DNA of 64,000 nt from Odiellus spinosus. Lineage: Eukaryota > Arthropoda > Arachnida > Opiliones > Phalangiidae. This document shows, one piece after another, positions 1-64,000 of this stretch. The position numbers and the translations under genes were made by a program. The notes below the pieces were generated by a model that was given only the letters and a program-made list of their open reading frames with translations, did no database searches and had not been told where the DNA came from. The stretch covers positions 13,732,601 to 13,796,600 of the forward strand of contig OY987237.1 in NCBI GenBank assembly GCA_963920705.1, in the 5' to 3' direction. Within the stretch, counting starts at the first letter, position 1. Each line of letters opens with the position of its first letter.

Positions 1-82
1 TGGGAATTTTACCCATACAGAGAGGAGCGCTATATGGAACATTGGAGTAGTAGACTTCAAAGGAGGGTTTCATCGGCTTCTG
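1..82 (+). mobile_element. MITE-A copy 1, cut by window edge
   Basis: Only the 3' end is inside the window: the arm that contains the CATACAGAGAGG word, ending in CATCGGCTTCTG. It is subfamily I by its TATGGAACATTGG word. The right flank is MITE-B sequence, so this copy landed inside a B element. Confidence 0.9.
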
Positions 83-165
83 GTGAACACGTGACGTTTA
101 AAACGATTCCTGGCGATTTGAATAGATCGTTTCAAATCGATTAAGAAATACTAGTGTGACCGTAA
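83..165 (-). mobile_element. MITE-B copy 1, terminal remnant
   Basis: The end AATCGATTAAGAAATACTAG followed by TGTGACCGTA matches the end of the complete B copy at 27644-27875. The rest lies left of the window, beyond the MITE-A insertion. Confidence 0.65.
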
Positions 166-701
166 CTTATGTAAAACCTAAAAGAGATTAAGTCTGATTT
201 GTGTTTATTTCTACACCCTGTTTATTATTTTTTTCCAATATAATATACCTTTCGTTCACCCTTCGTGAATAACCTTTTAAGGATAAAATAATTTTTCACC
301 ACCAACGTTTGCTAAAGCCAATTTTAGGAAGAAACAAGAAGTAGATAGAGCAAAAAAAAATCCTGAAAAATTCTCTTCAATTGGCGCATCAAAAGATAAC
401 CAGCCAGCAAACAAGTCTCGAACAAAAAAGTAATATAGTGAAGGTAAAGACTCCTTAAAGATGGGGAGGGTATGGATGCGTGTTCCGCCGCTATATAAAG
501 CTACGAGAGTTTCAGAAGAAAATAAGGCCAATAATTCATTTTAAACGGAGCTCGTAACTATGGTAAAAGTTATAAAGGGGGAGTAGAAGATGGGATAAAA
601 ATCAATTTAAAAACAAATTTTTTTCTGGTTCGAAATTTTAAAGAGAAAGTGAAATGGCAGAAGTTTTATTTCTTCTGATATCAGAATGGATAATTGAATC
701 G
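166..701. other. unassigned AT-rich stretch
   Basis: I see no repeat end, promoter or convincing frame here. A short open frame on the minus strand (277-531) lacks supporting signals. Confidence 0.5.
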
Positions 702-884
702 CCTATCTTAAAAGATAACAGATGAATAATAAAGCAGTAAAACTAACTAAATCACGTACGCGTCTGCCTACCCATCATCTAAAGCATACACGAACAAAGT
801 CATTTTTGTAAGTTACTTTTGCCGTTAAAGGACGCTTATGAACGCCAGGTTTTGTTAAATTCATCTTTATATATTAAGATAGGT
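702..884. mobile_element. MITE-F copy 1, one arm damaged
   Basis: The ends CCTATCTTAAAAGATAA and ATATTAAGATAGG are inverted and match copy F2. The right arm keeps the family word TTGCCGTTAAAGGACGC. The matching word is missing from the left arm, so it is an old, partly deleted copy. Confidence 0.6.
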
Positions 885-1737
885 GTGGATTTTTAATAGT
901 TGCGAGTTGGAATAGATTACTATAGGAGCAAATATATATATATACACGTCGTCTTCCGGGTGAGTTTAAATTAAAATTATGAGTCAAAGTTTTTAAAGAT
1001 AAACTTCGAATTTTAAACAAATTTTTAAAATTTCACTTAATTTCTTTTAATTTTTGCACCTAATTTTTTCATATCCCCAAAGTTTCCCCAAATTTTTGGC
1101 ATATCTTTTATTAAATTCGGACTTTTCGATGACGTCATGGGTAAAATTTAAATTTCCTGACGTTTTTCTTTCATTTTGACATAATTTCAAATCCCAATAG
1201 TTCTTGGACCTATTTTTAAATTGGTTTTCTGTTACCTGCCATTAGAAAATCATTCCTTTTATTTATTTTGCTTAAAACTTAAGATTTTTACTTAAGATTT
1301 ACAGAAACTCTTCGCGCGTTATCTTCTAAGGGCGCGTTTTCTAACAAGATTTGGCCCATCAAAACCAATGTGAATTCACCTTAATATCGAAACAAAAACC
1401 CAAAATAATCTTGATTGGAAACGCGAGCTACTAAATCAAAATCAATTTAGATTCCTCTTAAACATTTCACTGCGCCTTTAAAGTCAGTTTGGTTGGTGGC
1501 GGTTGTTCAAGGATTTTCTAAATTTCTTTTTTTATTCTTTACTCGGGAATAAAAGCGGGTAAGAAAGGGGAGAAAATATAAAAAGAAATAAATACATAAG
1601 TTGGGTAATTGGCGTCGAATTTTCTTTACGCTCAAAAAGAGCCCACAGTTTCTCTACGCGAAGCGAGGCAACCAACTAGACGAACTAAAATTGAGATGAT
1701 TTTTATTATTTTCCTAGTATTTTTATCGTTTGTTTAA
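885..1737. other. unassigned AT-rich stretch
   Basis: It includes a short TA run near 933-944. At 953-975 there is CTTCCGGGTGAGTTTAAA, which resembles the inner word of family E. No gene is supported. Confidence 0.5.
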
Positions 1738-2438
1738 AGGGAAGGTGAAGAGGATTGTTTTATTGATTCTTCTTCTAAAAAAATATCATTTTTGAGTAGT
1801 AAAAATCGGTAATCGAAAACCTTCCGATTTTGGCATCCAATTAAAATCAAAAGACGCGCTAAATCTCGTTCTTGATCATTTCCACGCCCACAATCGTTCG
1901 TATCAGAGCGCGTGTCACGGATATTTTATGGAGTTAAAGGCGGGAAGTTTTTTGATTAGTCGGAAGTTCTACTTTTAATTAAGTGCCAATTAAAATCTGA
2001 ATATTTTTTTTCCCCAAAATTCTGACATTACAAGGTTGCCACAGTTTTTTAGATTAAAATTCCCTGACTTTTAAAGGTTTTTCCCTGACCTTTTCCAACG
2101 ATTTTCCCTGACTGTTTCGGCTAATACTACCCAATTTTTAACCTTTTATTTTTTAAATAATCGCATTCGCCAAACTTTTTGCATGCGTATCTATGTTTAA
2201 ATCCAACTGACACGGTCAGCTGAGAATCTTTTCCGCGGATAATGATTGTAATTTCCTGACTTCTAGAAAGATCTTAAAATTTCCTGACCTTTTGGGTTCA
2301 TTTTCAAATTCCCTGACTTTTCCTTGTTTTCCCTGACCTGTGGCAACCCTGGACAAGTAGATTTTCAGAATGTTTAAATTAGCAAATTAATAGTAAAAAA
2401 CCGATGAAAAGAACTTGTTTTTCATTTTCACCTTCCCG
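1738..2438. mobile_element. TTAA-type MITE (J4), interrupted by D1
   Basis: The left end AGGGAAGGTGAAGAGG and the right end (reverse complement CGGGAAGGTGAAAATG) are inverted repeats. TTAA stands immediately outside each end, at 1734-1737 and 2439-2442, as expected for a TTAA-duplicating transposon. Removing the nested D1 copy leaves about 383 bp. No coding capacity is seen, so it would need a transposase from elsewhere. TTAA duplication is known for piggyBac and Kolobok; I cannot choose between them. Confidence 0.6.
2033..2350 (+). mobile_element. family D copy 1, nested in J4
   Basis: Starts AGGTTGCCACAG and ends CTGTGGCAACCCT, an inverted pair. Between them are phrases built on TTCCCTGACTTTT and a central part with GACACGGTCAGCT. 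It has no expanded tandem array, so it approximates the unexpanded form of the family. No clean target duplication was found. Confidence 0.75.
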
Positions 2439-2680
2439 TTAAGGACGGATTTTCTTGTTCGGAGAAATATTAAATTTTCTTGGATTGAATTTATATGGAC
2501 TCTTTGTTAAAAAGCGGTATGCAAAGTTAGAAAAGAAAAAAAATGGGTTGATTTATACGTAATATAAAATCTAATAAGGAATAAAAGTGTAGTTACGCTA
2601 CTTTGATTCGGATAATTGGGTTACTTTTAGACAATTGATATGATTAGGATTTATTACGATAATTTCAAGTTATTTTAAGT
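2439..2680. other. unassigned AT-rich stretch
   Basis: No repeat end or gene signal recognised. Confidence 0.4.
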
Positions 2681-2857
2681 TTCTCGCCTAAGCAAAGGGG
2701 CCTTTGCTCATTGGTTTTAGATCGTTCAAGGAGAAAATAATTCAGGATCTCAATGAATCAAGCTAAGCCTATTTTCCGGGTAAGTTTTAAAAACATACAG
2801 ATGGATTAGATCTATTTAAAAAATAAATAATTAAACTTGTTAGGTTGCATTATCCCT
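2681..2857. mobile_element. family E copy 1
   Basis: Carries the E core GCTAAGCCTATTTTCCGGGT followed by AAGTTTTAAA. It ends GGTTGCATTATCCCT next to TTAA. The left part GGCCTTTGCTCATTGG matches the centre of the full palindromic copy at 19026-19500, so this is roughly the right half of an element. Confidence 0.65.
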
Positions 2858-3414
2858 TTAAAGAATATAAAATTAATCTAATTAATCTTGTTTCATTACT
2901 TCATACAAAAGCACACGGTTAAAATAAATTCTAAACTACATGCGTCTTAAATATATTCAATAAAACGAACAATGGTATTAATTATGTTCTTAATTTCAAT
3001 TTTTTTTTTTAGTAAAATTCAATCATTTTCTATACTTTACATACGCATTGTAGGTACCGAGCTAGCCTACGCGTAATTAACTTTACGTACAAACGTATAA
3101 GAAAAGAAATTCGGTTTCATGCCTTTTCTATATGAAAGAAAAAGATTTAAAAGAAAAAGGAGGAGGCCGGTGAAAAAAAAAAAAAATTTTCGTTATCGAT
3201 TTTAGGGCAAGCGTAAATCACCTTGGCGCTTTTAAACCTGAGGCCTAAAGCGAGAAAAAAAGAATGCCCAAAGAATAAAAGAGAAGAAATTCCACTTTAA
3301 AGGAAAAATGAAAAGGGAAATTTAAATTAGTTAATAGAGTAGTATACATGGGACCAGGGAAATGATTTTTTCATATCGCATTTAGGAATATCAGAAGTGA
3401 TTAATAAAATATGA
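2858..3414. other. unassigned AT-rich stretch
   Basis: Homopolymer-rich. I see no repeat end or gene. Confidence 0.4.
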
Positions 3415-4030
3415 GAAATAACACTAATTATAGAAAAACAAGGGAGAAATAACACTAAAACTATTGAAAAACCATGGGAAAATAATACAAACTATAAAAA
3501 CCATTGGAAAAATAAAATCAGAAGCCGATGAAACCCTTCTTTGAAGTCTACTACTCTAATGTTCCATATAGCGCGCCTCTCTGTATGGGTAAAATTCCTA
3601 ATTTTACGAGATCAGAGGGGTCCTACTTCATCCCCCCTGTCTACGCAAAATTGGAAATTCTCTCTCCACAAACGACGACGTTTTTTGGACGAACTCCGAG
3701 GCTGCTAGAGATATTCGCTCGACGAACTCCCCCTCCGATAATATCTACCGTTAGGAGGCGTACGAATCGCGCTTTTTGAAACTAACCCATACAGAGAGGG
3801 GTAGACAAGACCATGGAGTAATAGACTTCGAAGGAGGGTTTCATCGGCTTCTGATAAAATTAAAATCAAAAACTATGGGAAATATAACACTAAAATTATT
3901 TAAAAGCCATGGGAGAAATAACACTAAAACTATTGAAAAACCATGGGAGAAATAACACTAAAACTACTGAAAAACATAGGAAAAATAACACTAATTTTAA
4001 TTATAATAAAATATAGGAGAAATAATAGAA
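3415..4030. repeat. minisatellite split by a MITE-A
   Basis: Degenerate units of roughly 37 bp built on GGGAGAAATAACACTAAAAC plus TATTGAAAAACCAT repeat on both sides of MITE-A copy 2 (3415-3518 and 3854-4030). The array existed before the insertion, because the 7-bp duplication is array sequence. Confidence 0.7.
3519..3853 (-). mobile_element. MITE-A copy 2
   Basis: Full length, with exact TSD ATAAAAT at 3512-3518 and 3854-3860. Subfamily II by GCTTTTTGAAACTAACCC and the GATCAGAGG word. It sits inside the minisatellite 3415-4030. Confidence 0.92.
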
Positions 4031-4634
4031 ACACTGCTCTTAAATAACATCCGAAAACCATATAATACTACAAATAATTAGAGATTTTAAATGAAAGAAA
4101 ATTTCGGGGCCTGGTGAGAGCATGGGTGATATATAAACCAGTGTTTAAATCTTGAAGGGATCGGGGGTTCACTCATAATCTGATGTGGTGAAGGTGAAAA
4201 ATAAAACATGTTCACAAATATAATGTCGTTAATTGATTTTTTCCTTTCTTTTCACCGTGCCTTTAAAGCTTACAGGCGTAAAATAAGAATTTCCAGAAGC
4301 GAAAGAATAGGGACGTTTGGATTTGTGTATAAAACTTAAAGCCCAAGAAATGTTAAGTGTGCTATATAGCTGCGCGCCCCGGCCGTGTGGTGGAGTGCGT
4401 GTACTCCAAGTTTCGAATACTATAGCTGCAACCTCCATGGGCATGCTTTTGATGGATCGATGGCTTCCTTTCACATCAAAGATTCCAACCTTTCATTCCT
4501 TTTATTTAAACTATACAGTTCATTTCTTTCAGCCAAGGAAGTCCAAGTACAATTTTATATATTTAGAAACGATAATCTATTTCATATCTAGCTTTGAATT
4601 AATTAACACTAATTAGTTTAAATTAGTATAATAC
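4031..4634. other. unassigned stretch with a small GC-rich patch
   Basis: Position 4370-4445 is GC-richer and has a hairpin TGGAGT/ACTCCA plus a TTCGAA word. It only weakly recalls a tRNA-derived SINE head. The short frame at 4317-4616 shows no protein features. Confidence 0.4.
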
Positions 4635-4932
4635 CAGAAGCCGATGAAACCCTCCTTTGAAGTCTATTACTCCCGGGTCTTGTCTACCCCTCTCTGTATG
4701 GGTTATTCTGAAAAGGCGCGATTCGTATGCCTCCTAACGGTAGATGTTTTCGGAGCGGGAGCTCGTCGAGCGAATATCTCTAGCAGCCTTGGAGTTCGTC
4801 CAAAAAACGTCGTCGTTTGTGGAGAGAGAGAATTTCCAATTTTCCGTAGACAGGGGGGATGAAGTAGGACCCCTTCTAACTCGTAAAATTGGGAATTTTA
4901 CCCATACAGAGAGGAGCGCTATATGGAACATT
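4635..4932 (+). mobile_element. MITE-A copy 3, 3' truncated
   Basis: Intact 5' end; subfamily I. Homology stops in TATGGAACATT, losing about the last 40 bp including the 3' terminus. No TSD can be read. Confidence 0.9.
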
Positions 4933-6107
4933 TATTTTGATGGCTAAGTTATTGGAACGAAGAATGTGGTTGTTGGAGTTGTAATAAGATGGCATAAAGA
5001 TAAAAGCTACGGCGTATTGATACGCGATACTAAAGCTCATAGAAAAAGTAGTCTCCGATAACTCTACCAGACTGGCACCAGACTAAAACATCGCGTAATT
5101 CATTCACCAACGATGACGTATTTATCAGATTTCAAACATATCTCACCATGGAGGTTCATTACCACCCTAACCAATTTTTCTCCTAGCCTGTAACCATTTC
5201 CTTTATTAATTCTTACTTAGCAAACGTAACTTTAGCTTGTGGAATATATATATATATATATAAACAGGAGAAAAAGAAAAGTACTTCGTAATAATCGCTA
5301 GACAAGCGCCTTATGTACCGTCTTTACGGAAGTCTGAGAGGTTTCGCGATCGGGCCTTGGTGATGAGGACTATATAGAAACTTCGCTAGCTAGCTCTGGT
5401 TGTAGGATATACTACGGACTGCCTGGCGCTTGGGCAAACAAAGCGACGAGACTCTCTATAATCAGGAACACACAATAAGCTTGTCCTCAGATGAAAAGGA
5501 TCATTGTGATTTGCGAGCAAATTGACTCTGAAAATGCGCTTCAAGAACCCGCGAGTCCACTAGCTAGCTAGCTAGCTATAGCTGCCAGATATACGAGCCA
5601 TGGTTTTAAGAGGATTGGTTGGTTACTATATATTGTCCAATATTTAAGGAACTCCCATACCTTGAAAAGGTTGACGAGATTTAAAACTTAATTTAAATTT
5701 ATTTTCGATTTATGAGCTAGAAATTTTCGAGATAATTATTCTAATACTTAGTTTTATTTTTAATCAAGGATTTGTTGAGCGTTTTAAAGATTTTTTATCG
5801 GAATTTGTATATTAATAATTTAATAATATAAATTAATAAGTTGCGAATAGATAATCTGAATTGAAATCTCGAATTTGAATTGAGAGGGGAAATTAGTTCA
5901 ATTATTACAAATATATCTACCTACAATTGTTAACAAGTACCAAGCTAAGATTACGCCCACCAATATCTCTTCGAGAAATGACCACATTCGAGGAATGGCC
6001 TCTCGAAATTGTGTGCCTAACAATAAAGCGAATTATGGGAAAAACCTATTTTTTTGTGAATGCAAAAAAACACAATTTTCTCCTCTCTTTTTAACATTCA
6101 CCCTTAT
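4933..6107. other. unassigned stretch with short simple repeats
   Basis: Contains an AT run near 5245-5262 and a TAGC run near 5562-5580. Nothing gene-like. Confidence 0.45.
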
Positions 6108-6391
6108 CAGAGTTGCCACAGTTTTTTCAGATTCAAACTCCCTGAATCTTCCAGGTTTTCCCTGACCGTTTCAGATAATATTTCTGCTAATTTTTAACCT
6201 TTTATTTTTTATATAATTGCGTTCGCCAAACTTTGTTGCACGCGTATCTTTGTTCTAATCTATACAACTGACACGGTCAGCTTCAAATATTTTAAGCGGA
6301 TAATGATTGTAATTTCCTGGCTTCTTGAAAGATCTTTAAATTCCCTGACTTTCTTGGTTCCTTTTCAAATTCCCTGGCTTTTCCCTGACCT
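6108..6391 (+). mobile_element. family D copy 2, right end lost
   Basis: Begins AGTTGCCACAG and follows the D1 layout (GACACGGTCAGCTTC, TTGAAAGATC). It stops after TTTTCCCTGACC without the CTGTGGCAACCC terminus. Confidence 0.7.
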
Positions 6392-7391
6392 AAATTTCCC
6401 TCGTTGAAAAATTTAATGATATCACGTATAAAGAAGATTCTATTTTGATTTGACTACACGATTAAAGCTAGGCTTCAGGTTATCTCTATGATTAGTTTAC
6501 TTATGAGAGCATCATCAAACGCGCTTCCAATTCAAGCTAGAATCGTCGACTCTTCGCTATCAGCTTCATAAAGGTATTAGCTAGTGAAACGGAAGTTATA
6601 AATTTTTGAAATCTTTCTCGAGAATTCCTAATGAAATTACAGACGAGGCATCCAGCCAACGGATTTATAATTAATTAAAATTCATTTATTGTTCTAAAGA
6701 TTTGCACGTATCAGGTACTCCCCAAATTTTAACTATATATATTCTCCCGATGTATAAAGGAGCCAAAACTACTCGGATATTTCTGACGAGACCTCGCGAG
6801 GCACTCGTTCGAGCTCGAGTTCCACAAGCCTCGCCTTTTCCGCCTCTCGAAATGACTAATTAATTTTATATTTTAATTCTGGCACGAAGTTCGGTTAATT
6901 CGAGAGCCTAGGCTAATCCTTCGTGTAATTTGTTAGTACACTATACCGGTCGGGTTACGAGCAGCGCTGGCGCGAGTCAAAGAGTTTTGTCTAGCCAATA
7001 GAGCGCTAGCTCGCGGCCGAGCGCCTACGAGAATCGGAGCGAATACAACCGAAAAGCGATATAGAATATTTAAAGGGTTATTTACACGTACTTTAAAGGG
7101 AGACTGAAGTAAAAATTGATTAAAAATGGCCCTTCCCCTAGAGAAATATGTTTTGGTGTTTAATTACGACAATTAGTTTTAAATTCGATGTTTTACCTCC
7201 ATTTACTTCAGGCGTTTACAACCCTAAGAGGTGTAGCTATTCATTGACTTGCCCATCTTGTATATATTTTCGTTTGTTCTTTTATTAATTTTGGGCTTCA
7301 AAGACTGTTTTTCACGGAGCAAACATCCAAAACTACAAAATTGGTGTAAATTGTTTAAAAATCGCCAAAACGAAATTTCAATGAATAATAT
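6392..7391. other. unassigned stretch with a GC-rich patch and one TTAA-type end
   Basis: Positions 6955-7050 are GC- and CpG-rich and include a CCAATAGAGCGC word, so a promoter is conceivable but unsupported. At 7093 TTAA is followed by AGGGAGACTGAAGTAAA, and TTTACTTCAGGC lies inverted near 7202-7213. This suggests a decayed TTAA-type MITE. Confidence 0.4.
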
Positions 7392-7688
7392 CAAGAAGGA
7401 TCAGACAAGGAGAGGAAAAGTGGGGCTGCGTTGAGTTAGAGAGAGAAGAGCCAACCTCCCACTCGGGTGGAAAAGGGGATAGGAAATTCTCGAGGTATGG
7501 CCACGTGGTCACTAGCGTCGTCGGCTACTACGCGTCTCATAAAGGATCCGTTTTACAAACGTGATAACAATTTACCACGAAGCATCTCTACCCCCGTCTG
7601 TCCCCCGTTCTCCCAGAGTGGGAGTTTAGGCCGACGCAGTAGGAACCGCGCCGATCCCACTTTTCCTCTCCTTGTCTGATCCTTCTTG
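7392..7688 (+). mobile_element. MITE-H copy 1
   Basis: Inverted ends CAAGAAGGATCAGACAAGGA and its complement, 297 bp, with exact 7-bp TSD ATAATAT at 7385-7391 and 7689-7695. Interior GC-rich with a palindromic CCACGTGG at 7501-7508. No transposase frame. It shares TSD length and CA...TG ends with families A, C and G. Confidence 0.85.
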
Positions 7689-8739
7689 ATAATATTCAAA
7701 CATTTTCCATCGACGATGATTAGAAATTACGGTTAATTAACCTCGTTTCTTTCGAGAAAAGTTTGAATTTTCACAGGAATAGTAGCTACCTATTGCGTCT
7801 CAATCTTAATTACATTCATTTTTGCGAAATCTATATTTTTTTTCTGATTTTGAATTTGACAGCCAACAAAATTTCGCGAAGCTTTATATTTGAGATATTT
7901 TTATTTTGACATTTTAAGGTCAGAAAATGTATTAACTATAACCAAAAGTCTAGCACATAATTCCATAAAAGTAAACAACGACCCCTAGATTAATACTATC
8001 AACAAAGGGCCAGGTAAAGATGCCCATCACTAAAAAGAGCGAAAAAGTCATCATCCCTGTCTGGCTCGAATGATTTGGTCTCTAGCTTGATATTTTGTGT
8101 CTTTAGAAAGGGGCATAATTTAGGCGGGCCGCGCTTCGCTATATTATCTTCCCATAACTCTGGATTTTCTCCAAAGTGTGGCGCTTCCGATTCCAGTATT
8201 TACAAGGCGACTGCGGCCTCTAGAGTGTCTCGAATCATAATCTGCCGGTACTATTACCAGGACCTTTGCTGTTATGCTATGAGGCGATGTTTACTTTTAT
8301 GTGATAAACTTTTGCTAAAGCTATATATATAGAAATCTCTGTAGGAGCAGAAAATCTTAGTTTAGTCATTTTGAGACTTTTCATCCTTTAAATAAATTTT
8401 TCCTTAAATTGGAGCGAATGTTTTGATTGGTTTTATATATTTCATCGTAAAATATACTGCCCATTTTAGGCGATAAAATCAGGAGTAACTAGCCCTTAAG
8501 GCTTTAAAGGGTCGAAAAGTCATAGCGTTCTCGCGTTATACGGCCATGGAATTTCTAAGGCCTTAGTTAACTTGATCAATAAAATATATTTATTACAAGT
8601 AGCGCGTGTGATTGTCTCCTAAGTAATAAAAGCCACTGCGCTGGACAAGAATATAACCATATATCCTGGAAGAATGGCATTTATTTCGAAAGGGAAGGTG
8701 AAAAAGAATATCATTTTTTAACGTCTATATAAGTATCGT
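7689..8739. other. unassigned stretch
   Basis: Positions 8060-8260 are somewhat GC-richer and hold a short frame without an ATG start. At 8690 AGGGAAGGTGAAAAAG resembles a TTAA-type MITE end, but no partner is clear. Confidence 0.4.
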
Positions 8740-9157
8740 CAGAGGTATATAATAACCCCCTTCTGGGGGAAGTATGAAAGGTAGGCAAAATCGACGAACA
8801 ACGAGTGCCCGGCGTAAATCGCGGCGGATCGACACACCGCTTTACTCCCAAAAAATAGTTACACCATTTTGAACCTCACTAAATTTTCCCTACGCGCACT
8901 TCCGGAACTCGCGAGCTGAAGTCAACCTTCGACTCCGTTTTAACAGACAGCCCGACTCCCGAGACAGGAAGTTCTAAACACAAATCGAGCCGTCTTGTTT
9001 ATACAAAGACCATTTACTAGAGTAGCGACATTGAGAAGTCCAGCGCGAGCTAGTGGCCTAGATAGTCAGCAGCGGGCTCTTGTTGTTCGTGATTTTTAGC
9101 ATTGATAGTATAGGGGCTTTCATACTTCCCCCCGAAGGGGGTTATTATATACCTCTG
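8740..9157 (-). mobile_element. MITE-C copy 1
   Basis: 418 bp with ends CAGAGGTATATAATAACCCC inverted at both sides, and exact TSD GTATCGT at 8733-8739 and 9158-9164. Each arm has its own hairpin, CCCCC facing GGGGG. The interior is GC-rich and contains CACTTCCGGAAC, an ETS-type word. Orientation is opposite to copies 2 and 3. Confidence 0.9.
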
Positions 9158-9186
9158 GTATCGTATTCAAATCATCAGATCTGGAC

Positions 9187-9387
9187 TAAAGGGAGGGTGA
9201 AGTTGGGTAGACCTTACACGTAGGCAATTCGGCTGATCTCCATGAATCCCGCTAAGCCTATTTTCCGGGTAAGTTTTAAATTTATTTCTAGTTTAATATT
9301 TGTTTTGTAAACTTTTTATCGATGGATTAGGCCTATTTAAACGATAAGGAATCGATAAAAATTCACTTATTAGGTTGCATTCTCCCT
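9187..9387 (+). mobile_element. family E copy 2
   Basis: Left end AAAGGGAGGGTGAAG, core GCTAAGCCTATTTTCCGGGT and end GGTTGCATTCTCCCT followed by TTAA. It lacks the inverted left half seen at 19026-19500. Confidence 0.65.
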
Positions 9388-9391
9388 TTAA

Positions 9392-10030
9392 ACCACTGAG
9401 AATACCTCAATATATATACATCAAAACTTTCACAATAAATTTAATTAAGAAATAAAAATATTTCATTATCCCTTTAGACTAGAACCTAATTTAAAATCCT
9501 AAATTATGGAGAATTAGATAATCTTATCTTCTGGAAGGAGCTTTGTGTTGGGCGAATGTTTTGAAAATTAGTAAACTTAAAAGTTTGACGTGGCCTCCAA
9601 GTTTCGCAATTATCTTTCATATATAAGATTGACGGCATCGAATTAGAATTTAATTTATGTAAGATTGCTTTAGTTTTATAAAGTTTTAAGGCAATTGACA
9701 CTAGGACATTAATGAATGGTACGTAGAAATTTAACTGAGATATAAATTAAAGCGTATAGTATTCAAGATCATTTATATTCATTTTAAATTGGCGCTTTTC
9801 GAATAATTACCATAAATTTGACTTTAATTAGCATATTCGACTCAAAACCTCGATAGCTGTTAAAGATATTTAATTAGTCTAATGATTACGAGACAATTAA
9901 GTTTAAAGCAAAAGTTGAATGATGTCATTATCTATTTTCTTTCCGCTATCAACTGAATTACATCTAATTCAATCGACGAACAAAATCAGATTAAAAAAAT
10001 ATTTTTAAAACTAAATTATATAGATAATAT
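9392..10030. other. unassigned AT-rich stretch
   Basis: A TTCATTATCCCT word near 9463 resembles a TTAA-type MITE end. Nothing else seen. Confidence 0.4.
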
Positions 10031-10549
10031 CAGAAGTAGATGAAACCCTCCTTTGAAGTCTACTACTCTAATGTTCGATATAGCGCTCCTCTCTGTATGG
10101 GTAAAATTCCCAATTTTACGAGATCGGAGGGGTCCTACTTCATACCCCACTGTCTACGTAAAATTGGAAATTCTCTCTCTCTCCACAAACGACGACGTTT
10201 ATTGACGAACTCCAAGGCTGCTAGAGATATTCGCTGGACGAACTCCCGCTCCGAAAATATCTACCGTTAAGGCCCGTTTACAAAAGAGCGGAAAGCTGAA
10301 GCGTAAGCCGATGCATGGAGCAATAACAACAGGAGGCATAGGTTCATACATCGTTTAAAAATGAGATTTTGGAAACTATGCCTCCTCTTGTTATTGTTCC
10401 ATGCATCGGCTTACGCTTCAGCTTTCCGCTCTTTTGTAAACGGACCTTTAGGAGGCGTACGAATCGCGCCTTTTGAGAATAACCCATACAGAGAGGGGTA
10501 GACAAGACCAGGGAGTAATAGACTTCAAAGGAGGGTTCATCTACTTCTG
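10031..10549 (-). mobile_element. MITE-A copy 4, carrying a nested hairpin element
   Basis: Exact TSD ATAATAT at 10024-10030 and 10550-10556. Both termini carry the GTAGATG variant. It is mosaic: its left part has subfamily II words (TTCGATATAGC, GATCGGAGG), its right part subfamily I (CCTTTTGAGAATAACC). Without the insertion at 10270-10447 it is 341 bp. Confidence 0.92.
10270..10447. mobile_element. palindromic 178-bp element (family K) inside MITE-A copy 4
   Basis: Two arms of about 72 bp (AGGCCCGTTTACAAAAGAGC at the left, matching inverted at the right with only a few mismatches) surround a loop of about 35 bp. The MITE-A target reads TTA once; here TTA flanks both ends (10267-10269, 10448-10450), a 3-bp duplication. 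A 3-bp TTA duplication is typical of PIF/Harbinger, so that superfamily is inferred. No coding capacity. Confidence 0.85.
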
Positions 10550-10639
10550 ATAATATTTCTATCTACCTCGGTTTTTATATTTTTACTAAAGGTATTTAAA
10601 CAAAAATTCAAGGGATTCTGCCTCTTCATTTTATATCAT

Positions 10640-10927
10640 GGTTGCCACAGTTTTTTCAGTTTTAAAAATTCCCTGACCTTTTCCAACGATTTTCCCTGAC
10701 CGTTTCAGCTAATACTACATAATTTTAAACCTTTTTTTTTTTATAAAAAGCACTACAAACTTTGTTGCACGCGTATCTTTGTTCTAATCTATACAACTGA
10801 CACAGCTCCAAATATTTTCCGCAGATAATGATTGTAATTTCCTAGCTTCTTGAAAGATCTTTAAATTCCCTGACTTTCTTGATTCATTTTCCAATTCCCT
10901 GACTTTTCCCTGACCTGTGGCAACCCT
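10640..10927 (+). mobile_element. family D copy 3
   Basis: GGTTGCCACAG to CTGTGGCAACCCT, 288 bp, with single copies of the two phrases (CCTTTTCCAACGATTTTCC; GATTCATTTTCCAATTCC) that are amplified in other copies. Confidence 0.75.
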
Positions 10928-11359
10928 ATTTTAATATATTGGATATAAGTTTTTTTTTTCCAAATACCATTCGTGAACTCATTAGTTAGGCTATAATTTT
11001 AATGGATAAGAAGATTGAAAGTCTATTTTTTATTTCAGAAAAAAAGTGGGTTTTAGGAAATACGCCAAAAATCTTTTAAATAACCGAGTCAAGATCAAAA
11101 CCTTAGACGTTCGGTACAAAAAAAAAAAAAAAAAGTGTGGGCTCTCAAATAAGAACATTTAACAAGAGGGGTTCGCTAAAAGTTAAAACAACCTTAAATT
11201 GCGTGCCAGAACGAGCGAGAATCATCTGAAGCTCTAATCTATTTTATTTTATTTATATTTATTTTATTTGATATAGTATGGAACCTATAAAATAGCCACG
11301 TGATGTATTTCGAATAGTTTTATTAACGATCTTTCCGAAAACGTCACTCAAATTAGCTA
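10928..11359. other. unassigned AT-rich stretch
   Basis: Includes an A run near 11119-11135 and TTTATTTTA-type simple sequence. No gene. Confidence 0.4.
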
Positions 11360-11998
11360 CGGTCACACTAGCGTTTCTTAATCGATTTGAAACGATAAAA
11401 TCAAACCAATATTCAAATCGACAGATATCGTTTTAAGCGTCAAGGATTCAAGCATTATCTTTATAAATCGATTTATCGTAGCTTCATCTATCGGTTGTTG
11501 AAACCAGCCGAATCGGTACGAAACTGGTTCCCGAAGCAGCTTCGAGATTTCGAATCAAATCAGAAGCCGATGAAACCCTCCTTTGAAGTCTACTACTCCA
11601 ATGTTCCATATAGCGCTCCTCTCTGTATGGGTAAAATTCCCAATTTTACGAGTTAGAAGGGGTCCTACTTCATCTCCCCTGTCTACGGAAAATTGGAAAT
11701 TCTCTCTCTCCACAAACGACGACGTTTTTTGGACGAACTCCGAGGCTGCTAGAGATATTCGCTCGACGAACTCCCGCTCCGAAAATATCTACCGTTAGGT
11801 GGCGTACGAATCGCGCCTTTTGAGAATAACCCATACAGAGAGGGGTAGACAAGACCCGGGAGTAATAGACTTCAAAGGAGGATTTCATCGGCATCTGATC
11901 AAATCGATACGAGAAAATACAATTTCCCGTTCATACGACTCTAGGGAAACCTTTTGTAACGATTTCAATCGATTCCAAGGCTTAGTATGAACGCGGCC
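11360..11998 (+). mobile_element. MITE-B copy 2, with MITE-A copy 5 inside
   Basis: Runs from CGGTCACACTAGCG to TTAGTATGAACGCGGCC. Inner words TTTATCGTAGCTTCATCTAT and GGTTCCCGAAGCAG match copies 4, 5 and 6. Without the nested A it is about 295 bp. It is a non-coding inverted-end element of unknown superfamily. Confidence 0.7.
11561..11897 (-). mobile_element. MITE-A copy 5, inside MITE-B
   Basis: Exact TSD ATCAAAT at 11554-11560 and 11898-11904. The unoccupied site is visible in MITE-B copy 4 near 26590 (GAATCAAATCGATTCGAG), which confirms element length and 7-bp duplication independently. Subfamily I. Confidence 0.95.
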
Positions 11999-12623
11999 TT
12001 ACTTTATAAAGTTTCGATCAAACTAATAAGCCCTAAAACTAGTTCTAAAACCCTTAGAAGTTTAACCCTTAAAAGCCAGAAAAAAAAAGGTTTAAGAGTT
12101 TTTAGGTTGCGTATATACACTTAGTTCAGAGCTAGTTTTTTTTTCTTCTTTTTAAACGCCTACGTTAGTGGTGTGACGATCCTTTAATCACGCGTCAAAT
12201 CAAATTAACAGCGAAAGCGAAAAGCCACCTAGCTTTTGGTTCGGGCTTTCAACTTATCCTGACGCCATTCATTAAGAGATTTAAAAGCTAGAAAGCTCTT
12301 TCTACAACGGTTTAACCAGAAAGTTTAGTAGTGAGAGAGGAGAACTATAACGTTGTTGTGTTTAGGATCGACGATGATAAGTGGCAATTGGAGGAGATTG
12401 TCTCTAGGTTAAACAAACGCGTGACGTGCCGAAGCTCGCTTTGCAAGGTGGTGTCAGATATCGTCTCAAATTTCCATTGTTTTAGTAATATACACAACGA
12501 TATTAATTATAAACAGTATATAAATTTAAAGAATTAAAATATTAAAGGGATAATGAATGAATTAGATTGATTAAACATGTTTTTTTAATAGACAATTTAA
12601 AATAAGCAAAGCGTAGCATAATT
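11999..12623. other. unassigned stretch
   Basis: TTAA followed by AGGGATAATGAATGAA at 12543 looks like one end of a TTAA-type MITE. A 68-codon frame at 12331-12537 lacks an ATG start. Confidence 0.4.
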
Positions 12624-13355
12624 CAGGGTTGCCACAGTTCTTTCAGATTCAAATTCCCTGACTTTTCCAGGATTTTCCCTGACCGATTCAGCTAATACTA
12701 CCCAATTTGTTCTAATCTATACAACTGACACGGTCAGTTTCAAACTTTTTCTGCAGATAATGATTGAAATTTCGTGGCTTCTTGAAAGATCTTTAAATTC
12801 CCTGACTATTCCCTGACTTTTTAAAATATCTTAAAATTCCCCAACTTTTTTGGTTCATTTTCAAAATTCCTGACTTTTTTGGTTCATTTTCAAAATTCCT
12901 GACTTTTTTGGTTCATTTTCAAAATTCCTGACTTTTTTGGTTCATTTTCAAAATTCCCTGACTTTTTTGATTCATTTTCAAAATTCCCTGACTTTTTTGA
13001 TTCATTTTCAAAATTCCCTGACTTTTTTGATTCATTTTCAAAATTCCCTGACTTTTTTGATTCATTTTCAAAATTCCCTGACTTTTTTGATTCATTTTCA
13101 AAATTCCCTGACTTTTTTGATTCATTTTCAAAATTCCCCGACTTTTTTTGATTCATTTTCAAAATTCCCCGACTTTTTTTGATTCATTTTCAAAATTCCC
13201 TGACTTTTTTGATTCATTTTCAAAATTCCCTGACTTTTTTGATTCATTTTCAAAATTCCTGACTTTTTTGGTTCATTTTCAAAATTCCTGACTTTTTTGG
13301 TTCATTTTCAAAATTCCTGACTTTTCCCTGCTTTCCCTGACCTGTGGCAACCCTG
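12624..13355 (+). mobile_element. family D copy 4, expanded
   Basis: Starts CAGGGTTGCCACAG and ends CTGTGGCAACCCTG. It is about 450 bp longer than D1 because of the internal array at 12839-13318. The simple frames read across it on both strands are products of the repeat, not genes. Confidence 0.85.
12839..13318. repeat. 29-31 bp minisatellite, 16 units
   Basis: The unit is TTCATTTTCAAAATTCC plus TGACTTTTTTG and variants. Units 1-4 and 15-16 carry GGTTC; the central units 5-14 carry GATTC. Two units near 13141-13190 have an extra T. The pattern suggests growth from the middle. Confidence 0.95.
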
Positions 13356-13395
13356 TAATTTTATACGACTTGAGCTAGGAATATTAACAATGGCC

Positions 13396-13622
13396 TTATC
13401 TTTAATAGATAAATATGAATAACAAAAACTGCCGTTCAAAAGCTTCCTCTAACGGCAAACGGTGCTGGCAAAACTAATAAAACCGCCTCTGTCTATACTC
13501 TCTGTACATAGCCGCCATCACTGATGACGATTTTTTATAGTTACTATTTTGCCACTGTTTGCTTGCCGTTAGAGGACGCTTTTGAACGCTAGGTTTAGTT
13601 ATATTTATATATTGAGATAGGT
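13396..13622. mobile_element. MITE-F copy 2
   Basis: Long imperfect inverted arms. The left contains GTTCAAAAGCTTCCTCTAAC then GGCAAAC; the right contains TTGCCGTTAGAGGACGC then TTTTGAAC. Outer ends TATCTTTAATAGAT and ATATTGAGATAGG pair. About 227 bp, non-coding. Confidence 0.7.
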
Positions 13623-14092
13623 GTCCAGAGAATTCTAAATTTCCTAAAACCTACATCTAGCCAATTAAGAAAATTAATCGTTGATTTAGGATGGGAAACC
13701 AACTGACATTTTAAATTATGTTCAACACTATAAAACTGATGAGACACGCGTAATTTTGAAATCTATCGCGAACGAGGAAAGCAACTAAATTGGTTTAATG
13801 GAAATTTTACGACATTTAACGAGCTTAATTCGGAGAAATAGACGTATATTCGTTGGATATACGTAGCGTTTCGTTTTAGTTCCCGGGTTAAACCAATTAA
13901 GATAATCTAATTAGTCGCTTCTAATCAAATTAGCTCGTCTTAAACGAAGCGTAAACAGGATCTCTTAAGTTTTATACCCAGCGATAACCAGTTCTATTAA
14001 ATAGGCCCGAGATAAAAATTTTCGGCTTAATAAGACACTAATTTATGCAATATTTAACTGTCAATAGGTTGGAATTCATCGCAATATTTTAC
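13623..14092. other. unassigned AT-rich stretch
   Basis: No repeat end or gene recognised. Confidence 0.4.
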
Positions 14093-14310
14093 AGGTTTCA
14101 TATATTTCCCTGATTTTCCCTGAAGTTTTATAAGGGAATTTTCCCCGATATTTCCAAGTGCACCAAATGTTTTAAACCTAATTAAAACTACAGTTTCAGC
14201 TGACTAAGGTCATTACAACTTAGTGTCATTTAAGTTTATGATTTGGTACTTTACTAATTTCCCTGATTTTTTTGTCAATATTTAAAAATTCCCTGATATT
14301 TTCAAGTAGG
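14093..14310 (+). repeat. diverged D-like sequence
   Basis: Repeats phrases such as TTTCCCTGATTTTCCCTGA and AAAAATTCCCTGATATTTTC around a CAGTTTCAGCTGAC word, as in family D. The GTTGCCACAG termini are not present. Either an old D copy or a sister family. Confidence 0.45.
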
Positions 14311-15104
14311 CGTTTGGACAAAATAATATCTGTTTATTTATCTTCATTCATAATTAGAAATTATCCACGGGAATATTTAACTGAATATTATTAATAATTA
14401 ACTGATTAACCAAATATTTATGGATTATCTTGTCCAAACCCCGACCTCTATCCATCTTTGATTTAACATCGATTCATTGCTAACCATTCAAACTATTTGA
14501 CTATTATTAATTTACAATTATTTCCCTAAACTGTAGCGTGTACTTAACAAGGAGACCCCTCAGGCAAGTAATTAAATTTTATTAAAACTTACGGCTTATT
14601 AAATTAGATAATTGCCGTTAAAAATTATTTAATAGCAGTAACGTATCAAAAATTGGCCATACTTGAAACGAAAAACATACAAATAAACTAATTTACTGGT
14701 TTGTCCAGTTGACAGCCAATTACTTTTCAGATAATTTAGTCCTTACTGACGTAAAAAATGATTCGTGACAATATCATGGCATTTTATTTAGCATTGTTGC
14801 CAAATACGGAAGTTAATTTATGCTAATAAAGCCTATTTTTTAAAACTCCCCAAACACGATTGAAATATTTCATTTATCTTTTCACCAATTTACGATGCCT
14901 TATCATATCTTAAACAGCATGAACAGTTCGGAAATAGTTATATTACGGTACTCAATATTTATTTTTATCCAACAGTGACCCACATTTAGCTTCGAAAGAA
15001 ATATTACTTAAGGAAACGTCAACTGTCACTTTGTTTCTTGGTATACATCGTATAATTTACCAAACCCTCAAAACCCGCAACCTCCCAAGTACTCGATAAA
15101 TAGC
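14311..15104. other. unassigned AT-rich stretch
   Basis: No clear signals. If the exon at 15245-15473 is real, this would be part of its first intron. Confidence 0.4.
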
Positions 15105-15244
15105 TTATAGAAGAAAAAGTCCCCTCCTAAATCTGTCACCGTTAAAACAGCGATGTCCGACACAACGTCTGATACCGCTCGTAGTTTTTAAGACCACGGT
15201 ACCCGACAAAAAATATAAAGAAAATAGAGAAAACCAGGACTCAC

Positions 15245-15473
15245 CACAACATTGCGGAGTCGAGATGATGAAGAGTAGCAGAAGAAAAAACAAAGAAGAA
15301 CCGCTGGTCGCGGAAAGATGAACGGATGGTGACGAGGAACAGCCGTTTTTGTTTCTGGACAAGTAAAGTCGCTGTTTTGTTCCAACGACGAGGCTTAAAG
15401 ACCGGCGTTTGGTCGAACTCATCTCGCGGCAACTACTAGCAACATCGTCGGCGTGGCGAACAATCCACGACAT
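15245..15473 (-). CDS. candidate first coding exon of an unrecognised gene
   Basis: ATG at 15473 (minus strand) has the favourable context CCAAAATGTCG. The frame runs 76 codons to TGTTGTG at 15245, followed at once by GTGAGT (15244-15239), a consensus 5' splice donor, and a T-rich start of intron. If unspliced it would reach a stop at 15105, giving 122 residues. The product starts MSWIVRHADD, is Ser/Arg-rich, and has a hydrophobic stretch LFFLLLLFII at residues 61-70, too short for a confident membrane helix. GC content and codon use are higher in GC than the surroundings, and the CpG-rich stretch 15541-16320 lies just upstream on this strand. I recognise no family. It could be a chance frame inside a CpG-rich promoter; another open frame overlaps it. 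Confidence 0.35.
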
Positions 15474-15540
15474 TTTGGTTTTCCGTTTTCGATCCGTCGA
15501 CAGTCGCAAACCGTCTAAAATAACAAACCGAGGCTTAGCT

Positions 15541-16320
15541 TAGTTTTATTTAAATAGTATCTATTTTTCTCGAACAACAACGGCGCGGAATTTTCCCGTA
15601 CCCCTATTATTATCGAGGGTTTATTATAAACGGGCGGAGGTCCGACTCGATTGATAAAGCGAAAACGGGGGACGCGAAAAAAATAAAAACCCTATTCACG
15701 AACACTCGCTGGGTGGCCTACGGGGCCGACCCCGGTTTTATCGGCGCATAGCCGCGCGAAAACCCGCGTAATTTCACTCGCGCAGATCTCGGTAAATCGG
15801 TGGGGGGCTTTCCCGTAGGGAAAGCTAGGCTTCACGGCAACTAGCCGGCGATTTTCCCCGTCCAAAGGCGAACGGTAGACGGGTTTAACTCGAATTTCCT
15901 CCGTGAAACGTTTTAACCGTCAAAATTTCGTTAGAACTTAATTTACGAAAATCAAAAATCAATTTTACGAGTTCGACAGAGTTTTAATAGAGAGAGTGAG
16001 ACGGATTGAGAAAGCGCGAGATCAGGATAGAATTTTTCAACAGATTCGTTCCGAGACTGCGGACAAAACGGACGACGCCATCGATTCACCGTCCGAAACT
16101 AGACTGAAAGCGTCGCTCTCTCGTTTCGCGTGTGAGAGAACCGCTAGAGAGAAAGACGGTGGCGGCGCTCCCGCTGTTTACCAGTACACGCGCATGCGTT
16201 GTAAAGTCGCGCGGCGTATTTCTCCAGCGCGATCGAGAGAAAGTCGCGTGCGCAGTACGGAAACGATGAGGCTCAAAAAGAAGCCGGTTCTTCAAATTAC
16301 TAACGATGATAAAAACTGAT
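15541..16320. promoter_or_regulatory. CpG-rich island, candidate promoter
   Basis: This is the most GC- and CpG-rich stretch in the window. It contains CGCGCATGCG at 16189-16198, matching the core of the NRF-1/erect wing site (GCGCATGCGC), and many CG-rich words near 15700-15800 and 16150-16260. No TATA box in a clear position. Such islands usually mark broad transcription starts, and the candidate exon on the minus strand follows within 70 bp. The plus-strand frame at 15996-16319 begins at GTG, not ATG, and is probably a by-product of base composition. Confidence 0.4.
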
Positions 16321-16909
16321 ACCCAACATACTGCGCAATCTTTTCGTCCCCTTTTTCTCTACAATGATAAGATTTTTCTCGAGCGACGGCCGCTTTCTTC
16401 CTTTTTCCGCCTACATTTTCTCGAATGGCATCCAAAAAACGCACCTATCATTTTTTTTTATCTCATCAAAAATCATTGTTTAGATTATAGCTTTTGCCCT
16501 TCGATATTTTCTGTAGGTATAGCTAGTGGGCGCGAGAAATATTTTATGCGTGGGTTATAGAATAGATACACCTACTGTCAAACCGATTTCGTTGACAGTG
16601 TCACGGGGTACAAAGTTTACAGGGGTCGAACGAAGGTCAAGGTTTTTTTTAAATCGATTTCAACACGGGTAAATTGGGTATCAAAACTCACGAAGAGTTA
16701 ATTATCAAAGTATCGAAGATGAGTAGCTAAGCCTAATCAGCCGAGATAAATTTTAAAATATAAAATTCATTAAAAAACGTATTTGCTGAAGCAAATGGCA
16801 CGTGAATCATTTTAACCCTAAGCCCTTAAATATCTCTATTCGGGCCTAATTTCGCAAATTTAATAATTAACCTCGAATTACTTGGAAGACTTTGCCAAGT
16901 TTTGATCAT
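16321..16909. other. unassigned stretch
   Basis: No repeat end recognised. It lies upstream of the CpG island relative to the minus-strand candidate. Confidence 0.4.
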
Positions 16910-17060
16910 ATTTAAAACTTACCATGAAAATAGGCTTAGCATGATTCATACGCCACGAAATCAGGATCTCCATGAATCCCGCTAAGCCTATTTTAATATT
17001 TATTCGTAAATTTTTTCACTAGTGGGTTAGGCCTATTTATACGATAAGGAATCGATAAAT
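16910..17060. mobile_element. family E copy 3, partial palindrome
   Basis: AAAACTTACCATGAAAATAG then GCTTAGC on the left is the inverse of GCTAAGCCTATTTT on the right. It is followed by GGATTAGGCC-like and ATAAGGAATCGATAAA words. The TTAA-flanked ends are missing. Confidence 0.6.
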
Positions 17061-18581
17061 CGTAAAGTGTAGCATACATAACATTGAACACAGTCAAATT
17101 AGGTTGAATATGTTAAAATCTGTTCACATAGCAACCACGGAGCTTCGTAATTCTAATACGTTTCGGAATTATTCATAAATTCATAAAATGACAATTTTCG
17201 ATAACGTCTCGCGTTTTCAAATGTATAAGATATCATTAATCTAATTTTAAATCAATGATTTATTAAAATATATAACTGACCTAATTATCAGCTATTATAC
17301 GGGCAGCTAGAGCCATCAAAGACGATCTACGTAATACTAGGATATTGACGCTGTCTCGTTGAGGTATTAAGTGTCAAGTGAAAGAAATTATTAAAGGAAA
17401 AGTCTCATAATATTCGTAATTTTTTTAGGGGTTTATAAAACTTAAAAATTAGAAAAACGGGTTTTTCGGGCTTAGAACACCGAAAAATGTTCGGAAACAC
17501 TGAAAAATACGGTGTTTTGAAATATTTTTGGATATTTTCCTAAGCATTAGAAATTTACGTGACATAATTGAACTAATAATATTAAAAAATCCAAGCCTTT
17601 TCAAATTAATGTCCCGCCAAGCTCCCGAATTTAATCTTTAAAAAAAAAAATTAGGGTTGTTTAATTTTAATTGGTCTATTTCATGGAATTCTGTTGAAAT
17701 TTGCATATTTTAATCATTTCTGACCAAACTAGAATATTTTTCCTGATTGGGAAAGCTAATTCATTTCGTTATTATTATATCCTTGTCGATTTAATCAGAT
17801 TTAACCTAAATTTAATCAGAATTAACCGAGGTTTATTTAACTTAAACTTCGGTTAAATCTTATTAAACCACGCCTCGATAAAATATCACGAGTATTTTGT
17901 TCGCTGGAAGGCAGGGCGTTACGTGATTGGTTGGAGGGGAAATCTGGAATATATTTCCTGTAAATTTAAGTACGCTGATAGGTCTTATTATTAGTAATAG
18001 AATATATAAAAAAATCACTTGAGTATCCTCTTCAACCCCCGAGGATGGGGGTGGGGAATAGATGAATATTAAAAAAAACTTATTTTTTACGAGACTTTTC
18101 CTTTTTTTAGATGAAAGAGGGGCGTTCCAAGACAGATTCCGAGCAATTTAACACTACAATGTTTAGTATAATACCATATATAGTCAGTCGTAAGGGGATT
18201 TGAGCTCGTACGAACGTTAGGAGTATTTTTCTTAACAGTCAGCTCACTCGTATATACCGGTAAAAAAAAAGAGCAGAAGACAGGGAAATATATTTCCAGG
18301 AGTATTCTAGTGAATAGTAGAGAAGGTGAGGGGGTTCGGGGGCCCCCAGTTTTCCCTGGAACTCGAGAGAGCGGAAAAAACTTGTCCACACTCGCGCAAA
18401 TTCTGCGAGTTAAGCAATTCTGAGGATTTTTCCAGTTAGATTTATTGGGCTTTATAGCTCGCTTTGGCTAAACCAGAAGCTGAACGTGGCCAAGCACCGA
18501 CAGAATCTGACCTACTTTTTCGCCATCTAATATTATATTTCCGAATAGGGGCCACCCGGTGACATTTGTTGTACACCACGC
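17061..18581. other. unassigned stretch
   Basis: AT-rich to about 18000, then a patch (18100-18400) with a 100-codon minus frame. That frame starts at a non-ATG codon and shows no protein features. Confidence 0.45.
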
Positions 18582-18920
18582 CAGAAGCCGATGAAACCCT
18601 CCTTTGAAGTCTACTACTCTAATGTTCGATATAGCGCTCCTTTCTGTATGGGTAAAATTCACAATTTTACGATATCGGAGGGGTCCTACTTCATACCCCC
18701 CTGTCTACGGAAAATTGGAAATTCTCTCTCTCCACAAACGACGACGTTTTTTTTGACGAACTCCGAGGCTGCTAGAGATATTCGCTGGACGAACTCCCGC
18801 TCCGAAAATATCTACCGTTAGGAGGCGTACGAATCGCGCTTTTTGAAACTAACCCATACAGAGAGGGGTAGATAAGACTCGGGAGTAATAGACTTCAAAG
18901 GAGGGTTTCATCTACTTCTG
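18582..18920 (-). mobile_element. MITE-A copy 6
   Basis: Exact TSD ACCACGC at 18575-18581 and 18921-18927. Subfamily II. One terminus reads GCCGATG and the other GTAGATG. Confidence 0.93.
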
Positions 18921-19025
18921 ACCACGCGTTTTTCGTTTCGCTTTATTAGACAGGTTTGAGAAATAGTATTTTGAAAAATTGAACGAAGAACGTGTACGTG
19001 TACGCGAACGCGAAGATACCTTTAA

Positions 19026-19500
19026 AGGGAAAAAAGCAACCACCTCCTTCCAAGAGATTCTTCCAAAAAAAATGATTTAACAGAGATAAATAGAGATATA
19101 CGAGATATCTTCGTTAACAAAGAGATTCCTTATCGTTTAAATCGGCCTAATCCACCAATAAAAGGTTTAAAAAACAAATATTAAACTAGAAATCAATTTA
19201 AAACTTACAATCAAAATAGGCTTAGTGGAATTCATGGAGATCAGCTGATTTCCTCGCGTATAAGGTCTAGCGACCAATCGAACGCGATTGTAAGTCTCGT
19301 GGAGATCTCGCGTGAACGACGGACCTTTGCTGATTGGTCGCTAGACCTTACACGGATGCAATTCAGCTGATCTCCATGAATCCCACTAAGCCTATTTTCC
19401 AGTTTTAAATTTATTTCTAGTTTAATATTTGTTTTGTAAACTTTTAATCGTTGTAATAAGGAATCGATAAAAAAAATCACTTATTGGTTGCATTCTCCAT
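19026..19500. mobile_element. family E copy 4, complete foldback element
   Basis: A 475-bp imperfect palindrome. Ends AGGGAAAAAAGCAACC and GGTTGCATTCTCCAT are flanked on both sides by TTAA (19022-19025, 19501-19504). Both arms hold AGGCTTAGTGGAATTCATGG or its inverse and the GGTCTAGCGACCAATC word. This copy defines the family: other E copies are halves or fragments. Non-coding. Confidence 0.8.
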
Positions 19501-19504
19501 TTAA

Positions 19505-20480
19505 ACGAACAGTTATTTTCCCTTTAAAATCATTTAGCAAGATCTTAAACGCTTAGAAAACAATTTCTAAAAAAAAAATAAGGGCTAAAAAACTTTCTTA
19601 TAGAACTTATTCAACCTACAATCTAAAATTCCATTGAAAAGAACAGCACGATGTTTTTTTTTTTTTTTCACGTCCATTTCAAAATCTCTCTTCGTCAGCG
19701 TACTTTAATAAGGAGATATGTTCAACCCTAAACTACAGTAGGTATATCTGAGCAAATATATCGAATAAATTTTATAAATGATGGCTTTATACGCGCTGAA
19801 AACTCAGACTGATATGAATTAAGAATAAATTCAATTCCAATTTTCATTAGAATTCAAAATATCAAACCCTTAGAAATTAAATATTAAGATAGACGAAGCT
19901 ACCTTTACGCACACTGCAAACTTAGATTGTATCTAATTATAATATATTTCAATTTTAGTATTCAGTACGCGTAAGCCTAGATTTGTTAATATTGCGTAAG
20001 ATAGCGCTGCAAACTCAGCCTGAATTAGAGTACAACTATTTCCTTAAACACGAGTATGATTGACAAGTCGAACTAACAGACAAGTTCTCGTCCAGGGAAA
20101 AAAATATTAGCAACTCAAAGCGCCCCCTGGCTATGTACCTTTATATTTCAAAGCGTTCAAAAAAAATTGCAACTTCAGTTTGCAGCGCGTTTAAAGGTTT
20201 TTGGTTCGATTTTATCGTTTCGTTTATTTGGTACAAAGATAAGGCTGTAGTTTATTAATTAAATGCAAGTTTAAACTGAAATCATACCAACAGAAATAAT
20301 ATTCCCAGGGAGTTGAATATCTTTGGTTGTTTCTATTGTAATATGACGTCTTTACATCGTCATAATAAGAATGGATAAAAAAGAAACTTCCTCCAATGAC
20401 GAAACTCAATTATTAATATGATTTATGTTCTCTCTCCCTGAATTGAAGAATTTTACGTTTCAATTAGACAATTCTAGGAC
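19505..20480. other. unassigned stretch holding a degenerate recurring word
   Basis: Variants of TACGCGCTGCAAACTCA followed by a GAATTA-type tail occur near 19785, 19895, 19990 and, inverted, 20175. The same word is scattered at 32.9-34.2 and 40.8-42 kb. No gene seen. Confidence 0.4.
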
Positions 20481-20691
20481 TATAACAATGAATAAAGATG
20501 AAAAAGCTGGTGTTGAAAAGCGTCCTCTAACGGCAAACAGGGACAAAAGTAAGAACTAACACAACCACCTACGTGCCTGCTATGGATAGAGAATAAGCGA
20601 AATAAGGAAGATGCGATGATGGTTTTACTATTTTGCCACTTTGCCGTTAGAGGACGCTTATGAACAACTAGTTTTGTTATTCATCTTTATC
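20481..20691. mobile_element. MITE-F copy 3
   Basis: Left arm AATAAAGATGAAAAAGC then AAGCGTCCTCTAACGGCAAA; right arm TTTGCCGTTAGAGGACGCTT then ATTCATCTTTAT. These are the best-preserved arms of the family. It abuts a B fragment. Confidence 0.75.
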
Positions 20692-20735
20692 ACACTAGCA
20701 TTAATCGATTTGAAACGGTAAAATTAAAACGATGT
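20690..20735 (+). mobile_element. MITE-B copy 3, 5' end only
   Basis: CACACTAGCATTAATCGATT then TGAAACGGTAAAAT matches the B start. It is interrupted by MITE-A copy 7, and no B sequence is obvious beyond it. Confidence 0.55.
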
Positions 20736-21072
20736 CAGAAGCCGATGAAACCCTCCTTTGAAGTCTATTACTCCCGAGTCTTGTCTACCCCTCTCTGTAT
20801 GGGTTATTCTCAAAAGGCGCGATTCGTACGCCTCCTAACGGTAGATATTTTCGGAGCGGGAGTTCGTCGAGCGAATATTTCTAGCAGCCTTGGAGTTCGT
20901 CCAAAAAACGTCGTCGTTTGTGGAGAGAGAGAATTTCCAATTTTCCGTAGACAGGGGGGATGAAGTTGGACCCCTTCTAACTCGTAAAATTGGGAATTTT
21001 ACCCATACAGAGAGGAGCGCTATATGGAACATTGGAGTAGTAGACTTCAAAGGAGGGTTTCATCGGCTTCTG
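20736..21072 (+). mobile_element. MITE-A copy 7
   Basis: Full-length subfamily I. The flanks ACGATGT and GTGATAC do not match, so the site was rearranged after insertion or the copy is a recombinant. Confidence 0.92.
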
Positions 21073-22309
21073 GTGATACGGAAATAAGTTTAAATTTCAA
21101 AAGCCAACTTCTATTAACCGCAAAATGAACTACAGTTCACCACCTCCAATCTCACAAGAATGGAACTCGGCGTCTCTCGCGCCATCTACCTTCAAATACC
21201 GGAAGTTAATGATTTATATTTACAGAGATCTGTCTCGACTCTGGTCGAGTCAATATCATTGATTGTTGAGGTTTATCTATTGTTCAAACAGTTCCGGATA
21301 GACCGGATTACACAAAAGTATAGAGACGAGACGCGTTCGATACTGTCTGAACCACTAAAAATCAAAAATTTTTAGAGAATATCCCTCTTATTTTTAAAAG
21401 GGAGAGTGAAAAGGAAAAATTAAAAGAATACATTTTTAAAATTTAGAATCATTAGAGTTCTAAAATCAATTAAAAAAACTACGTTCGAATCATTATTGGT
21501 AATGGTTCCCCTATTTTTCTTAGAACGGCGATTAATCTGTATGAAAATTGAGATAGGCTTAGCGTTTAACAAAATTAAAACTTTGATAATTAACTTTAAA
21601 TTAACGAGAAACCTTAGCAGAGTTTTAATATATTTTTTATGAATATTTTAACCTTCCTAATCTAATAAAATGATCACGTTCCTAGTCTTCAATATCCATT
21701 TAAAAAAGAATTTTTTTTTCAAATATTTCATCATCCCTTGATATCACAATTTTCAGAGTTAGGACTAGGGGGTTAGTATATGGCCCCACTCAATCTATTT
21801 CGTATGTTATTATTATAAAAATAAGTATGAATGTCTGGGATGTTCGACTCGAACGGGGGGTGTAACTAGAAGACATTAACTAAGAGAAAACGTGTACGAT
21901 TTTTGTTATTTCAATCTAAGAATACACTATAGAAATATTGAGGAAGTATGCCATATTTAACATATTTTATAAACAATGTTAACTTACTTATAGTTCACTA
22001 CCAACTTACGATGATAATTCGTAATGATAAAACCCATTCTTAGTTTGCAAAGTGTATGAAGATGAAGTCTCATTTCTACCTAACTAAAGATTAAGAGCAC
22101 CATCCGTAGTTTCTTATTGACTTTTATATTCTTACTCAAGATGGAGGGCTTGCCCCTTACATTTATGTGTCTTCGTGTGAAATTATGAATCTGTCTATAC
22201 TTAGTAAAAAAAAAATCCAAACCATCCCTGACCTCCAGAGAGTTCAAGATTCTGAAAATTTGCTATTACATATTGACGAGTCACGTTAACTGATAATATT
22301 ACAGACAAG
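21073..22309. other. unassigned stretch with a possible TTAA-type MITE
   Basis: AGGGAGAGTGAAAAGG at 21399 and TTTCATCATCCCT ending at 21738 are inverted, with an E-like GATAGGCTTAGC inside. The outer duplication is not clean, so I leave it as possible. Confidence 0.4.
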
Positions 22310-22440
22310 CAAGTAGCCAATAGAAAGCCTTAATTTCATTACCAAGGCTTACCAATCACGGGGCGTTATTAAAACAACCAATAGAATTTTGCCTACTCAC
22401 CAGAGTCTCTATAAAATAGTTCGTGTCTGCGGTGCGGAGA
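22310..22440 (+). promoter_or_regulatory. TATA-box promoter with three CCAAT boxes
   Basis: CCAAT words at 22317, 22352 and 22378 precede TATAAAAT at 22410, giving an expected start near 22440. Three spaced CCAAT boxes ahead of a strong TATA box are typical of highly expressed or replication-linked animal genes; the arrangement is seen, its use is inferred. What it would drive is uncertain. Confidence 0.4.
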
Positions 22441-22737
22441 GAAGATTGATAGTTTTTTCTCACTCCATACCTATGCTAAACCGCGAACTTTCAAACTCGA
22501 GATATTACGGGTCAAAGATTACCTCATCGAAACGTATTTTTATTGGCTGGCAGGTTTAGTCCTGTACTATTTGTTCTTGTATTTATTTTTCCGCTAACTT
22601 CAATTGTTAGACTCGCTCTTTACGAGATTAGTAAGACTGTCGAAGAAAATCCATCTTTCCCAGCTCTGAGTAAACTACGCTTGGATTATCCTTCAACTAT
22701 ACGATAAGCCGACGCCGACAAGGGGAGCGGAAAAAAA

Positions 22738-22947
22738 ATGACAGATCGTGAAATAGGAGTTGGCACGGATTGGACCTTTTTAAACATTGCTCGATCGGTT
22801 GGTGACGTAATCGTACACCTCCCCCTATTCTCCCCACTTAATTCTCTTACACGTAACGAAATAACATCGATCCTCTACTTTGTATCCTCTACTTTCGGTA
22901 TCTCGGATTATATTGTTCAAAGACTGAGTCCCGTTATTATGTATTAA
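22738..22947 (+). CDS. small open frame downstream of the TATA promoter, unrecognised
   Basis: ATG in a good context (GGAAAAAAAATGAC) opens 69 codons ending TAA. The product begins MTDREIGVGTDWTF, is mildly hydrophobic, and has no motif I recognise. It sits about 300 bp after the predicted start near 22440. A 28-codon upstream frame opens near 22472 and would interfere with simple scanning. It may be a real small protein, a first exon, or chance. Confidence 0.2.
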   Translation: MTDREIGVGTDWTFLNIARSVGDVIVHLPLFSPLNSLTRNEITSILYFVSSTFGISDYIVQRLSPVIMY

Positions 22948-23149
22948 ATATAACTTCCCGATATGTAAAGAATTCTCGGAATTTTTGATAGAGAAGAGAT
23001 GTAAGTTATTTCGCAAAACGTCGCAACCTGCTCGCTATCTTCTCATTCCACCCTAATAAAGTCATAATCAGTCTAAAATTGCAACGCAGATAAATAAAGG
23101 CTATCTTTCCTTGGTTCTACATGATTCTTGAGATAAAAGGTACTATTAT

Positions 23150-23481
23150 CAGAAACCGATGAAACCCTCCTTTGAAGTCTATTTCTCCCGGGTCTTGTCT
23201 ACCCCTCTCTGTATGGGTTATTCTCAAAAGGCGCGATTCGTACGCCTCCTAACGGTAGATGTTTTCGGAGCGGGAGTTCGTCGAGCGAATATCTCTAGCA
23301 GCCTCGGAGTTCGTCCAAAAACGGCGTCGTTTGTGGAGAGAATTTCCAATTTTCCGTAGACAGGGGGGATGAAGTAGGACCCCTTCTAACTCGTAAAATT
23401 GGGAATTTTACCCATACAGAGAGGAGCGCTATATGGAACATTGGAGTAGTAGACTTCAAAGGAGGGTTTCATCGGCTTCTG
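23150..23481 (+). mobile_element. MITE-A copy 8
   Basis: 332 bp, subfamily I, first bases CAGAAACCG. Flanks CTATTAT and ATATAGC do not form a duplication. Confidence 0.92.
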
Positions 23482-24593
23482 ATATAGCTGAAAAGAAAAT
23501 TTAACTAAAAATATATTGAGTTAGGAATATATTTTGTATCTAAAGTAAATAAAAAATATGAATTTAAACTTAAGTTTAATTTATTTTTGTTAGTTAATGT
23601 TTGAGAGTCAACTTGATTGCGCAAAACTTGTAAAATGTAAAGGAAATTTTTAAATTGTATTTGAGTCAACAATAATGAGTAACAAAATCAAATGGGACAT
23701 AACTAATCGGACTATAGAGTTAGAATCATTTAAAATTTCCAGGAAATCTTCAAAGCTAGAACTTCGCTCTGTCTCCAATAAACCTTGGAAATTAAATCCC
23801 GCTGATATACGAATATCATTCTGAAAGTGTAGCTATCATTCGCAGACGAATCAAAATCAGTAGCGTGCGGGGTCTAAGGCTCTTCCGGAAACTGAGCCAA
23901 TAAAAGGCTAGTTGGAGAGGAAACGATTTCTATAGGCTAAAGGAAGCCTGAACACCATTTTTTAAAGGGATAATGCAACCAACTATTGAGCTAGAATCAT
24001 ATTTTAACTTAATTCACAATGACTTCTTTCTGAATACGTCCAATAGAGGTTCGAAAGGAAAAATCAATTAATTTTATATATTCTACTAAAATAAGACTTA
24101 TTCGCGTATTAAAGCATTTGGAAAATGCCCCTAAATTGTGCAAAAAAAATCGTAAAAGATTCAGATTTTTGGAGAATTTCCGACTAATCAAAGGAAGTTC
24201 CACCTTTGGCGACATTCGTTGTTGTTCGCACAATTGTGCGCGTGAAAACAATCGAAGAACGAAATTTCGCGCGATTGAAAGAGCATATCGCAGCACGTGT
24301 CGCAGGGATTTTATTAAATTTTAATTGTTTTAAGTTCAAAAGCTCAAGATAGAAGCGTCGCGAATTTATTTCTAGTTAGTTAATTTGTTTATCAAGTGTT
24401 GGATATATGATAATCCTTTTGTAATCTCTAGAAACTAATCTCGAGAATTCGATCTGTAATTACATATTCACGGTCTCTTTAAAACCACAAAGAGGAAACG
24501 CGTTGGCGAAGGGATGGCGCGTGGGCAGGCGGCCATTTCGAATTAGTTTCGACGTTAATTAATAATGCCCGCAGGGTTGACTCTAATTAGCAG
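23482..24593. other. unassigned stretch
   Basis: TTAA-type end AGGGATAATGCAACC near 23967 is a lone E terminus. The patch 24480-24590 is GC-richer and includes GGCGGCCATTTCG. Confidence 0.4.
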
Positions 24594-24690
24594 ACGATTA
24601 GCTCGGGGTGCCAGAGGCCAAAAATCAAACGTTCCGACTCTGGGATGAGAATGCGGGAAAATGAAGGCAGGGAGGATGAGGATGAGGATG
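24594..24690 (+). other. possible acidic exon
   Basis: Open in one frame between a TTAGCAG acceptor-like word and a GTAAGAG donor at 24691. Reads 32 codons plus one base, ending in MRMRENEGREDEDED, an acidic tail like those of nuclear proteins. An ATG at 24645 could also make it a first exon. The polypyrimidine tract before the acceptor is poor. Unrecognised. Confidence 0.18.
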
Positions 24691-25347
24691 GTAAGAGGAG
24701 AGTATTTATTTTAGCATCGGGAATAATTCGGCCGACGTTTTATATGGTGAATGGATAAAAATCCTTTTTTTAGAAATAATTAAAGATAAAAGAGAAATTT
24801 CAGTTATTTTTAAATATTTTTTTTAAATTTAGTTCATCCAAAATTAGACTCAAATCTAAAATAAAGATCAATTTTAAACTTATCGTTAAGCCTTGGGAAA
24901 TAAAATGTTTTGTGAATCGTGAAAAAAAAATATATTTAATGGAGTTGAAACTTTTTTAAATATATTTTTATTCCAATTTTTATTCACGAAACACACGAGA
25001 TGAAGTAAAAAAGCCTAAATAAGGTCTAAATCTTTCTTTTTACCCTTGCCCGTATCACAATTGCGACTTTAATGTCCTGTTACCGGGATTTTTCTAAAGC
25101 TATTTATTCAAATTATAAAATAATTCAACTAGGCATAGTAACTCATCTTTTGTAGACATTCATTACATACTTCATTTAATTTAAAACAATAGTAATCGAA
25201 CCAGAAGAATTTACGTAACAATGACAGGAAATGACGTGTTATAATTGTATTATATATTACGATTAATGAAATAATTCAGTTATTCTAATTTAAATAGTGG
25301 AAACCTTTTTTTTTCGCGGGCTTTAATTTTTTCGTAATAAGTTGATC
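24691..25347. other. unassigned AT-rich stretch
   Basis: Nothing recognised. Confidence 0.4.
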
Positions 25348-25672
25348 CAGAAGCCGATGAAACCCTCCTTTGAAGTCTACTACTCTAACGTTCCATATAG
25401 CGCTCCTCTCTGTATGGGTAAAATTCACAATTTTACGAGTTAGAAGGGGTCCTAATTCATCCCCCCCTGTCTACGGAAAATAGGAAATTCTCTCTCTCCA
25501 CAAACGACGACGTTTTATGGACGACCTCCAAGGCTGCTAGAGATATTCCCGCTCCGAAAACATCTACCGTTAAGAGGCGTACGAATCGCGCCTTTTGAGA
25601 ATAACCCATACAGAGAGGGGTAGACAAGACCCGGGAGTAATAGACTTCAAAGGAGGGTTTCATCGGCTTCTG
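25348..25672 (-). mobile_element. MITE-A copy 9
   Basis: Exact TSD GTTGATC at 25341-25347 and 25673-25679. Subfamily I, 325 bp because of a short internal deletion around GATATTCCCGCTCC. Confidence 0.93.
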
Positions 25673-26081
25673 GTTGATCATTAACTGGATCCAAAATTGA
25701 AATTTTAAGTATATCTATGCAATTATATCAAAAAGCCAAAAATATAACCCATTGATGTCCAAAAAATTGTTGAAAGCTTCACTTTAAAGGCACGCAAGTA
25801 CCTAAGAAATAAACAAGCTCTTAAGCCTTATTATCTCTAAAGAAACAAGGAAATTAGTCTGTTTTTTTGTTAAACACGCACTTATTGTAATCTAATTATC
25901 CCTAATTAAATTGATGTACAGTGACATGGTGTACTTAAGTCTTTTTTTAAGCCTCCAAGTATTCTTAAAGTGAGACTGTCACCTTTTCTAAAAATTTTAA
26001 ACCTCTGGGTCAAAGTTCACATTAGAGACTATACTGTGCGGTTTGTTGCAGTGTTTCAAACCGATTCGGTTTCAACAAGCT
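25673..26081. other. unassigned stretch
   Basis: The last 30 bp (ACCGATTCGGTTTCAACAAG) resemble inner MITE-B sequence placed outside the B boundary, hinting at a second B fragment. Confidence 0.4.
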
Positions 26082-26644
26082 ACGGTTACACTAGCATTTC
26101 ATTAATCGATTTGAAAGGGTATTTTCCAATATTCAAATCACCAGAAGTAGATGAAACCCTCCTTTGAAGTCTATTACTCCCGAGTCTTGTCTAACCCTCT
26201 CTGTATGGGTTAGTTTTAAAAAGCGCGATTCGTACGCCTCCTAACGGTAGATGTTTTCGGAGCGGGAGCTCGTCGAGCGAATATCCCTAGCAGCCTTGGA
26301 GTTCGTCAAAAAAACGTCGTCGTTTGTGGAGAGAGAGAATTTCCAATTTTCCGTAGACAGGGGGGATGAAGTAGGACCCCTCCGATCTCGTAAAATTGTG
26401 AATATTACCCACAATATCGAACATTAGAGTAGTTGACTTCAAAGGAGGGTTTCATCGGCTTCTGAAATCACCGGGAATCGTTTTAAGCGTCACGTGTTCA
26501 CGCATTATCTTTATAAATCGATTTATCGTAGCTTCATCTATCGGTTGTTTGAAACCGAATCGGTATGAAACTGGTTCCCGAAGCAGTTTCGAGAAATCGA
26601 ATCAAATCGATTCGAGAAAAGACGATTTCCATTTGGAGTTCATG
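26082..26644 (+). mobile_element. MITE-B copy 4, with MITE-A copy 10 inside
   Basis: Starts ACGGTTACACTAGCATTTC, contains the same inner words as copy 2, and ends in GACGATTTCCATTTGG before an A run instead of the usual GAACGCGGCC terminus. It preserves the empty site for MITE-A copy 5. Confidence 0.7.
26142..26464 (+). mobile_element. MITE-A copy 10, inside MITE-B
   Basis: Exact TSD AAATCAC at 26135-26141 and 26465-26471. Subfamily II with a GTAGATG 5' terminus; 323 bp, lacking part of the CATACAGAGAGG arm. Confidence 0.93.
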
Positions 26645-26664
26645 AAAAAAAAAAAAAAAAAAAA
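26645..26664. repeat. poly(A) run of 20
   Basis: Directly follows the truncated MITE-B copy 4. Confidence 0.9.
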
Positions 26665-27114
26665 TCAGACGGCCAATACTTTATTAAAGTTATAACAAAA
26701 ACGTGAAAAAAAAAACTTTGCCATTTCTATGCAAGATCGGCGAAGAAAAAAAAATTTAATTTAACGTTATAATAACCCAGGGCAGAGAAATTTAAATCTG
26801 ATAACTACGACACCGAGAATCGCTTCCAGGCATAAAAAAAAATTTGCTGCTATACCCTAATCTTATCGCATATTTCACGTACAAATGATTTAATAAAATA
26901 ACTCATTTTTTTTCCCCTGATTTTTGAAAAACGTTCATGGTAGGCGATATCAAAAGAACCACCAAAAGATAAAAATCCCCGCTGAATTTTGCCTTTTGTT
27001 TCGTGGTTATAGTACAATATAGTTCTAAACTCCAAAATGTAGTATAAATATAACGGTTAAAGTTACGAGATACTTGTTTATTTCGGTTTGAAATATAGAT
27101 CAAATAGATATTAC
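26665..27114. other. unassigned AT-rich stretch
   Basis: No signals seen beyond short A runs. Confidence 0.4.
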
Positions 27115-27431
27115 CAAGAATTCATTCAGGTTCCATAAGAATATGGGAGGGCCGAGATTCAATAACCATCCTCCCAAACTTTGTAGAAAAAGTTCGTCCG
27201 CTTCGAATCGATTTTTCAAGTAAATCGCTCCTGACATCTATTATTAACCCGCGCCACTAACGACCTTGACATAATATTTTGGGTAATAAAAATGGAGCCG
27301 ACCGAAAAAAGATCTAAGCGTACAAAATGTTGCGAAAATTGCGGACGAACTTTTGTTACAAAGTTTGGGAGGATGGTACCAGAGGCTAAAGCTATGCTCC
27401 CATATTCTTATGGAACCTGAATGGATTCTTG
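27115..27431 (+). mobile_element. MITE-G copy 1
   Basis: 317 bp with ends CAAGAATTCATTCAGGTTCC and its near-complement, and exact 7-bp TSD ATATTAC at 27108-27114 and 27432-27438. Inner words AACTTTTGTTACAAAGTTTG and GCGCCACTAACGACC match copy 2. Non-coding. Confidence 0.88.
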
Positions 27432-27470
27432 ATATTACTATAAAAAATTGGATATCATATTTTCCTCAAT

Positions 27471-27642
27471 CTTGGAAGCAACAAAAATCGCTGTTAAATA
27501 CAACCCGTTTCTAGGGAATGTACCAGTTTTTCAAGGTTGGGACAAAGTATAGAGTTTAGTCAACCTTGGAACCAACAAAAATGGTCGTTAAATTGAACCT
27601 GTTTCAAGGGAAATGTACCAGTTTTTCAAGGTTGGGACAAAA
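27471..27642. repeat. tandem duplication, period about 94 bp
   Basis: Two units beginning CTTGGAAGCAACAAAAATCG and CTTGGAACCAACAAAAATGG, both ending TTTTTCAAGGTTGGGACAAA. Non-coding; it abuts MITE-B copy 5. Confidence 0.8.
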
Positions 27643-27643
27643 G

Positions 27644-27875
27644 TCGCGTTCATACTAGGCCTTGGAATCGATATAAATCGTCTTTTCTCGAATCGATTTG
27701 ATTCGATTTCTCGAAACTGCTTCGGGAACCAGTTTCGTACCGATTCGGTTTCAACAACCGATAGATAAAGCTACGATAAATCGATTTATAAAGATAGTGC
27801 GCGAACACAAGACGATTCAAATATCGGTTTGATTTTAACGGTTCAAATCGATTAAGAAATGCCAGTGTGACCGTA
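27644..27875 (-). mobile_element. MITE-B copy 5, complete
   Basis: 232 bp from TCGCGTTCATACTAGG to GCCAGTGTGACCGTA, uninterrupted, so it serves as the family reference. The ends share CATACTAG/CACACTAG-type words. Confidence 0.75.
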
Positions 27876-28632
27876 GATTAAGTAATTTTATATTATCAAC
27901 CTCCAGTGAAACCTAGCAAGCAAACCTAGGTGCCTTCTATATCTTAGTAAAAAATAATAGATATAAGCTAGAGACTACCTTTGAGATGCAGTATCATCTG
28001 AAGATAAAATTGACCGTAATATTCTGTACCGAAACAAAATATTTAAGGTATTAAAGCATATTTTCAATTAAGATTTTTTTGGCTAAGAAACTTTTGTATC
28101 AAATCAAATGTGAAGCTTTTAAACCCACTTTAACAGTCTTCAATAAGCTGAATTGAATTTGATACAAGATTCTATTGGAAAGGTGTAAGCAAAAGCTTGA
28201 AAACAGGGCTTTAACTTAGAACAAATATATTTCAATATGATGTAAGTATTTAGTCTTATTTTGAAGCACTCATTAAATACTCCCATAATATTTTTATTTA
28301 TACTTAAAAACTAATTAAAACTAAGTGTGTTAACCGAATTAAAAATAGAGAGGAAAGCAGTTTTTAATAATTTTAAAATAAAATCTAGAATTTACGTGGT
28401 TTTTGAAACTAAGCAGACGATATATTTTTGATAGAGCAAAGCCGGTACCGTCTGCGCGAACGATGACACGTGTTTCATTTCTCGCGTTCACTCCTCGCTT
28501 AGATTTAATAATAAAATCAATTTGAATTTACACAACGTACAAAGCTATTCACATTCTAAATATCTAGAATAAAACACGAGGGTTTACAGTTCTTTCGCGG
28601 TGAAGACCCAGACTGAATCGAAATATACTAGC
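27876..28632. other. unassigned AT-rich stretch
   Basis: No repeats or gene signals recognised. Confidence 0.4.
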
Positions 28633-28767
28633 TATATAACACCGGTGCAGTTCTGAAGCAGTTCGGAGCAGGCAATGAAACTCGTACTCTCCTCTTCCGA
28701 GAGGAGAGAGTGGAGTACAAAGATCCATCTTTGGTTCAAGATGAATTTACAATATAACGGGAATTAG
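28633..28767 (+). promoter_or_regulatory. possible TATA/initiator core promoter with a short frame
   Basis: TATATAA at 28633-28639, then GCAGTTC with its A at 28660, 27 bp downstream, a normal TATA-to-start distance. An ATG at 28675 opens MKLVLSSSERREW, 30 codons in all. An imperfect hairpin at 28683-28717 (GTACTC...GAGTAC) overlaps it. Weak; may be chance. Confidence 0.2.
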
Positions 28768-29688
28768 GGCGAATTAATACGCAATGTAAAAACTATATAT
28801 AATAAAAAATAGTTCTTCCTGAGTAGCCAACCGGGAGTATATGGAGTAGCATAGCGCTACACCAGGGCTCTATATAACTCTGATCTATTGATTGGGGGAA
28901 CAACAGATAGGGCAGGGAAGCGTGGTGCGAATATGGTGGATTTTGTACTGCGCAGTATATATTAAGGATAGAACAAGGGCGAGCGCCCACTGAGAGATAA
29001 GAGTGGCGCAAAATCAACTCTGCCTTTTCACGACTCTATGCAACTTCAGCGCTGATAAAATACATATACGATGCCTGATGGGAAAAGTACTTGGTGTATT
29101 TCAGCGCTGCTAACTAAATCAGATACGGGTTAAACCCTATCCGTCTCATCATAAATGTTCTAAAGAGATAAAGCGCTGATGTTTAATGTCAGTAACCACG
29201 AATTTATTAACGCTAACACATGAATATGAAACTGTATGGGTAATTATCAATTCTGAAATGGCAGGTGCTTCTGAGCATGAGTAACAAAACCTGGTGCACG
29301 TCTGCAGTGATTTAGAAAAATTACATTAATATGTCCTTATAATGACCCCAAACTATTTAAATGTTAAACTGTGACCTCTTTCAACAATTTTTTCACTTTT
29401 AATTCATTTAATTCATATATAATTAAATTGTACTAACTGTTATGATAATTTTAACAGAGTAAATTATAATTACCCTGGTAATTTAATGCCGAAATTAACT
29501 CTAGATATGATAAATAACTTGAAGTATTTCTCTCTCAATCTGTCTTAACGAAAAGTGGCTAAGCCTTGGTTATAATTAAAAATAAAAAAACATCCAATAT
29601 ATCCTCAGTTGACGATGAAAATTGTTAGTTTTTTGGTTTTTTTTGCTCCTCTCAATATAAAATTTATTATTCAAGCGTTATCTATCAT
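28768..29688. other. unassigned stretch
   Basis: An AGCGCTG word recurs near 29048, 29104 and 29171 in related contexts, perhaps part of the degenerate dispersed word. No gene. Confidence 0.4.
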
Positions 29689-30004
29689 CAAGAATCCATT
29701 CGGGTTCCATAAGAATATGGGAGCATAGCTTTAGCCTCTGGTACCATCCTCCCAAACTTTGTAACAAAAGTTCGTCCGCAATTTTCGCAACATTTGTACG
29801 CTTAGATCTTTTTTCGGTCGGCTCCATTTTTATTACCCAAAATATTATGTCAAGGTCATTAGTGGCGCGGGTTAATAATAGATGTCAGGAGCGATTTACT
29901 TGAAAAATCGATTCGAAGCGGACGAACTTTTGCTACAAAGTTTGGGAGGATGGTTATTGAATCGCGGCCCTCCCATATTCTTATGGAACCTGAATGGATT
30001 CTTG
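29689..30004 (-). mobile_element. MITE-G copy 2
   Basis: 316 bp, opposite orientation to copy 1 and very similar. Flanks CTATCAT and CTATTAT match at 6 of 7 positions, consistent with an aged 7-bp duplication. Confidence 0.87.
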
Positions 30005-30716
30005 CTATTATCCTAGATGAAAGCGAGAAATGAAAATGGTAAAATTTTCCTTAAACTTTTTAAACAAAGAAATCTGGTTATTTAAAATATAATAAATATA
30101 CCACACTACACATTGAATCCTCGGACTTAGATGTATATATTTTATATAGGAGAGAGGATGCCGAAAGGGAGGGGGGTTTAAATCTTGGAGAATAAGCAAA
30201 ATCCGGTCGGGAGGGATGGTTTAGTATTTTGAATCCCGAGCAGAAATTTATTTCACCTTGATTATGCAGCACTAGAAAAGCTACTCGGCCATTACTCTTA
30301 AAAGTAAACTAATCGGAAGTATAAGGCTAGTCTAGCTTCGTACGTACTGTTAAATCAAGACGAAATAGGCTATGTAGGGATGATCCAAGCATGGAAGCAA
30401 AAGAGCCTTAGGAGATAAAACTATTTGCAAGGGGTTATTTATTTAAAGCGATAGTAAACCATGGTCTGGTTAAAAATTTATTTGAAGAAAAAACAAAATA
30501 TTTTCGCGTATTAAAGAAACCCTATGATTTTGAGAAATTTATGGAAAAGCAATGACGTCACGAGCGAGTATGCCCTTTTAAATTATGAATATATTTTTAT
30601 CATATACTATTAAAATAATATTCAAAATTTTATACCATAAAAATAAACGTCAAAATTGAAATATTTTAAAGGGAAAAAAAATAGTTTTTAGATACATTTT
30701 TGGTGTTTAGATAAAC
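30005..30716. other. unassigned stretch
   Basis: No supported feature. Short minus frames at 30008-30272 have no protein signals. Confidence 0.4.
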
Positions 30717-31053
30717 CAGAAGCCGATGAAACCCTCCTTTGAAGTCTACTACTCTAATGTTCCATATAGCGCTCCTCTCTGTATGGGTAAAATTACCAAT
30801 TTTACGAGTTAGAAGGGGTCCTACTTCATCCCCCCTGTCTACGGAAAATTGGAAATTCTCTCTCTCCACAAACGACGACGTTTTTTGGACGAACTCCGAG
30901 GCTGCTAGAGATATTCGCTCGACGAACTCCCGCTCCGAAAACATCTACCGTTAGGAGGCGTACGAATCGCGCCTTTTGAGAATAACCCATACAGAGAGGG
31001 GTAGACAAGACCCGGGAGTAATAGACTTCAAAGGAGGGTTTCATCGGCTTCTG
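30717..31053 (-). mobile_element. MITE-A copy 11, family reference
   Basis: 337 bp with exact TSD GATAAAC at 30710-30716 and 31054-31060. Subfamily I. Termini CAGAAGCCGATGAAACCCTC and its complement are perfect; the inverted arms extend imperfectly to about 80 bp, including CTCTCTGTATGGGT. Non-autonomous; the roughly 70-codon frames on both strands are not evidence of a gene. Confidence 0.95.
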
Positions 31054-31829
31054 GATAAACTTAATTTACAATGTCCGTAAGTGCGTACGTCCGTAACTTT
31101 TTCCATAATGTTCTAGAAGTATCTAGAAAATTCTGGAAAGATCTAAAAAATTCTAAAAAAACTCTCGTGATTTTTTGCGGGTTTTATTTAGTGTTAAAAT
31201 AAATAATATATTCAAAATCATCCGCAACTATCACTTGAAGGAGAGGAAACACTTCAAGGAGGGGTTAGGCTATATTTCAGCGAATATAATCTGAGGGGAG
31301 ACAAGGGGGCAGGAGATAATAGCCCCCCCCCCACGCGTTTCTTATTGCGCAATAGAAGAGAACGACGAAATCTGGGACTAATAAGAGGATTAAAATGAGA
31401 ACTGCAAAAGTTCTCTTGATTTAATAATAACTCGGAAACACACTGCATCCGTTGTATTATCCTTATAGACTTTCGACGCGTCTTTCAACCTTAAAGAGGG
31501 TTTAATTTGTCATTGAAAAAGGGGTTTTTCTATGGAAATTTTGACCCATTTTATGATTACAAAGAAATGAATAGTTTAGTTGCTAAGCGGTATTTTAAAT
31601 TTAACAATATGTATAAATACTTTTTGTAGTTTTTAATTTTAAAAACATTCGTGTTTTACTAAGCGTGGTATGAACGTGCTACGAGGTTGAGTGTTACCCA
31701 AGGATCATTCAGTCTATGTTAAATAAAATGAGCCCCTGTAAAAGTGTTCTAGCAGCCGCGCATTATAACTCAAGGAAAAGATGCCATTCAGGAGTGAACG
31801 GGCTTTGAGCTTAATTTTTTGGTTTTTAG
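31054..31829. other. unassigned stretch
   Basis: Repeated TTCTAGAA-like words at 31109-31160 and a C run near 31321-31333. No gene. Confidence 0.4.
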
Positions 31830-32167
31830 CAGAAGCCGATGAAACCCTCCTTTGAAGTCTATTACTCCCTAGTCTTGTCTACCCCTCTTTGTATGGGTTA
31901 TTCTCAAAAGGCGCGATTCGTACGCCTCCTAACGGTAGATGTTTTCGGAGCGGGAGTTCGTCGAGCGAATATCTTTAGCAGCCTTGGAGTTCGTCCAAAA
32001 AACGTCGTCGTTTGTGCAGAGAGAGAATTTCCAATTTTCCGTAGACAGGGGGGGATGAAGTAGGACCCCTTCTAACTCGTAAAATTGGGAATTTTACCCA
32101 TACAGAGAGGAGCGCTATATGGAACATTGGAGTAGTAGACTTCAAAGGAGGGTTTCATCGGCTTCTG
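31830..32167 (+). mobile_element. MITE-A copy 12
   Basis: 338 bp, subfamily I. Flanks TTTTTAG and GTTTCAA do not match. Confidence 0.92.
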
Positions 32168-32579
32168 GTTTCAATGCAATTAATGTTTTTGAACGTGTAA
32201 AAATACTAGAAAAATACATACAAAAACAATATATGAACGTATTACTTTCACGTTCTGTAACCTCCATGAGATGAATAGAAATAATTAAACTTCAACGATA
32301 GTGCTAAAGAAAAATAGACACGTCCAATAAAGTCAGTTCCCTGGAATTACATTATACTTAACAATTGTATTCAAAAAATCTATATACCACACTGAATTGA
32401 TCGACCGTGAACTTTAGAAGAAGGAGGAAAAAAAAAATAGATATATCATACAATAAAACCTAATTAACTAGCTAGATTTAGTAGCATACGCGAGAGAGAT
32501 ACTGTTTGGGCAGCAAACCGTGAGAATGACGTCATATTCACGGTATACAGTTCGTTATACAGTCACGAAATATATATAG
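32168..32579. other. unassigned AT-rich stretch
   Basis: Nothing recognised. Confidence 0.4.
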
Positions 32580-32760
32580 GACGATGAGATGCGGTGGGTG
32601 AAAACTGAAAAGCGTGAATCGAAAACGGGACGAGGAGTTAAGAGAAGAAAGGGATTGTCAGAGGAGAGAGAGAGAGAGAGAAAGGAAAAAAAGATAAGGA
32701 TGAAGTGAAGTCCAAGAGGAGCGCGAGGATGGGAGATTCTACACGAAGGAGAGTTATAAA
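32580..32760. repeat. purine-rich tract with GA run
   Basis: About 180 bp strongly enriched in A and G on the plus strand, with a GA dinucleotide run near 32663-32681. A 39-codon frame inside it is a product of composition. Confidence 0.6.
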
Positions 32761-34671
32761 ATCAAACAGAGTTGACAGCAACGTCCAAGCTGTAAACTAA
32801 ACCTACTTCTATATAGAAATTAAGTACGTAAATAGATGGATTCCTAGCGTTTCACACGCTGAAATTTGAAAGTGATTGTCTGACCCTTAGTAAAAATTCA
32901 AGTTGAATTAGCAACACACGCTGAGCTGGGTTGCCTTTATCTCTAAGGAAAAATAAAATAATAGAGCCTAACTTCGTACGCGATGCCTATTTGAGGTGAA
33001 ATTAGACTACAAACGTAGCTTAAATTATATCATAGCTTCCTACAATCCTTAAGAAACGATAGATTTTAAGTTATCGAAATTATTTGTACGAACTGAAATT
33101 TCAAACTAATAATATTGTTTATACGTCTTGATTTGAGTTTGCAAAAGGTAAAAGGCAAATAGATTAAAGGTAGCCCTGTGTTATATTGAAAACTAAGGTG
33201 ATTCTTACGTATTATAGATAGGAAAGGGTGACAACGAGGTCAGTGGAGCGTTGGTAAAAAAAAAAGGGAGGTGGAAACATTGTTCATGGACGGTTAAAAT
33301 GAGCAGTGCCGTATTTAGAATATTCAGCGTTTAGAAAATTAGAGATAGAAGCCATTTTCATATTTAAAAGGCTTCGCATCAGTAGAATTTTCAACTGATA
33401 ATGATTTTAGAGTTGCTTTAAAGCTAAGATAAATATAACTAACCAAATTTTGGATCGGATAAGCCGAAATTACAATATACAGAAAGTTATCACATAAATA
33501 TATAAAATAGACAAACCGTTATTATTCGTTAACTTATTCGTAAAATATCTGAACTAAATCCCTTTAAATTACAGCATGACATAATACAAAGCTAACCTTG
33601 ATACGCACTGCATTCTATATGTGATACGCGACACCTTATTTTAACTATTCCTCTCCCAAGCTTTTAGTATAAGAATAAAGAAAGGTGCCTTCATCTATAG
33701 TCAATTTCAAATAAAATTGTCAGTAGGGACAAAACATAACCACCTGTTATCTCTAAAATAAACTTAATTAGAGATATTGGTAGCCTAGCTTTGTACGTTA
33801 CGCCAATTCGAAGTGAATTAGACTACATATAGGAACTAAATAGATTTTTTGTTAGCGCATCGCATGCCCTTCCAACCTTTTTCTCGCGCTCTTTCGTCCC
33901 CCCTAATTAAATTAGTGTAGTGGAAAAGAACGGGGAATGAATGGAGCGTAAAGGGTGGCCCGGGAATGTTTTTTTTTTCATTCAATTTCAATTGACAGCG
34001 AAATTTTAAGCTCGGCTTTACGTAAACCTACAATCAAACCATAGAGATAAACAGTAGCATACGTTTATACACGCTGCAAACTCTAATAGAGTTAGATTAT
34101 AATATATTACACCTGGAGTTTACATCAAGTACGAAGCTAGATTACAGTTTATCTTAAGGATGAACGATTTCTTAGGGTTTTTAGTGGAAGATTTTGCTTC
34201 GTATACGCTGTATATTAAAACTGATACGAACTAAAGGACCCAAGCGAGTCGTAACAATGTCATTTGACAGTGAAAGTTAAAGTTAGGCCGGCGTTAATTG
34301 ATAGCCGAGGCCAGAAACCCAAGCTTTTATCATAGTACTTACTGTCCGATTAGAAAGAAGGTCTCTAAGCTTTTCTTTATGATAAGATTTTTTAAACTTT
34401 ACCCATTTCTTTCTCAACCTTTTTTCCGTAAAGATTAAAATAAAAAATTATTTAGTTTATCGATTTGGAAGAGAAAGATAACTATATTATAATGAGACAT
34501 AAATTTATATAACGTGGTGTTTTTTTTTTACACGTTTTTTAAAGTGAGTGTGTTAGCAATTTTTCGAAGGCCAAATTTTACACCTCCGAATTGATGCGTA
34601 AAAAATTTAAAAATTAAAATAAGAAATCTTATGAGTTTCATAACCCTTTAAAAAGAGGCTGGCACTTTAAA
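32761..34671. other. unassigned stretch with the degenerate recurring word
   Basis: Related phrases, TAACTTCGTACGCGATGCC (near 32970), TAGCTTTGTACGTTACGCC (near 33785), CGTTTATACACGCTGCAAAC (near 34060) and TTGCTTCGTATACGCTG (near 34195), are each followed by an AATTAGA- or AACTGATA-like tail. They read as decayed copies of one ancestral repeat. No gene. Confidence 0.4.
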
Positions 34672-35156
34672 CAGGGTTGCCACAGTTTTTTCAGATTCAA
34701 ATTAACTGACTTTTCCAGGTTTTTCCCTGACCTTTTCCAACGATTTTCCCTGACTGTTTCAGCTAATTCTAATTTGTCTGTATTTTCCTCGGCCGACATA
34801 TTTTTCATAAAAAGCGCTACAAATTTAGCAATTGGGTTCGCCAAACTTTTTGCACAACTGTCACAGTCAGCTTAAAATCTTTTCCGCGAATAATTATTGT
34901 AATTTTCTGGCTTCTTGAAAGATTTTTAAATTCCCTGACTTTTCCCCGACTTTTTAAAATATTTTAAAATTCCCTGACTTTTTTGGTTCATTTTCAAATT
35001 CCCTGACTTTTTTGGTTCATTTTCAAATTCCCTGACTTTTTTGGTTCATTTTCAAATTCCCTGACTTTTTTGGTTCATTTTCAAATTCCCTGACTTTTTT
35101 GGTTCATTTTCAAATTCCCTGACTTTTCCCTGTTTTCCCTGACCTGTGGCAACCCC
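34672..35156 (+). mobile_element. family D copy 5, mildly expanded
   Basis: CAGGGTTGCCACAG to CTGTGGCAACCCC. The central part is diverged (TAATTCTAATTTGTCTG). It contains the five-unit array at 34971-35120. Confidence 0.8.
34971..35120. repeat. 29-bp minisatellite, 5 units
   Basis: Unit TTCCCTGACTTTTTTGG plus TTCATTTTCAAA, the same word expanded in D4. Units are essentially identical. Confidence 0.93.
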
Positions 35157-36427
35157 GAGTCTTAATTACAAATACGATTCTAAATATGTCATAAAAAGAA
35201 ATTAACGCGACAGTAAAAATATTTTATAATCACCATTTTCGAAATTTTAAAACATAAATTCCAGGCAATAATACGTCAACACTATGATCGCGTGGCTATT
35301 GTAGAACCTACAGTTGATTCTCGCGCGTTCTGGCACGTGATAAGGTCGCTTTCGCGCGGCGTTTTTCGTAAAAGTACTTAATTCAGAAAATCCAAGCTTT
35401 CGTATCAAAATTTGGAAACTAGTACGTCATATAACGGGAAAAAATTAATTTTAAAACAGCGTCACTTTAAGCATTTCATAAACCCTTTAACGGTTATAGC
35501 TTTGAAATCTATTTCTTTTTATAAACCGGGAAATTCATCATTTGTAATGGGAAATTCGGCAGGGCGAATTCAATATTAAGCCCAGATAATTTAGACCGGG
35601 TTATTGGGGAATCGAACACTCCCCTTTTCAATCGTCTTTGGATAAAAATAAAAAAAAAATTGGTATTCAATTTTCTGTTCATTGACATGCTGTTAGGGTT
35701 CACCCCTTTCCACGGGGCAAGTTAGGCTTTAAATTATTAGTCGAACTACAATAGAGTTGGTTCGTATATACGCGCCCCCAAATAATATATTTCAAAATTT
35801 TCTTTTTCTTTTTTAAACGTTATATATTAATGTTCAAAAGTGCTGATTTATTAATTTGAAAATCTGTTGGAAATATTTTAATTAATTTCGAATCACTGTA
35901 TAATTAATTCACTGTTAAGGTAAATGACCCGAATTTATACGAATGGTTTAGTTTCGTAAACATTCACTGAAGTTTATATTAAATTATACGATTATTAAGT
36001 GGTAATACAAGTATGGTACGATCTCCTAACTTGGTAACCTATTGGTACACTTTTCTTTAAAAATTCGTAACTTTAGTTTGACTGACTCGAATTAAGGTTA
36101 ATAGGGCTCGTTTTGTAGACGTCATATAGGGCTATTTGGAGAAAAATCATCGCCACACTAGGAATATATCCTCGGAAGATAAGACGCTAATTAGCCAACC
36201 CCACAAATTTGGCAAATTATATGGGAATTTTATTGAAAATTTAATTTTAGGCCCCTGGAAATAAGGTTTAACGGTCTTGTGAAAAATCCCACGTTTAAGT
36301 AAAAATAGCCCCCCCCCCCCCCCAATAAACCACTTTATATTATTAATTTTGCCAATTTAATTAGAAAAATGTAGAAATTAATATTAGGACCAAAATTTTG
36401 GATTAAATGCAGAGGATTACATAATAC
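35157..36427. other. unassigned stretch with a C run
   Basis: A run of 15 C at 36309-36323. The minus frame at 35509-35703 has no ATG at its start and no features. Confidence 0.4.
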
Positions 36428-36845
36428 CAGAGGTATATAATAACCCCCTTCGGGGGAAAGTATGAAAGCCCCTATACTACCAATGCTAAAAATCACGAAC
36501 AACAAGAGCCCGCTGCTGACTATCTAGGAAACTAGCTCGCGCTGGACTTCTCAATGTCGCTACTCTAGTAAATGGTCTTTGTATAAACAAGACGGCTCGA
36601 TTTGTGTTTAGAACTTCCTGTCTCAGGAGTCAGGCTGTCTGTTAAAATGGAGTCGAAGGTTGACTTCAGCTCGCGAGTTCCGGAAGTGCGCGTAGGGAAA
36701 ATTTAGTGACGTTCAAAATGGTGTAACTATTTTTTGGGAGTAAAGCGGTGTGTCGATCCGCCGCGATTTACGCCGGGCACTCGTTGTTCGTCGATTTTGC
36801 CTACCTTTCATACTTCCCCCCGAAGGGGGTTATTATATACCTCTG
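36428..36845 (+). mobile_element. MITE-C copy 2
   Basis: 418 bp, exact TSD ATAATAC at 36421-36427 and 36846-36852. Close to copy 3 in sequence and orientation. Keeps the arm hairpins and TTCCGGAAGTGCGCG. Confidence 0.92.
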
Positions 36846-38470
36846 ATAATACGAAATTGTGTTTTACACAAAATTTGTTCACCATAAAATAATTTCTAAA
36901 CTTACAATAATATAAAAATATTCTACGAGACTTCTACTAAAATACTTTTAACCTAAAACTTATACACGTAAAAAACCACAAAAGATCAATTTAGAACTAT
37001 TTTCTATAAAATATACGTTTTACATTCTCTTTCAAAAAGATCCCAACCCCCAAAACTCTCCATTCTCAATTTAAGTCCAAAACGGCTGGAAAATCTTTAC
37101 CAATTCCAACTTAAATCGGGCCACGTAACGTTCTCGGAGAGAATTTAGACCAATAGATGCCCGGACGGCAACCAACTGAACCCAGGGAGCTTTTGTAGAC
37201 ACAATTCAATCCCTACTGTCCTCCAACGATTCGTAAAAACTACTTTTATTCTCTACTAGATTTAACCTTAGGTATCTTTACGCCATACTCTTCTCTATAT
37301 TGTTTTCGTATTATTATATGATACGCTATTCGAGTGGTAGAAAACCGAATTAAAGAAAGTCATATCGTCAAGGGAAACGAGCTAGAACGCGCGTGCTGTG
37401 TGCCCTTTCAAAAACGCGGGGGATTTAGTAGTACCAATGGTAGAGGGGAGTACCCCCAAGCCCGTTCTTTCCCGCTAAAATCCAGCATTCGGAGACGAAA
37501 GGTTAGACTCACTGTCATAAACAGCTGCAACCTCATAAAAAGAACCTCTGAGAGATGACACGGGCTTCGTTCGCATTTATGCTATTTATAACAAAAATAT
37601 AACTGAAACTTACGACCGCACTCGCGTTAAAAAAGTTTAATTTTGGTTTGGGAAACTTGGGGCTTTTTTTTTAGGTTTCTATAGACAATTTTCCCCTTCA
37701 AAGTCTCCTACAGCTACACACATAACTACAAACTAAATAAAACGGAGCATATATATAAAGGTTTCAACCTAGAAAATTACTTAAATTCCCATTGAAAAAC
37801 TGGTTGTATTAAAGATTTTTGATGCATCTAAAGAATGAAATTTTACATATAAGGCACCATATACATTTTGATTGAATTTTTTTCTAGTAAACTTTCAAGT
37901 ATTCAATGGAACCTAACCATTTTTCTATTTGGGGTTCTGTGAAGTTTTGTTAACATGTTTTAGTAAATTGTAAAAATCTATTAATGCCAAAAGTTCATAA
38001 CCTCACCTCTTTTAACTTGGGTCAAAGATTTATCAGATGCTTATTAATTACCTAGACGGTTTAATTATCACTTCTGACAATATGTGACTTAACCACGCGA
38101 ATGATAAATTAATTTTGTAATTAAATTAAGTTAGTTTCAAGTAAAACTTAATATTAAATGAAATGAAAAAACTAAATATAATCTAAATGAGAACAAACCA
38201 TATTAAAATAGAAAACTGGCTGTGAATAAATCAAATTTTGAAAGAGGACTACCCCTGCTGCGCGCGAGTGATGCGGGTAGCATCGTCTTCAGTATCCCTA
38301 TATTGCTTGGCATTCTTACAAAACTGCTATAAACCTATAGATAATACAGGTTTTATCAATATAAAATTAAGCCATTCTTACACTGATTGTGGACGGAAAA
38401 AACAGAAAACGCAAAATCCCCTTAAAGTTGGAACGTTTTAGAGAATTATGGTTTCCAAAATAAATAAAAA
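36846..38470. other. unassigned stretch
   Basis: A GC-richer patch at 37330-37560 carries a frame that starts at GTG. No promoter or splice evidence ties it to a gene. Confidence 0.45.
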
Positions 38471-38807
38471 CAGAAGCCGATGAAACCCTCCTTTGAAGTC
38501 TATTACTCCCGGGTCTTGTCTACCCCTCTCTGTATGGGTTATTCTCAAAAGGCGCGATCCGTACGCCTCCTAACGGTAGATGTTTTCGGAGCGGGAGCTC
38601 GTCGAGCGAATATCTCTAGCAGCCTCGGAGTTCGTCCAAAAAACGTCGTCGTTTGTGGAGAGAGAGAATTTCTAATTTTCCGTAGACAGGGGGGATGAAG
38701 TAGGACCCCTTCTAACTCGTAAAATTGGGAATTTTACCCATACAGAGAGGAGCGCTATATGGAACATTGGAGTAGTAGACTTCAAAGGAGGGTTTCATCG
38801 GTTTCTG
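38471..38807 (+). mobile_element. MITE-A copy 13
   Basis: 337 bp, subfamily I, 3' end GGTTTCTG. Flanks ATAAAAA and GTAATAT do not match. Confidence 0.92.
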
Positions 38808-39007
38808 GTAATATGTAGGAAATCAGAATAAACCACCTGAAAGCAATAATTAAGTATGTAAATTTCGTTCGCTTTCCATTCTACAAAAATGGTTGAAATT
38901 AAGGTGAAGTTATAGTGGTTAATTCGAAAATTATCAGGGTTTTTGTGAATTTGTTATAAAAAAAGAGGTTTTAACTATTTAAAATTAGAATAATTGAAGC
39001 TTTACAC

Positions 39008-39105
39008 GAAGAAGTTGTTTAACCGATCTCCGTGAATCCCGCTAAGCCTATTTGTTTTGTAAAATTTGTATTGGTGGATTAGTAGGTTGCATTCTCACTT
39101 TATGG
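39008..39105. mobile_element. family E copy 5, fragment
   Basis: Keeps GAATCCCGCTAAGCCTATTT and the end GGTTGCATTCTCACTTTA, with the middle largely deleted. Confidence 0.6.
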
Positions 39106-39921
39106 GAAAATAATAGTTGAAAATAATACTCCAATTTTTATTAATTTTTGGAACCTTTTGCAATTATAAGACACAATTTTGGTCTTTTCAAATTAATTTC
39201 GAATGTTTTGGTTAAGTTTTCGTGAAGATTCCAAAAAACAAAAGAAACGTCAGTTTTAAATTTAACTCAAATTTTCGCTTTTAGATAAGTTACTTTCGCT
39301 TTCAGACGCCAGCTCAGAATTCTTTACATTTGAAAACGACATTGTATTTTCTGTATCCATGTATGTATAGTCTATCAAAGCAACCTATCTCGCGCGGGTT
39401 GGGGTGAGTTATTCTAATAGCTTTAAGATTAATAGTCGTACGAAATCAATATCTCAAAAAAGGAGAAAATCCGAGAGAAAGACAAATTTTGGCGACGCAG
39501 ACATAGAGGGACATAAACTAGCGAAAAAATGAACTTATTCAAATAATGGAGTTATCTTGTTTTTAGACGTTATAATACAACTGGGAAATAATAGAAAAAT
39601 ATTTTATCTTTCTCCCTAGTATTTTGTTTCATCTTCCGAAAAGAAAATTTTCGAAGAAAACGTAAATTAATCATAAAGAGAGCGAATTTTTAATTTTAAA
39701 AATTTTAGCTTAAAATGGAAAAACCATGGATGATGTATACTTAAATTCTTGGGATTGGTTTCGAATGAGATGAAAGCGAAAAAACAAAGTTTAAAAAATT
39801 AATTACATCTTGTTTTTCAAAGGGATAATGAAGTAAAAACATAATTATGATGTATATTTTTAAGAATATTTGAATACTTCAATAATATATTAAAAATAAA
39901 ATATCATCATTAACCTTTTAA
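39106..39921. other. unassigned AT-rich stretch
   Basis: CAAAGGGATAATGAAG near 39819 resembles a TTAA-type MITE end. Nothing else. Confidence 0.4.
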
Positions 39922-40252
39922 CAGAAGTAGATGAAACCCTCCTTTGAAGTCTATTACTCTTGTCTACCCCTCTCTGTATGGGTTAGTTTCAAAAAGCGCG
40001 ATTCGTACGCCTACTAACGGTAGATATTTTCGGAGCGGGAGTTCGTCGAGCGAATATCTCTAGGAGCCTTGGAGTTCGTCAAACAAACGTCGTCGTTTGT
40101 GGAGAGAGAGAATTTCCTATTTTCCGTAGACAGGGGGGTATGAAGTAGGACCCCTCCGATCTCGTAAAATTGTGAATTTTACCCATACAGAGAGGAGCGC
40201 TATATCGAACAATAGAGTAGTAGACTTCAAAGGAAGGTTTCATCGGCTTCTG
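39922..40252 (+). mobile_element. MITE-A copy 14
   Basis: Exact TSD CTTTTAA at 39915-39921 and 40253-40259. Subfamily II, GTAGATG at the 5' terminus, 331 bp. Confidence 0.93.
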
Positions 40253-41381
40253 CTTTTAATTAAGGTTTGGGTATTTGAAGTGTTTCTAGACTGAAAATAT
40301 CACTAGCGCGAATAACATTTCTTAGTGAATTTAAGCAAATAAGCTCTAACAACGCTTATGAGCCGGAAAACAAGAAAAAAAAATCAAAGTTAATACGCTT
40401 TAATAAAAAACGTTATACAAAATGCAAAAGACGTCAGGATAAATTTTAAAACTAATTTACTAGAATGCGAAAGATTTGAATAATGAAAAAGAGACATTTT
40501 TAACAAGAAACCAAAGCAAGTATACCGCGTATATACTGAGTAACTTGACATATCTCCTTCCACCAACCCATCTCGACCTTTCTTTTAGTTTTTTTCCTTA
40601 CATTTTCGAGTGGAAAAACTTTGAAATAGAAATGAAGTTACATTCTAAGAAAGCCTTACAATCCCGAAGAGAAATCTCGATTAGACTCTTTAAAAATTAA
40701 ACTAATTTCAAGAATACAATCGAACGTAGAATTTTTGGCCCTTACGAATTTAATTTTCAAGATTGTAGAAAACAAACGACATTTGCACGTTGGATACGAG
40801 GCTCGTGCTGATTCAAAGTCAAATTAAGTTTGCAGCGAGGAACAATAGCTAATCTTAATCAAATTTCTATCGCAATTCTTTTACGAGATACTTTTACACG
40901 CGCTAACAACTTAAATTGATACGAAAATAGAAATTATTCAAATTTAGATTTCAATTCGTATAAATACGAATAACATTTATTTCTTATTCGTTTCTTAGTT
41001 AGATGAAAGAGTGCTTAGAACGGTACACGTTGAAAATTCCGCGTGATTCTAACAATGGAACTAGCTGCTCAGAAAGCGTACAAAATAGAATGGAGGCATT
41101 AAGAGTCGCTAAGGAAGACCTATAGAGATTGTCCATCGTAATAAATGGAACGCGTACGAAGGCAAGTAAAGGGTTATTAACTCATCTGGTCGCTTACTGA
41201 CATTTCCTACTCTTTCTTAACAATGTATAATTCGGAGAAAGATTCCTCGTAAGGACCTCACTAGTACCAAAACCTCCTAAATTACCCTATCCAATTAGGG
41301 CAAGCTGTTCTCGGAAGTTAGATTACGTTCTACAAAAGGGGGTTGGAACCATTTTCTCGTCTTGCTATATAGACTCAATCC
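40253..41381. other. unassigned stretch with the degenerate recurring word
   Basis: GGCTCGTGCTGATTCAAAG (near 40800) and TTTTACACGCGCTAACAAC (near 40888) belong to the same decayed word as at 33-34 kb. A frame at 40476-40700 lacks an ATG start. Confidence 0.4.
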
Positions 41382-41385
41382 TTAA

Positions 41386-41680
41386 AGGGCAAATGAAAAG
41401 CAAAACTAGGACGCTAATTTTATTGAAATTATTTCATAATTTTATCATCAAGTTTCCTAAATAAATAAACTTAGAATATAAAATGGAAAAAAGTACATTA
41501 AAAATTTTAAATCCAATTTTTATGGTTTATATTCTATAATTAGACTTACGTATAGGTTTAGCTATGCTTGAAATTTAAAGGTGCAAGCTGATTGGTTGAT
41601 TGTTCTAAATAAAAAAAGATTTTAAGCCTAACTCATTTTTAAAGATAAACAAATTTTAAAATTTATTTTTCATCTTCTCT
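41386..41680. mobile_element. TTAA-type MITE (J2)
   Basis: AGGGCAAATGAAAAGCAAA at the left pairs with the inverted AGAGAAGATGAAAAATAAA at the right. TTAA flanks both sides (41382-41385, 41681-41684). 295 bp, AT-rich, non-coding. Confidence 0.55.
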
Positions 41681-41684
41681 TTAA

Positions 41685-42842
41685 CCCTTTCCTTTCTAGA
41701 GTTGTTGGATTCTATGTTCGACGAATTTGAATCAATAACGTGACGTTAAAGAAACCAGAAAAGGTGGGAAGACTTTGGAAAAGCAATCAATCAAGTCCAG
41801 CATCGTACGCGTTGATTCAAATAAGTATAATACACTAACTACCAAGTTACTTCCTCATCTACAGTGCATTCGAGTTAATTGAACGAATAAGGGTACGTTT
41901 GGGGCAAGGATAAATAAACTAGACTAACTAATTCAGGCTCGTACGAATTGTCTCAAATAAAATGAACAGAAAGTATCGCAACACCCAAGCATATACTGCT
42001 AGCTCACGGTAACACGAACCAACTGAGGGTGAAGGGTATATACGGGTTCTTCCTTGTCATTGATAGACAGGGATTGGGTCTGTATACCACGCACGCAGTT
42101 TACTGTACCCCCGCGAGCGCTCCTAATTACGACCTTTGAACCCCATAAGTTAAACTCCCGCTAAACCACCCCCATTCTTAACTTGGGTATACTACACACG
42201 GTATTAACACGTTATAATAGAAGTTGAGGGAACCTTTAAAGAGATTGTGACACGAAGTAGTTTAAAAATTAAACATATTGAAGTTTCAAATTCCTTCTAC
42301 GATTTGAAGCAGGAAAGTTAGTCTCAAAGAATATTATTATTAACTTCTGTTAGTAGTAATCGAAAAAAATTTGTCTGCATGAAGCTCAGCTATAAATTTA
42401 AATTCATTATAGGAAATATGGCATTTTCCTATTCAAAATATATAGGATTATACAGGACACACAAATTTGAGTCAAAATAACTCTTAAAAACTGAAAAAAT
42501 ATTTTACAGTTAGGAATTACTATAACAATTGGACTTGACCGAAACTTTATGAGTTTGATTAACCTCCACCCACCCTTTTAGGATGCTACAGACGTGTGAG
42601 CCTCGGCTAATAAGCTTTACTTATAAGCAACATTAGATAAGAAGTTTTCAATCGCGAAATGTGTCCTTAGATAAATAAGTACCTAGGAAAAATGGTCTAG
42701 GTATAAACTTTATATGACATTTACAGGATAATATAGGACGAGTGTGAAAATATAGGACTGAATAGGAATTAATAGGACCACTGGGCTGCCTGAGTCTGTC
42801 AAAAATGTATTTCCTGATACAAATAGATCTAATTCGTGATAG
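41685..42842. other. unassigned stretch
   Basis: Further variants of the degenerate word near 41810 (GCATCGTACGCGTTGATTC) and 41937. No gene. Confidence 0.4.
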
Positions 42843-43179
42843 CAGAAGCCGATGAAACCCTCCTTTGAAGTCTACTACTCCAATGTTCCATATAGCGCTC
42901 CTCTCTGTATGGGTAAAATTCACAATTTTACGAGTTAGAAGGGGTCCTACTTCATCCCTCCTGTCTACAGAAAATTGGAAATTCTCTCTCTCCACAAACG
43001 ACGACGTTTTTTGGACGAACTCCAAGGCTGCTAGAGATATTCGCTCGACGAACTCCCGCTCCGAAAACATCTACCGTTAGGAGGCGTACGAATCGCGCCT
43101 TTTGAGAATAACCCATACAGAGAGGGGTAGACAAGATCCGGGAGTAATAGACTTCAAAGGAGGGTTTCATCGGCTTCTG
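42843..43179 (-). mobile_element. MITE-A copy 15
   Basis: 337 bp, exact TSD GTGATAG at 42836-42842 and 43180-43186. Subfamily I. Longer frames that run out of it into flanking DNA are not genes. Confidence 0.95.
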
Positions 43180-44099
43180 GTGATAGGGAAAATGAATGCA
43201 AGAGCGTTATTAAACAAAATTTGCAGTATACTAATAAAATTATTTCATAATCCCTTTAAAAGAAATATAATATTTTACAACATTATGTCTATTTTACCCA
43301 TAGCCCCAATTTTCTTGGTCTATTTCGAGTACATTCTTATTTAGGACTGAGGGGGCTATAACTTTCGAAACTCACATCAGTAACGTCTTTGTTAACAACT
43401 AGTAACGTTCATTGACCGCGTCTTGTTACATAGATAGAGTACAAAATAGTTTAGAATCCATCGGGCCTCGGTTACACAATCGCTTCCAAAGAAAAACGGG
43501 CTATGCCCAACCGTTGGTACTCGAAGCTAGCTGCTAGAGCTACCTCAAACCATCCATCACAACAGTATTCAGGGCTCGCAAGAGCAGCCTTCTTTTTCTC
43601 CAAAAAAAAAAAAAAAAGAAAAAAAAAAAAGTTGCCCAAGATATTTTTTTCTACTTACTATACTTTTTAAAAGCCTTTCCTATTAAGGAACTATACTACG
43701 TTAGAGTTCAAGCTAAGTTTTAAAAACTACTTTCATCCCTATCGAGATTTAACATTACGTATTAATCCGTTAATATTTCATTTAAAATGCAAACTCCGAA
43801 TGAATTAAGCTACCACGAAACTGAAAAAAATTGCCCTGTCACTAAAATAGAAAGTATAATGTATCACAAGGTCTTTAAAATCTGAAGTTTAATTAAAGAT
43901 CATCAATAGGTAGAGTAGAAAAGATACACCATTGAATTCGTTACGGCTTTAGCCCAGGCGTTAAACTTTCGTGCATGGATGCTATTGTATTTCTAATCCG
44001 TAACCGAATATAAAGGACTTTAAAATTAAACCCTAGTTTAATTTATGCTAAATAAAAATGGAGATTTGTTTTTATTGGACACTTTTTTGTTGATTATAT
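43180..44099. other. unassigned stretch
   Basis: An A-rich run at about 43601-43630 and a TAATCCCT-TTAA end near 43250. Nothing gene-like. Confidence 0.4.
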
Positions 44100-44518
44100 C
44101 AGAGGTATATAATAACCCCCTTCGGGGGGAAGTATGAAAGCTCCTATACTACCAATGCTAAAAATCACGAACAACGAGAGCCCGCTGCTGACTATCTAGG
44201 CCACTAGCTCGCGCTGGACTTCTCAATGTCGCTACTCTAGTAAATGGTCTTTGTATAAACAAGACGGCTCGATTTGTGTTTAGAACTTCCTGTCTCGGGA
44301 GTCAGGCTGTCTGTTAAATTGGAGTCGAAGGTTGACTTCAGCTCGCGAGTTCCGGAAGTGAGCGTAGGGAATATTTAGTGAGGTTCAAAATGGTGTAACT
44401 ATTTTTTGGGAGTAAAGCGGTGTGTCGATCCGCCGCGATTTACGCCGGGCACTCGTTGTTCGTCGATTTTTGCCTACCTTTCATACTTCCCCCCGAAGGG
44501 GGTTATTATATAACTCTG
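44100..44518 (+). mobile_element. MITE-C copy 3, inside a tandem duplication
   Basis: 419 bp, exact TSD ATTATAT at 44093-44099 and 44519-44525. The left flank ends in ATTGGACACTTTTTTGTTG, which is also the end of the tandem unit on the right, so the element entered an existing tandem repeat. Confidence 0.92.
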
Positions 44519-44520
44519 AT

Positions 44521-44744
44521 TATATTAATTGCTATTTGAATAGGGCATTTTGAATTTTAGTGAGTAGAAAATCCGACCAATTGGATGAATACAATGATAT
44601 TTTTTTTTTACAATTATTGGACACTTTTTTGTCTATATTAATTGCTATAAAGTTAAGGGCATTTTGAATTTTAGTGAGTAGAAAATCCGACCAATTGGAT
44701 GAATACAATGATCATTTTTTTACAATTATTGGACACATTTTGTC
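44521..44744. repeat. tandem duplication, period 113 bp
   Basis: Two units with GGGCATTTTGAATTTTAGTG and AATCCGACCAATTGGATGAA, each ending in ATTGGACAC then TTTTGTC. A trace of an earlier unit stands left of MITE-C copy 3. Confidence 0.88.
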
Positions 44745-45720
44745 TAGAGTCTGGAATGTCTGCGATGTAGACCAAATCGATAAACGGTAACCCCAAAATT
44801 TAACCAAAATTTAAATTAAAACGACTAGACTATATATAAATCCGAATAATTATGTCGGTTTATTGAAGTAGAATTATAGGGGTATATTTATATTGTATGT
44901 TTATAGGACGAGACACGATTAAAATTTTAAATTATTAACTCTATAGAGTGGAAATATAATAATTGAATTTGTTTAAAAATTAAAGATTCGTGCACACAAG
45001 GTACTTTGAAACTGAAAAATTTGAAATCCAGGAATTGATATATAAATGAAAATTAATATTTGACTATTATTTTTTTCGACTTCTAGCACAACTGCCCAAG
45101 GAAAAGATCCACCAATCAAATCGTAAAGCTTTAAAAAGCGCCAATTAGAAATTTATAGACCATCTTACATCCATTTCAAAAGGTTTGCCTGGTGTCACAA
45201 TTAACAAATGCTTAATTCATCTATAAGTATACGAGATAAAAATATTCCAAAAATTTTCATATTCATATTTTTTAGCGAACTGACTCCGTAAACTAAAACC
45301 GGTTTCATCTTTTCAATTCATATTTTAAAATTCAAATACGGTGGTCCTGGGTCAATATTAAGTGACGAAATTGTTTGGAAAAGGAAAGCGTACAAATTTC
45401 CATAACTTTAGGAAACTTTACGGACAGTTAAGCTCACGTCAAAAGGTATTTGAAGAAATACTTCAACCAGAAGTCAAAAATAAAACAAGCAAAACATATT
45501 CAAATAAGGTCGTCTCGTATGGATGGGAAGAGGGATGAAGAAATAGAGCTTTTCTCCAAGAAAACAGAGAGGTCCGAGTGTTTTTATCGAATATCGATCA
45601 AAATCCAATATGGGACACGCAAAAACCCCTTTGCTTTTCTTTAGCTTCTTTAGGCCACACGTCACTCGTTCATTCGTTGTTGGCGAAGAATTTGCGGCGA
45701 AAGAGTAAAAGGGCTTTAAG
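44745..45720. other. unassigned stretch
   Basis: Overlapping frames on both strands at 45450-45737 have no start-context or domain support. Confidence 0.4.
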
Positions 45721-46001
45721 CAAGGAGGATTAGACAAGGAGAAGAAATGTGGGGACGGCGCGGTTCCTAATGCGTCGGCCTAAACTCCCACTCTGGGAGA
45801 ACGGGGGTAGAGACGTTTCGTGGTAAAATGTTGTCGCGTGGGTAAAACGAATCCTTTATGAGACGCGCTAGCTAGCGACCACGTGACAACAGTTTACCTC
45901 GAGAATTTCCTATCCCCCCTTTCCACCCGAGTGGGAGGTTGGCTCTTCTCTCTCTAACTCAACGCAGCCCCACATTTCCTCTCCTTGTCTAATCCTCCTT
46001 G
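45721..46001 (-). mobile_element. MITE-H copy 2
   Basis: 281 bp, inverted ends CAAGGAGGATTAGACAAGGA, exact 7-bp TSD CTTTAAG at 45714-45720 and 46002-46008. Opposite orientation to copy 1. Retains CACGTG at 45880-45885 and the CCCACTCTGGGAGAACGGGG word. Confidence 0.88.
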
Positions 46002-46251
46002 CTTTAAGGTCGCGTCCATTTTTTATTTTCGTTTATATTTAAGAGGTTGCGCAACGATTTTGGTTCGAAATATATTATTAAAGGAGTCGTTTAATTTTGG
46101 AATTTTTTACAGGTTCAAAATTTTGAGATTAATTAGCTGTTTAAATAGCATATTTTACGTGACAAGGGCGTGGCACGTAACAATGATCTTTTTTAAGAGG
46201 ATAGTATTGTTACATTAACTGTATCCAGGCCCCTAGAAATATATGTTTAAG

Positions 46252-46573
46252 CAGAAGCCGATGAAACCCTCCTTTGAAGTCTACTACTCCAATGTTCCAT
46301 ATAGCGCTCCTCTCTGTATGGGTAAAATTCCCAATTTTACGAGTTAGAAGGGGTCTTACTTCATCCCCCCTGTCTTCGGAAAATTGGAAATTCTCTCTCT
46401 CCACAAACGACGACGTTTTTTGGACGAACTCCAAGGCTGCTAGAGATATTCGCTCGACGAACTCCCGCTCCGAAAACATCTACCGTTAGGAGGCGTTGAG
46501 AATAACCCATACAGAGAGGGGTAGACAAGACCAGGGAGTAATAGACTTCAAAGGAGGGTTTCATCGGCTTCTG
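46252..46573 (-). mobile_element. MITE-A copy 16
   Basis: 322 bp, exact TSD GTTTAAG at 46245-46251 and 46574-46580. Subfamily I with a deletion that fuses GGAGGCG to TTGAGAATAACC. Confidence 0.93.
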
Positions 46574-46580
46574 GTTTAAG

Positions 46581-47384
46581 ACAATACCAGATTCTGGGTC
46601 CCTCTTTCCTTGTCCTTCAAACTTGCGGGCGAATGGTATTTGTTTAAACTGTCTACAATAAAAAGCTGTCCTGCAGAACAGTTGAATAGTTTGAAATAAC
46701 GATTTTATCCGATTTAAACTGAGGAACTGTATCCGAGGGAAGTATTCGTGGAAAATAAAGTTCATTTTTGTCATATAATTCTATTTTAAAAACTGTAATA
46801 AATTCACTATTTTCATATTTAGGATTTTCTGAGCTCTTACACTTTTGCCTTTCATTGGAAACTTGTTTATTTTGAGATTTTAGATGGGATCTAGAATTCT
46901 CAGATCGCGCTAGATATTAAAGTCGAGAGGACAAAGCTACGGACATCATTGGTAGAAAGAAAAATAATCTCGTTCCCATTTCGGTACAGGGGGAAAAAGC
47001 TAGGAAAATCCCCAAACCAATTCCGAAGAACGGGGGAAAAACAGGGGGGAACCCAATGTCATTAACCAGAAATCACCTAGAGCTCCTCTATATATCGGTA
47101 AAGCCACCCAAACACTCCCGGAGTGAGCCCAACATTCTCCCGCAATGCCGCAATCGTTCTACCGACAAAAAAACAACAAAAAACAACCGGGGGGGGGGGG
47201 GGGGGTTTAAAGCTTAACTATATATACAAACACAATAGTGCCAATCGGTAAATAAATGTTGTTGAAAAGATTGTAAAGCCATCATTGGTGTTTCGTGCAA
47301 GATTGATATCTGATCCTAATCATTGCAATTATTAGCGCGATTCATTATCACAATTAAGAGGGATGCTCAGTTTGATGATATAAA
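46581..47384. other. unassigned stretch with a G run
   Basis: A run of 17 G at 47189-47205 follows A-rich sequence. No gene. Confidence 0.4.
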
Positions 47385-47966
47385 ATCATAAGCTTGGCTG
47401 GAGAGGCCTGCCGTTAAGGCGAGATCTCCACGAGACTTAACAATAACATCCGATTGGTCGCTGATCCACCAATACGAAGAAATTCAGAATCTCCATAAAT
47501 CCAGCTAAGCCTATTTTCAGGGTAGGTTTTTAATTGATTACTAGCATAAGTAGATGAAACCCTCCTTTGAAGTCTACTACTCTAATGTTCGATATAACGC
47601 ACCTCTCTGTATGGGTAAAATTCACGATTTTTCGAGATCGGAGGGGTCCTACTTCATACCCCCCTGTCTACGCAAAATTGGAAATTCTCTCTCTCCACAA
47701 ACGACGACAATTTTTTTGCCGAACTCCAAGGCTGCTAGAGGTATTCGCTCGACGAACTCCCGCTTCGAAAATATCTACCGTTAGGAGGCGTACGAATCGC
47801 GCTTTTTGAAACTAACCCATACAGAGAGGGGTAGACAAGACCAGGGAGTAATAGGCTTCAAAGGAGGGTTTCATCGGCTTCTGTTACTAGTTTAATATTT
47901 GCTTGTAATTTTAACTGGTTGATTAGGTCTAAGATAAGGAATCGAGAAAAAAATTCTGTTTTTAGG
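47385..47966. mobile_element. family E copy 6, with MITE-A copy 17 inside
   Basis: The left part has GATTGGTCGCTGATCC and AGCTAAGCCTATTTTCAGGG; the right part has AGTTTAATATTTGC and GATAAGGAATCGAGAAA. The usual GCATTCTCCCT end is replaced by MITE-B sequence, so E6 and B6 meet at a breakpoint near 47967. Confidence 0.65.
47545..47883 (-). mobile_element. MITE-A copy 17, inside family E
   Basis: 339 bp, exact TSD TTACTAG at 47538-47544 and 47884-47890. Subfamily II; the left terminus is CATAAGTAGATG, one base off the usual CAGAAG. Confidence 0.93.
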
Positions 47967-48087
47967 TTGAAACTGGTTCCCGAAGCAGTTTCGAGTAATC
48001 GTTTCTAGAAAAAGGGTTTCCCCGTTTACACGACTGCTTGCGGAGGAACCTTTTAAAAAGGTTTGAAACGACTATGAACGCGGCTTT
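47967..48087 (+). mobile_element. MITE-B copy 6, 3' half
   Basis: Begins in the middle of B (GAAACTGGTTCCCGAAGCAG) and runs to the normal terminus TATGAACGCGGC. Confidence 0.65.
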
Positions 48088-48832
48088 TAAAAAGTTGATA
48101 AAACGGTAAAATTAACAGAAATCTAACGATTAATCGTAAATAATAGCAAAATTTGATAATTTATTATCCGAGCCCTAATTATATCAAGTCATCATAAACT
48201 TAAGGTGGTAGGAGTGAGCTTTTATCGTGTGTTAATTTGACGGACTTAAAATGGTTCAATGTATTCTCGATCACCTAATAATTTACGGAATGTTCGTCTT
48301 TCTCGAACTTCTTCCTCGAAAAGTCGAAACTTTTATTTGGGAAAGAGACCGAGTCTTAAAATAGGAATGTAGATCCGAGGTTTTTTTTAGTCCCTTCGTT
48401 CTGTTAAGCTCTCTCTTACTTTCTTAGCTAAGTTTTGGGGAAAGTCTCGGGGTAAACCCAAGCAGCTAAGGCCTATACGAAGCTCTCCGTTAAAAGACGG
48501 AAACGGATTCCGAGTGAAAACAATTTAATTACGAAAAGACGAACGAGGGTCCCTTTCTTAGCCGGGCAGTCCTTTGGCAAGCGAGATTCGACCCCGAGTC
48601 TTTCTATATTCTCTTTTTTCTTTGTTCCTTTTATCTTTTTACATTAAGGAAGGATTTTTCCACCAATCGCCTGTTTTTCTTTTTACAGAAAGATTTCGGG
48701 AACTAGGGCGCCGAAAGTAAATTTCTTAGCGTATTTTAAACGTCAAATGTATTTGATAATCAATTGGTGAGATTAGACCTCAAAATCGATCATTTTGAAA
48801 TTTGAGTTTCCTAGTTGATAACTTAATTGACG
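48088..48832. other. unassigned stretch
   Basis: A 37-codon frame from ATG at 48251 (MVQCILDHLIIYGMF) has a good context but no other support. Confidence 0.4.
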
Positions 48833-49147
48833 CAGAAGCCGATGAAACCCTCCTTTGAAGTCTATTACTCCCGGGTCTTGTCTACCCCTCTCTGTATGGG
48901 TTAGTTTCAAAAAGCGCGATTCGTACGCCTCCTAACGGTAGATATTTTCGGAGTGGGAGTTCGTCCACCGAATATCTCTAGCAGCCTTGGAGTTCGTCAA
49001 AAAAACGTCGTCGTTTGTGGAGAGAGAATTTCCAATTTTCCGTAGACAGGGGGGTATGAAGTAGGACCTCTCCGATCTCGTAAAATTGTGAATTTTACCC
49101 ATACAGAGAGGAGCGTAGACTTCAAAGGAGGGTTTCATCTACTTCTG
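48833..49147 (+). mobile_element. MITE-A copy 18
   Basis: 315 bp, exact TSD ATTGACG at 48826-48832 and 49148-49154. Subfamily II, GTAGATG at the 3' end only; lost part of the arm beyond GAGGAGCG. Confidence 0.93.
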
Positions 49148-49154
49148 ATTGACG

Positions 49155-50210
49155 TTATAATGAAGAGAAATATTTAAAACTCGTTTTTATAAAGCCAAAA
49201 AATAAGTGAAATACTGAGAATTTAGGCCTATTTTATATTTGACCAATCTTAGGCATATGACGCACCAAAGAACGCGTATTTTCGCGCCTAATTCGAGATA
49301 GAATGGTTACAATTCTTAATGGAAATATAGAGAAAGAAATTTAAGGCCCGCGAACGTTGTCGATGAAGACTTAAGACTTTGAACAAAGAAAAGGTGCGTG
49401 TACCAATAAAAAAGATACAAATAAGTCCTAGTGAAAGGGGAAGAGGTAGTAAAGGGTGTAAGTCCTGGACGCGCGGTGGAGAAAAGGTTACGTGCTCCAA
49501 GTATGGAGAAAGAAGATTATCCAGCGCTAGGATGTAGAGACACGCTTACCACTCGTGTAAAAAGGAAGCTACTAGACACTACAATCAGAAACAGTTCGAG
49601 TTTACTATATATGATAAGTTACTAAAAACTTTTAACCTGTAACGGAATTCGTTTCGCGGTAGTAGAAAGGAGATATACGCTCGCAAATACTGATAATACA
49701 AACTGATTTGGATCGTAGTCGATTCCATCTTGAATAAGCGACACGGAAAGAACGGATTACCATCCTTTTATCTATGTTTCGTTTTAAGTGAGATATAACA
49801 GAGATTAGGATTGTTAAGTACTGAAAACTCAAACTGATTCAGACTTTTAAGAGATCCTCCACTTTCTACGTACGGAATCTCGTTAAAGCCGCTTAGCGGG
49901 AATTTCGCTTTGTCTTAAGAATGTTTAGGCTTAAGAAACGCCAAAAGTAGAAGTCGGAAAGAATACGAAAAAAGAAAAACGGCTGCGAGGAAAAACAAAG
50001 CTTTCCTCGCATCATCAGCGAAATTAAAATTTATCACAATTTTGCCCCAATTAATTAAATACAAAAAAAAAAAAAAAAAAAAAAAACAAGACTTTCTGAA
50101 AATTAGAAACGAAAATCCTTAAACAACTAATTTAAATTAATCATTTAATAAAAATAAATATTGTTTTACTATCTAAGTATTTTAATTTTCAACATAATTC
50201 AACCGTTCAT
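49155..50210. other. unassigned stretch with a poly(A) run
   Basis: 24 A at 50063-50086. A GCGCGGTGGAG...GTGCTCC hairpin-like patch at 49470-49500 weakly resembles that at 4385-4405; too short to call a SINE. Confidence 0.4.
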
Positions 50211-50547
50211 CAGAAGAAGATGAAACCCTCCTTTGAAGTCTACTACTCCAATGTTCCATATAGCGCTCCTCTCTGTATGGGTAAAATTCACAATTTTGCG
50301 AGTTAGAAGGGGTCCTACTTCATCCCCCCTGTCTACGGAAAATTGGAAATTCTCTCTCTCCACAAACGACGACGTTTTTTGGACGAACTCCGAGGCTGCT
50401 AGAGATATTCGCTCGACGAGCTCCCGCTCCGAAAACATCTACCGTTAGGAGGCGTACGAATCGCGCCTTTTGAGAATAACCCATACAGAGAGGGGTAGAC
50501 AAGACCCGGGAGTAATAGACTTCAAAGGAGGGTTTCATCGGCTTTTG
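50211..50547 (-). mobile_element. MITE-A copy 19
   Basis: 337 bp, exact TSD CGTTCAT at 50204-50210 and 50548-50554. Subfamily I; termini slightly worn (CAGAAGAAG, GGCTTTTG). Confidence 0.94.
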
Positions 50548-50581
50548 CGTTCATTTATAGAAATAAATAAACCGAGCCTAG

Positions 50582-50740
50582 GATAATGATGAATTATAGA
50601 ACTTGGCTTTCATATAAGAATAGTCTAACGGCAAACAGTTGCAAAAGATGTAACTAACAAAACCGCGCGAGGCATTGTTTGTTATATCTTTTGCCGTTAG
50701 AGGACGGTGATGAACTCCAGGTTACGTTATTCATATTAAT
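50582..50740. mobile_element. MITE-F copy 4, shortened
   Basis: GTCTAACGGCAAACAG at the left and TTTTGCCGTTAGAGGACGG then ATTCATATTAAT at the right. The middle is shorter than in copies 2 and 3. Confidence 0.65.
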
Positions 50741-51494
50741 TTGTAAAGATTGGTTACAGTTGGCGAAAAAAACCTGACATCTCGGTACTGTATCCCTAAA
50801 ATTTCTAACTTCCCGGATTCTCGGTATCATTAATTACTTCTTTGTTTAGACTATTAGTCTTGAATGAATCGCCATTGGAGAGCGCAAGCTCCGTCATTTC
50901 GATAAAGAGGAACTACTGCCTGTCGTACGTGTAGAAATCTCTAACGGATATTCGGAGAACCTAAGCCTAATATAAAAAGTCTGACACACAAACTCGTTTT
51001 CATGGCATTACCCTCCCTTACATAATCATTTTCATTAGCTGATCTAATTGCCCGTATCCTAATGTTAACACGAATAGGGTTGAGACAAGGCGGGAGTCTA
51101 AATCTTCCGAGAACAGGAGGGATAGGAGTTCGTTCGACTCAAAAACAACTGAACGCCATACAGCTAGCATGATTCGAAGGGTCCGGAAATCAGCTCCTAA
51201 GAATTAAAGGGAAGGTGACACGAAAATAATTGGCAGAACTTCATGGACTTTAATATCTCCTTTTTCTCGAATAGTAAAAATCAGCGGATCTCAAAAGAGT
51301 ACAAGCTTTAATAGCGCTATATAGAAAATAATGCAAGCCTATCGCCAAGACATAATTTTTGGAGAAGAACGTGAGAGCCATCTCGTGGTGAAAATTAATC
51401 AGAAGATTTAGGAAGCGAGATACGAATAATAGGGCTGCATTGCCATGGCTAAGCCTTGGCTAAAAGAGAATACTTATGTATAAAAACATAAAAC
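50741..51494. other. unassigned stretch
   Basis: TTAA then AGGGAAGGTGACACG at 51204 looks like a TTAA-type MITE end; a partner AATCTCTCT-TTAA near 52050 is possible. Confidence 0.4.
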
Positions 51495-51831
51495 CAGAAG
51501 GCGATGAAACCCTCCTTTGAAGTCTATTACTCCCTGGTCTTGTTTACCCCTCTCTGTATGGGTTATTCTCAAAAGGCGCGATCCGTACGCCTCCTAACGG
51601 TAGATGTTTTCGGAGCGAGAGCTCGTCGAGCGAATATCTCAAGCAGCCTCGGAGTTCGTCCAAAAAACGTCGTCGTTTGTGGAGAGAGAGAATTTCCAAT
51701 TTTCCGTAGACAGAGGGGATGAAGTAGGACCCCTTCTAACTCGTAAAATTGTGAATTTTACCCATACAGAGAGGAGCGCTATATGGAACATTGGAGTAGT
51801 AGACTTCAAAGGAGGGTTTCATCGGCTTCTG
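51495..51831 (+). mobile_element. MITE-A copy 20
   Basis: 337 bp, exact TSD ATAAAAC at 51488-51494 and 51832-51838. Subfamily I, 5' terminus CAGAAGGCG. Confidence 0.95.
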
Positions 51832-51838
51832 ATAAAAC

Positions 51839-52522
51839 TTATTAATTACAGAAGAGGTTTAATTTTAAAACTATAACTTTAGGGGATAGTTAATTATAAT
51901 TATAGTTTACTGTAATTTCAATATTAGCCTTGATTCCTTAGTAATATTTCAATTTAATAAGCTGGTATAAGAACGGTTAATTATATTTTTAAAAACTTAC
52001 ATCTACTCATTTTACTTCAAATAGGATTAAAATGCACTTAATTTTGATCTTCAATCTCTCTTTAAAAAGAAGAAAAAGGTGGAGTAAGGGGAATAAGCGG
52101 CTCTCCGTCATTTCTTCCTAAGATACGTATACTTTGATTCAAGATCAGTTTTCACACGTTGTCAAAGCCTAGGCGAAATTATACGTTATATTAAACCTAA
52201 TACGAAAAAATAGTCCTTAGCCACTTTTCCAGTCGGGCGAGTTAAAGTCTCCGTACGCGAGGGCGTAGCTCGCCCTCAGGTGGTTCTAGAGAAAGATGGA
52301 GGTCTCTGATCCAATTTAGGATCAGAGTTTTTCCTTCTCTTCGGCAAGAAGATTGGAAGGTGGGAGGTCAGAGGGTATAAAGAATGGTATAAGAACGACA
52401 CCACCAAGCTAAAAACCAGACTGTGATGCACCCAACGCCGGTCTTTTTTTTTTTTTTTTTTTTTTGGTTGGCCCGGGGGCCTGACTTTGGCCCATCTCTT
52501 ATTAGAATAAAAGAGGTTGTAG
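51839..52522. other. unassigned stretch with a poly(T) run
   Basis: 22 T at 52444-52465. No gene signals of its own. Confidence 0.4.
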
Positions 52523-52750
52523 CTATAGGAAGGGAGACCTTCTGTTGTTTTTCTCGCTATTCCTATATATAGTTTGATGATCAATCGATTCTCTAGGAAT
52601 CGCCAACGCCAGAATTCGAGACACAATGGACATACCAATCATTGATAGAACAAAAATCAACACTGAGATAATTAAAGCAATCGTCCGAACAATCTCCCAA
52701 ATTCCAAATGTTGTATTCCCACAACGAATGTGTTGGGAGTATAAAAACAT
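52523..52750 (-). CDS. small open frame with one predicted membrane helix, unrecognised
   Basis: ATG at 52750 opens 75 codons. Residues 24-43 (IALIISVLIFVLSMIGMSIV) form an uninterrupted hydrophobic stretch of helix length, followed by a charged tail (PRESIDHQTIYRNSEKNNRR). The start context is weak (C at -3) and no promoter is visible. A GGTATGT donor-like word lies inside, so a spliced form is possible. No family recognised; may be chance. Confidence 0.18.
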   Translation of the reverse strand: MFLYSQHIRCGNTTFGIWEIVRTIALIISVLIFVLSMIGMSIVSRILALAIPRESIDHQTIYRNSEKNNRRSPFL

Positions 52751-52872
52751 CAGCGATAAAAAGGGAAAATATTAATTAAAAATTAATTCGGAATCTTCAC
52801 GCAAACAATAATAGAACTCGAAATTTCAAACAATTATTCGACTAAGTTTTGTTTTAATTAAGTTAATCAGAT

Positions 52873-53724
52873 CAGGCTTGCCACAGTTTTTTCAGATTCA
52901 AATTCCCTGACCTTTTCCAACGATTTTCCCTGACCTTTTCCAACGATTTTCCCTGACCTTTTCCAACGATTTTCCCTGACCTTTTCCAACGATTTTCCCT
53001 GACCTTTTCCAACGATTTTCCCTGACCTTTTCCAACGATTTTCCCTGACCTTTTCCAACGATTTTCCCTGACCTTTTCCAACGATTTTCCCTGACCTTTT
53101 CCAACGATTTTCCCTGACCTTTTCCAACGATTTTCCCTGACCTTTTCCAACGATTTTCCCTGACCTTTTCCAACGATTTTCCCTGATCTTTTCCAACGAT
53201 TTTCCCTGACCTTTTCCAACGATTTTCCCTGACCTTTTCCAACGATTTTCCCTGACCTTTTCCAACGATTTTCCCTGACCTTTTCCAACGATTTTCCCTG
53301 ACCTTTTCCAACGATTTTCCCTGACCTTTTCCAACGATTTTCCCTGACCTTTTCCAACGATTTTCCCTGACCTTTTCCAACGATTTTCCCTGACCTTTTC
53401 CAACGATTTTCCCTGACCTTTTCCAACGATTTTCCCTGACCTTTTCCAACGATTTTCCCTGACCTTTTCCAACGATTTTCCCTGGCTGTTTCAGCTAATA
53501 CTACTCAATTTTTAATTTACATAATTGCGTTCGCCAAACTTTCTGCACGCGTATCTTTGTTCTAATCTACACGTATACAAATGACACGGTCAATTTCAAA
53601 TCTTTTCTGCAGATAATGATCTTAATTTCCAAGCTTCTTGAAAGATCATTAAATTCCCTGACTTTTTTTGTTCATTTTCAAATACCCTGACTTTTCCCTG
53701 TTTTCCCAAACCTGTGGCAACCCT
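52873..53724 (+). mobile_element. family D copy 6, strongly expanded
   Basis: CAGGCTTGCCACAG to CTGTGGCAACCCT, 852 bp. About 575 bp is the 23-bp array. The rest follows D1 (ACACGGTCAATTTC, CTTGAAAGATC). The long minus-strand frames here exist only because 23-bp units without stops stay open in all frames. Confidence 0.88.
52911..53485. repeat. 23-bp minisatellite, 25 units
   Basis: Unit CCTTTTCCAACGATTTTCCC plus TGA, in perfect register from 52911 to the last unit at 53463. I saw only a C-to-T change near 53187 and a change at the last unit's edge. Near identity implies recent expansion. Confidence 0.97.
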
Positions 53725-54071
53725 TAATATTAATTTTAAGTCAAAATATAGGGTTCTATAAAACATCAAAACCATCAAAGAAACGTGGGTGAAGTTTATT
53801 TTGTCATAAACTAAATATAAATTAAAAACGTTTAAACCGATTCATGCATAAATAATGAGATAAAATAAAAATGCAGCGTTTTTATATTCAAAGAAAGAAA
53901 AGAACCCTCTGATAAACAAAACAAACTCCCACAAGTCTCGCATCATCCCGTTGTTTATATATGTAAATAAAATACCATTATATCTAAAGAGGACTCCATT
54001 TACAAGTTCAATATTTATAAACAGGCTTAAAACAAATCGAAAAAATCCAGTGAAGGGGAAGTTAAAAGAAC
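53725..54071. other. unassigned AT-rich stretch
   Basis: Nothing recognised. Confidence 0.4.
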
Positions 54072-54408
54072 CAGAAGCCGATGAAACCCTCCTTTGAAGT
54101 CTATTACTCCCGGGTCTTGTCTACCCCTCTCTGTATGGGTTATTCTCAAAAGGCGCGATTGGTACGCCTCCTAACGGTAGATGTTTTCGGAGCGGGAGTT
54201 CGTCGAGCGAATATTTCTAGCAGCCTTGGAGTTCGTTCAAAAAACGTCGTCGTTTGTGGAGAGAGAGAATTTCCAATTTTCCGTAGACAGGGGGGATGAA
54301 GTAGGACCCCTTCTAACTCGTAAAATTGGGAATTTTACCCATACAGAGAGGAGCGCTATATGGAACATTGGAGTAGTAGACTTCAAAGGAGGGTTTCATC
54401 GGCTTCTG
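54072..54408 (+). mobile_element. MITE-A copy 21
   Basis: 337 bp, subfamily I. Flanks AAAGAAC and AAATAAC match at 6 of 7 positions. Confidence 0.94.
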
Positions 54409-55619
54409 AAATAACTTAAAACGTACGTTTATGTTTCTTGAAGATAAATTCAAAAGAAACAGAGACAGGCTTGAATAGATACAGAATGCACAATTTCAGT
54501 TTAAAACAAAAAGAATTAGAATTGCTTTAGATCTTAAGAGTTCGAACTTTTTTAAAATCGTTCATTTTTTCAATAAAAGGAAAACTTGGAGCTAAAAATG
54601 GATCAGCTTTTTAATTTATTTTCGGAATCATCACGCCAATAAACGCATTCGAGTATATTTTCGGAATTTTAGAGACGTTTTTGGTGTTTAATTAATTAAT
54701 TAATTAATTAATTAATTAATTTCTTAAGTTTGTTAAAATTTCAATAAAAGTAAATATAAATTCGGACCAATCATATTATTACAACCTTCAACAGCGCTTG
54801 AAATGTCCTAACATTAAAAGAATAGACCAACGTTGAGATATTTATTATACTCAAAATTTCGGGTGTAAATTCTGAAAATAAATTTAAAAGCCGTTTCATT
54901 TTTAGATCGTAGTTAAAATCTTATTAGGATTGTTACTTCAAAAACCTGGTCTTATATTATAATTTGCCATGGTTCTTGTCAAATCCGGAACGGGGGTAGG
55001 TAAGACGGATTAAGAGAACTACAGCTTGGGCATCAAGCTTTGGGGGTCCCGACCCTAGAGAGCGACCTATAACCCGATTACTAAGGTTAAAAAGGTATTA
55101 AGTCAATTTAAGATCAAAACAGGTTTTCGAATTTTACACTGTAGTAAGCTTAGTATAATATATAAAAGAAGTGGAATCGCTACAGATAGACTGGGATATG
55201 CTGAAGAGCATGTTGAGATTTGGCATGGTCCTTGAACTTCTCCCAAAGGGGGCCATCAATAATTTTTTTTTTTGTATCCTCTAAACTTGACCCCCTGTTT
55301 TTTATTTTCTTGCCCAACTTAGCCACCTGTTCCTTCCCAATATTTTTACCCCTTTTTTTTGGACAGTAGCATATAAAAGCGGACGTCCCGCTCTCAAATA
55401 ATTAGATTGAACTTGGCTCTAGGCCCTCATACTCATCTACTTCTGCCAGGCATTACTTGCGCCGACTCCGAGAATTAACCTGAAAATTTCCGGCCAAGCT
55501 ATGTCCTGTTAGACTAGCTTTCAGAAACTTAGCATAACTTAGCAGGTTATGCCTATGTTAGATTTTAAACCCCCTTTTTTCCCTTCTATATATATTTTTA
55601 GTCATTTACTCAGTATAAC
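54409..55619. other. unassigned stretch with a TTAA simple repeat
   Basis: A TTAA tetranucleotide run at 54688-54722. The region 55250-55400 has C/T-rich runs. No gene. Confidence 0.45.
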
Positions 55620-55956
55620 CAGAAGCCTATGAAACCCTCCTTTGAAGTCTACTACTCAAATGATCCATATAGCGCTCCTCTCTGTATGGGTAGAATTCCC
55701 AATTTTACGAGATCGGAGGGGTCCTACTTCATACCCCCTGTCTACGGAAAATTGGAAATTCTCTCTCTCCACAAACGACGACGTTTTTTTGACGAACTCC
55801 AAGGCTGCTAGAGATATTCGCTGGACGAACTCCCGCTCCGAAAATATCTACCGTTAGGAGGCGTACGAATCGCGCTTTTTGAAACTAACCCATATAGAGA
55901 GGGGTAGACAAGACCAGGGAGTAATAGACTTCAAAGGAGGGTTTCATCGGCTTCTG
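55620..55956 (-). mobile_element. MITE-A copy 22
   Basis: 337 bp, subfamily II. Flanks GTATAAC and GTTTAAC match at 6 of 7 positions. Confidence 0.94.
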
Positions 55957-56402
55957 GTTTAACTTTTGTTTTGGACTAACTTCTTCGTTATTTATGCCCA
56001 AAATAACTTAGACAATTTTTCATCTATTTAAATCGTTCCGGTCGTCTTACTTGACGAAGAAAACGCGGATATTAGTTATCAAACCTTTAGATACCTTCAT
56101 GAGTACGCGGTAACCACAGGTCCTATAAAATACATTTTTTTCAAGTTACTATATTTGTACCTCGAGAGAATTGGTAACCCGGTCGACGATAGGTCGTCGC
56201 ACGCAGGGACCTATACATTAAGTTGCAACCTAAGAACGGAATTAAATTCGCGTAGGAAAACAGATTTTTCTTTGGGATTTCAATGTTTTTTCAAGTTTGT
56301 AATTTAGGAACTATAGGAAAGGGTACGTGTATTAAAGACCCGCCTGAATAGCTTAGCCTGGTATATAGAAAAGTTTGCTCGGAGAGGGATTAGGGGCCCG
56401 AA
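55957..56402. other. unassigned stretch, TATATAGA near its end
   Basis: GC-richer patch near 56160-56210. TATATAGA at 56362-56369 precedes the frame at 56403. Confidence 0.35.
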
Positions 56403-56633
56403 ATGGTTTTAGTTGGGGACTTCTTTTTCTCCCTCTTAGATATACGCTTACTTCTTCAGCTAAAACCCAGTACCACCCAAGCTATATACACCGACTTTGC
56501 CATTACCATAGCAACGACTCCTTTCTCCAATCGCCTCTCTATTGTCACGATCATTTACAGTTTTCAGTATACTTTCCTAGCTGCTATAGCGTGCCTTAAT
56601 TTAAGCGCCGTTCGCACTCATTCAAGTATATAA
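56403..56633 (+). CDS. small hydrophobic open frame, unrecognised
   Basis: ATG in context GAAATGG, 76 codons. Residues 1-20 (MVLVGDFFFSLLDIRLLLQL) and about 45-66 are hydrophobic. A TATA-like word lies 34-41 bp upstream of the ATG, which would leave a very short leader. The DNA is pyrimidine-rich, which alone can create hydrophobic frames. No motif recognised. Confidence 0.15.
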   Translation: MVLVGDFFFSLLDIRLLLQLKPSTTQAIYTDFAITIATTPFSNRLSIVTIIYSFQYTFLAAIACLNLSAVRTHSSI

Positions 56634-57333
56634 CGCTTGACGTTGGCGTACGCGTTAATGAAACTATTTCTCAAGCCAATACGTGTAATACAACGTAACG
56701 TAGCATACCCTTAAATACCCTCTATACTAAACACGAAGTAAACGAGTCGTCCATTTCGGCACGTTTTTCAAAAACGTGTCGGTACTCTTTAACTAAATTA
56801 CAGTTTCGCGCGCTTTTCGCTCACCCGCAAGCTTTATAAGCTAGACTGAGTGATTAAGAGTCCGTGATCTACTATACGTGAGGGAATCAATTGAGGCAAA
56901 TTATTTTTCTCGCCTCGACTCGACGCTTAAAAGGTGTTTATATCAGATGAACTCGGACTTAACCGTCTAGCACGATTTCGCAACGTTCGCTTAATAGGCT
57001 TTTAAATATCCTTATAGAAATTCGAGCCTTTCACGGCCATATTGGCGCAATTGGTACAATTCGTGACAGTTCGCCAAGTTTCCACAATGTAATTTAAAAA
57101 TATTTTAAATTTATATATACCGCTCCTGTAATCTTAGCGGGAGCTAAATAAAATCAAAATTGATTTTAAAGTTTAAAGGTATACTAAAGTCAATTATTTA
57201 GACGAAATAATAATTATTTCCTTTAAATAAATACGTTAACTTAAGGCAGCCTTAAACAAAACTTAATTTTACGTAATTAGACACGATAACGAAAGATAAT
57301 TAGATTATTTAAATTATAAACAAAATCATTAGG
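56634..57333. other. unassigned stretch
   Basis: CpG-bearing patch near 56740-56830, then AT-rich. No supported feature. Confidence 0.4.
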
Positions 57334-57669
57334 CAGAAGCCGATGAAACCCTCCTTTGAAGTCTATTACTCCATGGTCTTGTCTACCCCTCTGTATGGGT
57401 TAGTTTCAAAAAGCGCGATTCGTACGCCTCCTAACGGTAGATATTTTCGGAGCGGGAGTTCGTCGAGCGAATATCTCTAGCAGCCTCGGAGTTCGTCAAA
57501 AAAAACGTCGTCGTTTGTGGAGAGAGAGAATTTCCAATTTTCCGTAGAGAGGGGGGATGAAGTAGGACCCCTTCTAACTCGTAAAATTGTGAATTTTACC
57601 CATACAGAGAGGAGCGCTATATCGAACATTAGAGTAGTAGACATCAAGGGAGGGTTTCATCTACTTCTG
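57334..57669 (+). mobile_element. MITE-A copy 23, mosaic
   Basis: 336 bp. Left part subfamily II (GGTTAGTTTCAAAAAGCG), centre subfamily I (CTTCTAACTCG), right part II (ATCGAACATTAGAG). 3' terminus GTAGATG type. Flanks CATTAGG and TTCATAA do not match. Confidence 0.92.
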
Positions 57670-58564
57670 TTCATAAGAATATCCACCAAAATAGGCATAT
57701 TATAAAGCATAAAAAAATTAAACAATTCTAACGCGACAAGAATAATCTTGGATCAATTATTAATCCACCCTTTAAAAGATAGCAATCTTGTAAATAGGTT
57801 AAAACAAAATTCGGTGAATTTTAAATTTAGGTTACATTATTCTCCCTTAACGCGCGCATCAACCTTTATAAAGGCTAATAAAACTTGTCTAACAGAGATG
57901 TAGCGATATAGAAACGACGCAAAAAATAATAGTGTACCCTATAAGCTCGTCTTATATTCAAATGAGTTGGAATTATAATTGTCAGAAGCGAAGCGAACTT
58001 ATTAGAGAAGGTGACAAATGAAAATGCGCCGGGACGGAACGGGAGAAAGAACCAAGGCTTAACGGTGCTTGGTTATACACAGGCCAAGGCTTAAGGGAAA
58101 ACACTGCACCCCGGATTAATCACGGTGTCATTAAGGCAGAAAGAAATTAAAAAGAAATATTCTTAGTCAGCTTGCCCTCTTTTTAGTCAAACTATTTTTT
58201 TTTTTGTTATTCTCGAAAGCTTTCAGTGATGCCAACGTCGCTCGTCAGACAAGTTCGAAGAAACTATTTGATATTGTTATGATATTTAACATTGTATATT
58301 AATCCACCTTAGGTTCTACCAGTTTGCAAACTATTTTTGAATAAATTAGGCTTAACTCTTTCTAAATTAAGATTTTTTTTAATTCTTGTTAAATTATAAA
58401 TTGCTAAAATATAATTAGAATCGTGGTGAACTCGTGTCTTGAATTTAATTTTGAGAAACATTAGATATGGTATCCGTGCAAAGATTCATTCGGCGATATA
58501 GAGTTTAACTATTTTTCCGAAAACGCTACTCGTATTCCATTCGGAACTCATAAATCCGTGATAG
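57670..58564. other. unassigned stretch
   Basis: Lone TTAA-type ends (CACCCTTTAAAAG near 57767; TTCTCCC-TTAA near 57841). No gene. Confidence 0.4.
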
Positions 58565-58824
58565 CCCAATTTTACGAGATCGGAGGGGCCCTCCTTCATA
58601 CCCCCCTGTCTACGGAAAATTGGAAATTCTCTCTCTCCACAAACGACGACGTTTTTTTGACGAACTCCAAGGCTGCTAGAGATATTCGCTCGACGAACTC
58701 CCGCTCCGAAAATATCTACCGTTAGGAGGCGTACGAATCGCGCCTTTTGAGAATAACCCATACAGAGAGGGGTAGACAAGACCAGGGAGTAATAGACTTC
58801 AAAGGAGGGTTTCATCGGCTTCTG
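58565..58824 (-). mobile_element. MITE-A copy 24, one end missing
   Basis: Homology starts at CCCAATTTTACGAGATCGG, losing about 78 bp of one arm. Mosaic: GATCGGAGG (II) with CCTTTTGAGAATAACC (I). Confidence 0.9.
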
Positions 58825-59462
58825 GATAAAGTAATTATATTTTTAGTTAAAAGTATAATTTTTATATTTAACTACATCTTAAATTTCTTTCTGATGTTTT
58901 GTTAAACATCACAGGTTTTATATCAGTTTTCAGTATGTGAAAATCAAAGGCGGATTGATACGCAATGTTAATATTAATTGGGTTTAAAATAGTCGTTGCA
59001 AACCCATTTTAAAAAAAGAGTAATAACAAATTTAATAAACTTCTAAAGGAACTAAAATATTATCTTTTACGCTTAAGTGAAAATACGAGAGCCATATTTT
59101 AATTAATAATTTGCTTATAAACAAAGTAAAATAAATTTTCGACGCCTTCGCGATAGCAACTTAATTGGGCTTAAAGAATTAACAAAAATTCGGAGTAAAT
59201 TTATGATTAAATTATATTATTTTTGCGAAGGAATTAGCGATTCGTTTCACTAATTTTCATTAAAGTGAACCTCTCACAATTTGTTTTTCGATGAAAGTGT
59301 CAAAAATACGAATTCGGATATATGATTCAGTTTAAGGATAAAACGAAAAGTTGGGCTTTCTGGATTAAGTACTTTCACAAAAAAGACCGCGCGAAAGCAG
59401 CCAAATCATTAAAATTCCGAAAATAAACGAAACAAGAATTTATGTCTTAAATAATTTCCTTT
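58825..59462. other. unassigned AT-rich stretch
   Basis: Nothing recognised. Confidence 0.4.
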
Positions 59463-59466
59463 TTAA

Positions 59467-59637
59467 AGGGATACTAAACTCTAGAAAAGAGTTATTTTTA
59501 ATCGATTTAGGTTTAGCGAGTCTAATTCGCGACTGTTGATTACCACGAAATCTTTGATGAGTTTTAATACAGTTTTATAAATATTAGAACAGTCAAAATC
59601 GATTAAAAATAACTTGTAATCAGACCCTAGTATCCCT
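59467..59637. mobile_element. TTAA-type MITE (J1)
   Basis: 171 bp. Ends AGGGATACTA and TAGTATCCCT are perfectly inverted and the arms continue with AGTTATTTTTAATCGATTT in both. TTAA flanks at 59463-59466 and 59638-59641. Confidence 0.8.
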
Positions 59638-59642
59638 TTAAA

Positions 59643-60021
59643 GATATAAACACCGCTTCTGCTATTATCTCCTTTTGCCTAGATCATTCGTACGTCTTGG
59701 AATTCAGTAAAACCCCTTTACATCTACGGACTAAATTTGTCAGCTCGAAATACCATCGCGTGAAGTGCAACGGAGGTAGCGCCGGATGTCGGTAGTGGCT
59801 AATTGCGTCACTATATTGTATAGCGTTGGCAATATCCGATTACGGGTCGGGTAATCTGGCGGCAGACAATAGGCCGCCACTTTCCAAACCCTAAGGCACA
59901 GGTAGGGCTGCTGCAGCCAGGCAGACCACCGAGGCTATGCTTTGACGCGGTTCGACGGATCAAATTCGGCCACGATACAGTCAAAATATATAGCTAAGTT
60001 CGCGCTATGAAATTTTCTACA
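59643..60021. other. unassigned stretch, GC-richer
   Basis: Positions 59750-59960 are GC-richer; a 22-codon ATG frame at 59787 is too short to weigh. Confidence 0.4.
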
Positions 60022-60602
60022 TTAAAGGCGGATGCACACAGACCTATTTTCACGCGTTTTACGCGCGTGCACTCATGGAAGTAAAGCCGGATTCACACAG
60101 ACCTATTTTCACGCGATTGACGCTCGCGCGCTAATGGGTACTTCCAGAAGCCGATGAAACCCTCCTTTGAAGTCTACTACTCCAATGTTCCATATAGCGC
60201 TCCTCTCTGTATGGGTAAAATTCCCAATTTTACGAATTAGAAGGGGTCCTACTTCATCCCCCCTGTCTACGGAAAATTGGAAATTCTCTCTCTCCACAAA
60301 CGACGACGTTTTTGGACGAACTCCAAGGCTGCTAGAGATATTCGCTCGACGAACTACCGCTCCGAAAACATCTACCGTTAGGAGGCGTACGAATCGCGCC
60401 TTTTGAGAATAACCCATACAGAGAGGGATAGACAAGACCAGGGAGTAATAGACTTCAAAGGAGGGTTTCATCGGCTTCTGGTACTTCTATGAACGCGCGA
60501 GCGTGAAACGCGTGAAAATTTGTGTGTGAATCCGGCTATAGAAGTAAGATTAGCGCGTGAGCGTGAAACGCGTGTAAATAGGTCTGTGTGAATCCGACTT
60601 TA
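60022..60602. mobile_element. MITE-I, double inverted repeat, with MITE-A copy 25 inside
   Basis: Each side holds two versions of GGATTCACACAGACCTATTT followed by CACGCG: 60026 and 60088 on the left, inverted near 60535 and 60600 on the right. Without the nested A it is about 240 bp and nearly a perfect double palindrome centred on the insertion. Confidence 0.75.
60145..60480 (-). mobile_element. MITE-A copy 25, inside MITE-I
   Basis: 336 bp, exact TSD GTACTTC at 60138-60144 and 60481-60487. Subfamily I. It sits at the axis of the MITE-I palindrome. Confidence 0.95.
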
Positions 60603-61065
60603 GGCTCCTTTTCATAGGCAAATAATGTTATATACAAATCTTCTCCACGATTATCGATTCAAAATGGAATCAAATATGATAGAAGGTAATTCATAAGCCT
60701 AATTATATTTCTCAATGCTTGGTTGCTATAGACATTTAGGTACAACTAATAATGAGAACAAGACTCTTAGTCTTTGGAGTAGAGCTTGTACTTTTTGGTT
60801 TTAATACCAGGAAAGGAACAATCACATTTAGAAGGGCTGCATATTAAATTCGACAGAACAATAAAAAAAAAAAAATCCCACTTTAATTCCAGCCGGTAAC
60901 TAACTTGGCTTCAGGATTAATAAAATTAAATTTTATACTAAAAGAAGCTGAAACCCTTTGAATACGTTCCCGTGGAAATCATACCCTAACCCTTTTCGTT
61001 CGAAATTTATAATCAGGTTTATTATTATCATAAGTAAACGTCATATCAATAAGTATCGAGATGAC
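60603..61065. other. unassigned AT-rich stretch
   Basis: Nothing recognised. Confidence 0.4.
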
Positions 61066-61374
61066 CAGGGTTGCCACAGTTTTTTCAGATTCAAATTCCC
61101 TGGCTTTTTCCAGGTTTTCCCTGACCTTTTCCAACGATTTTCCCTGACCGTTTCGGCTAATACTACCCAATTTTTAAGCTTTTATTTTTTTTATAATCGC
61201 GTTCGCTAAACTTTTTGCAGGCGTATCTTTGTTCTAATCTATACACTGACACGGTCAGCTTCGAATTTTTCTGCTGATAATGATTGTAATATCCTGGCTA
61301 CTGGAAAGAAAAATTCCCTGACTTTTCCCTGACCTTTTTTCAAAATCCTTCAATTTTTCACTGTTTTCCCTGAC
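61066..61374 (+). mobile_element. family D copy 7, right end worn
   Basis: CAGGGTTGCCACAG start and normal D layout. It ends at GTTTTCCCTGAC without CTGTGGCAACCC. One copy each of the two amplifiable phrases. Confidence 0.75.
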
Positions 61375-62551
61375 AACTAATATTATGTTTTTTTAACCAA
61401 TTAACTCGAAACGATATTAAGAATTGATTGGTCAATAATCCCAATCAATGTTGTAATTTTTAATACGAAAGGTTTTCTAAGGATATTTCCAAATATTATA
61501 TTCAAATTATATTTTATCCCCTTCAAAGATCAATGAAATATATTTAAAAATTCTTCTTAATGGAGATTTTACTAATCTCATCAAATACTAAAGGTTTGAA
61601 ATTATATATTTCTTATTTAGTTTATCCTTTAAATCATTTTTTTCTCTTTAAGTATGTGTAAAACAGACTAAGTATATATCTCGCCTAGACCTAGTTAAAT
61701 AGTGTATTTTAAATAAAAGTTCAATAAAGTAAAAGCTAAATAGTTTCCACTAGAGACACGGATTTAATTAAATTTAATCTTCGCATTTACGTAGAAACTA
61801 GTAAACTCAAAACTTTCCCAATACTTTACTTGGAAAGTATATAAAGCTTTGGCAATTTAAAGAGCGATAAATTGATTAGATATTCTATCGGGATAATCAA
61901 TTCACGATATTTCGTGCGCCAAGCTAAGCCCAGTATCTCTTAAGCTCAAGGGGTTAACCCCCGCAGACCGACGAGCGTGTTTAAATAGATCCTCTTATAG
62001 GTCTATCGGGTCCCGCGCGGTACGCGTGTACGGACCTTTTCTTGAGGGTAGCGTCAGACCACAATTAGAAATATTTATGAAGCTCGCGTTTCACAGAGAA
62101 CCCGGATTATATGGATAAAGTATACGTTGAAAAGGGTTGGCCCATTCAAAGGGGAACTCTTACAAAATAATTAGGGTAGTTTAATAATGTCATTTAAAAA
62201 CTTACCGAGTGATGATTTCTAAATTGAAGCGTTTTGACATCGAAAACGGGACCAAATTCAAGAATGGAAACTTCCATGGAGTTTTAGATAACTTGATATT
62301 AAATGAATTATCCAACTGTGTAACGAGAAAAAAGAAAAAAAAAAAAATGTTTAATTAACTTGAAACTTGTTATAATCTTATAACACGTGTTTCTGGTACT
62401 AATCTCGTGTTCCAGAGGAGTTAAACCCGAATATACAACTCCCCCTTGTTGTAAGAAAGCTTAATATCTCCGATAAGAACTTACAAATATAAGTTTCATA
62501 AATAAAATTAGGCTTATCATCAACATCGGAATAAATATAGATAGCCTCAAA
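61375..62551. other. unassigned stretch
   Basis: AT-rich except a CpG-bearing patch at 61920-62060. No supported gene. Confidence 0.45.
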
Positions 62552-62890
62552 CAGAAGTCGATGAAACCCTCCTTTGAAGTCTATTACTCCCGAGTCTTGT
62601 CTACCCCTCTCTGTATGGGTTAGTTTCAAAAAGCGCAATTCGTACGCCTCCTAACGGTAGATATTTTCGGAGCGGGAGTTCGTCGAGCGAATATCTCTAG
62701 CAGCCATGGAGTTCGTCAAAAAAAAACGTCGTCGTTTGTGGAGAGAGAGAATTTCCAATTTTCCGTAGACAGGGGGGATGAAGTAGAACCCCTCCGATCT
62801 CGTAAAATTGGGAATTTTACCCATACAGAGAGGAGCGCTATATCGAACATTAGAGTAGTAGACTTCAAATAAGGGTTTCATCGGCTTCTG
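62552..62890 (+). mobile_element. MITE-A copy 26
   Basis: 339 bp, subfamily II, 5' terminus CAGAAGTCG. Flanks CCTCAAA and GCTTAAA match at 5 of 7 positions. Confidence 0.92.
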
Positions 62891-63454
62891 GCTTAAAGTA
62901 TATATTTTCCAAAATACTTCAACATTAACGAATGAGTGAATAAACGCGTGAGACTAAACCTTAGACGGATCACGAAACTCCTTCACTCGAGCTTTGGTTC
63001 TCTTCGGCGCGTAGTGGGATATTAACGAGTCCGAAACTTACGCGGATAGTAGACCCACCTTCCTCTTGTAAGGAGACCGCGCTAGAGCTCATACTCATAC
63101 AGCGACCCATTGCCTCGCCTCTACATATAGTCGAGACTTTGAGGCTGGGACCTCGGTGCCACGAAAAACCTTACAAACAACGCATCGATTAAACATTAAA
63201 ATACTTTTCGCGTGTTTCTCCCGAAAGAGCGGGGATATCCGTATCGCGCCACGAAGAGGCGGACTTTTATATTCATCTTGTTTTGTGTTTTTGGAAATAT
63301 ATAGAAAAGGATACGTTAAACCCTCTTTTATGATCTTGTTTATTTCGTATATATGAAAAGGAACGCGAATTCAATTATTAAACTTGAGTTTAAGTACCAT
63401 ACTGTACATCATTTGAAAATGCAAGATTTTATATAAAGGAGGAAGTGAAAAAAG
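62891..63454. other. unassigned stretch
   Basis: Moderately GC-rich to 63260. A frame from ATG at 63156 (66 codons) shows no recognisable features. Confidence 0.4.
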
Positions 63455-63484
63455 AATGAACCTACAGAGATCTGTAGGTTCATT
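63455..63484. repeat. short perfect inverted repeat
   Basis: Arms AATGAACCTACAGA and TCTGTAGGTTCATT, 14 bp each, with a 2-bp centre. Could be a cruciform or a tiny insertion remnant; no function claimed. Confidence 0.7.
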
Positions 63485-63599
63485 GTGAAACTATCAAGAG
63501 ACCAAGACCAAAAGAGAGTAAATTTAATTCAAGTAACACTGACACGATAAATTTTGATGCTGGATTTCTAGATAAAAATATGATACGAGAAAATTCTAT

Positions 63600-64000
63600 A
63601 GGGTTGCCAGTTTTTCAGATTTTTAATCGAGATTTTTGGTCCAATTTTTTAATGGAGATTTTTGGTCCAATTTTTTAATCGAGATTTTTGGTCCAATTTT
63701 TTAATCGAGATTTTTGGTCCAATTTTTTAATCGAGATTTTTGGTCCAATTTTTTAATCGAGATTTTTGGTCCAATTTTTTAATCGAGATTTTTGGTCCAA
63801 TTTTTTAATCGAGATTTTTGGTCCAATTTTTTAATCGAGATTTTTGGTCCAATTTTGTTAATCGAGATTTTTGGTCCAATTTTGTTAATCGAGATTTTTG
63901 GTCCAATTTTGTTAATCGAGATTTTTGGTCCAATTTTGTTAATTGAGATTTTTGGTCCAATTTTGTTAATTGAGATTTTTGGTCCAATTTTGTTAATTGA
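63600..64000 (+). mobile_element. D-like element filled by a tandem array, cut by window edge
   Basis: Starts AGGGTTGCCAGTTTTTCAG, close to the D terminus, then goes directly into the array at 63625-64000. The other end lies beyond the window. Confidence 0.6.
63625..64000. repeat. 26-27 bp minisatellite, about 14 units
   Basis: Unit AATCGAGATTTTTGGTCCAA plus TTTTTT (26 bp). Later units have TTTTGTT (27 bp), and the last ones also AATTGAG. The variants are sorted along the array, so it grew in steps. Confidence 0.95.

What the first reader, a model, noticed from the sequence alone, without database searches (positions are those of the whole stretch)
7385..46008. Four unrelated MITE families share a 7-bp duplication and CA...TG ends
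A (CAGAAG), C (CAGAGG), G (CAAGAA) and H (CAAGAAGG or CAAGGAGG) have different interiors, yet 21 copies show exact 7-bp duplications. Exactly 7 bp is uncommon: hAT gives 8, PIF/Harbinger 3, piggyBac and Kolobok 4; P-type and Dada-type are closer to 7. One transposase type, possibly poorly described, could mobilise all four. The superfamily is inferred.
Basis: partly seen in the sequence, partly recalled or inferred. Interest (0 to 1): 0.75.

Follow-up and report, generated by a model that had tools for sequence, protein, structure and literature searches.

The report
Four P-type MITE families, 7-bp duplications
Four families of short, gene-less jumping DNA elements in this genome insert at the same kind of 7-base site, the mark of part of the known P group of transposons, whose enzyme genes are plentiful in the same genome, so they look like passengers of that group rather than of an unknown one.

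Summary
In the window 21 of 30 paired copies of families A, C, G and H have exact 7-bp duplications. Pooled with genome copies, 88 of 119 distinct copies do (A 26/34, C 24/34, G 22/33, H 16/18), none has 8; re-paired flanks match in 467 of 200,000. Together they prefer one palindromic target, consensus GTA(A/T)TAC, like the GTANTAC published for Galileo, a Drosophila P-superfamily transposon with 7-bp duplications (PMC4168063). The genome has at least 150 P-transposase domain hits. Two P families with transposase genes (ends CATGGACTC and CGGTGCCTC) have 33- and 31-bp inverted ends and exact 7-bp duplications in 7 of 7 copies. A hAT-like element found by the same kind of scan has 8. So the four are most likely P-superfamily MITEs of the Galileo-like 7-bp sort, probably moved by several P transposases with different end specificities. 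No transposase element carrying A, C, G or H ends was found among the few P loci read, so the link rests on target, ends and duplication length. A known kind; interest modest. In passing: a number of P elements here carry a conserved second gene, convergent with the transposase.

The parts
7392..7688 (.). family H MITE, 297 bp, ends CAAGAAGGATCAGAC, TSD ATAATAT
   Evidence: 33-bp perfect inverted ends
45721..46001 (.). family H MITE (CAAGGAGG subtype), 281 bp, TSD CTTTAAG
   Evidence: 83% identical to 7392-7688 in opposite orientation
8740..9157 (.). family C MITE, 418 bp, ends CAGAGGTATATAATAACC, TSD GTATCGT
36428..36845 (.). family C MITE, TSD ATAATAC; 41-bp inverted ends
44100..44518 (.). 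family C MITE, TSD ATTATAT
27115..27431 (.). family G MITE, 317 bp, ends CAAGAATTCATTCAGG, TSD ATATTAC; 35-bp inverted ends
29689..30004 (.). family G MITE, flanks differ at 1 of 7
3519..3853 (.). family A MITE, TSD ATAAAAT
10031..10549 (.). family A MITE, 519-bp variant with inner hairpin, TSD ATAATAT
11561..11897 (.). family A MITE, TSD ATCAAAT
18582..18920 (.). family A MITE, TSD ACCACGC
20736..21072 (.). family A MITE, flanks differ at 4 of 7
23150..23481 (.). family A MITE, flanks differ at 4 of 7
25348..25672 (.). family A MITE, TSD GTTGATC
26142..26464 (.). family A MITE, TSD AAATCAC
30717..31053 (.). family A MITE, 337 bp, TSD GATAAAC; 38-bp inverted ends
31830..32167 (.). family A MITE, flanks differ at 3 of 7
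38471..38807 (.). family A MITE, flanks differ at 3 of 7
39922..40252 (.). family A MITE, TSD CTTTTAA
42843..43179 (.). family A MITE, TSD GTGATAG
46252..46573 (.). family A MITE, TSD GTTTAAG
47545..47883 (.). family A MITE, TSD TTACTAG
48833..49147 (.). family A MITE, TSD ATTGACG
50211..50547 (.). family A MITE, TSD CGTTCAT
51495..51831 (.). family A MITE, TSD ATAAAAC
54072..54408 (.). family A MITE, flanks differ at 1 of 7
55620..55956 (.). family A MITE, flanks differ at 1 of 7
57334..57669 (.). family A MITE, flanks differ at all 7
60145..60480 (.). family A MITE, TSD GTACTTC
62552..62890 (.). family A MITE, flanks differ at 2 of 7

Best explanation
A, C, G and H are non-autonomous P-superfamily elements (P-MITEs) of the kind that makes 7-bp target-site duplications. 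Inferred mechanism: P-type transposases, which carry a THAP DNA-binding domain, an RNase H fold and a GTP-binding insertion, made elsewhere in the genome, bind the ~33-41 bp inverted ends, cut them out and insert them at a palindromic GTANTAC-like site with a 7-bp stagger that host repair turns into the duplication. Each MITE family is probably served by its own P subfamily, since ends differ. Shown: 7-bp duplication, shared target preference, end structure, and P elements with transposase genes in the same genome that leave 7 bp. Inferred: that those or related P transposases move A, C, G and H.
For: Exact 7 bp in 88 of 119 distinct copies, 8 bp in 0; null 467 of 200,000. Shared target: T at position 2 and A at position 6 in 57 of 88 exact duplications against 0.105 of all 7-mers in the window; consensus GTA(A/T)TAC. 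In A, C and G (56 pooled sites; H not included) the site is palindromic about the duplication's centre, 3.04 of 7 symmetric pairs against 1.75-2.54 at eight other axes, with T at -3 and A at +3. Galileo's published motif is GTANTAC with 7 bp. The genome has at least 150 P RNase H hits (PF21787). The L079 protein carries THAP, TNP-like RNaseH_N and GBD and aligns with the solved P transposase 6p5a, E 3e-21, including LxFDEM, a D after a hydrophobic strand, and DIVExxF (that these hold the catalytic D, D and E is recalled). Its family (31-bp ends CGGTGCCTC..., 4 copies) and the L081 family (33-bp ends CATGGACTC..., 3 copies) have exact 7-bp duplications in 7 of 7, with T2 in 5, A6 in 5, both in 4. 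One L081-type element lies inside a family A MITE with TSD ACTACAC. Inverted ends: A 38, C 41, G 35, H 33 bp.
Against: No transposase-bearing element with A, C, G or H ends was found in the P stretches read: the 8 loci L009-L016 (3.4 kb each), L078-L081 (6.4-6.6 kb each) and one 800-bp upstream stretch, out of 150 scored hits. Three long candidates with matching outer ends proved to be pairs of MITEs. The L079 element begins CG, not CA. P-MITEs described in Anopheles have 8-bp duplications (PMC1562414). Galileo's flanking motif (AANGT...ACNTT) differs from the T at -3 and A at +3 seen here. The motif is weaker in A (13 of 26 with both T2 and A6) and H (7 of 16) than in C (18 of 24) and G (19 of 22).
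Confidence: 0.9

Rival explanations
1. The four families are hAT MITEs whose 8-bp duplication was misread as 7. Ends such as CAGAGG resemble hAT ends, and hAT prefers nTnnnnAn targets.
For: hAT dimerisation domains are plentiful here, at least 150 hits; CAGAGG-type ends and T2 ... A near the end of the duplication are hAT-like (recalled).
Against: 0 of 119 MITE copies have an exact 8-bp duplication. The symmetry axis of A, C and G sites is the 4th base of 7. A scan for inverted ends in the window and loci finds one element with 8 bp (ATTATCAC, L080:4014-4683, ends hAT-like by recall), so 8 would have been seen.
Confidence: 0.04
2. A Dada-type or another poorly described superfamily with a 7-bp cut moves all four.
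For: Dada duplications are 6-7 bp (PMC3706591). No transposase with these exact ends was found.
Against: Dada-U6 and -U1 lack terminal inverted repeats and Dada inserts in small RNA genes; these families have 33-41 bp inverted ends and sit at AT-rich palindromes. P elements in this genome explain the 7 bp without a new superfamily.
Confidence: 0.05
3. A special case of the best explanation: one single P transposase moves all four families.
For: Same duplication length and target preference in all four.
Against: Representative copies share no match over 10 bp between families; the two P families with transposase genes each have their own 31-33 bp ends.
Confidence: 0.1

Closest known systems
Galileo (Drosophila, P superfamily)
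   Same: 7-bp duplications, consensus GTANTAC, palindromic extended target (PMC4168063, passages and section 12 seen)
   Different: Galileo has long, internally repetitive inverted ends (abstract start of PMC3573991 in the listing); these have 33-41 bp ends. Flanking target bases differ (T at -3, A at +3 here; AANGT...ACNTT in Galileo). Three Galileo copies in D. willistoni have 8 bp; 0 of 119 here.
P-MITEs of Anopheles gambiae
   Same: Short copies without genes, with P-type ends, in families matching P subfamilies (PMC1562414, passages)
   Different: 8-bp duplications there, 7 here; there the P elements share the MITE ends, here no partner with these ends was found.
hAT MITEs
   Same: CAG-type ends, inverted repeats, T2 ... 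A targets (recalled)
   Different: 8-bp duplication (recalled); one hAT-like element in this genome shows 8, 0 of 119 copies of the four families do.
Dada
   Same: 6-7 bp duplications
   Different: No terminal inverted repeats in Dada-U6 and -U1; strict targeting to small RNA genes.

Membership tests
P superfamily (7-bp, Galileo-like kind) | 7- or 8-bp target-site duplication | tested here: met
   88 of 119 distinct copies exactly 7, none 8
P superfamily (7-bp, Galileo-like kind) | palindromic GTANTAC-like target | tested here: met
   consensus GTA(A/T)TAC, T2 and A6 in 57 of 88; symmetry about the centre tested on A, C and G only
P superfamily (7-bp, Galileo-like kind) | terminal inverted repeats of about 30 bp starting CA (27-31 bp in Anopheles P; CA recalled) | tested here: met
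   A 38, C 41, G 35, H 33 bp, all CA; P elements here 31 and 33 bp, one of them starting CG
P superfamily (7-bp, Galileo-like kind) | P transposase (THAP, RNase H, GTP-binding insertion) inside an element with the same ends | tested here: inconclusive
   P transposases with 7-bp duplications exist here, but none of the few read carries A, C, G or H ends
hAT | 8-bp target-site duplication | tested here: not met
   0 of 119; positive control with 8 bp
Dada | no terminal inverted repeats (Dada-U6, -U1) | tested here: not met
   33-41 bp inverted repeats
Dada | insertion into small RNA genes | not tested
   flanks were not searched against RNA families; the sites look like AT-rich palindromes

The most novel reading that the evidence does not exclude
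This genome holds a large Galileo-like 7-bp branch of the P superfamily that has given rise to several very abundant MITE families, driven by two-gene P elements: a THAP-RNase H transposase and a conserved convergent second gene that could be a transposition cofactor.
Probability: 0.25. Interest if true: 0.5.

Novelty: new member of a known kind. Interest (0 to 1): 0.35.

Why it matters
It shows that duplication length plus target motif, taken over many copies, can place MITEs without a transposase into a superfamily, and it warns against filing CAG...CTG MITEs as hAT by their ends. Exact end counts are 17,656 for A, 3,199 for C, 3,989 for G and 2,680 for H, i.e. some 13,700 copies or about 1% of the genome if each copy has two such ends (own arithmetic). 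Among the papers seen here a 7-bp cut is described for Galileo, while the P-MITEs of Anopheles have 8.

Tried and rejected
Looked for autonomous partners in three ways. (1) P loci: L009-L016 with 1.5-kb flanks hold no A, C, G or H ends; L078-L081 gave the ends of two P families (L079, L081), none of A, C, G or H, and the ends of the L078 and L080 elements were not found; one 800-bp stretch upstream of a further P gene held none. An A end 38 bp left of the L081 element first looked like its own end; the other copy and the right side showed the element is inserted inside an A MITE. (2) Pairs of opposite ends 3.5-5.5 kb apart, chosen by eye from partial listings (first 100 places per family, all on contig C1; for A only forward ends were listed): C (L077), H (L087) and G (L088, L089) were all two inverted or neighbouring MITEs. 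G pairs of 700-880 bp were not fetched. (3) P proteins against the window and the loci other than the P loci: no hit. A 42-aa open frame in the window's G copy has no Pfam match at E 0.01 and was dropped. Two papers gave nothing to the point: PMC3212995 (passages) and PMC3169594 (passages; its Tm1 elements mostly have 9 bp, a second uncharacterised element there has 7). hAT and Dada were weighed and rejected, see rivals. The organism was not identified.
Full report
What was checked. The window is 64 kb of a 443-Mb genome in 286 contigs. Four families of short inverted-repeat elements were recovered by their ends: A, 23 paired copies, 315-519 bp; C, 3 copies, 418-419 bp; G, 2 copies, 316-317 bp; H, 2 copies, 281 and 297 bp.

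Is it more than chance, and is it 7 and not 8? Copies from elsewhere in the genome were added: 30 loci each of C and G, of which L017 and L047 are the window's own copies and were counted once; short flanks of 10 A and 15 H copies; and copies met in other loci (2 C in L077, 1 C in L082, 2 G in L088 and L089, 2 H in L087, 1 A in L081). After removing copies with identical flanks (one C, one H), 88 of 119 have an exact 7-bp duplication (A 26 of 34, C 24 of 34, G 22 of 33, H 16 of 18); 13 more differ at one base; none has 8 or more, none exactly 6. Pairing flanks of different copies gives 467 exact matches in 200,000. The fetched genome copies were the best matches, so young copies are over-represented.

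Target. The 88 exact duplications have T at position 2 in 71 and A at position 6 in 71, both in 57, against 10.5% of all window 7-mers; the consensus is GTA(A/T)TAC. The preference is strongest in C (18 of 24 with both) and G (19 of 22), weaker in A (13 of 26) and H (7 of 16). With the empty sites of 15 A, 21 C and 20 G copies, the pooled site is palindromic about the fourth base of the duplication (3.04 of 7 symmetric pairs, 1.75-2.54 at the other eight axes tried), with a further T at -3 (66%) and A at +3 (59%). H was not in that symmetry test.

Known counterpart. Galileo, a P-superfamily transposon of Drosophila, makes 7-bp duplications with consensus GTANTAC and an extended palindromic target; three copies in D. 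willistoni have 8 (PMC4168063, passages and section 12 read). P elements and P-MITEs of Anopheles have 8 bp (PMC1562414, passages). Dada has 6-7 bp, but small RNA gene targets and, in Dada-U6 and -U1, no terminal inverted repeats (PMC3706591, passages). A search for P element, MITE and 7-bp wordings listed three papers, two of them on Galileo.

P elements in this genome. PF21787 (P-type RNase H) gives 150 scored hits of 386 candidates. Four stretches of about 6.5 kb were read. L079 holds a 794-aa frame with THAP, RNaseH_N and GBD domains that aligns to the P transposase structure 6p5a over residues 295-744, E 3.2e-21. Its element, 3,777 bp, has 31-bp perfect inverted ends CGGTGCCTCC... and, with three further copies placed by their offset from other hits, exact 7-bp duplications in 4 of 4 (ATTATAC, TTTGAAG, GTTTTAC, ATACAGA). 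L081 with L082 holds a 5,725-bp element with 33-bp perfect ends CATGGACTC..., a THAP exon and RNaseH_N and GBD; the genome has six exact copies of its first 27 bases, marking three elements, all with exact 7-bp duplications (ACTACAC, GTGTGAA, GACCACC). The ACTACAC copy lies inside a family A MITE. The ends of the L078 and L080 elements were not found. As a control, a scan for inverted ends in the window and the longer loci gave 26 pairs with a 7-bp duplication, 1 with 8 (ends TAGGGGTGTGCG, hAT-like by recall, in L080), 4 with 5, 1 with 4, and 634 pairings without one, many of which will be pairings between ends of different copies; three of the 5-bp cases are A copies whose 7-bp duplication starts and ends with complementary bases.

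What is not shown. No element with both a transposase and A, C, G or H ends was found. Three long pairs of opposite ends were only neighbouring MITEs; four of those six MITEs carry exact 7-bp duplications (GTCATAT, ATTTGGC, GTCCGAT, GTGTTAC).

How it most likely works. P-type transposases act in trans on MITE ends. Because representative copies of A, C, G and H share no match longer than 10 bp, and the two P families read have their own ends, each MITE family is probably tied to its own P subfamily, while the cut spacing (7) and the taste for GTANTAC are common to the group. The copies are abundant: exact end counts 8,770 + 8,886 for A (28-mer), 1,634 + 1,565 for C (24-mer), 2,017 + 1,972 for G (33-mer), 1,326 + 1,354 for H (27-mer). 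The 40 C copies scored are 98% or more identical to the window's, as are the 40 G copies scored, of 1,408 and 1,029 candidates, which suggests recent activity of both.

Verdict. New families of a known kind.

Noticed in passing
L078:5032-5682, L080:5899-6498, L081:4967-5701 (opposite strand to the transposase): P elements here carry a second open frame (199-245 aa, motif YVxG...RGGL, no Pfam match over its own cut-off), convergent with the transposase and alike in three families. Of 42 places matching it in the genome (49 rows; overlapping and neighbouring fragments removed by hand), 26 lie within 6 kb of one of the 150 scored P RNase H hits, 25 of these convergent; 16 have no scored hit near. 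Its likeness to the C-terminal tail of single-gene P transposases is weak (22 columns, probability 13). One paper search (10 of 13 papers listed) showed no title on such P elements.
   Followed up: partly
C1:3.1-10.6 Mb of the genome: The first 100 listed C ends leave a gap from 3.13 to 10.65 Mb on contig C1, while P and hAT domain hits are dense there. G and H ends do occur in the gap, so it is not closed to all these families; for A the listing ends at 2 Mb.
   Followed up: no
window 12624-13355, 10637-10928, 34723-35157: A different element, ends CAGGGTTGCCACAGGTCAGG, with an inner 29-30 bp tandem repeat (TTCCCTGACTTTTTTGGTTCATTTTCAAA) and, in the one paired copy, 5 matching flank bases rather than 7.
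   Followed up: no
window 10031-10549: An A copy of 519 bp contains a long inner hairpin (182 bp aligned to its own reverse complement at 88%), like an extra inverted insert.
   Followed up: no
window 27115-27431 and L088, L089: G copies carry an open frame starting ATGGAGCCGACCGAAAAAAGATCT that in L088 and L089, read by eye, seems to run to the right end; it may be a leftover of a source gene, or chance.
   Followed up: partly
L080:4014-4683: A 670-bp hAT-like element (ends TAGGGGTGTGCG, 8-bp duplication ATTATCAC) that lies at the end of the 668-aa transposase frame of a P element, before its last transposase parts.
   Followed up: no
G000 contig C1, e.g. 7378354-7379060, 15566177-15566911, 17124329-17125056, 2283189-2284072: Pairs of G ends 700-880 bp apart, longer than the 316-bp MITE: possible longer G variants or nested copies.
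   Followed up: no
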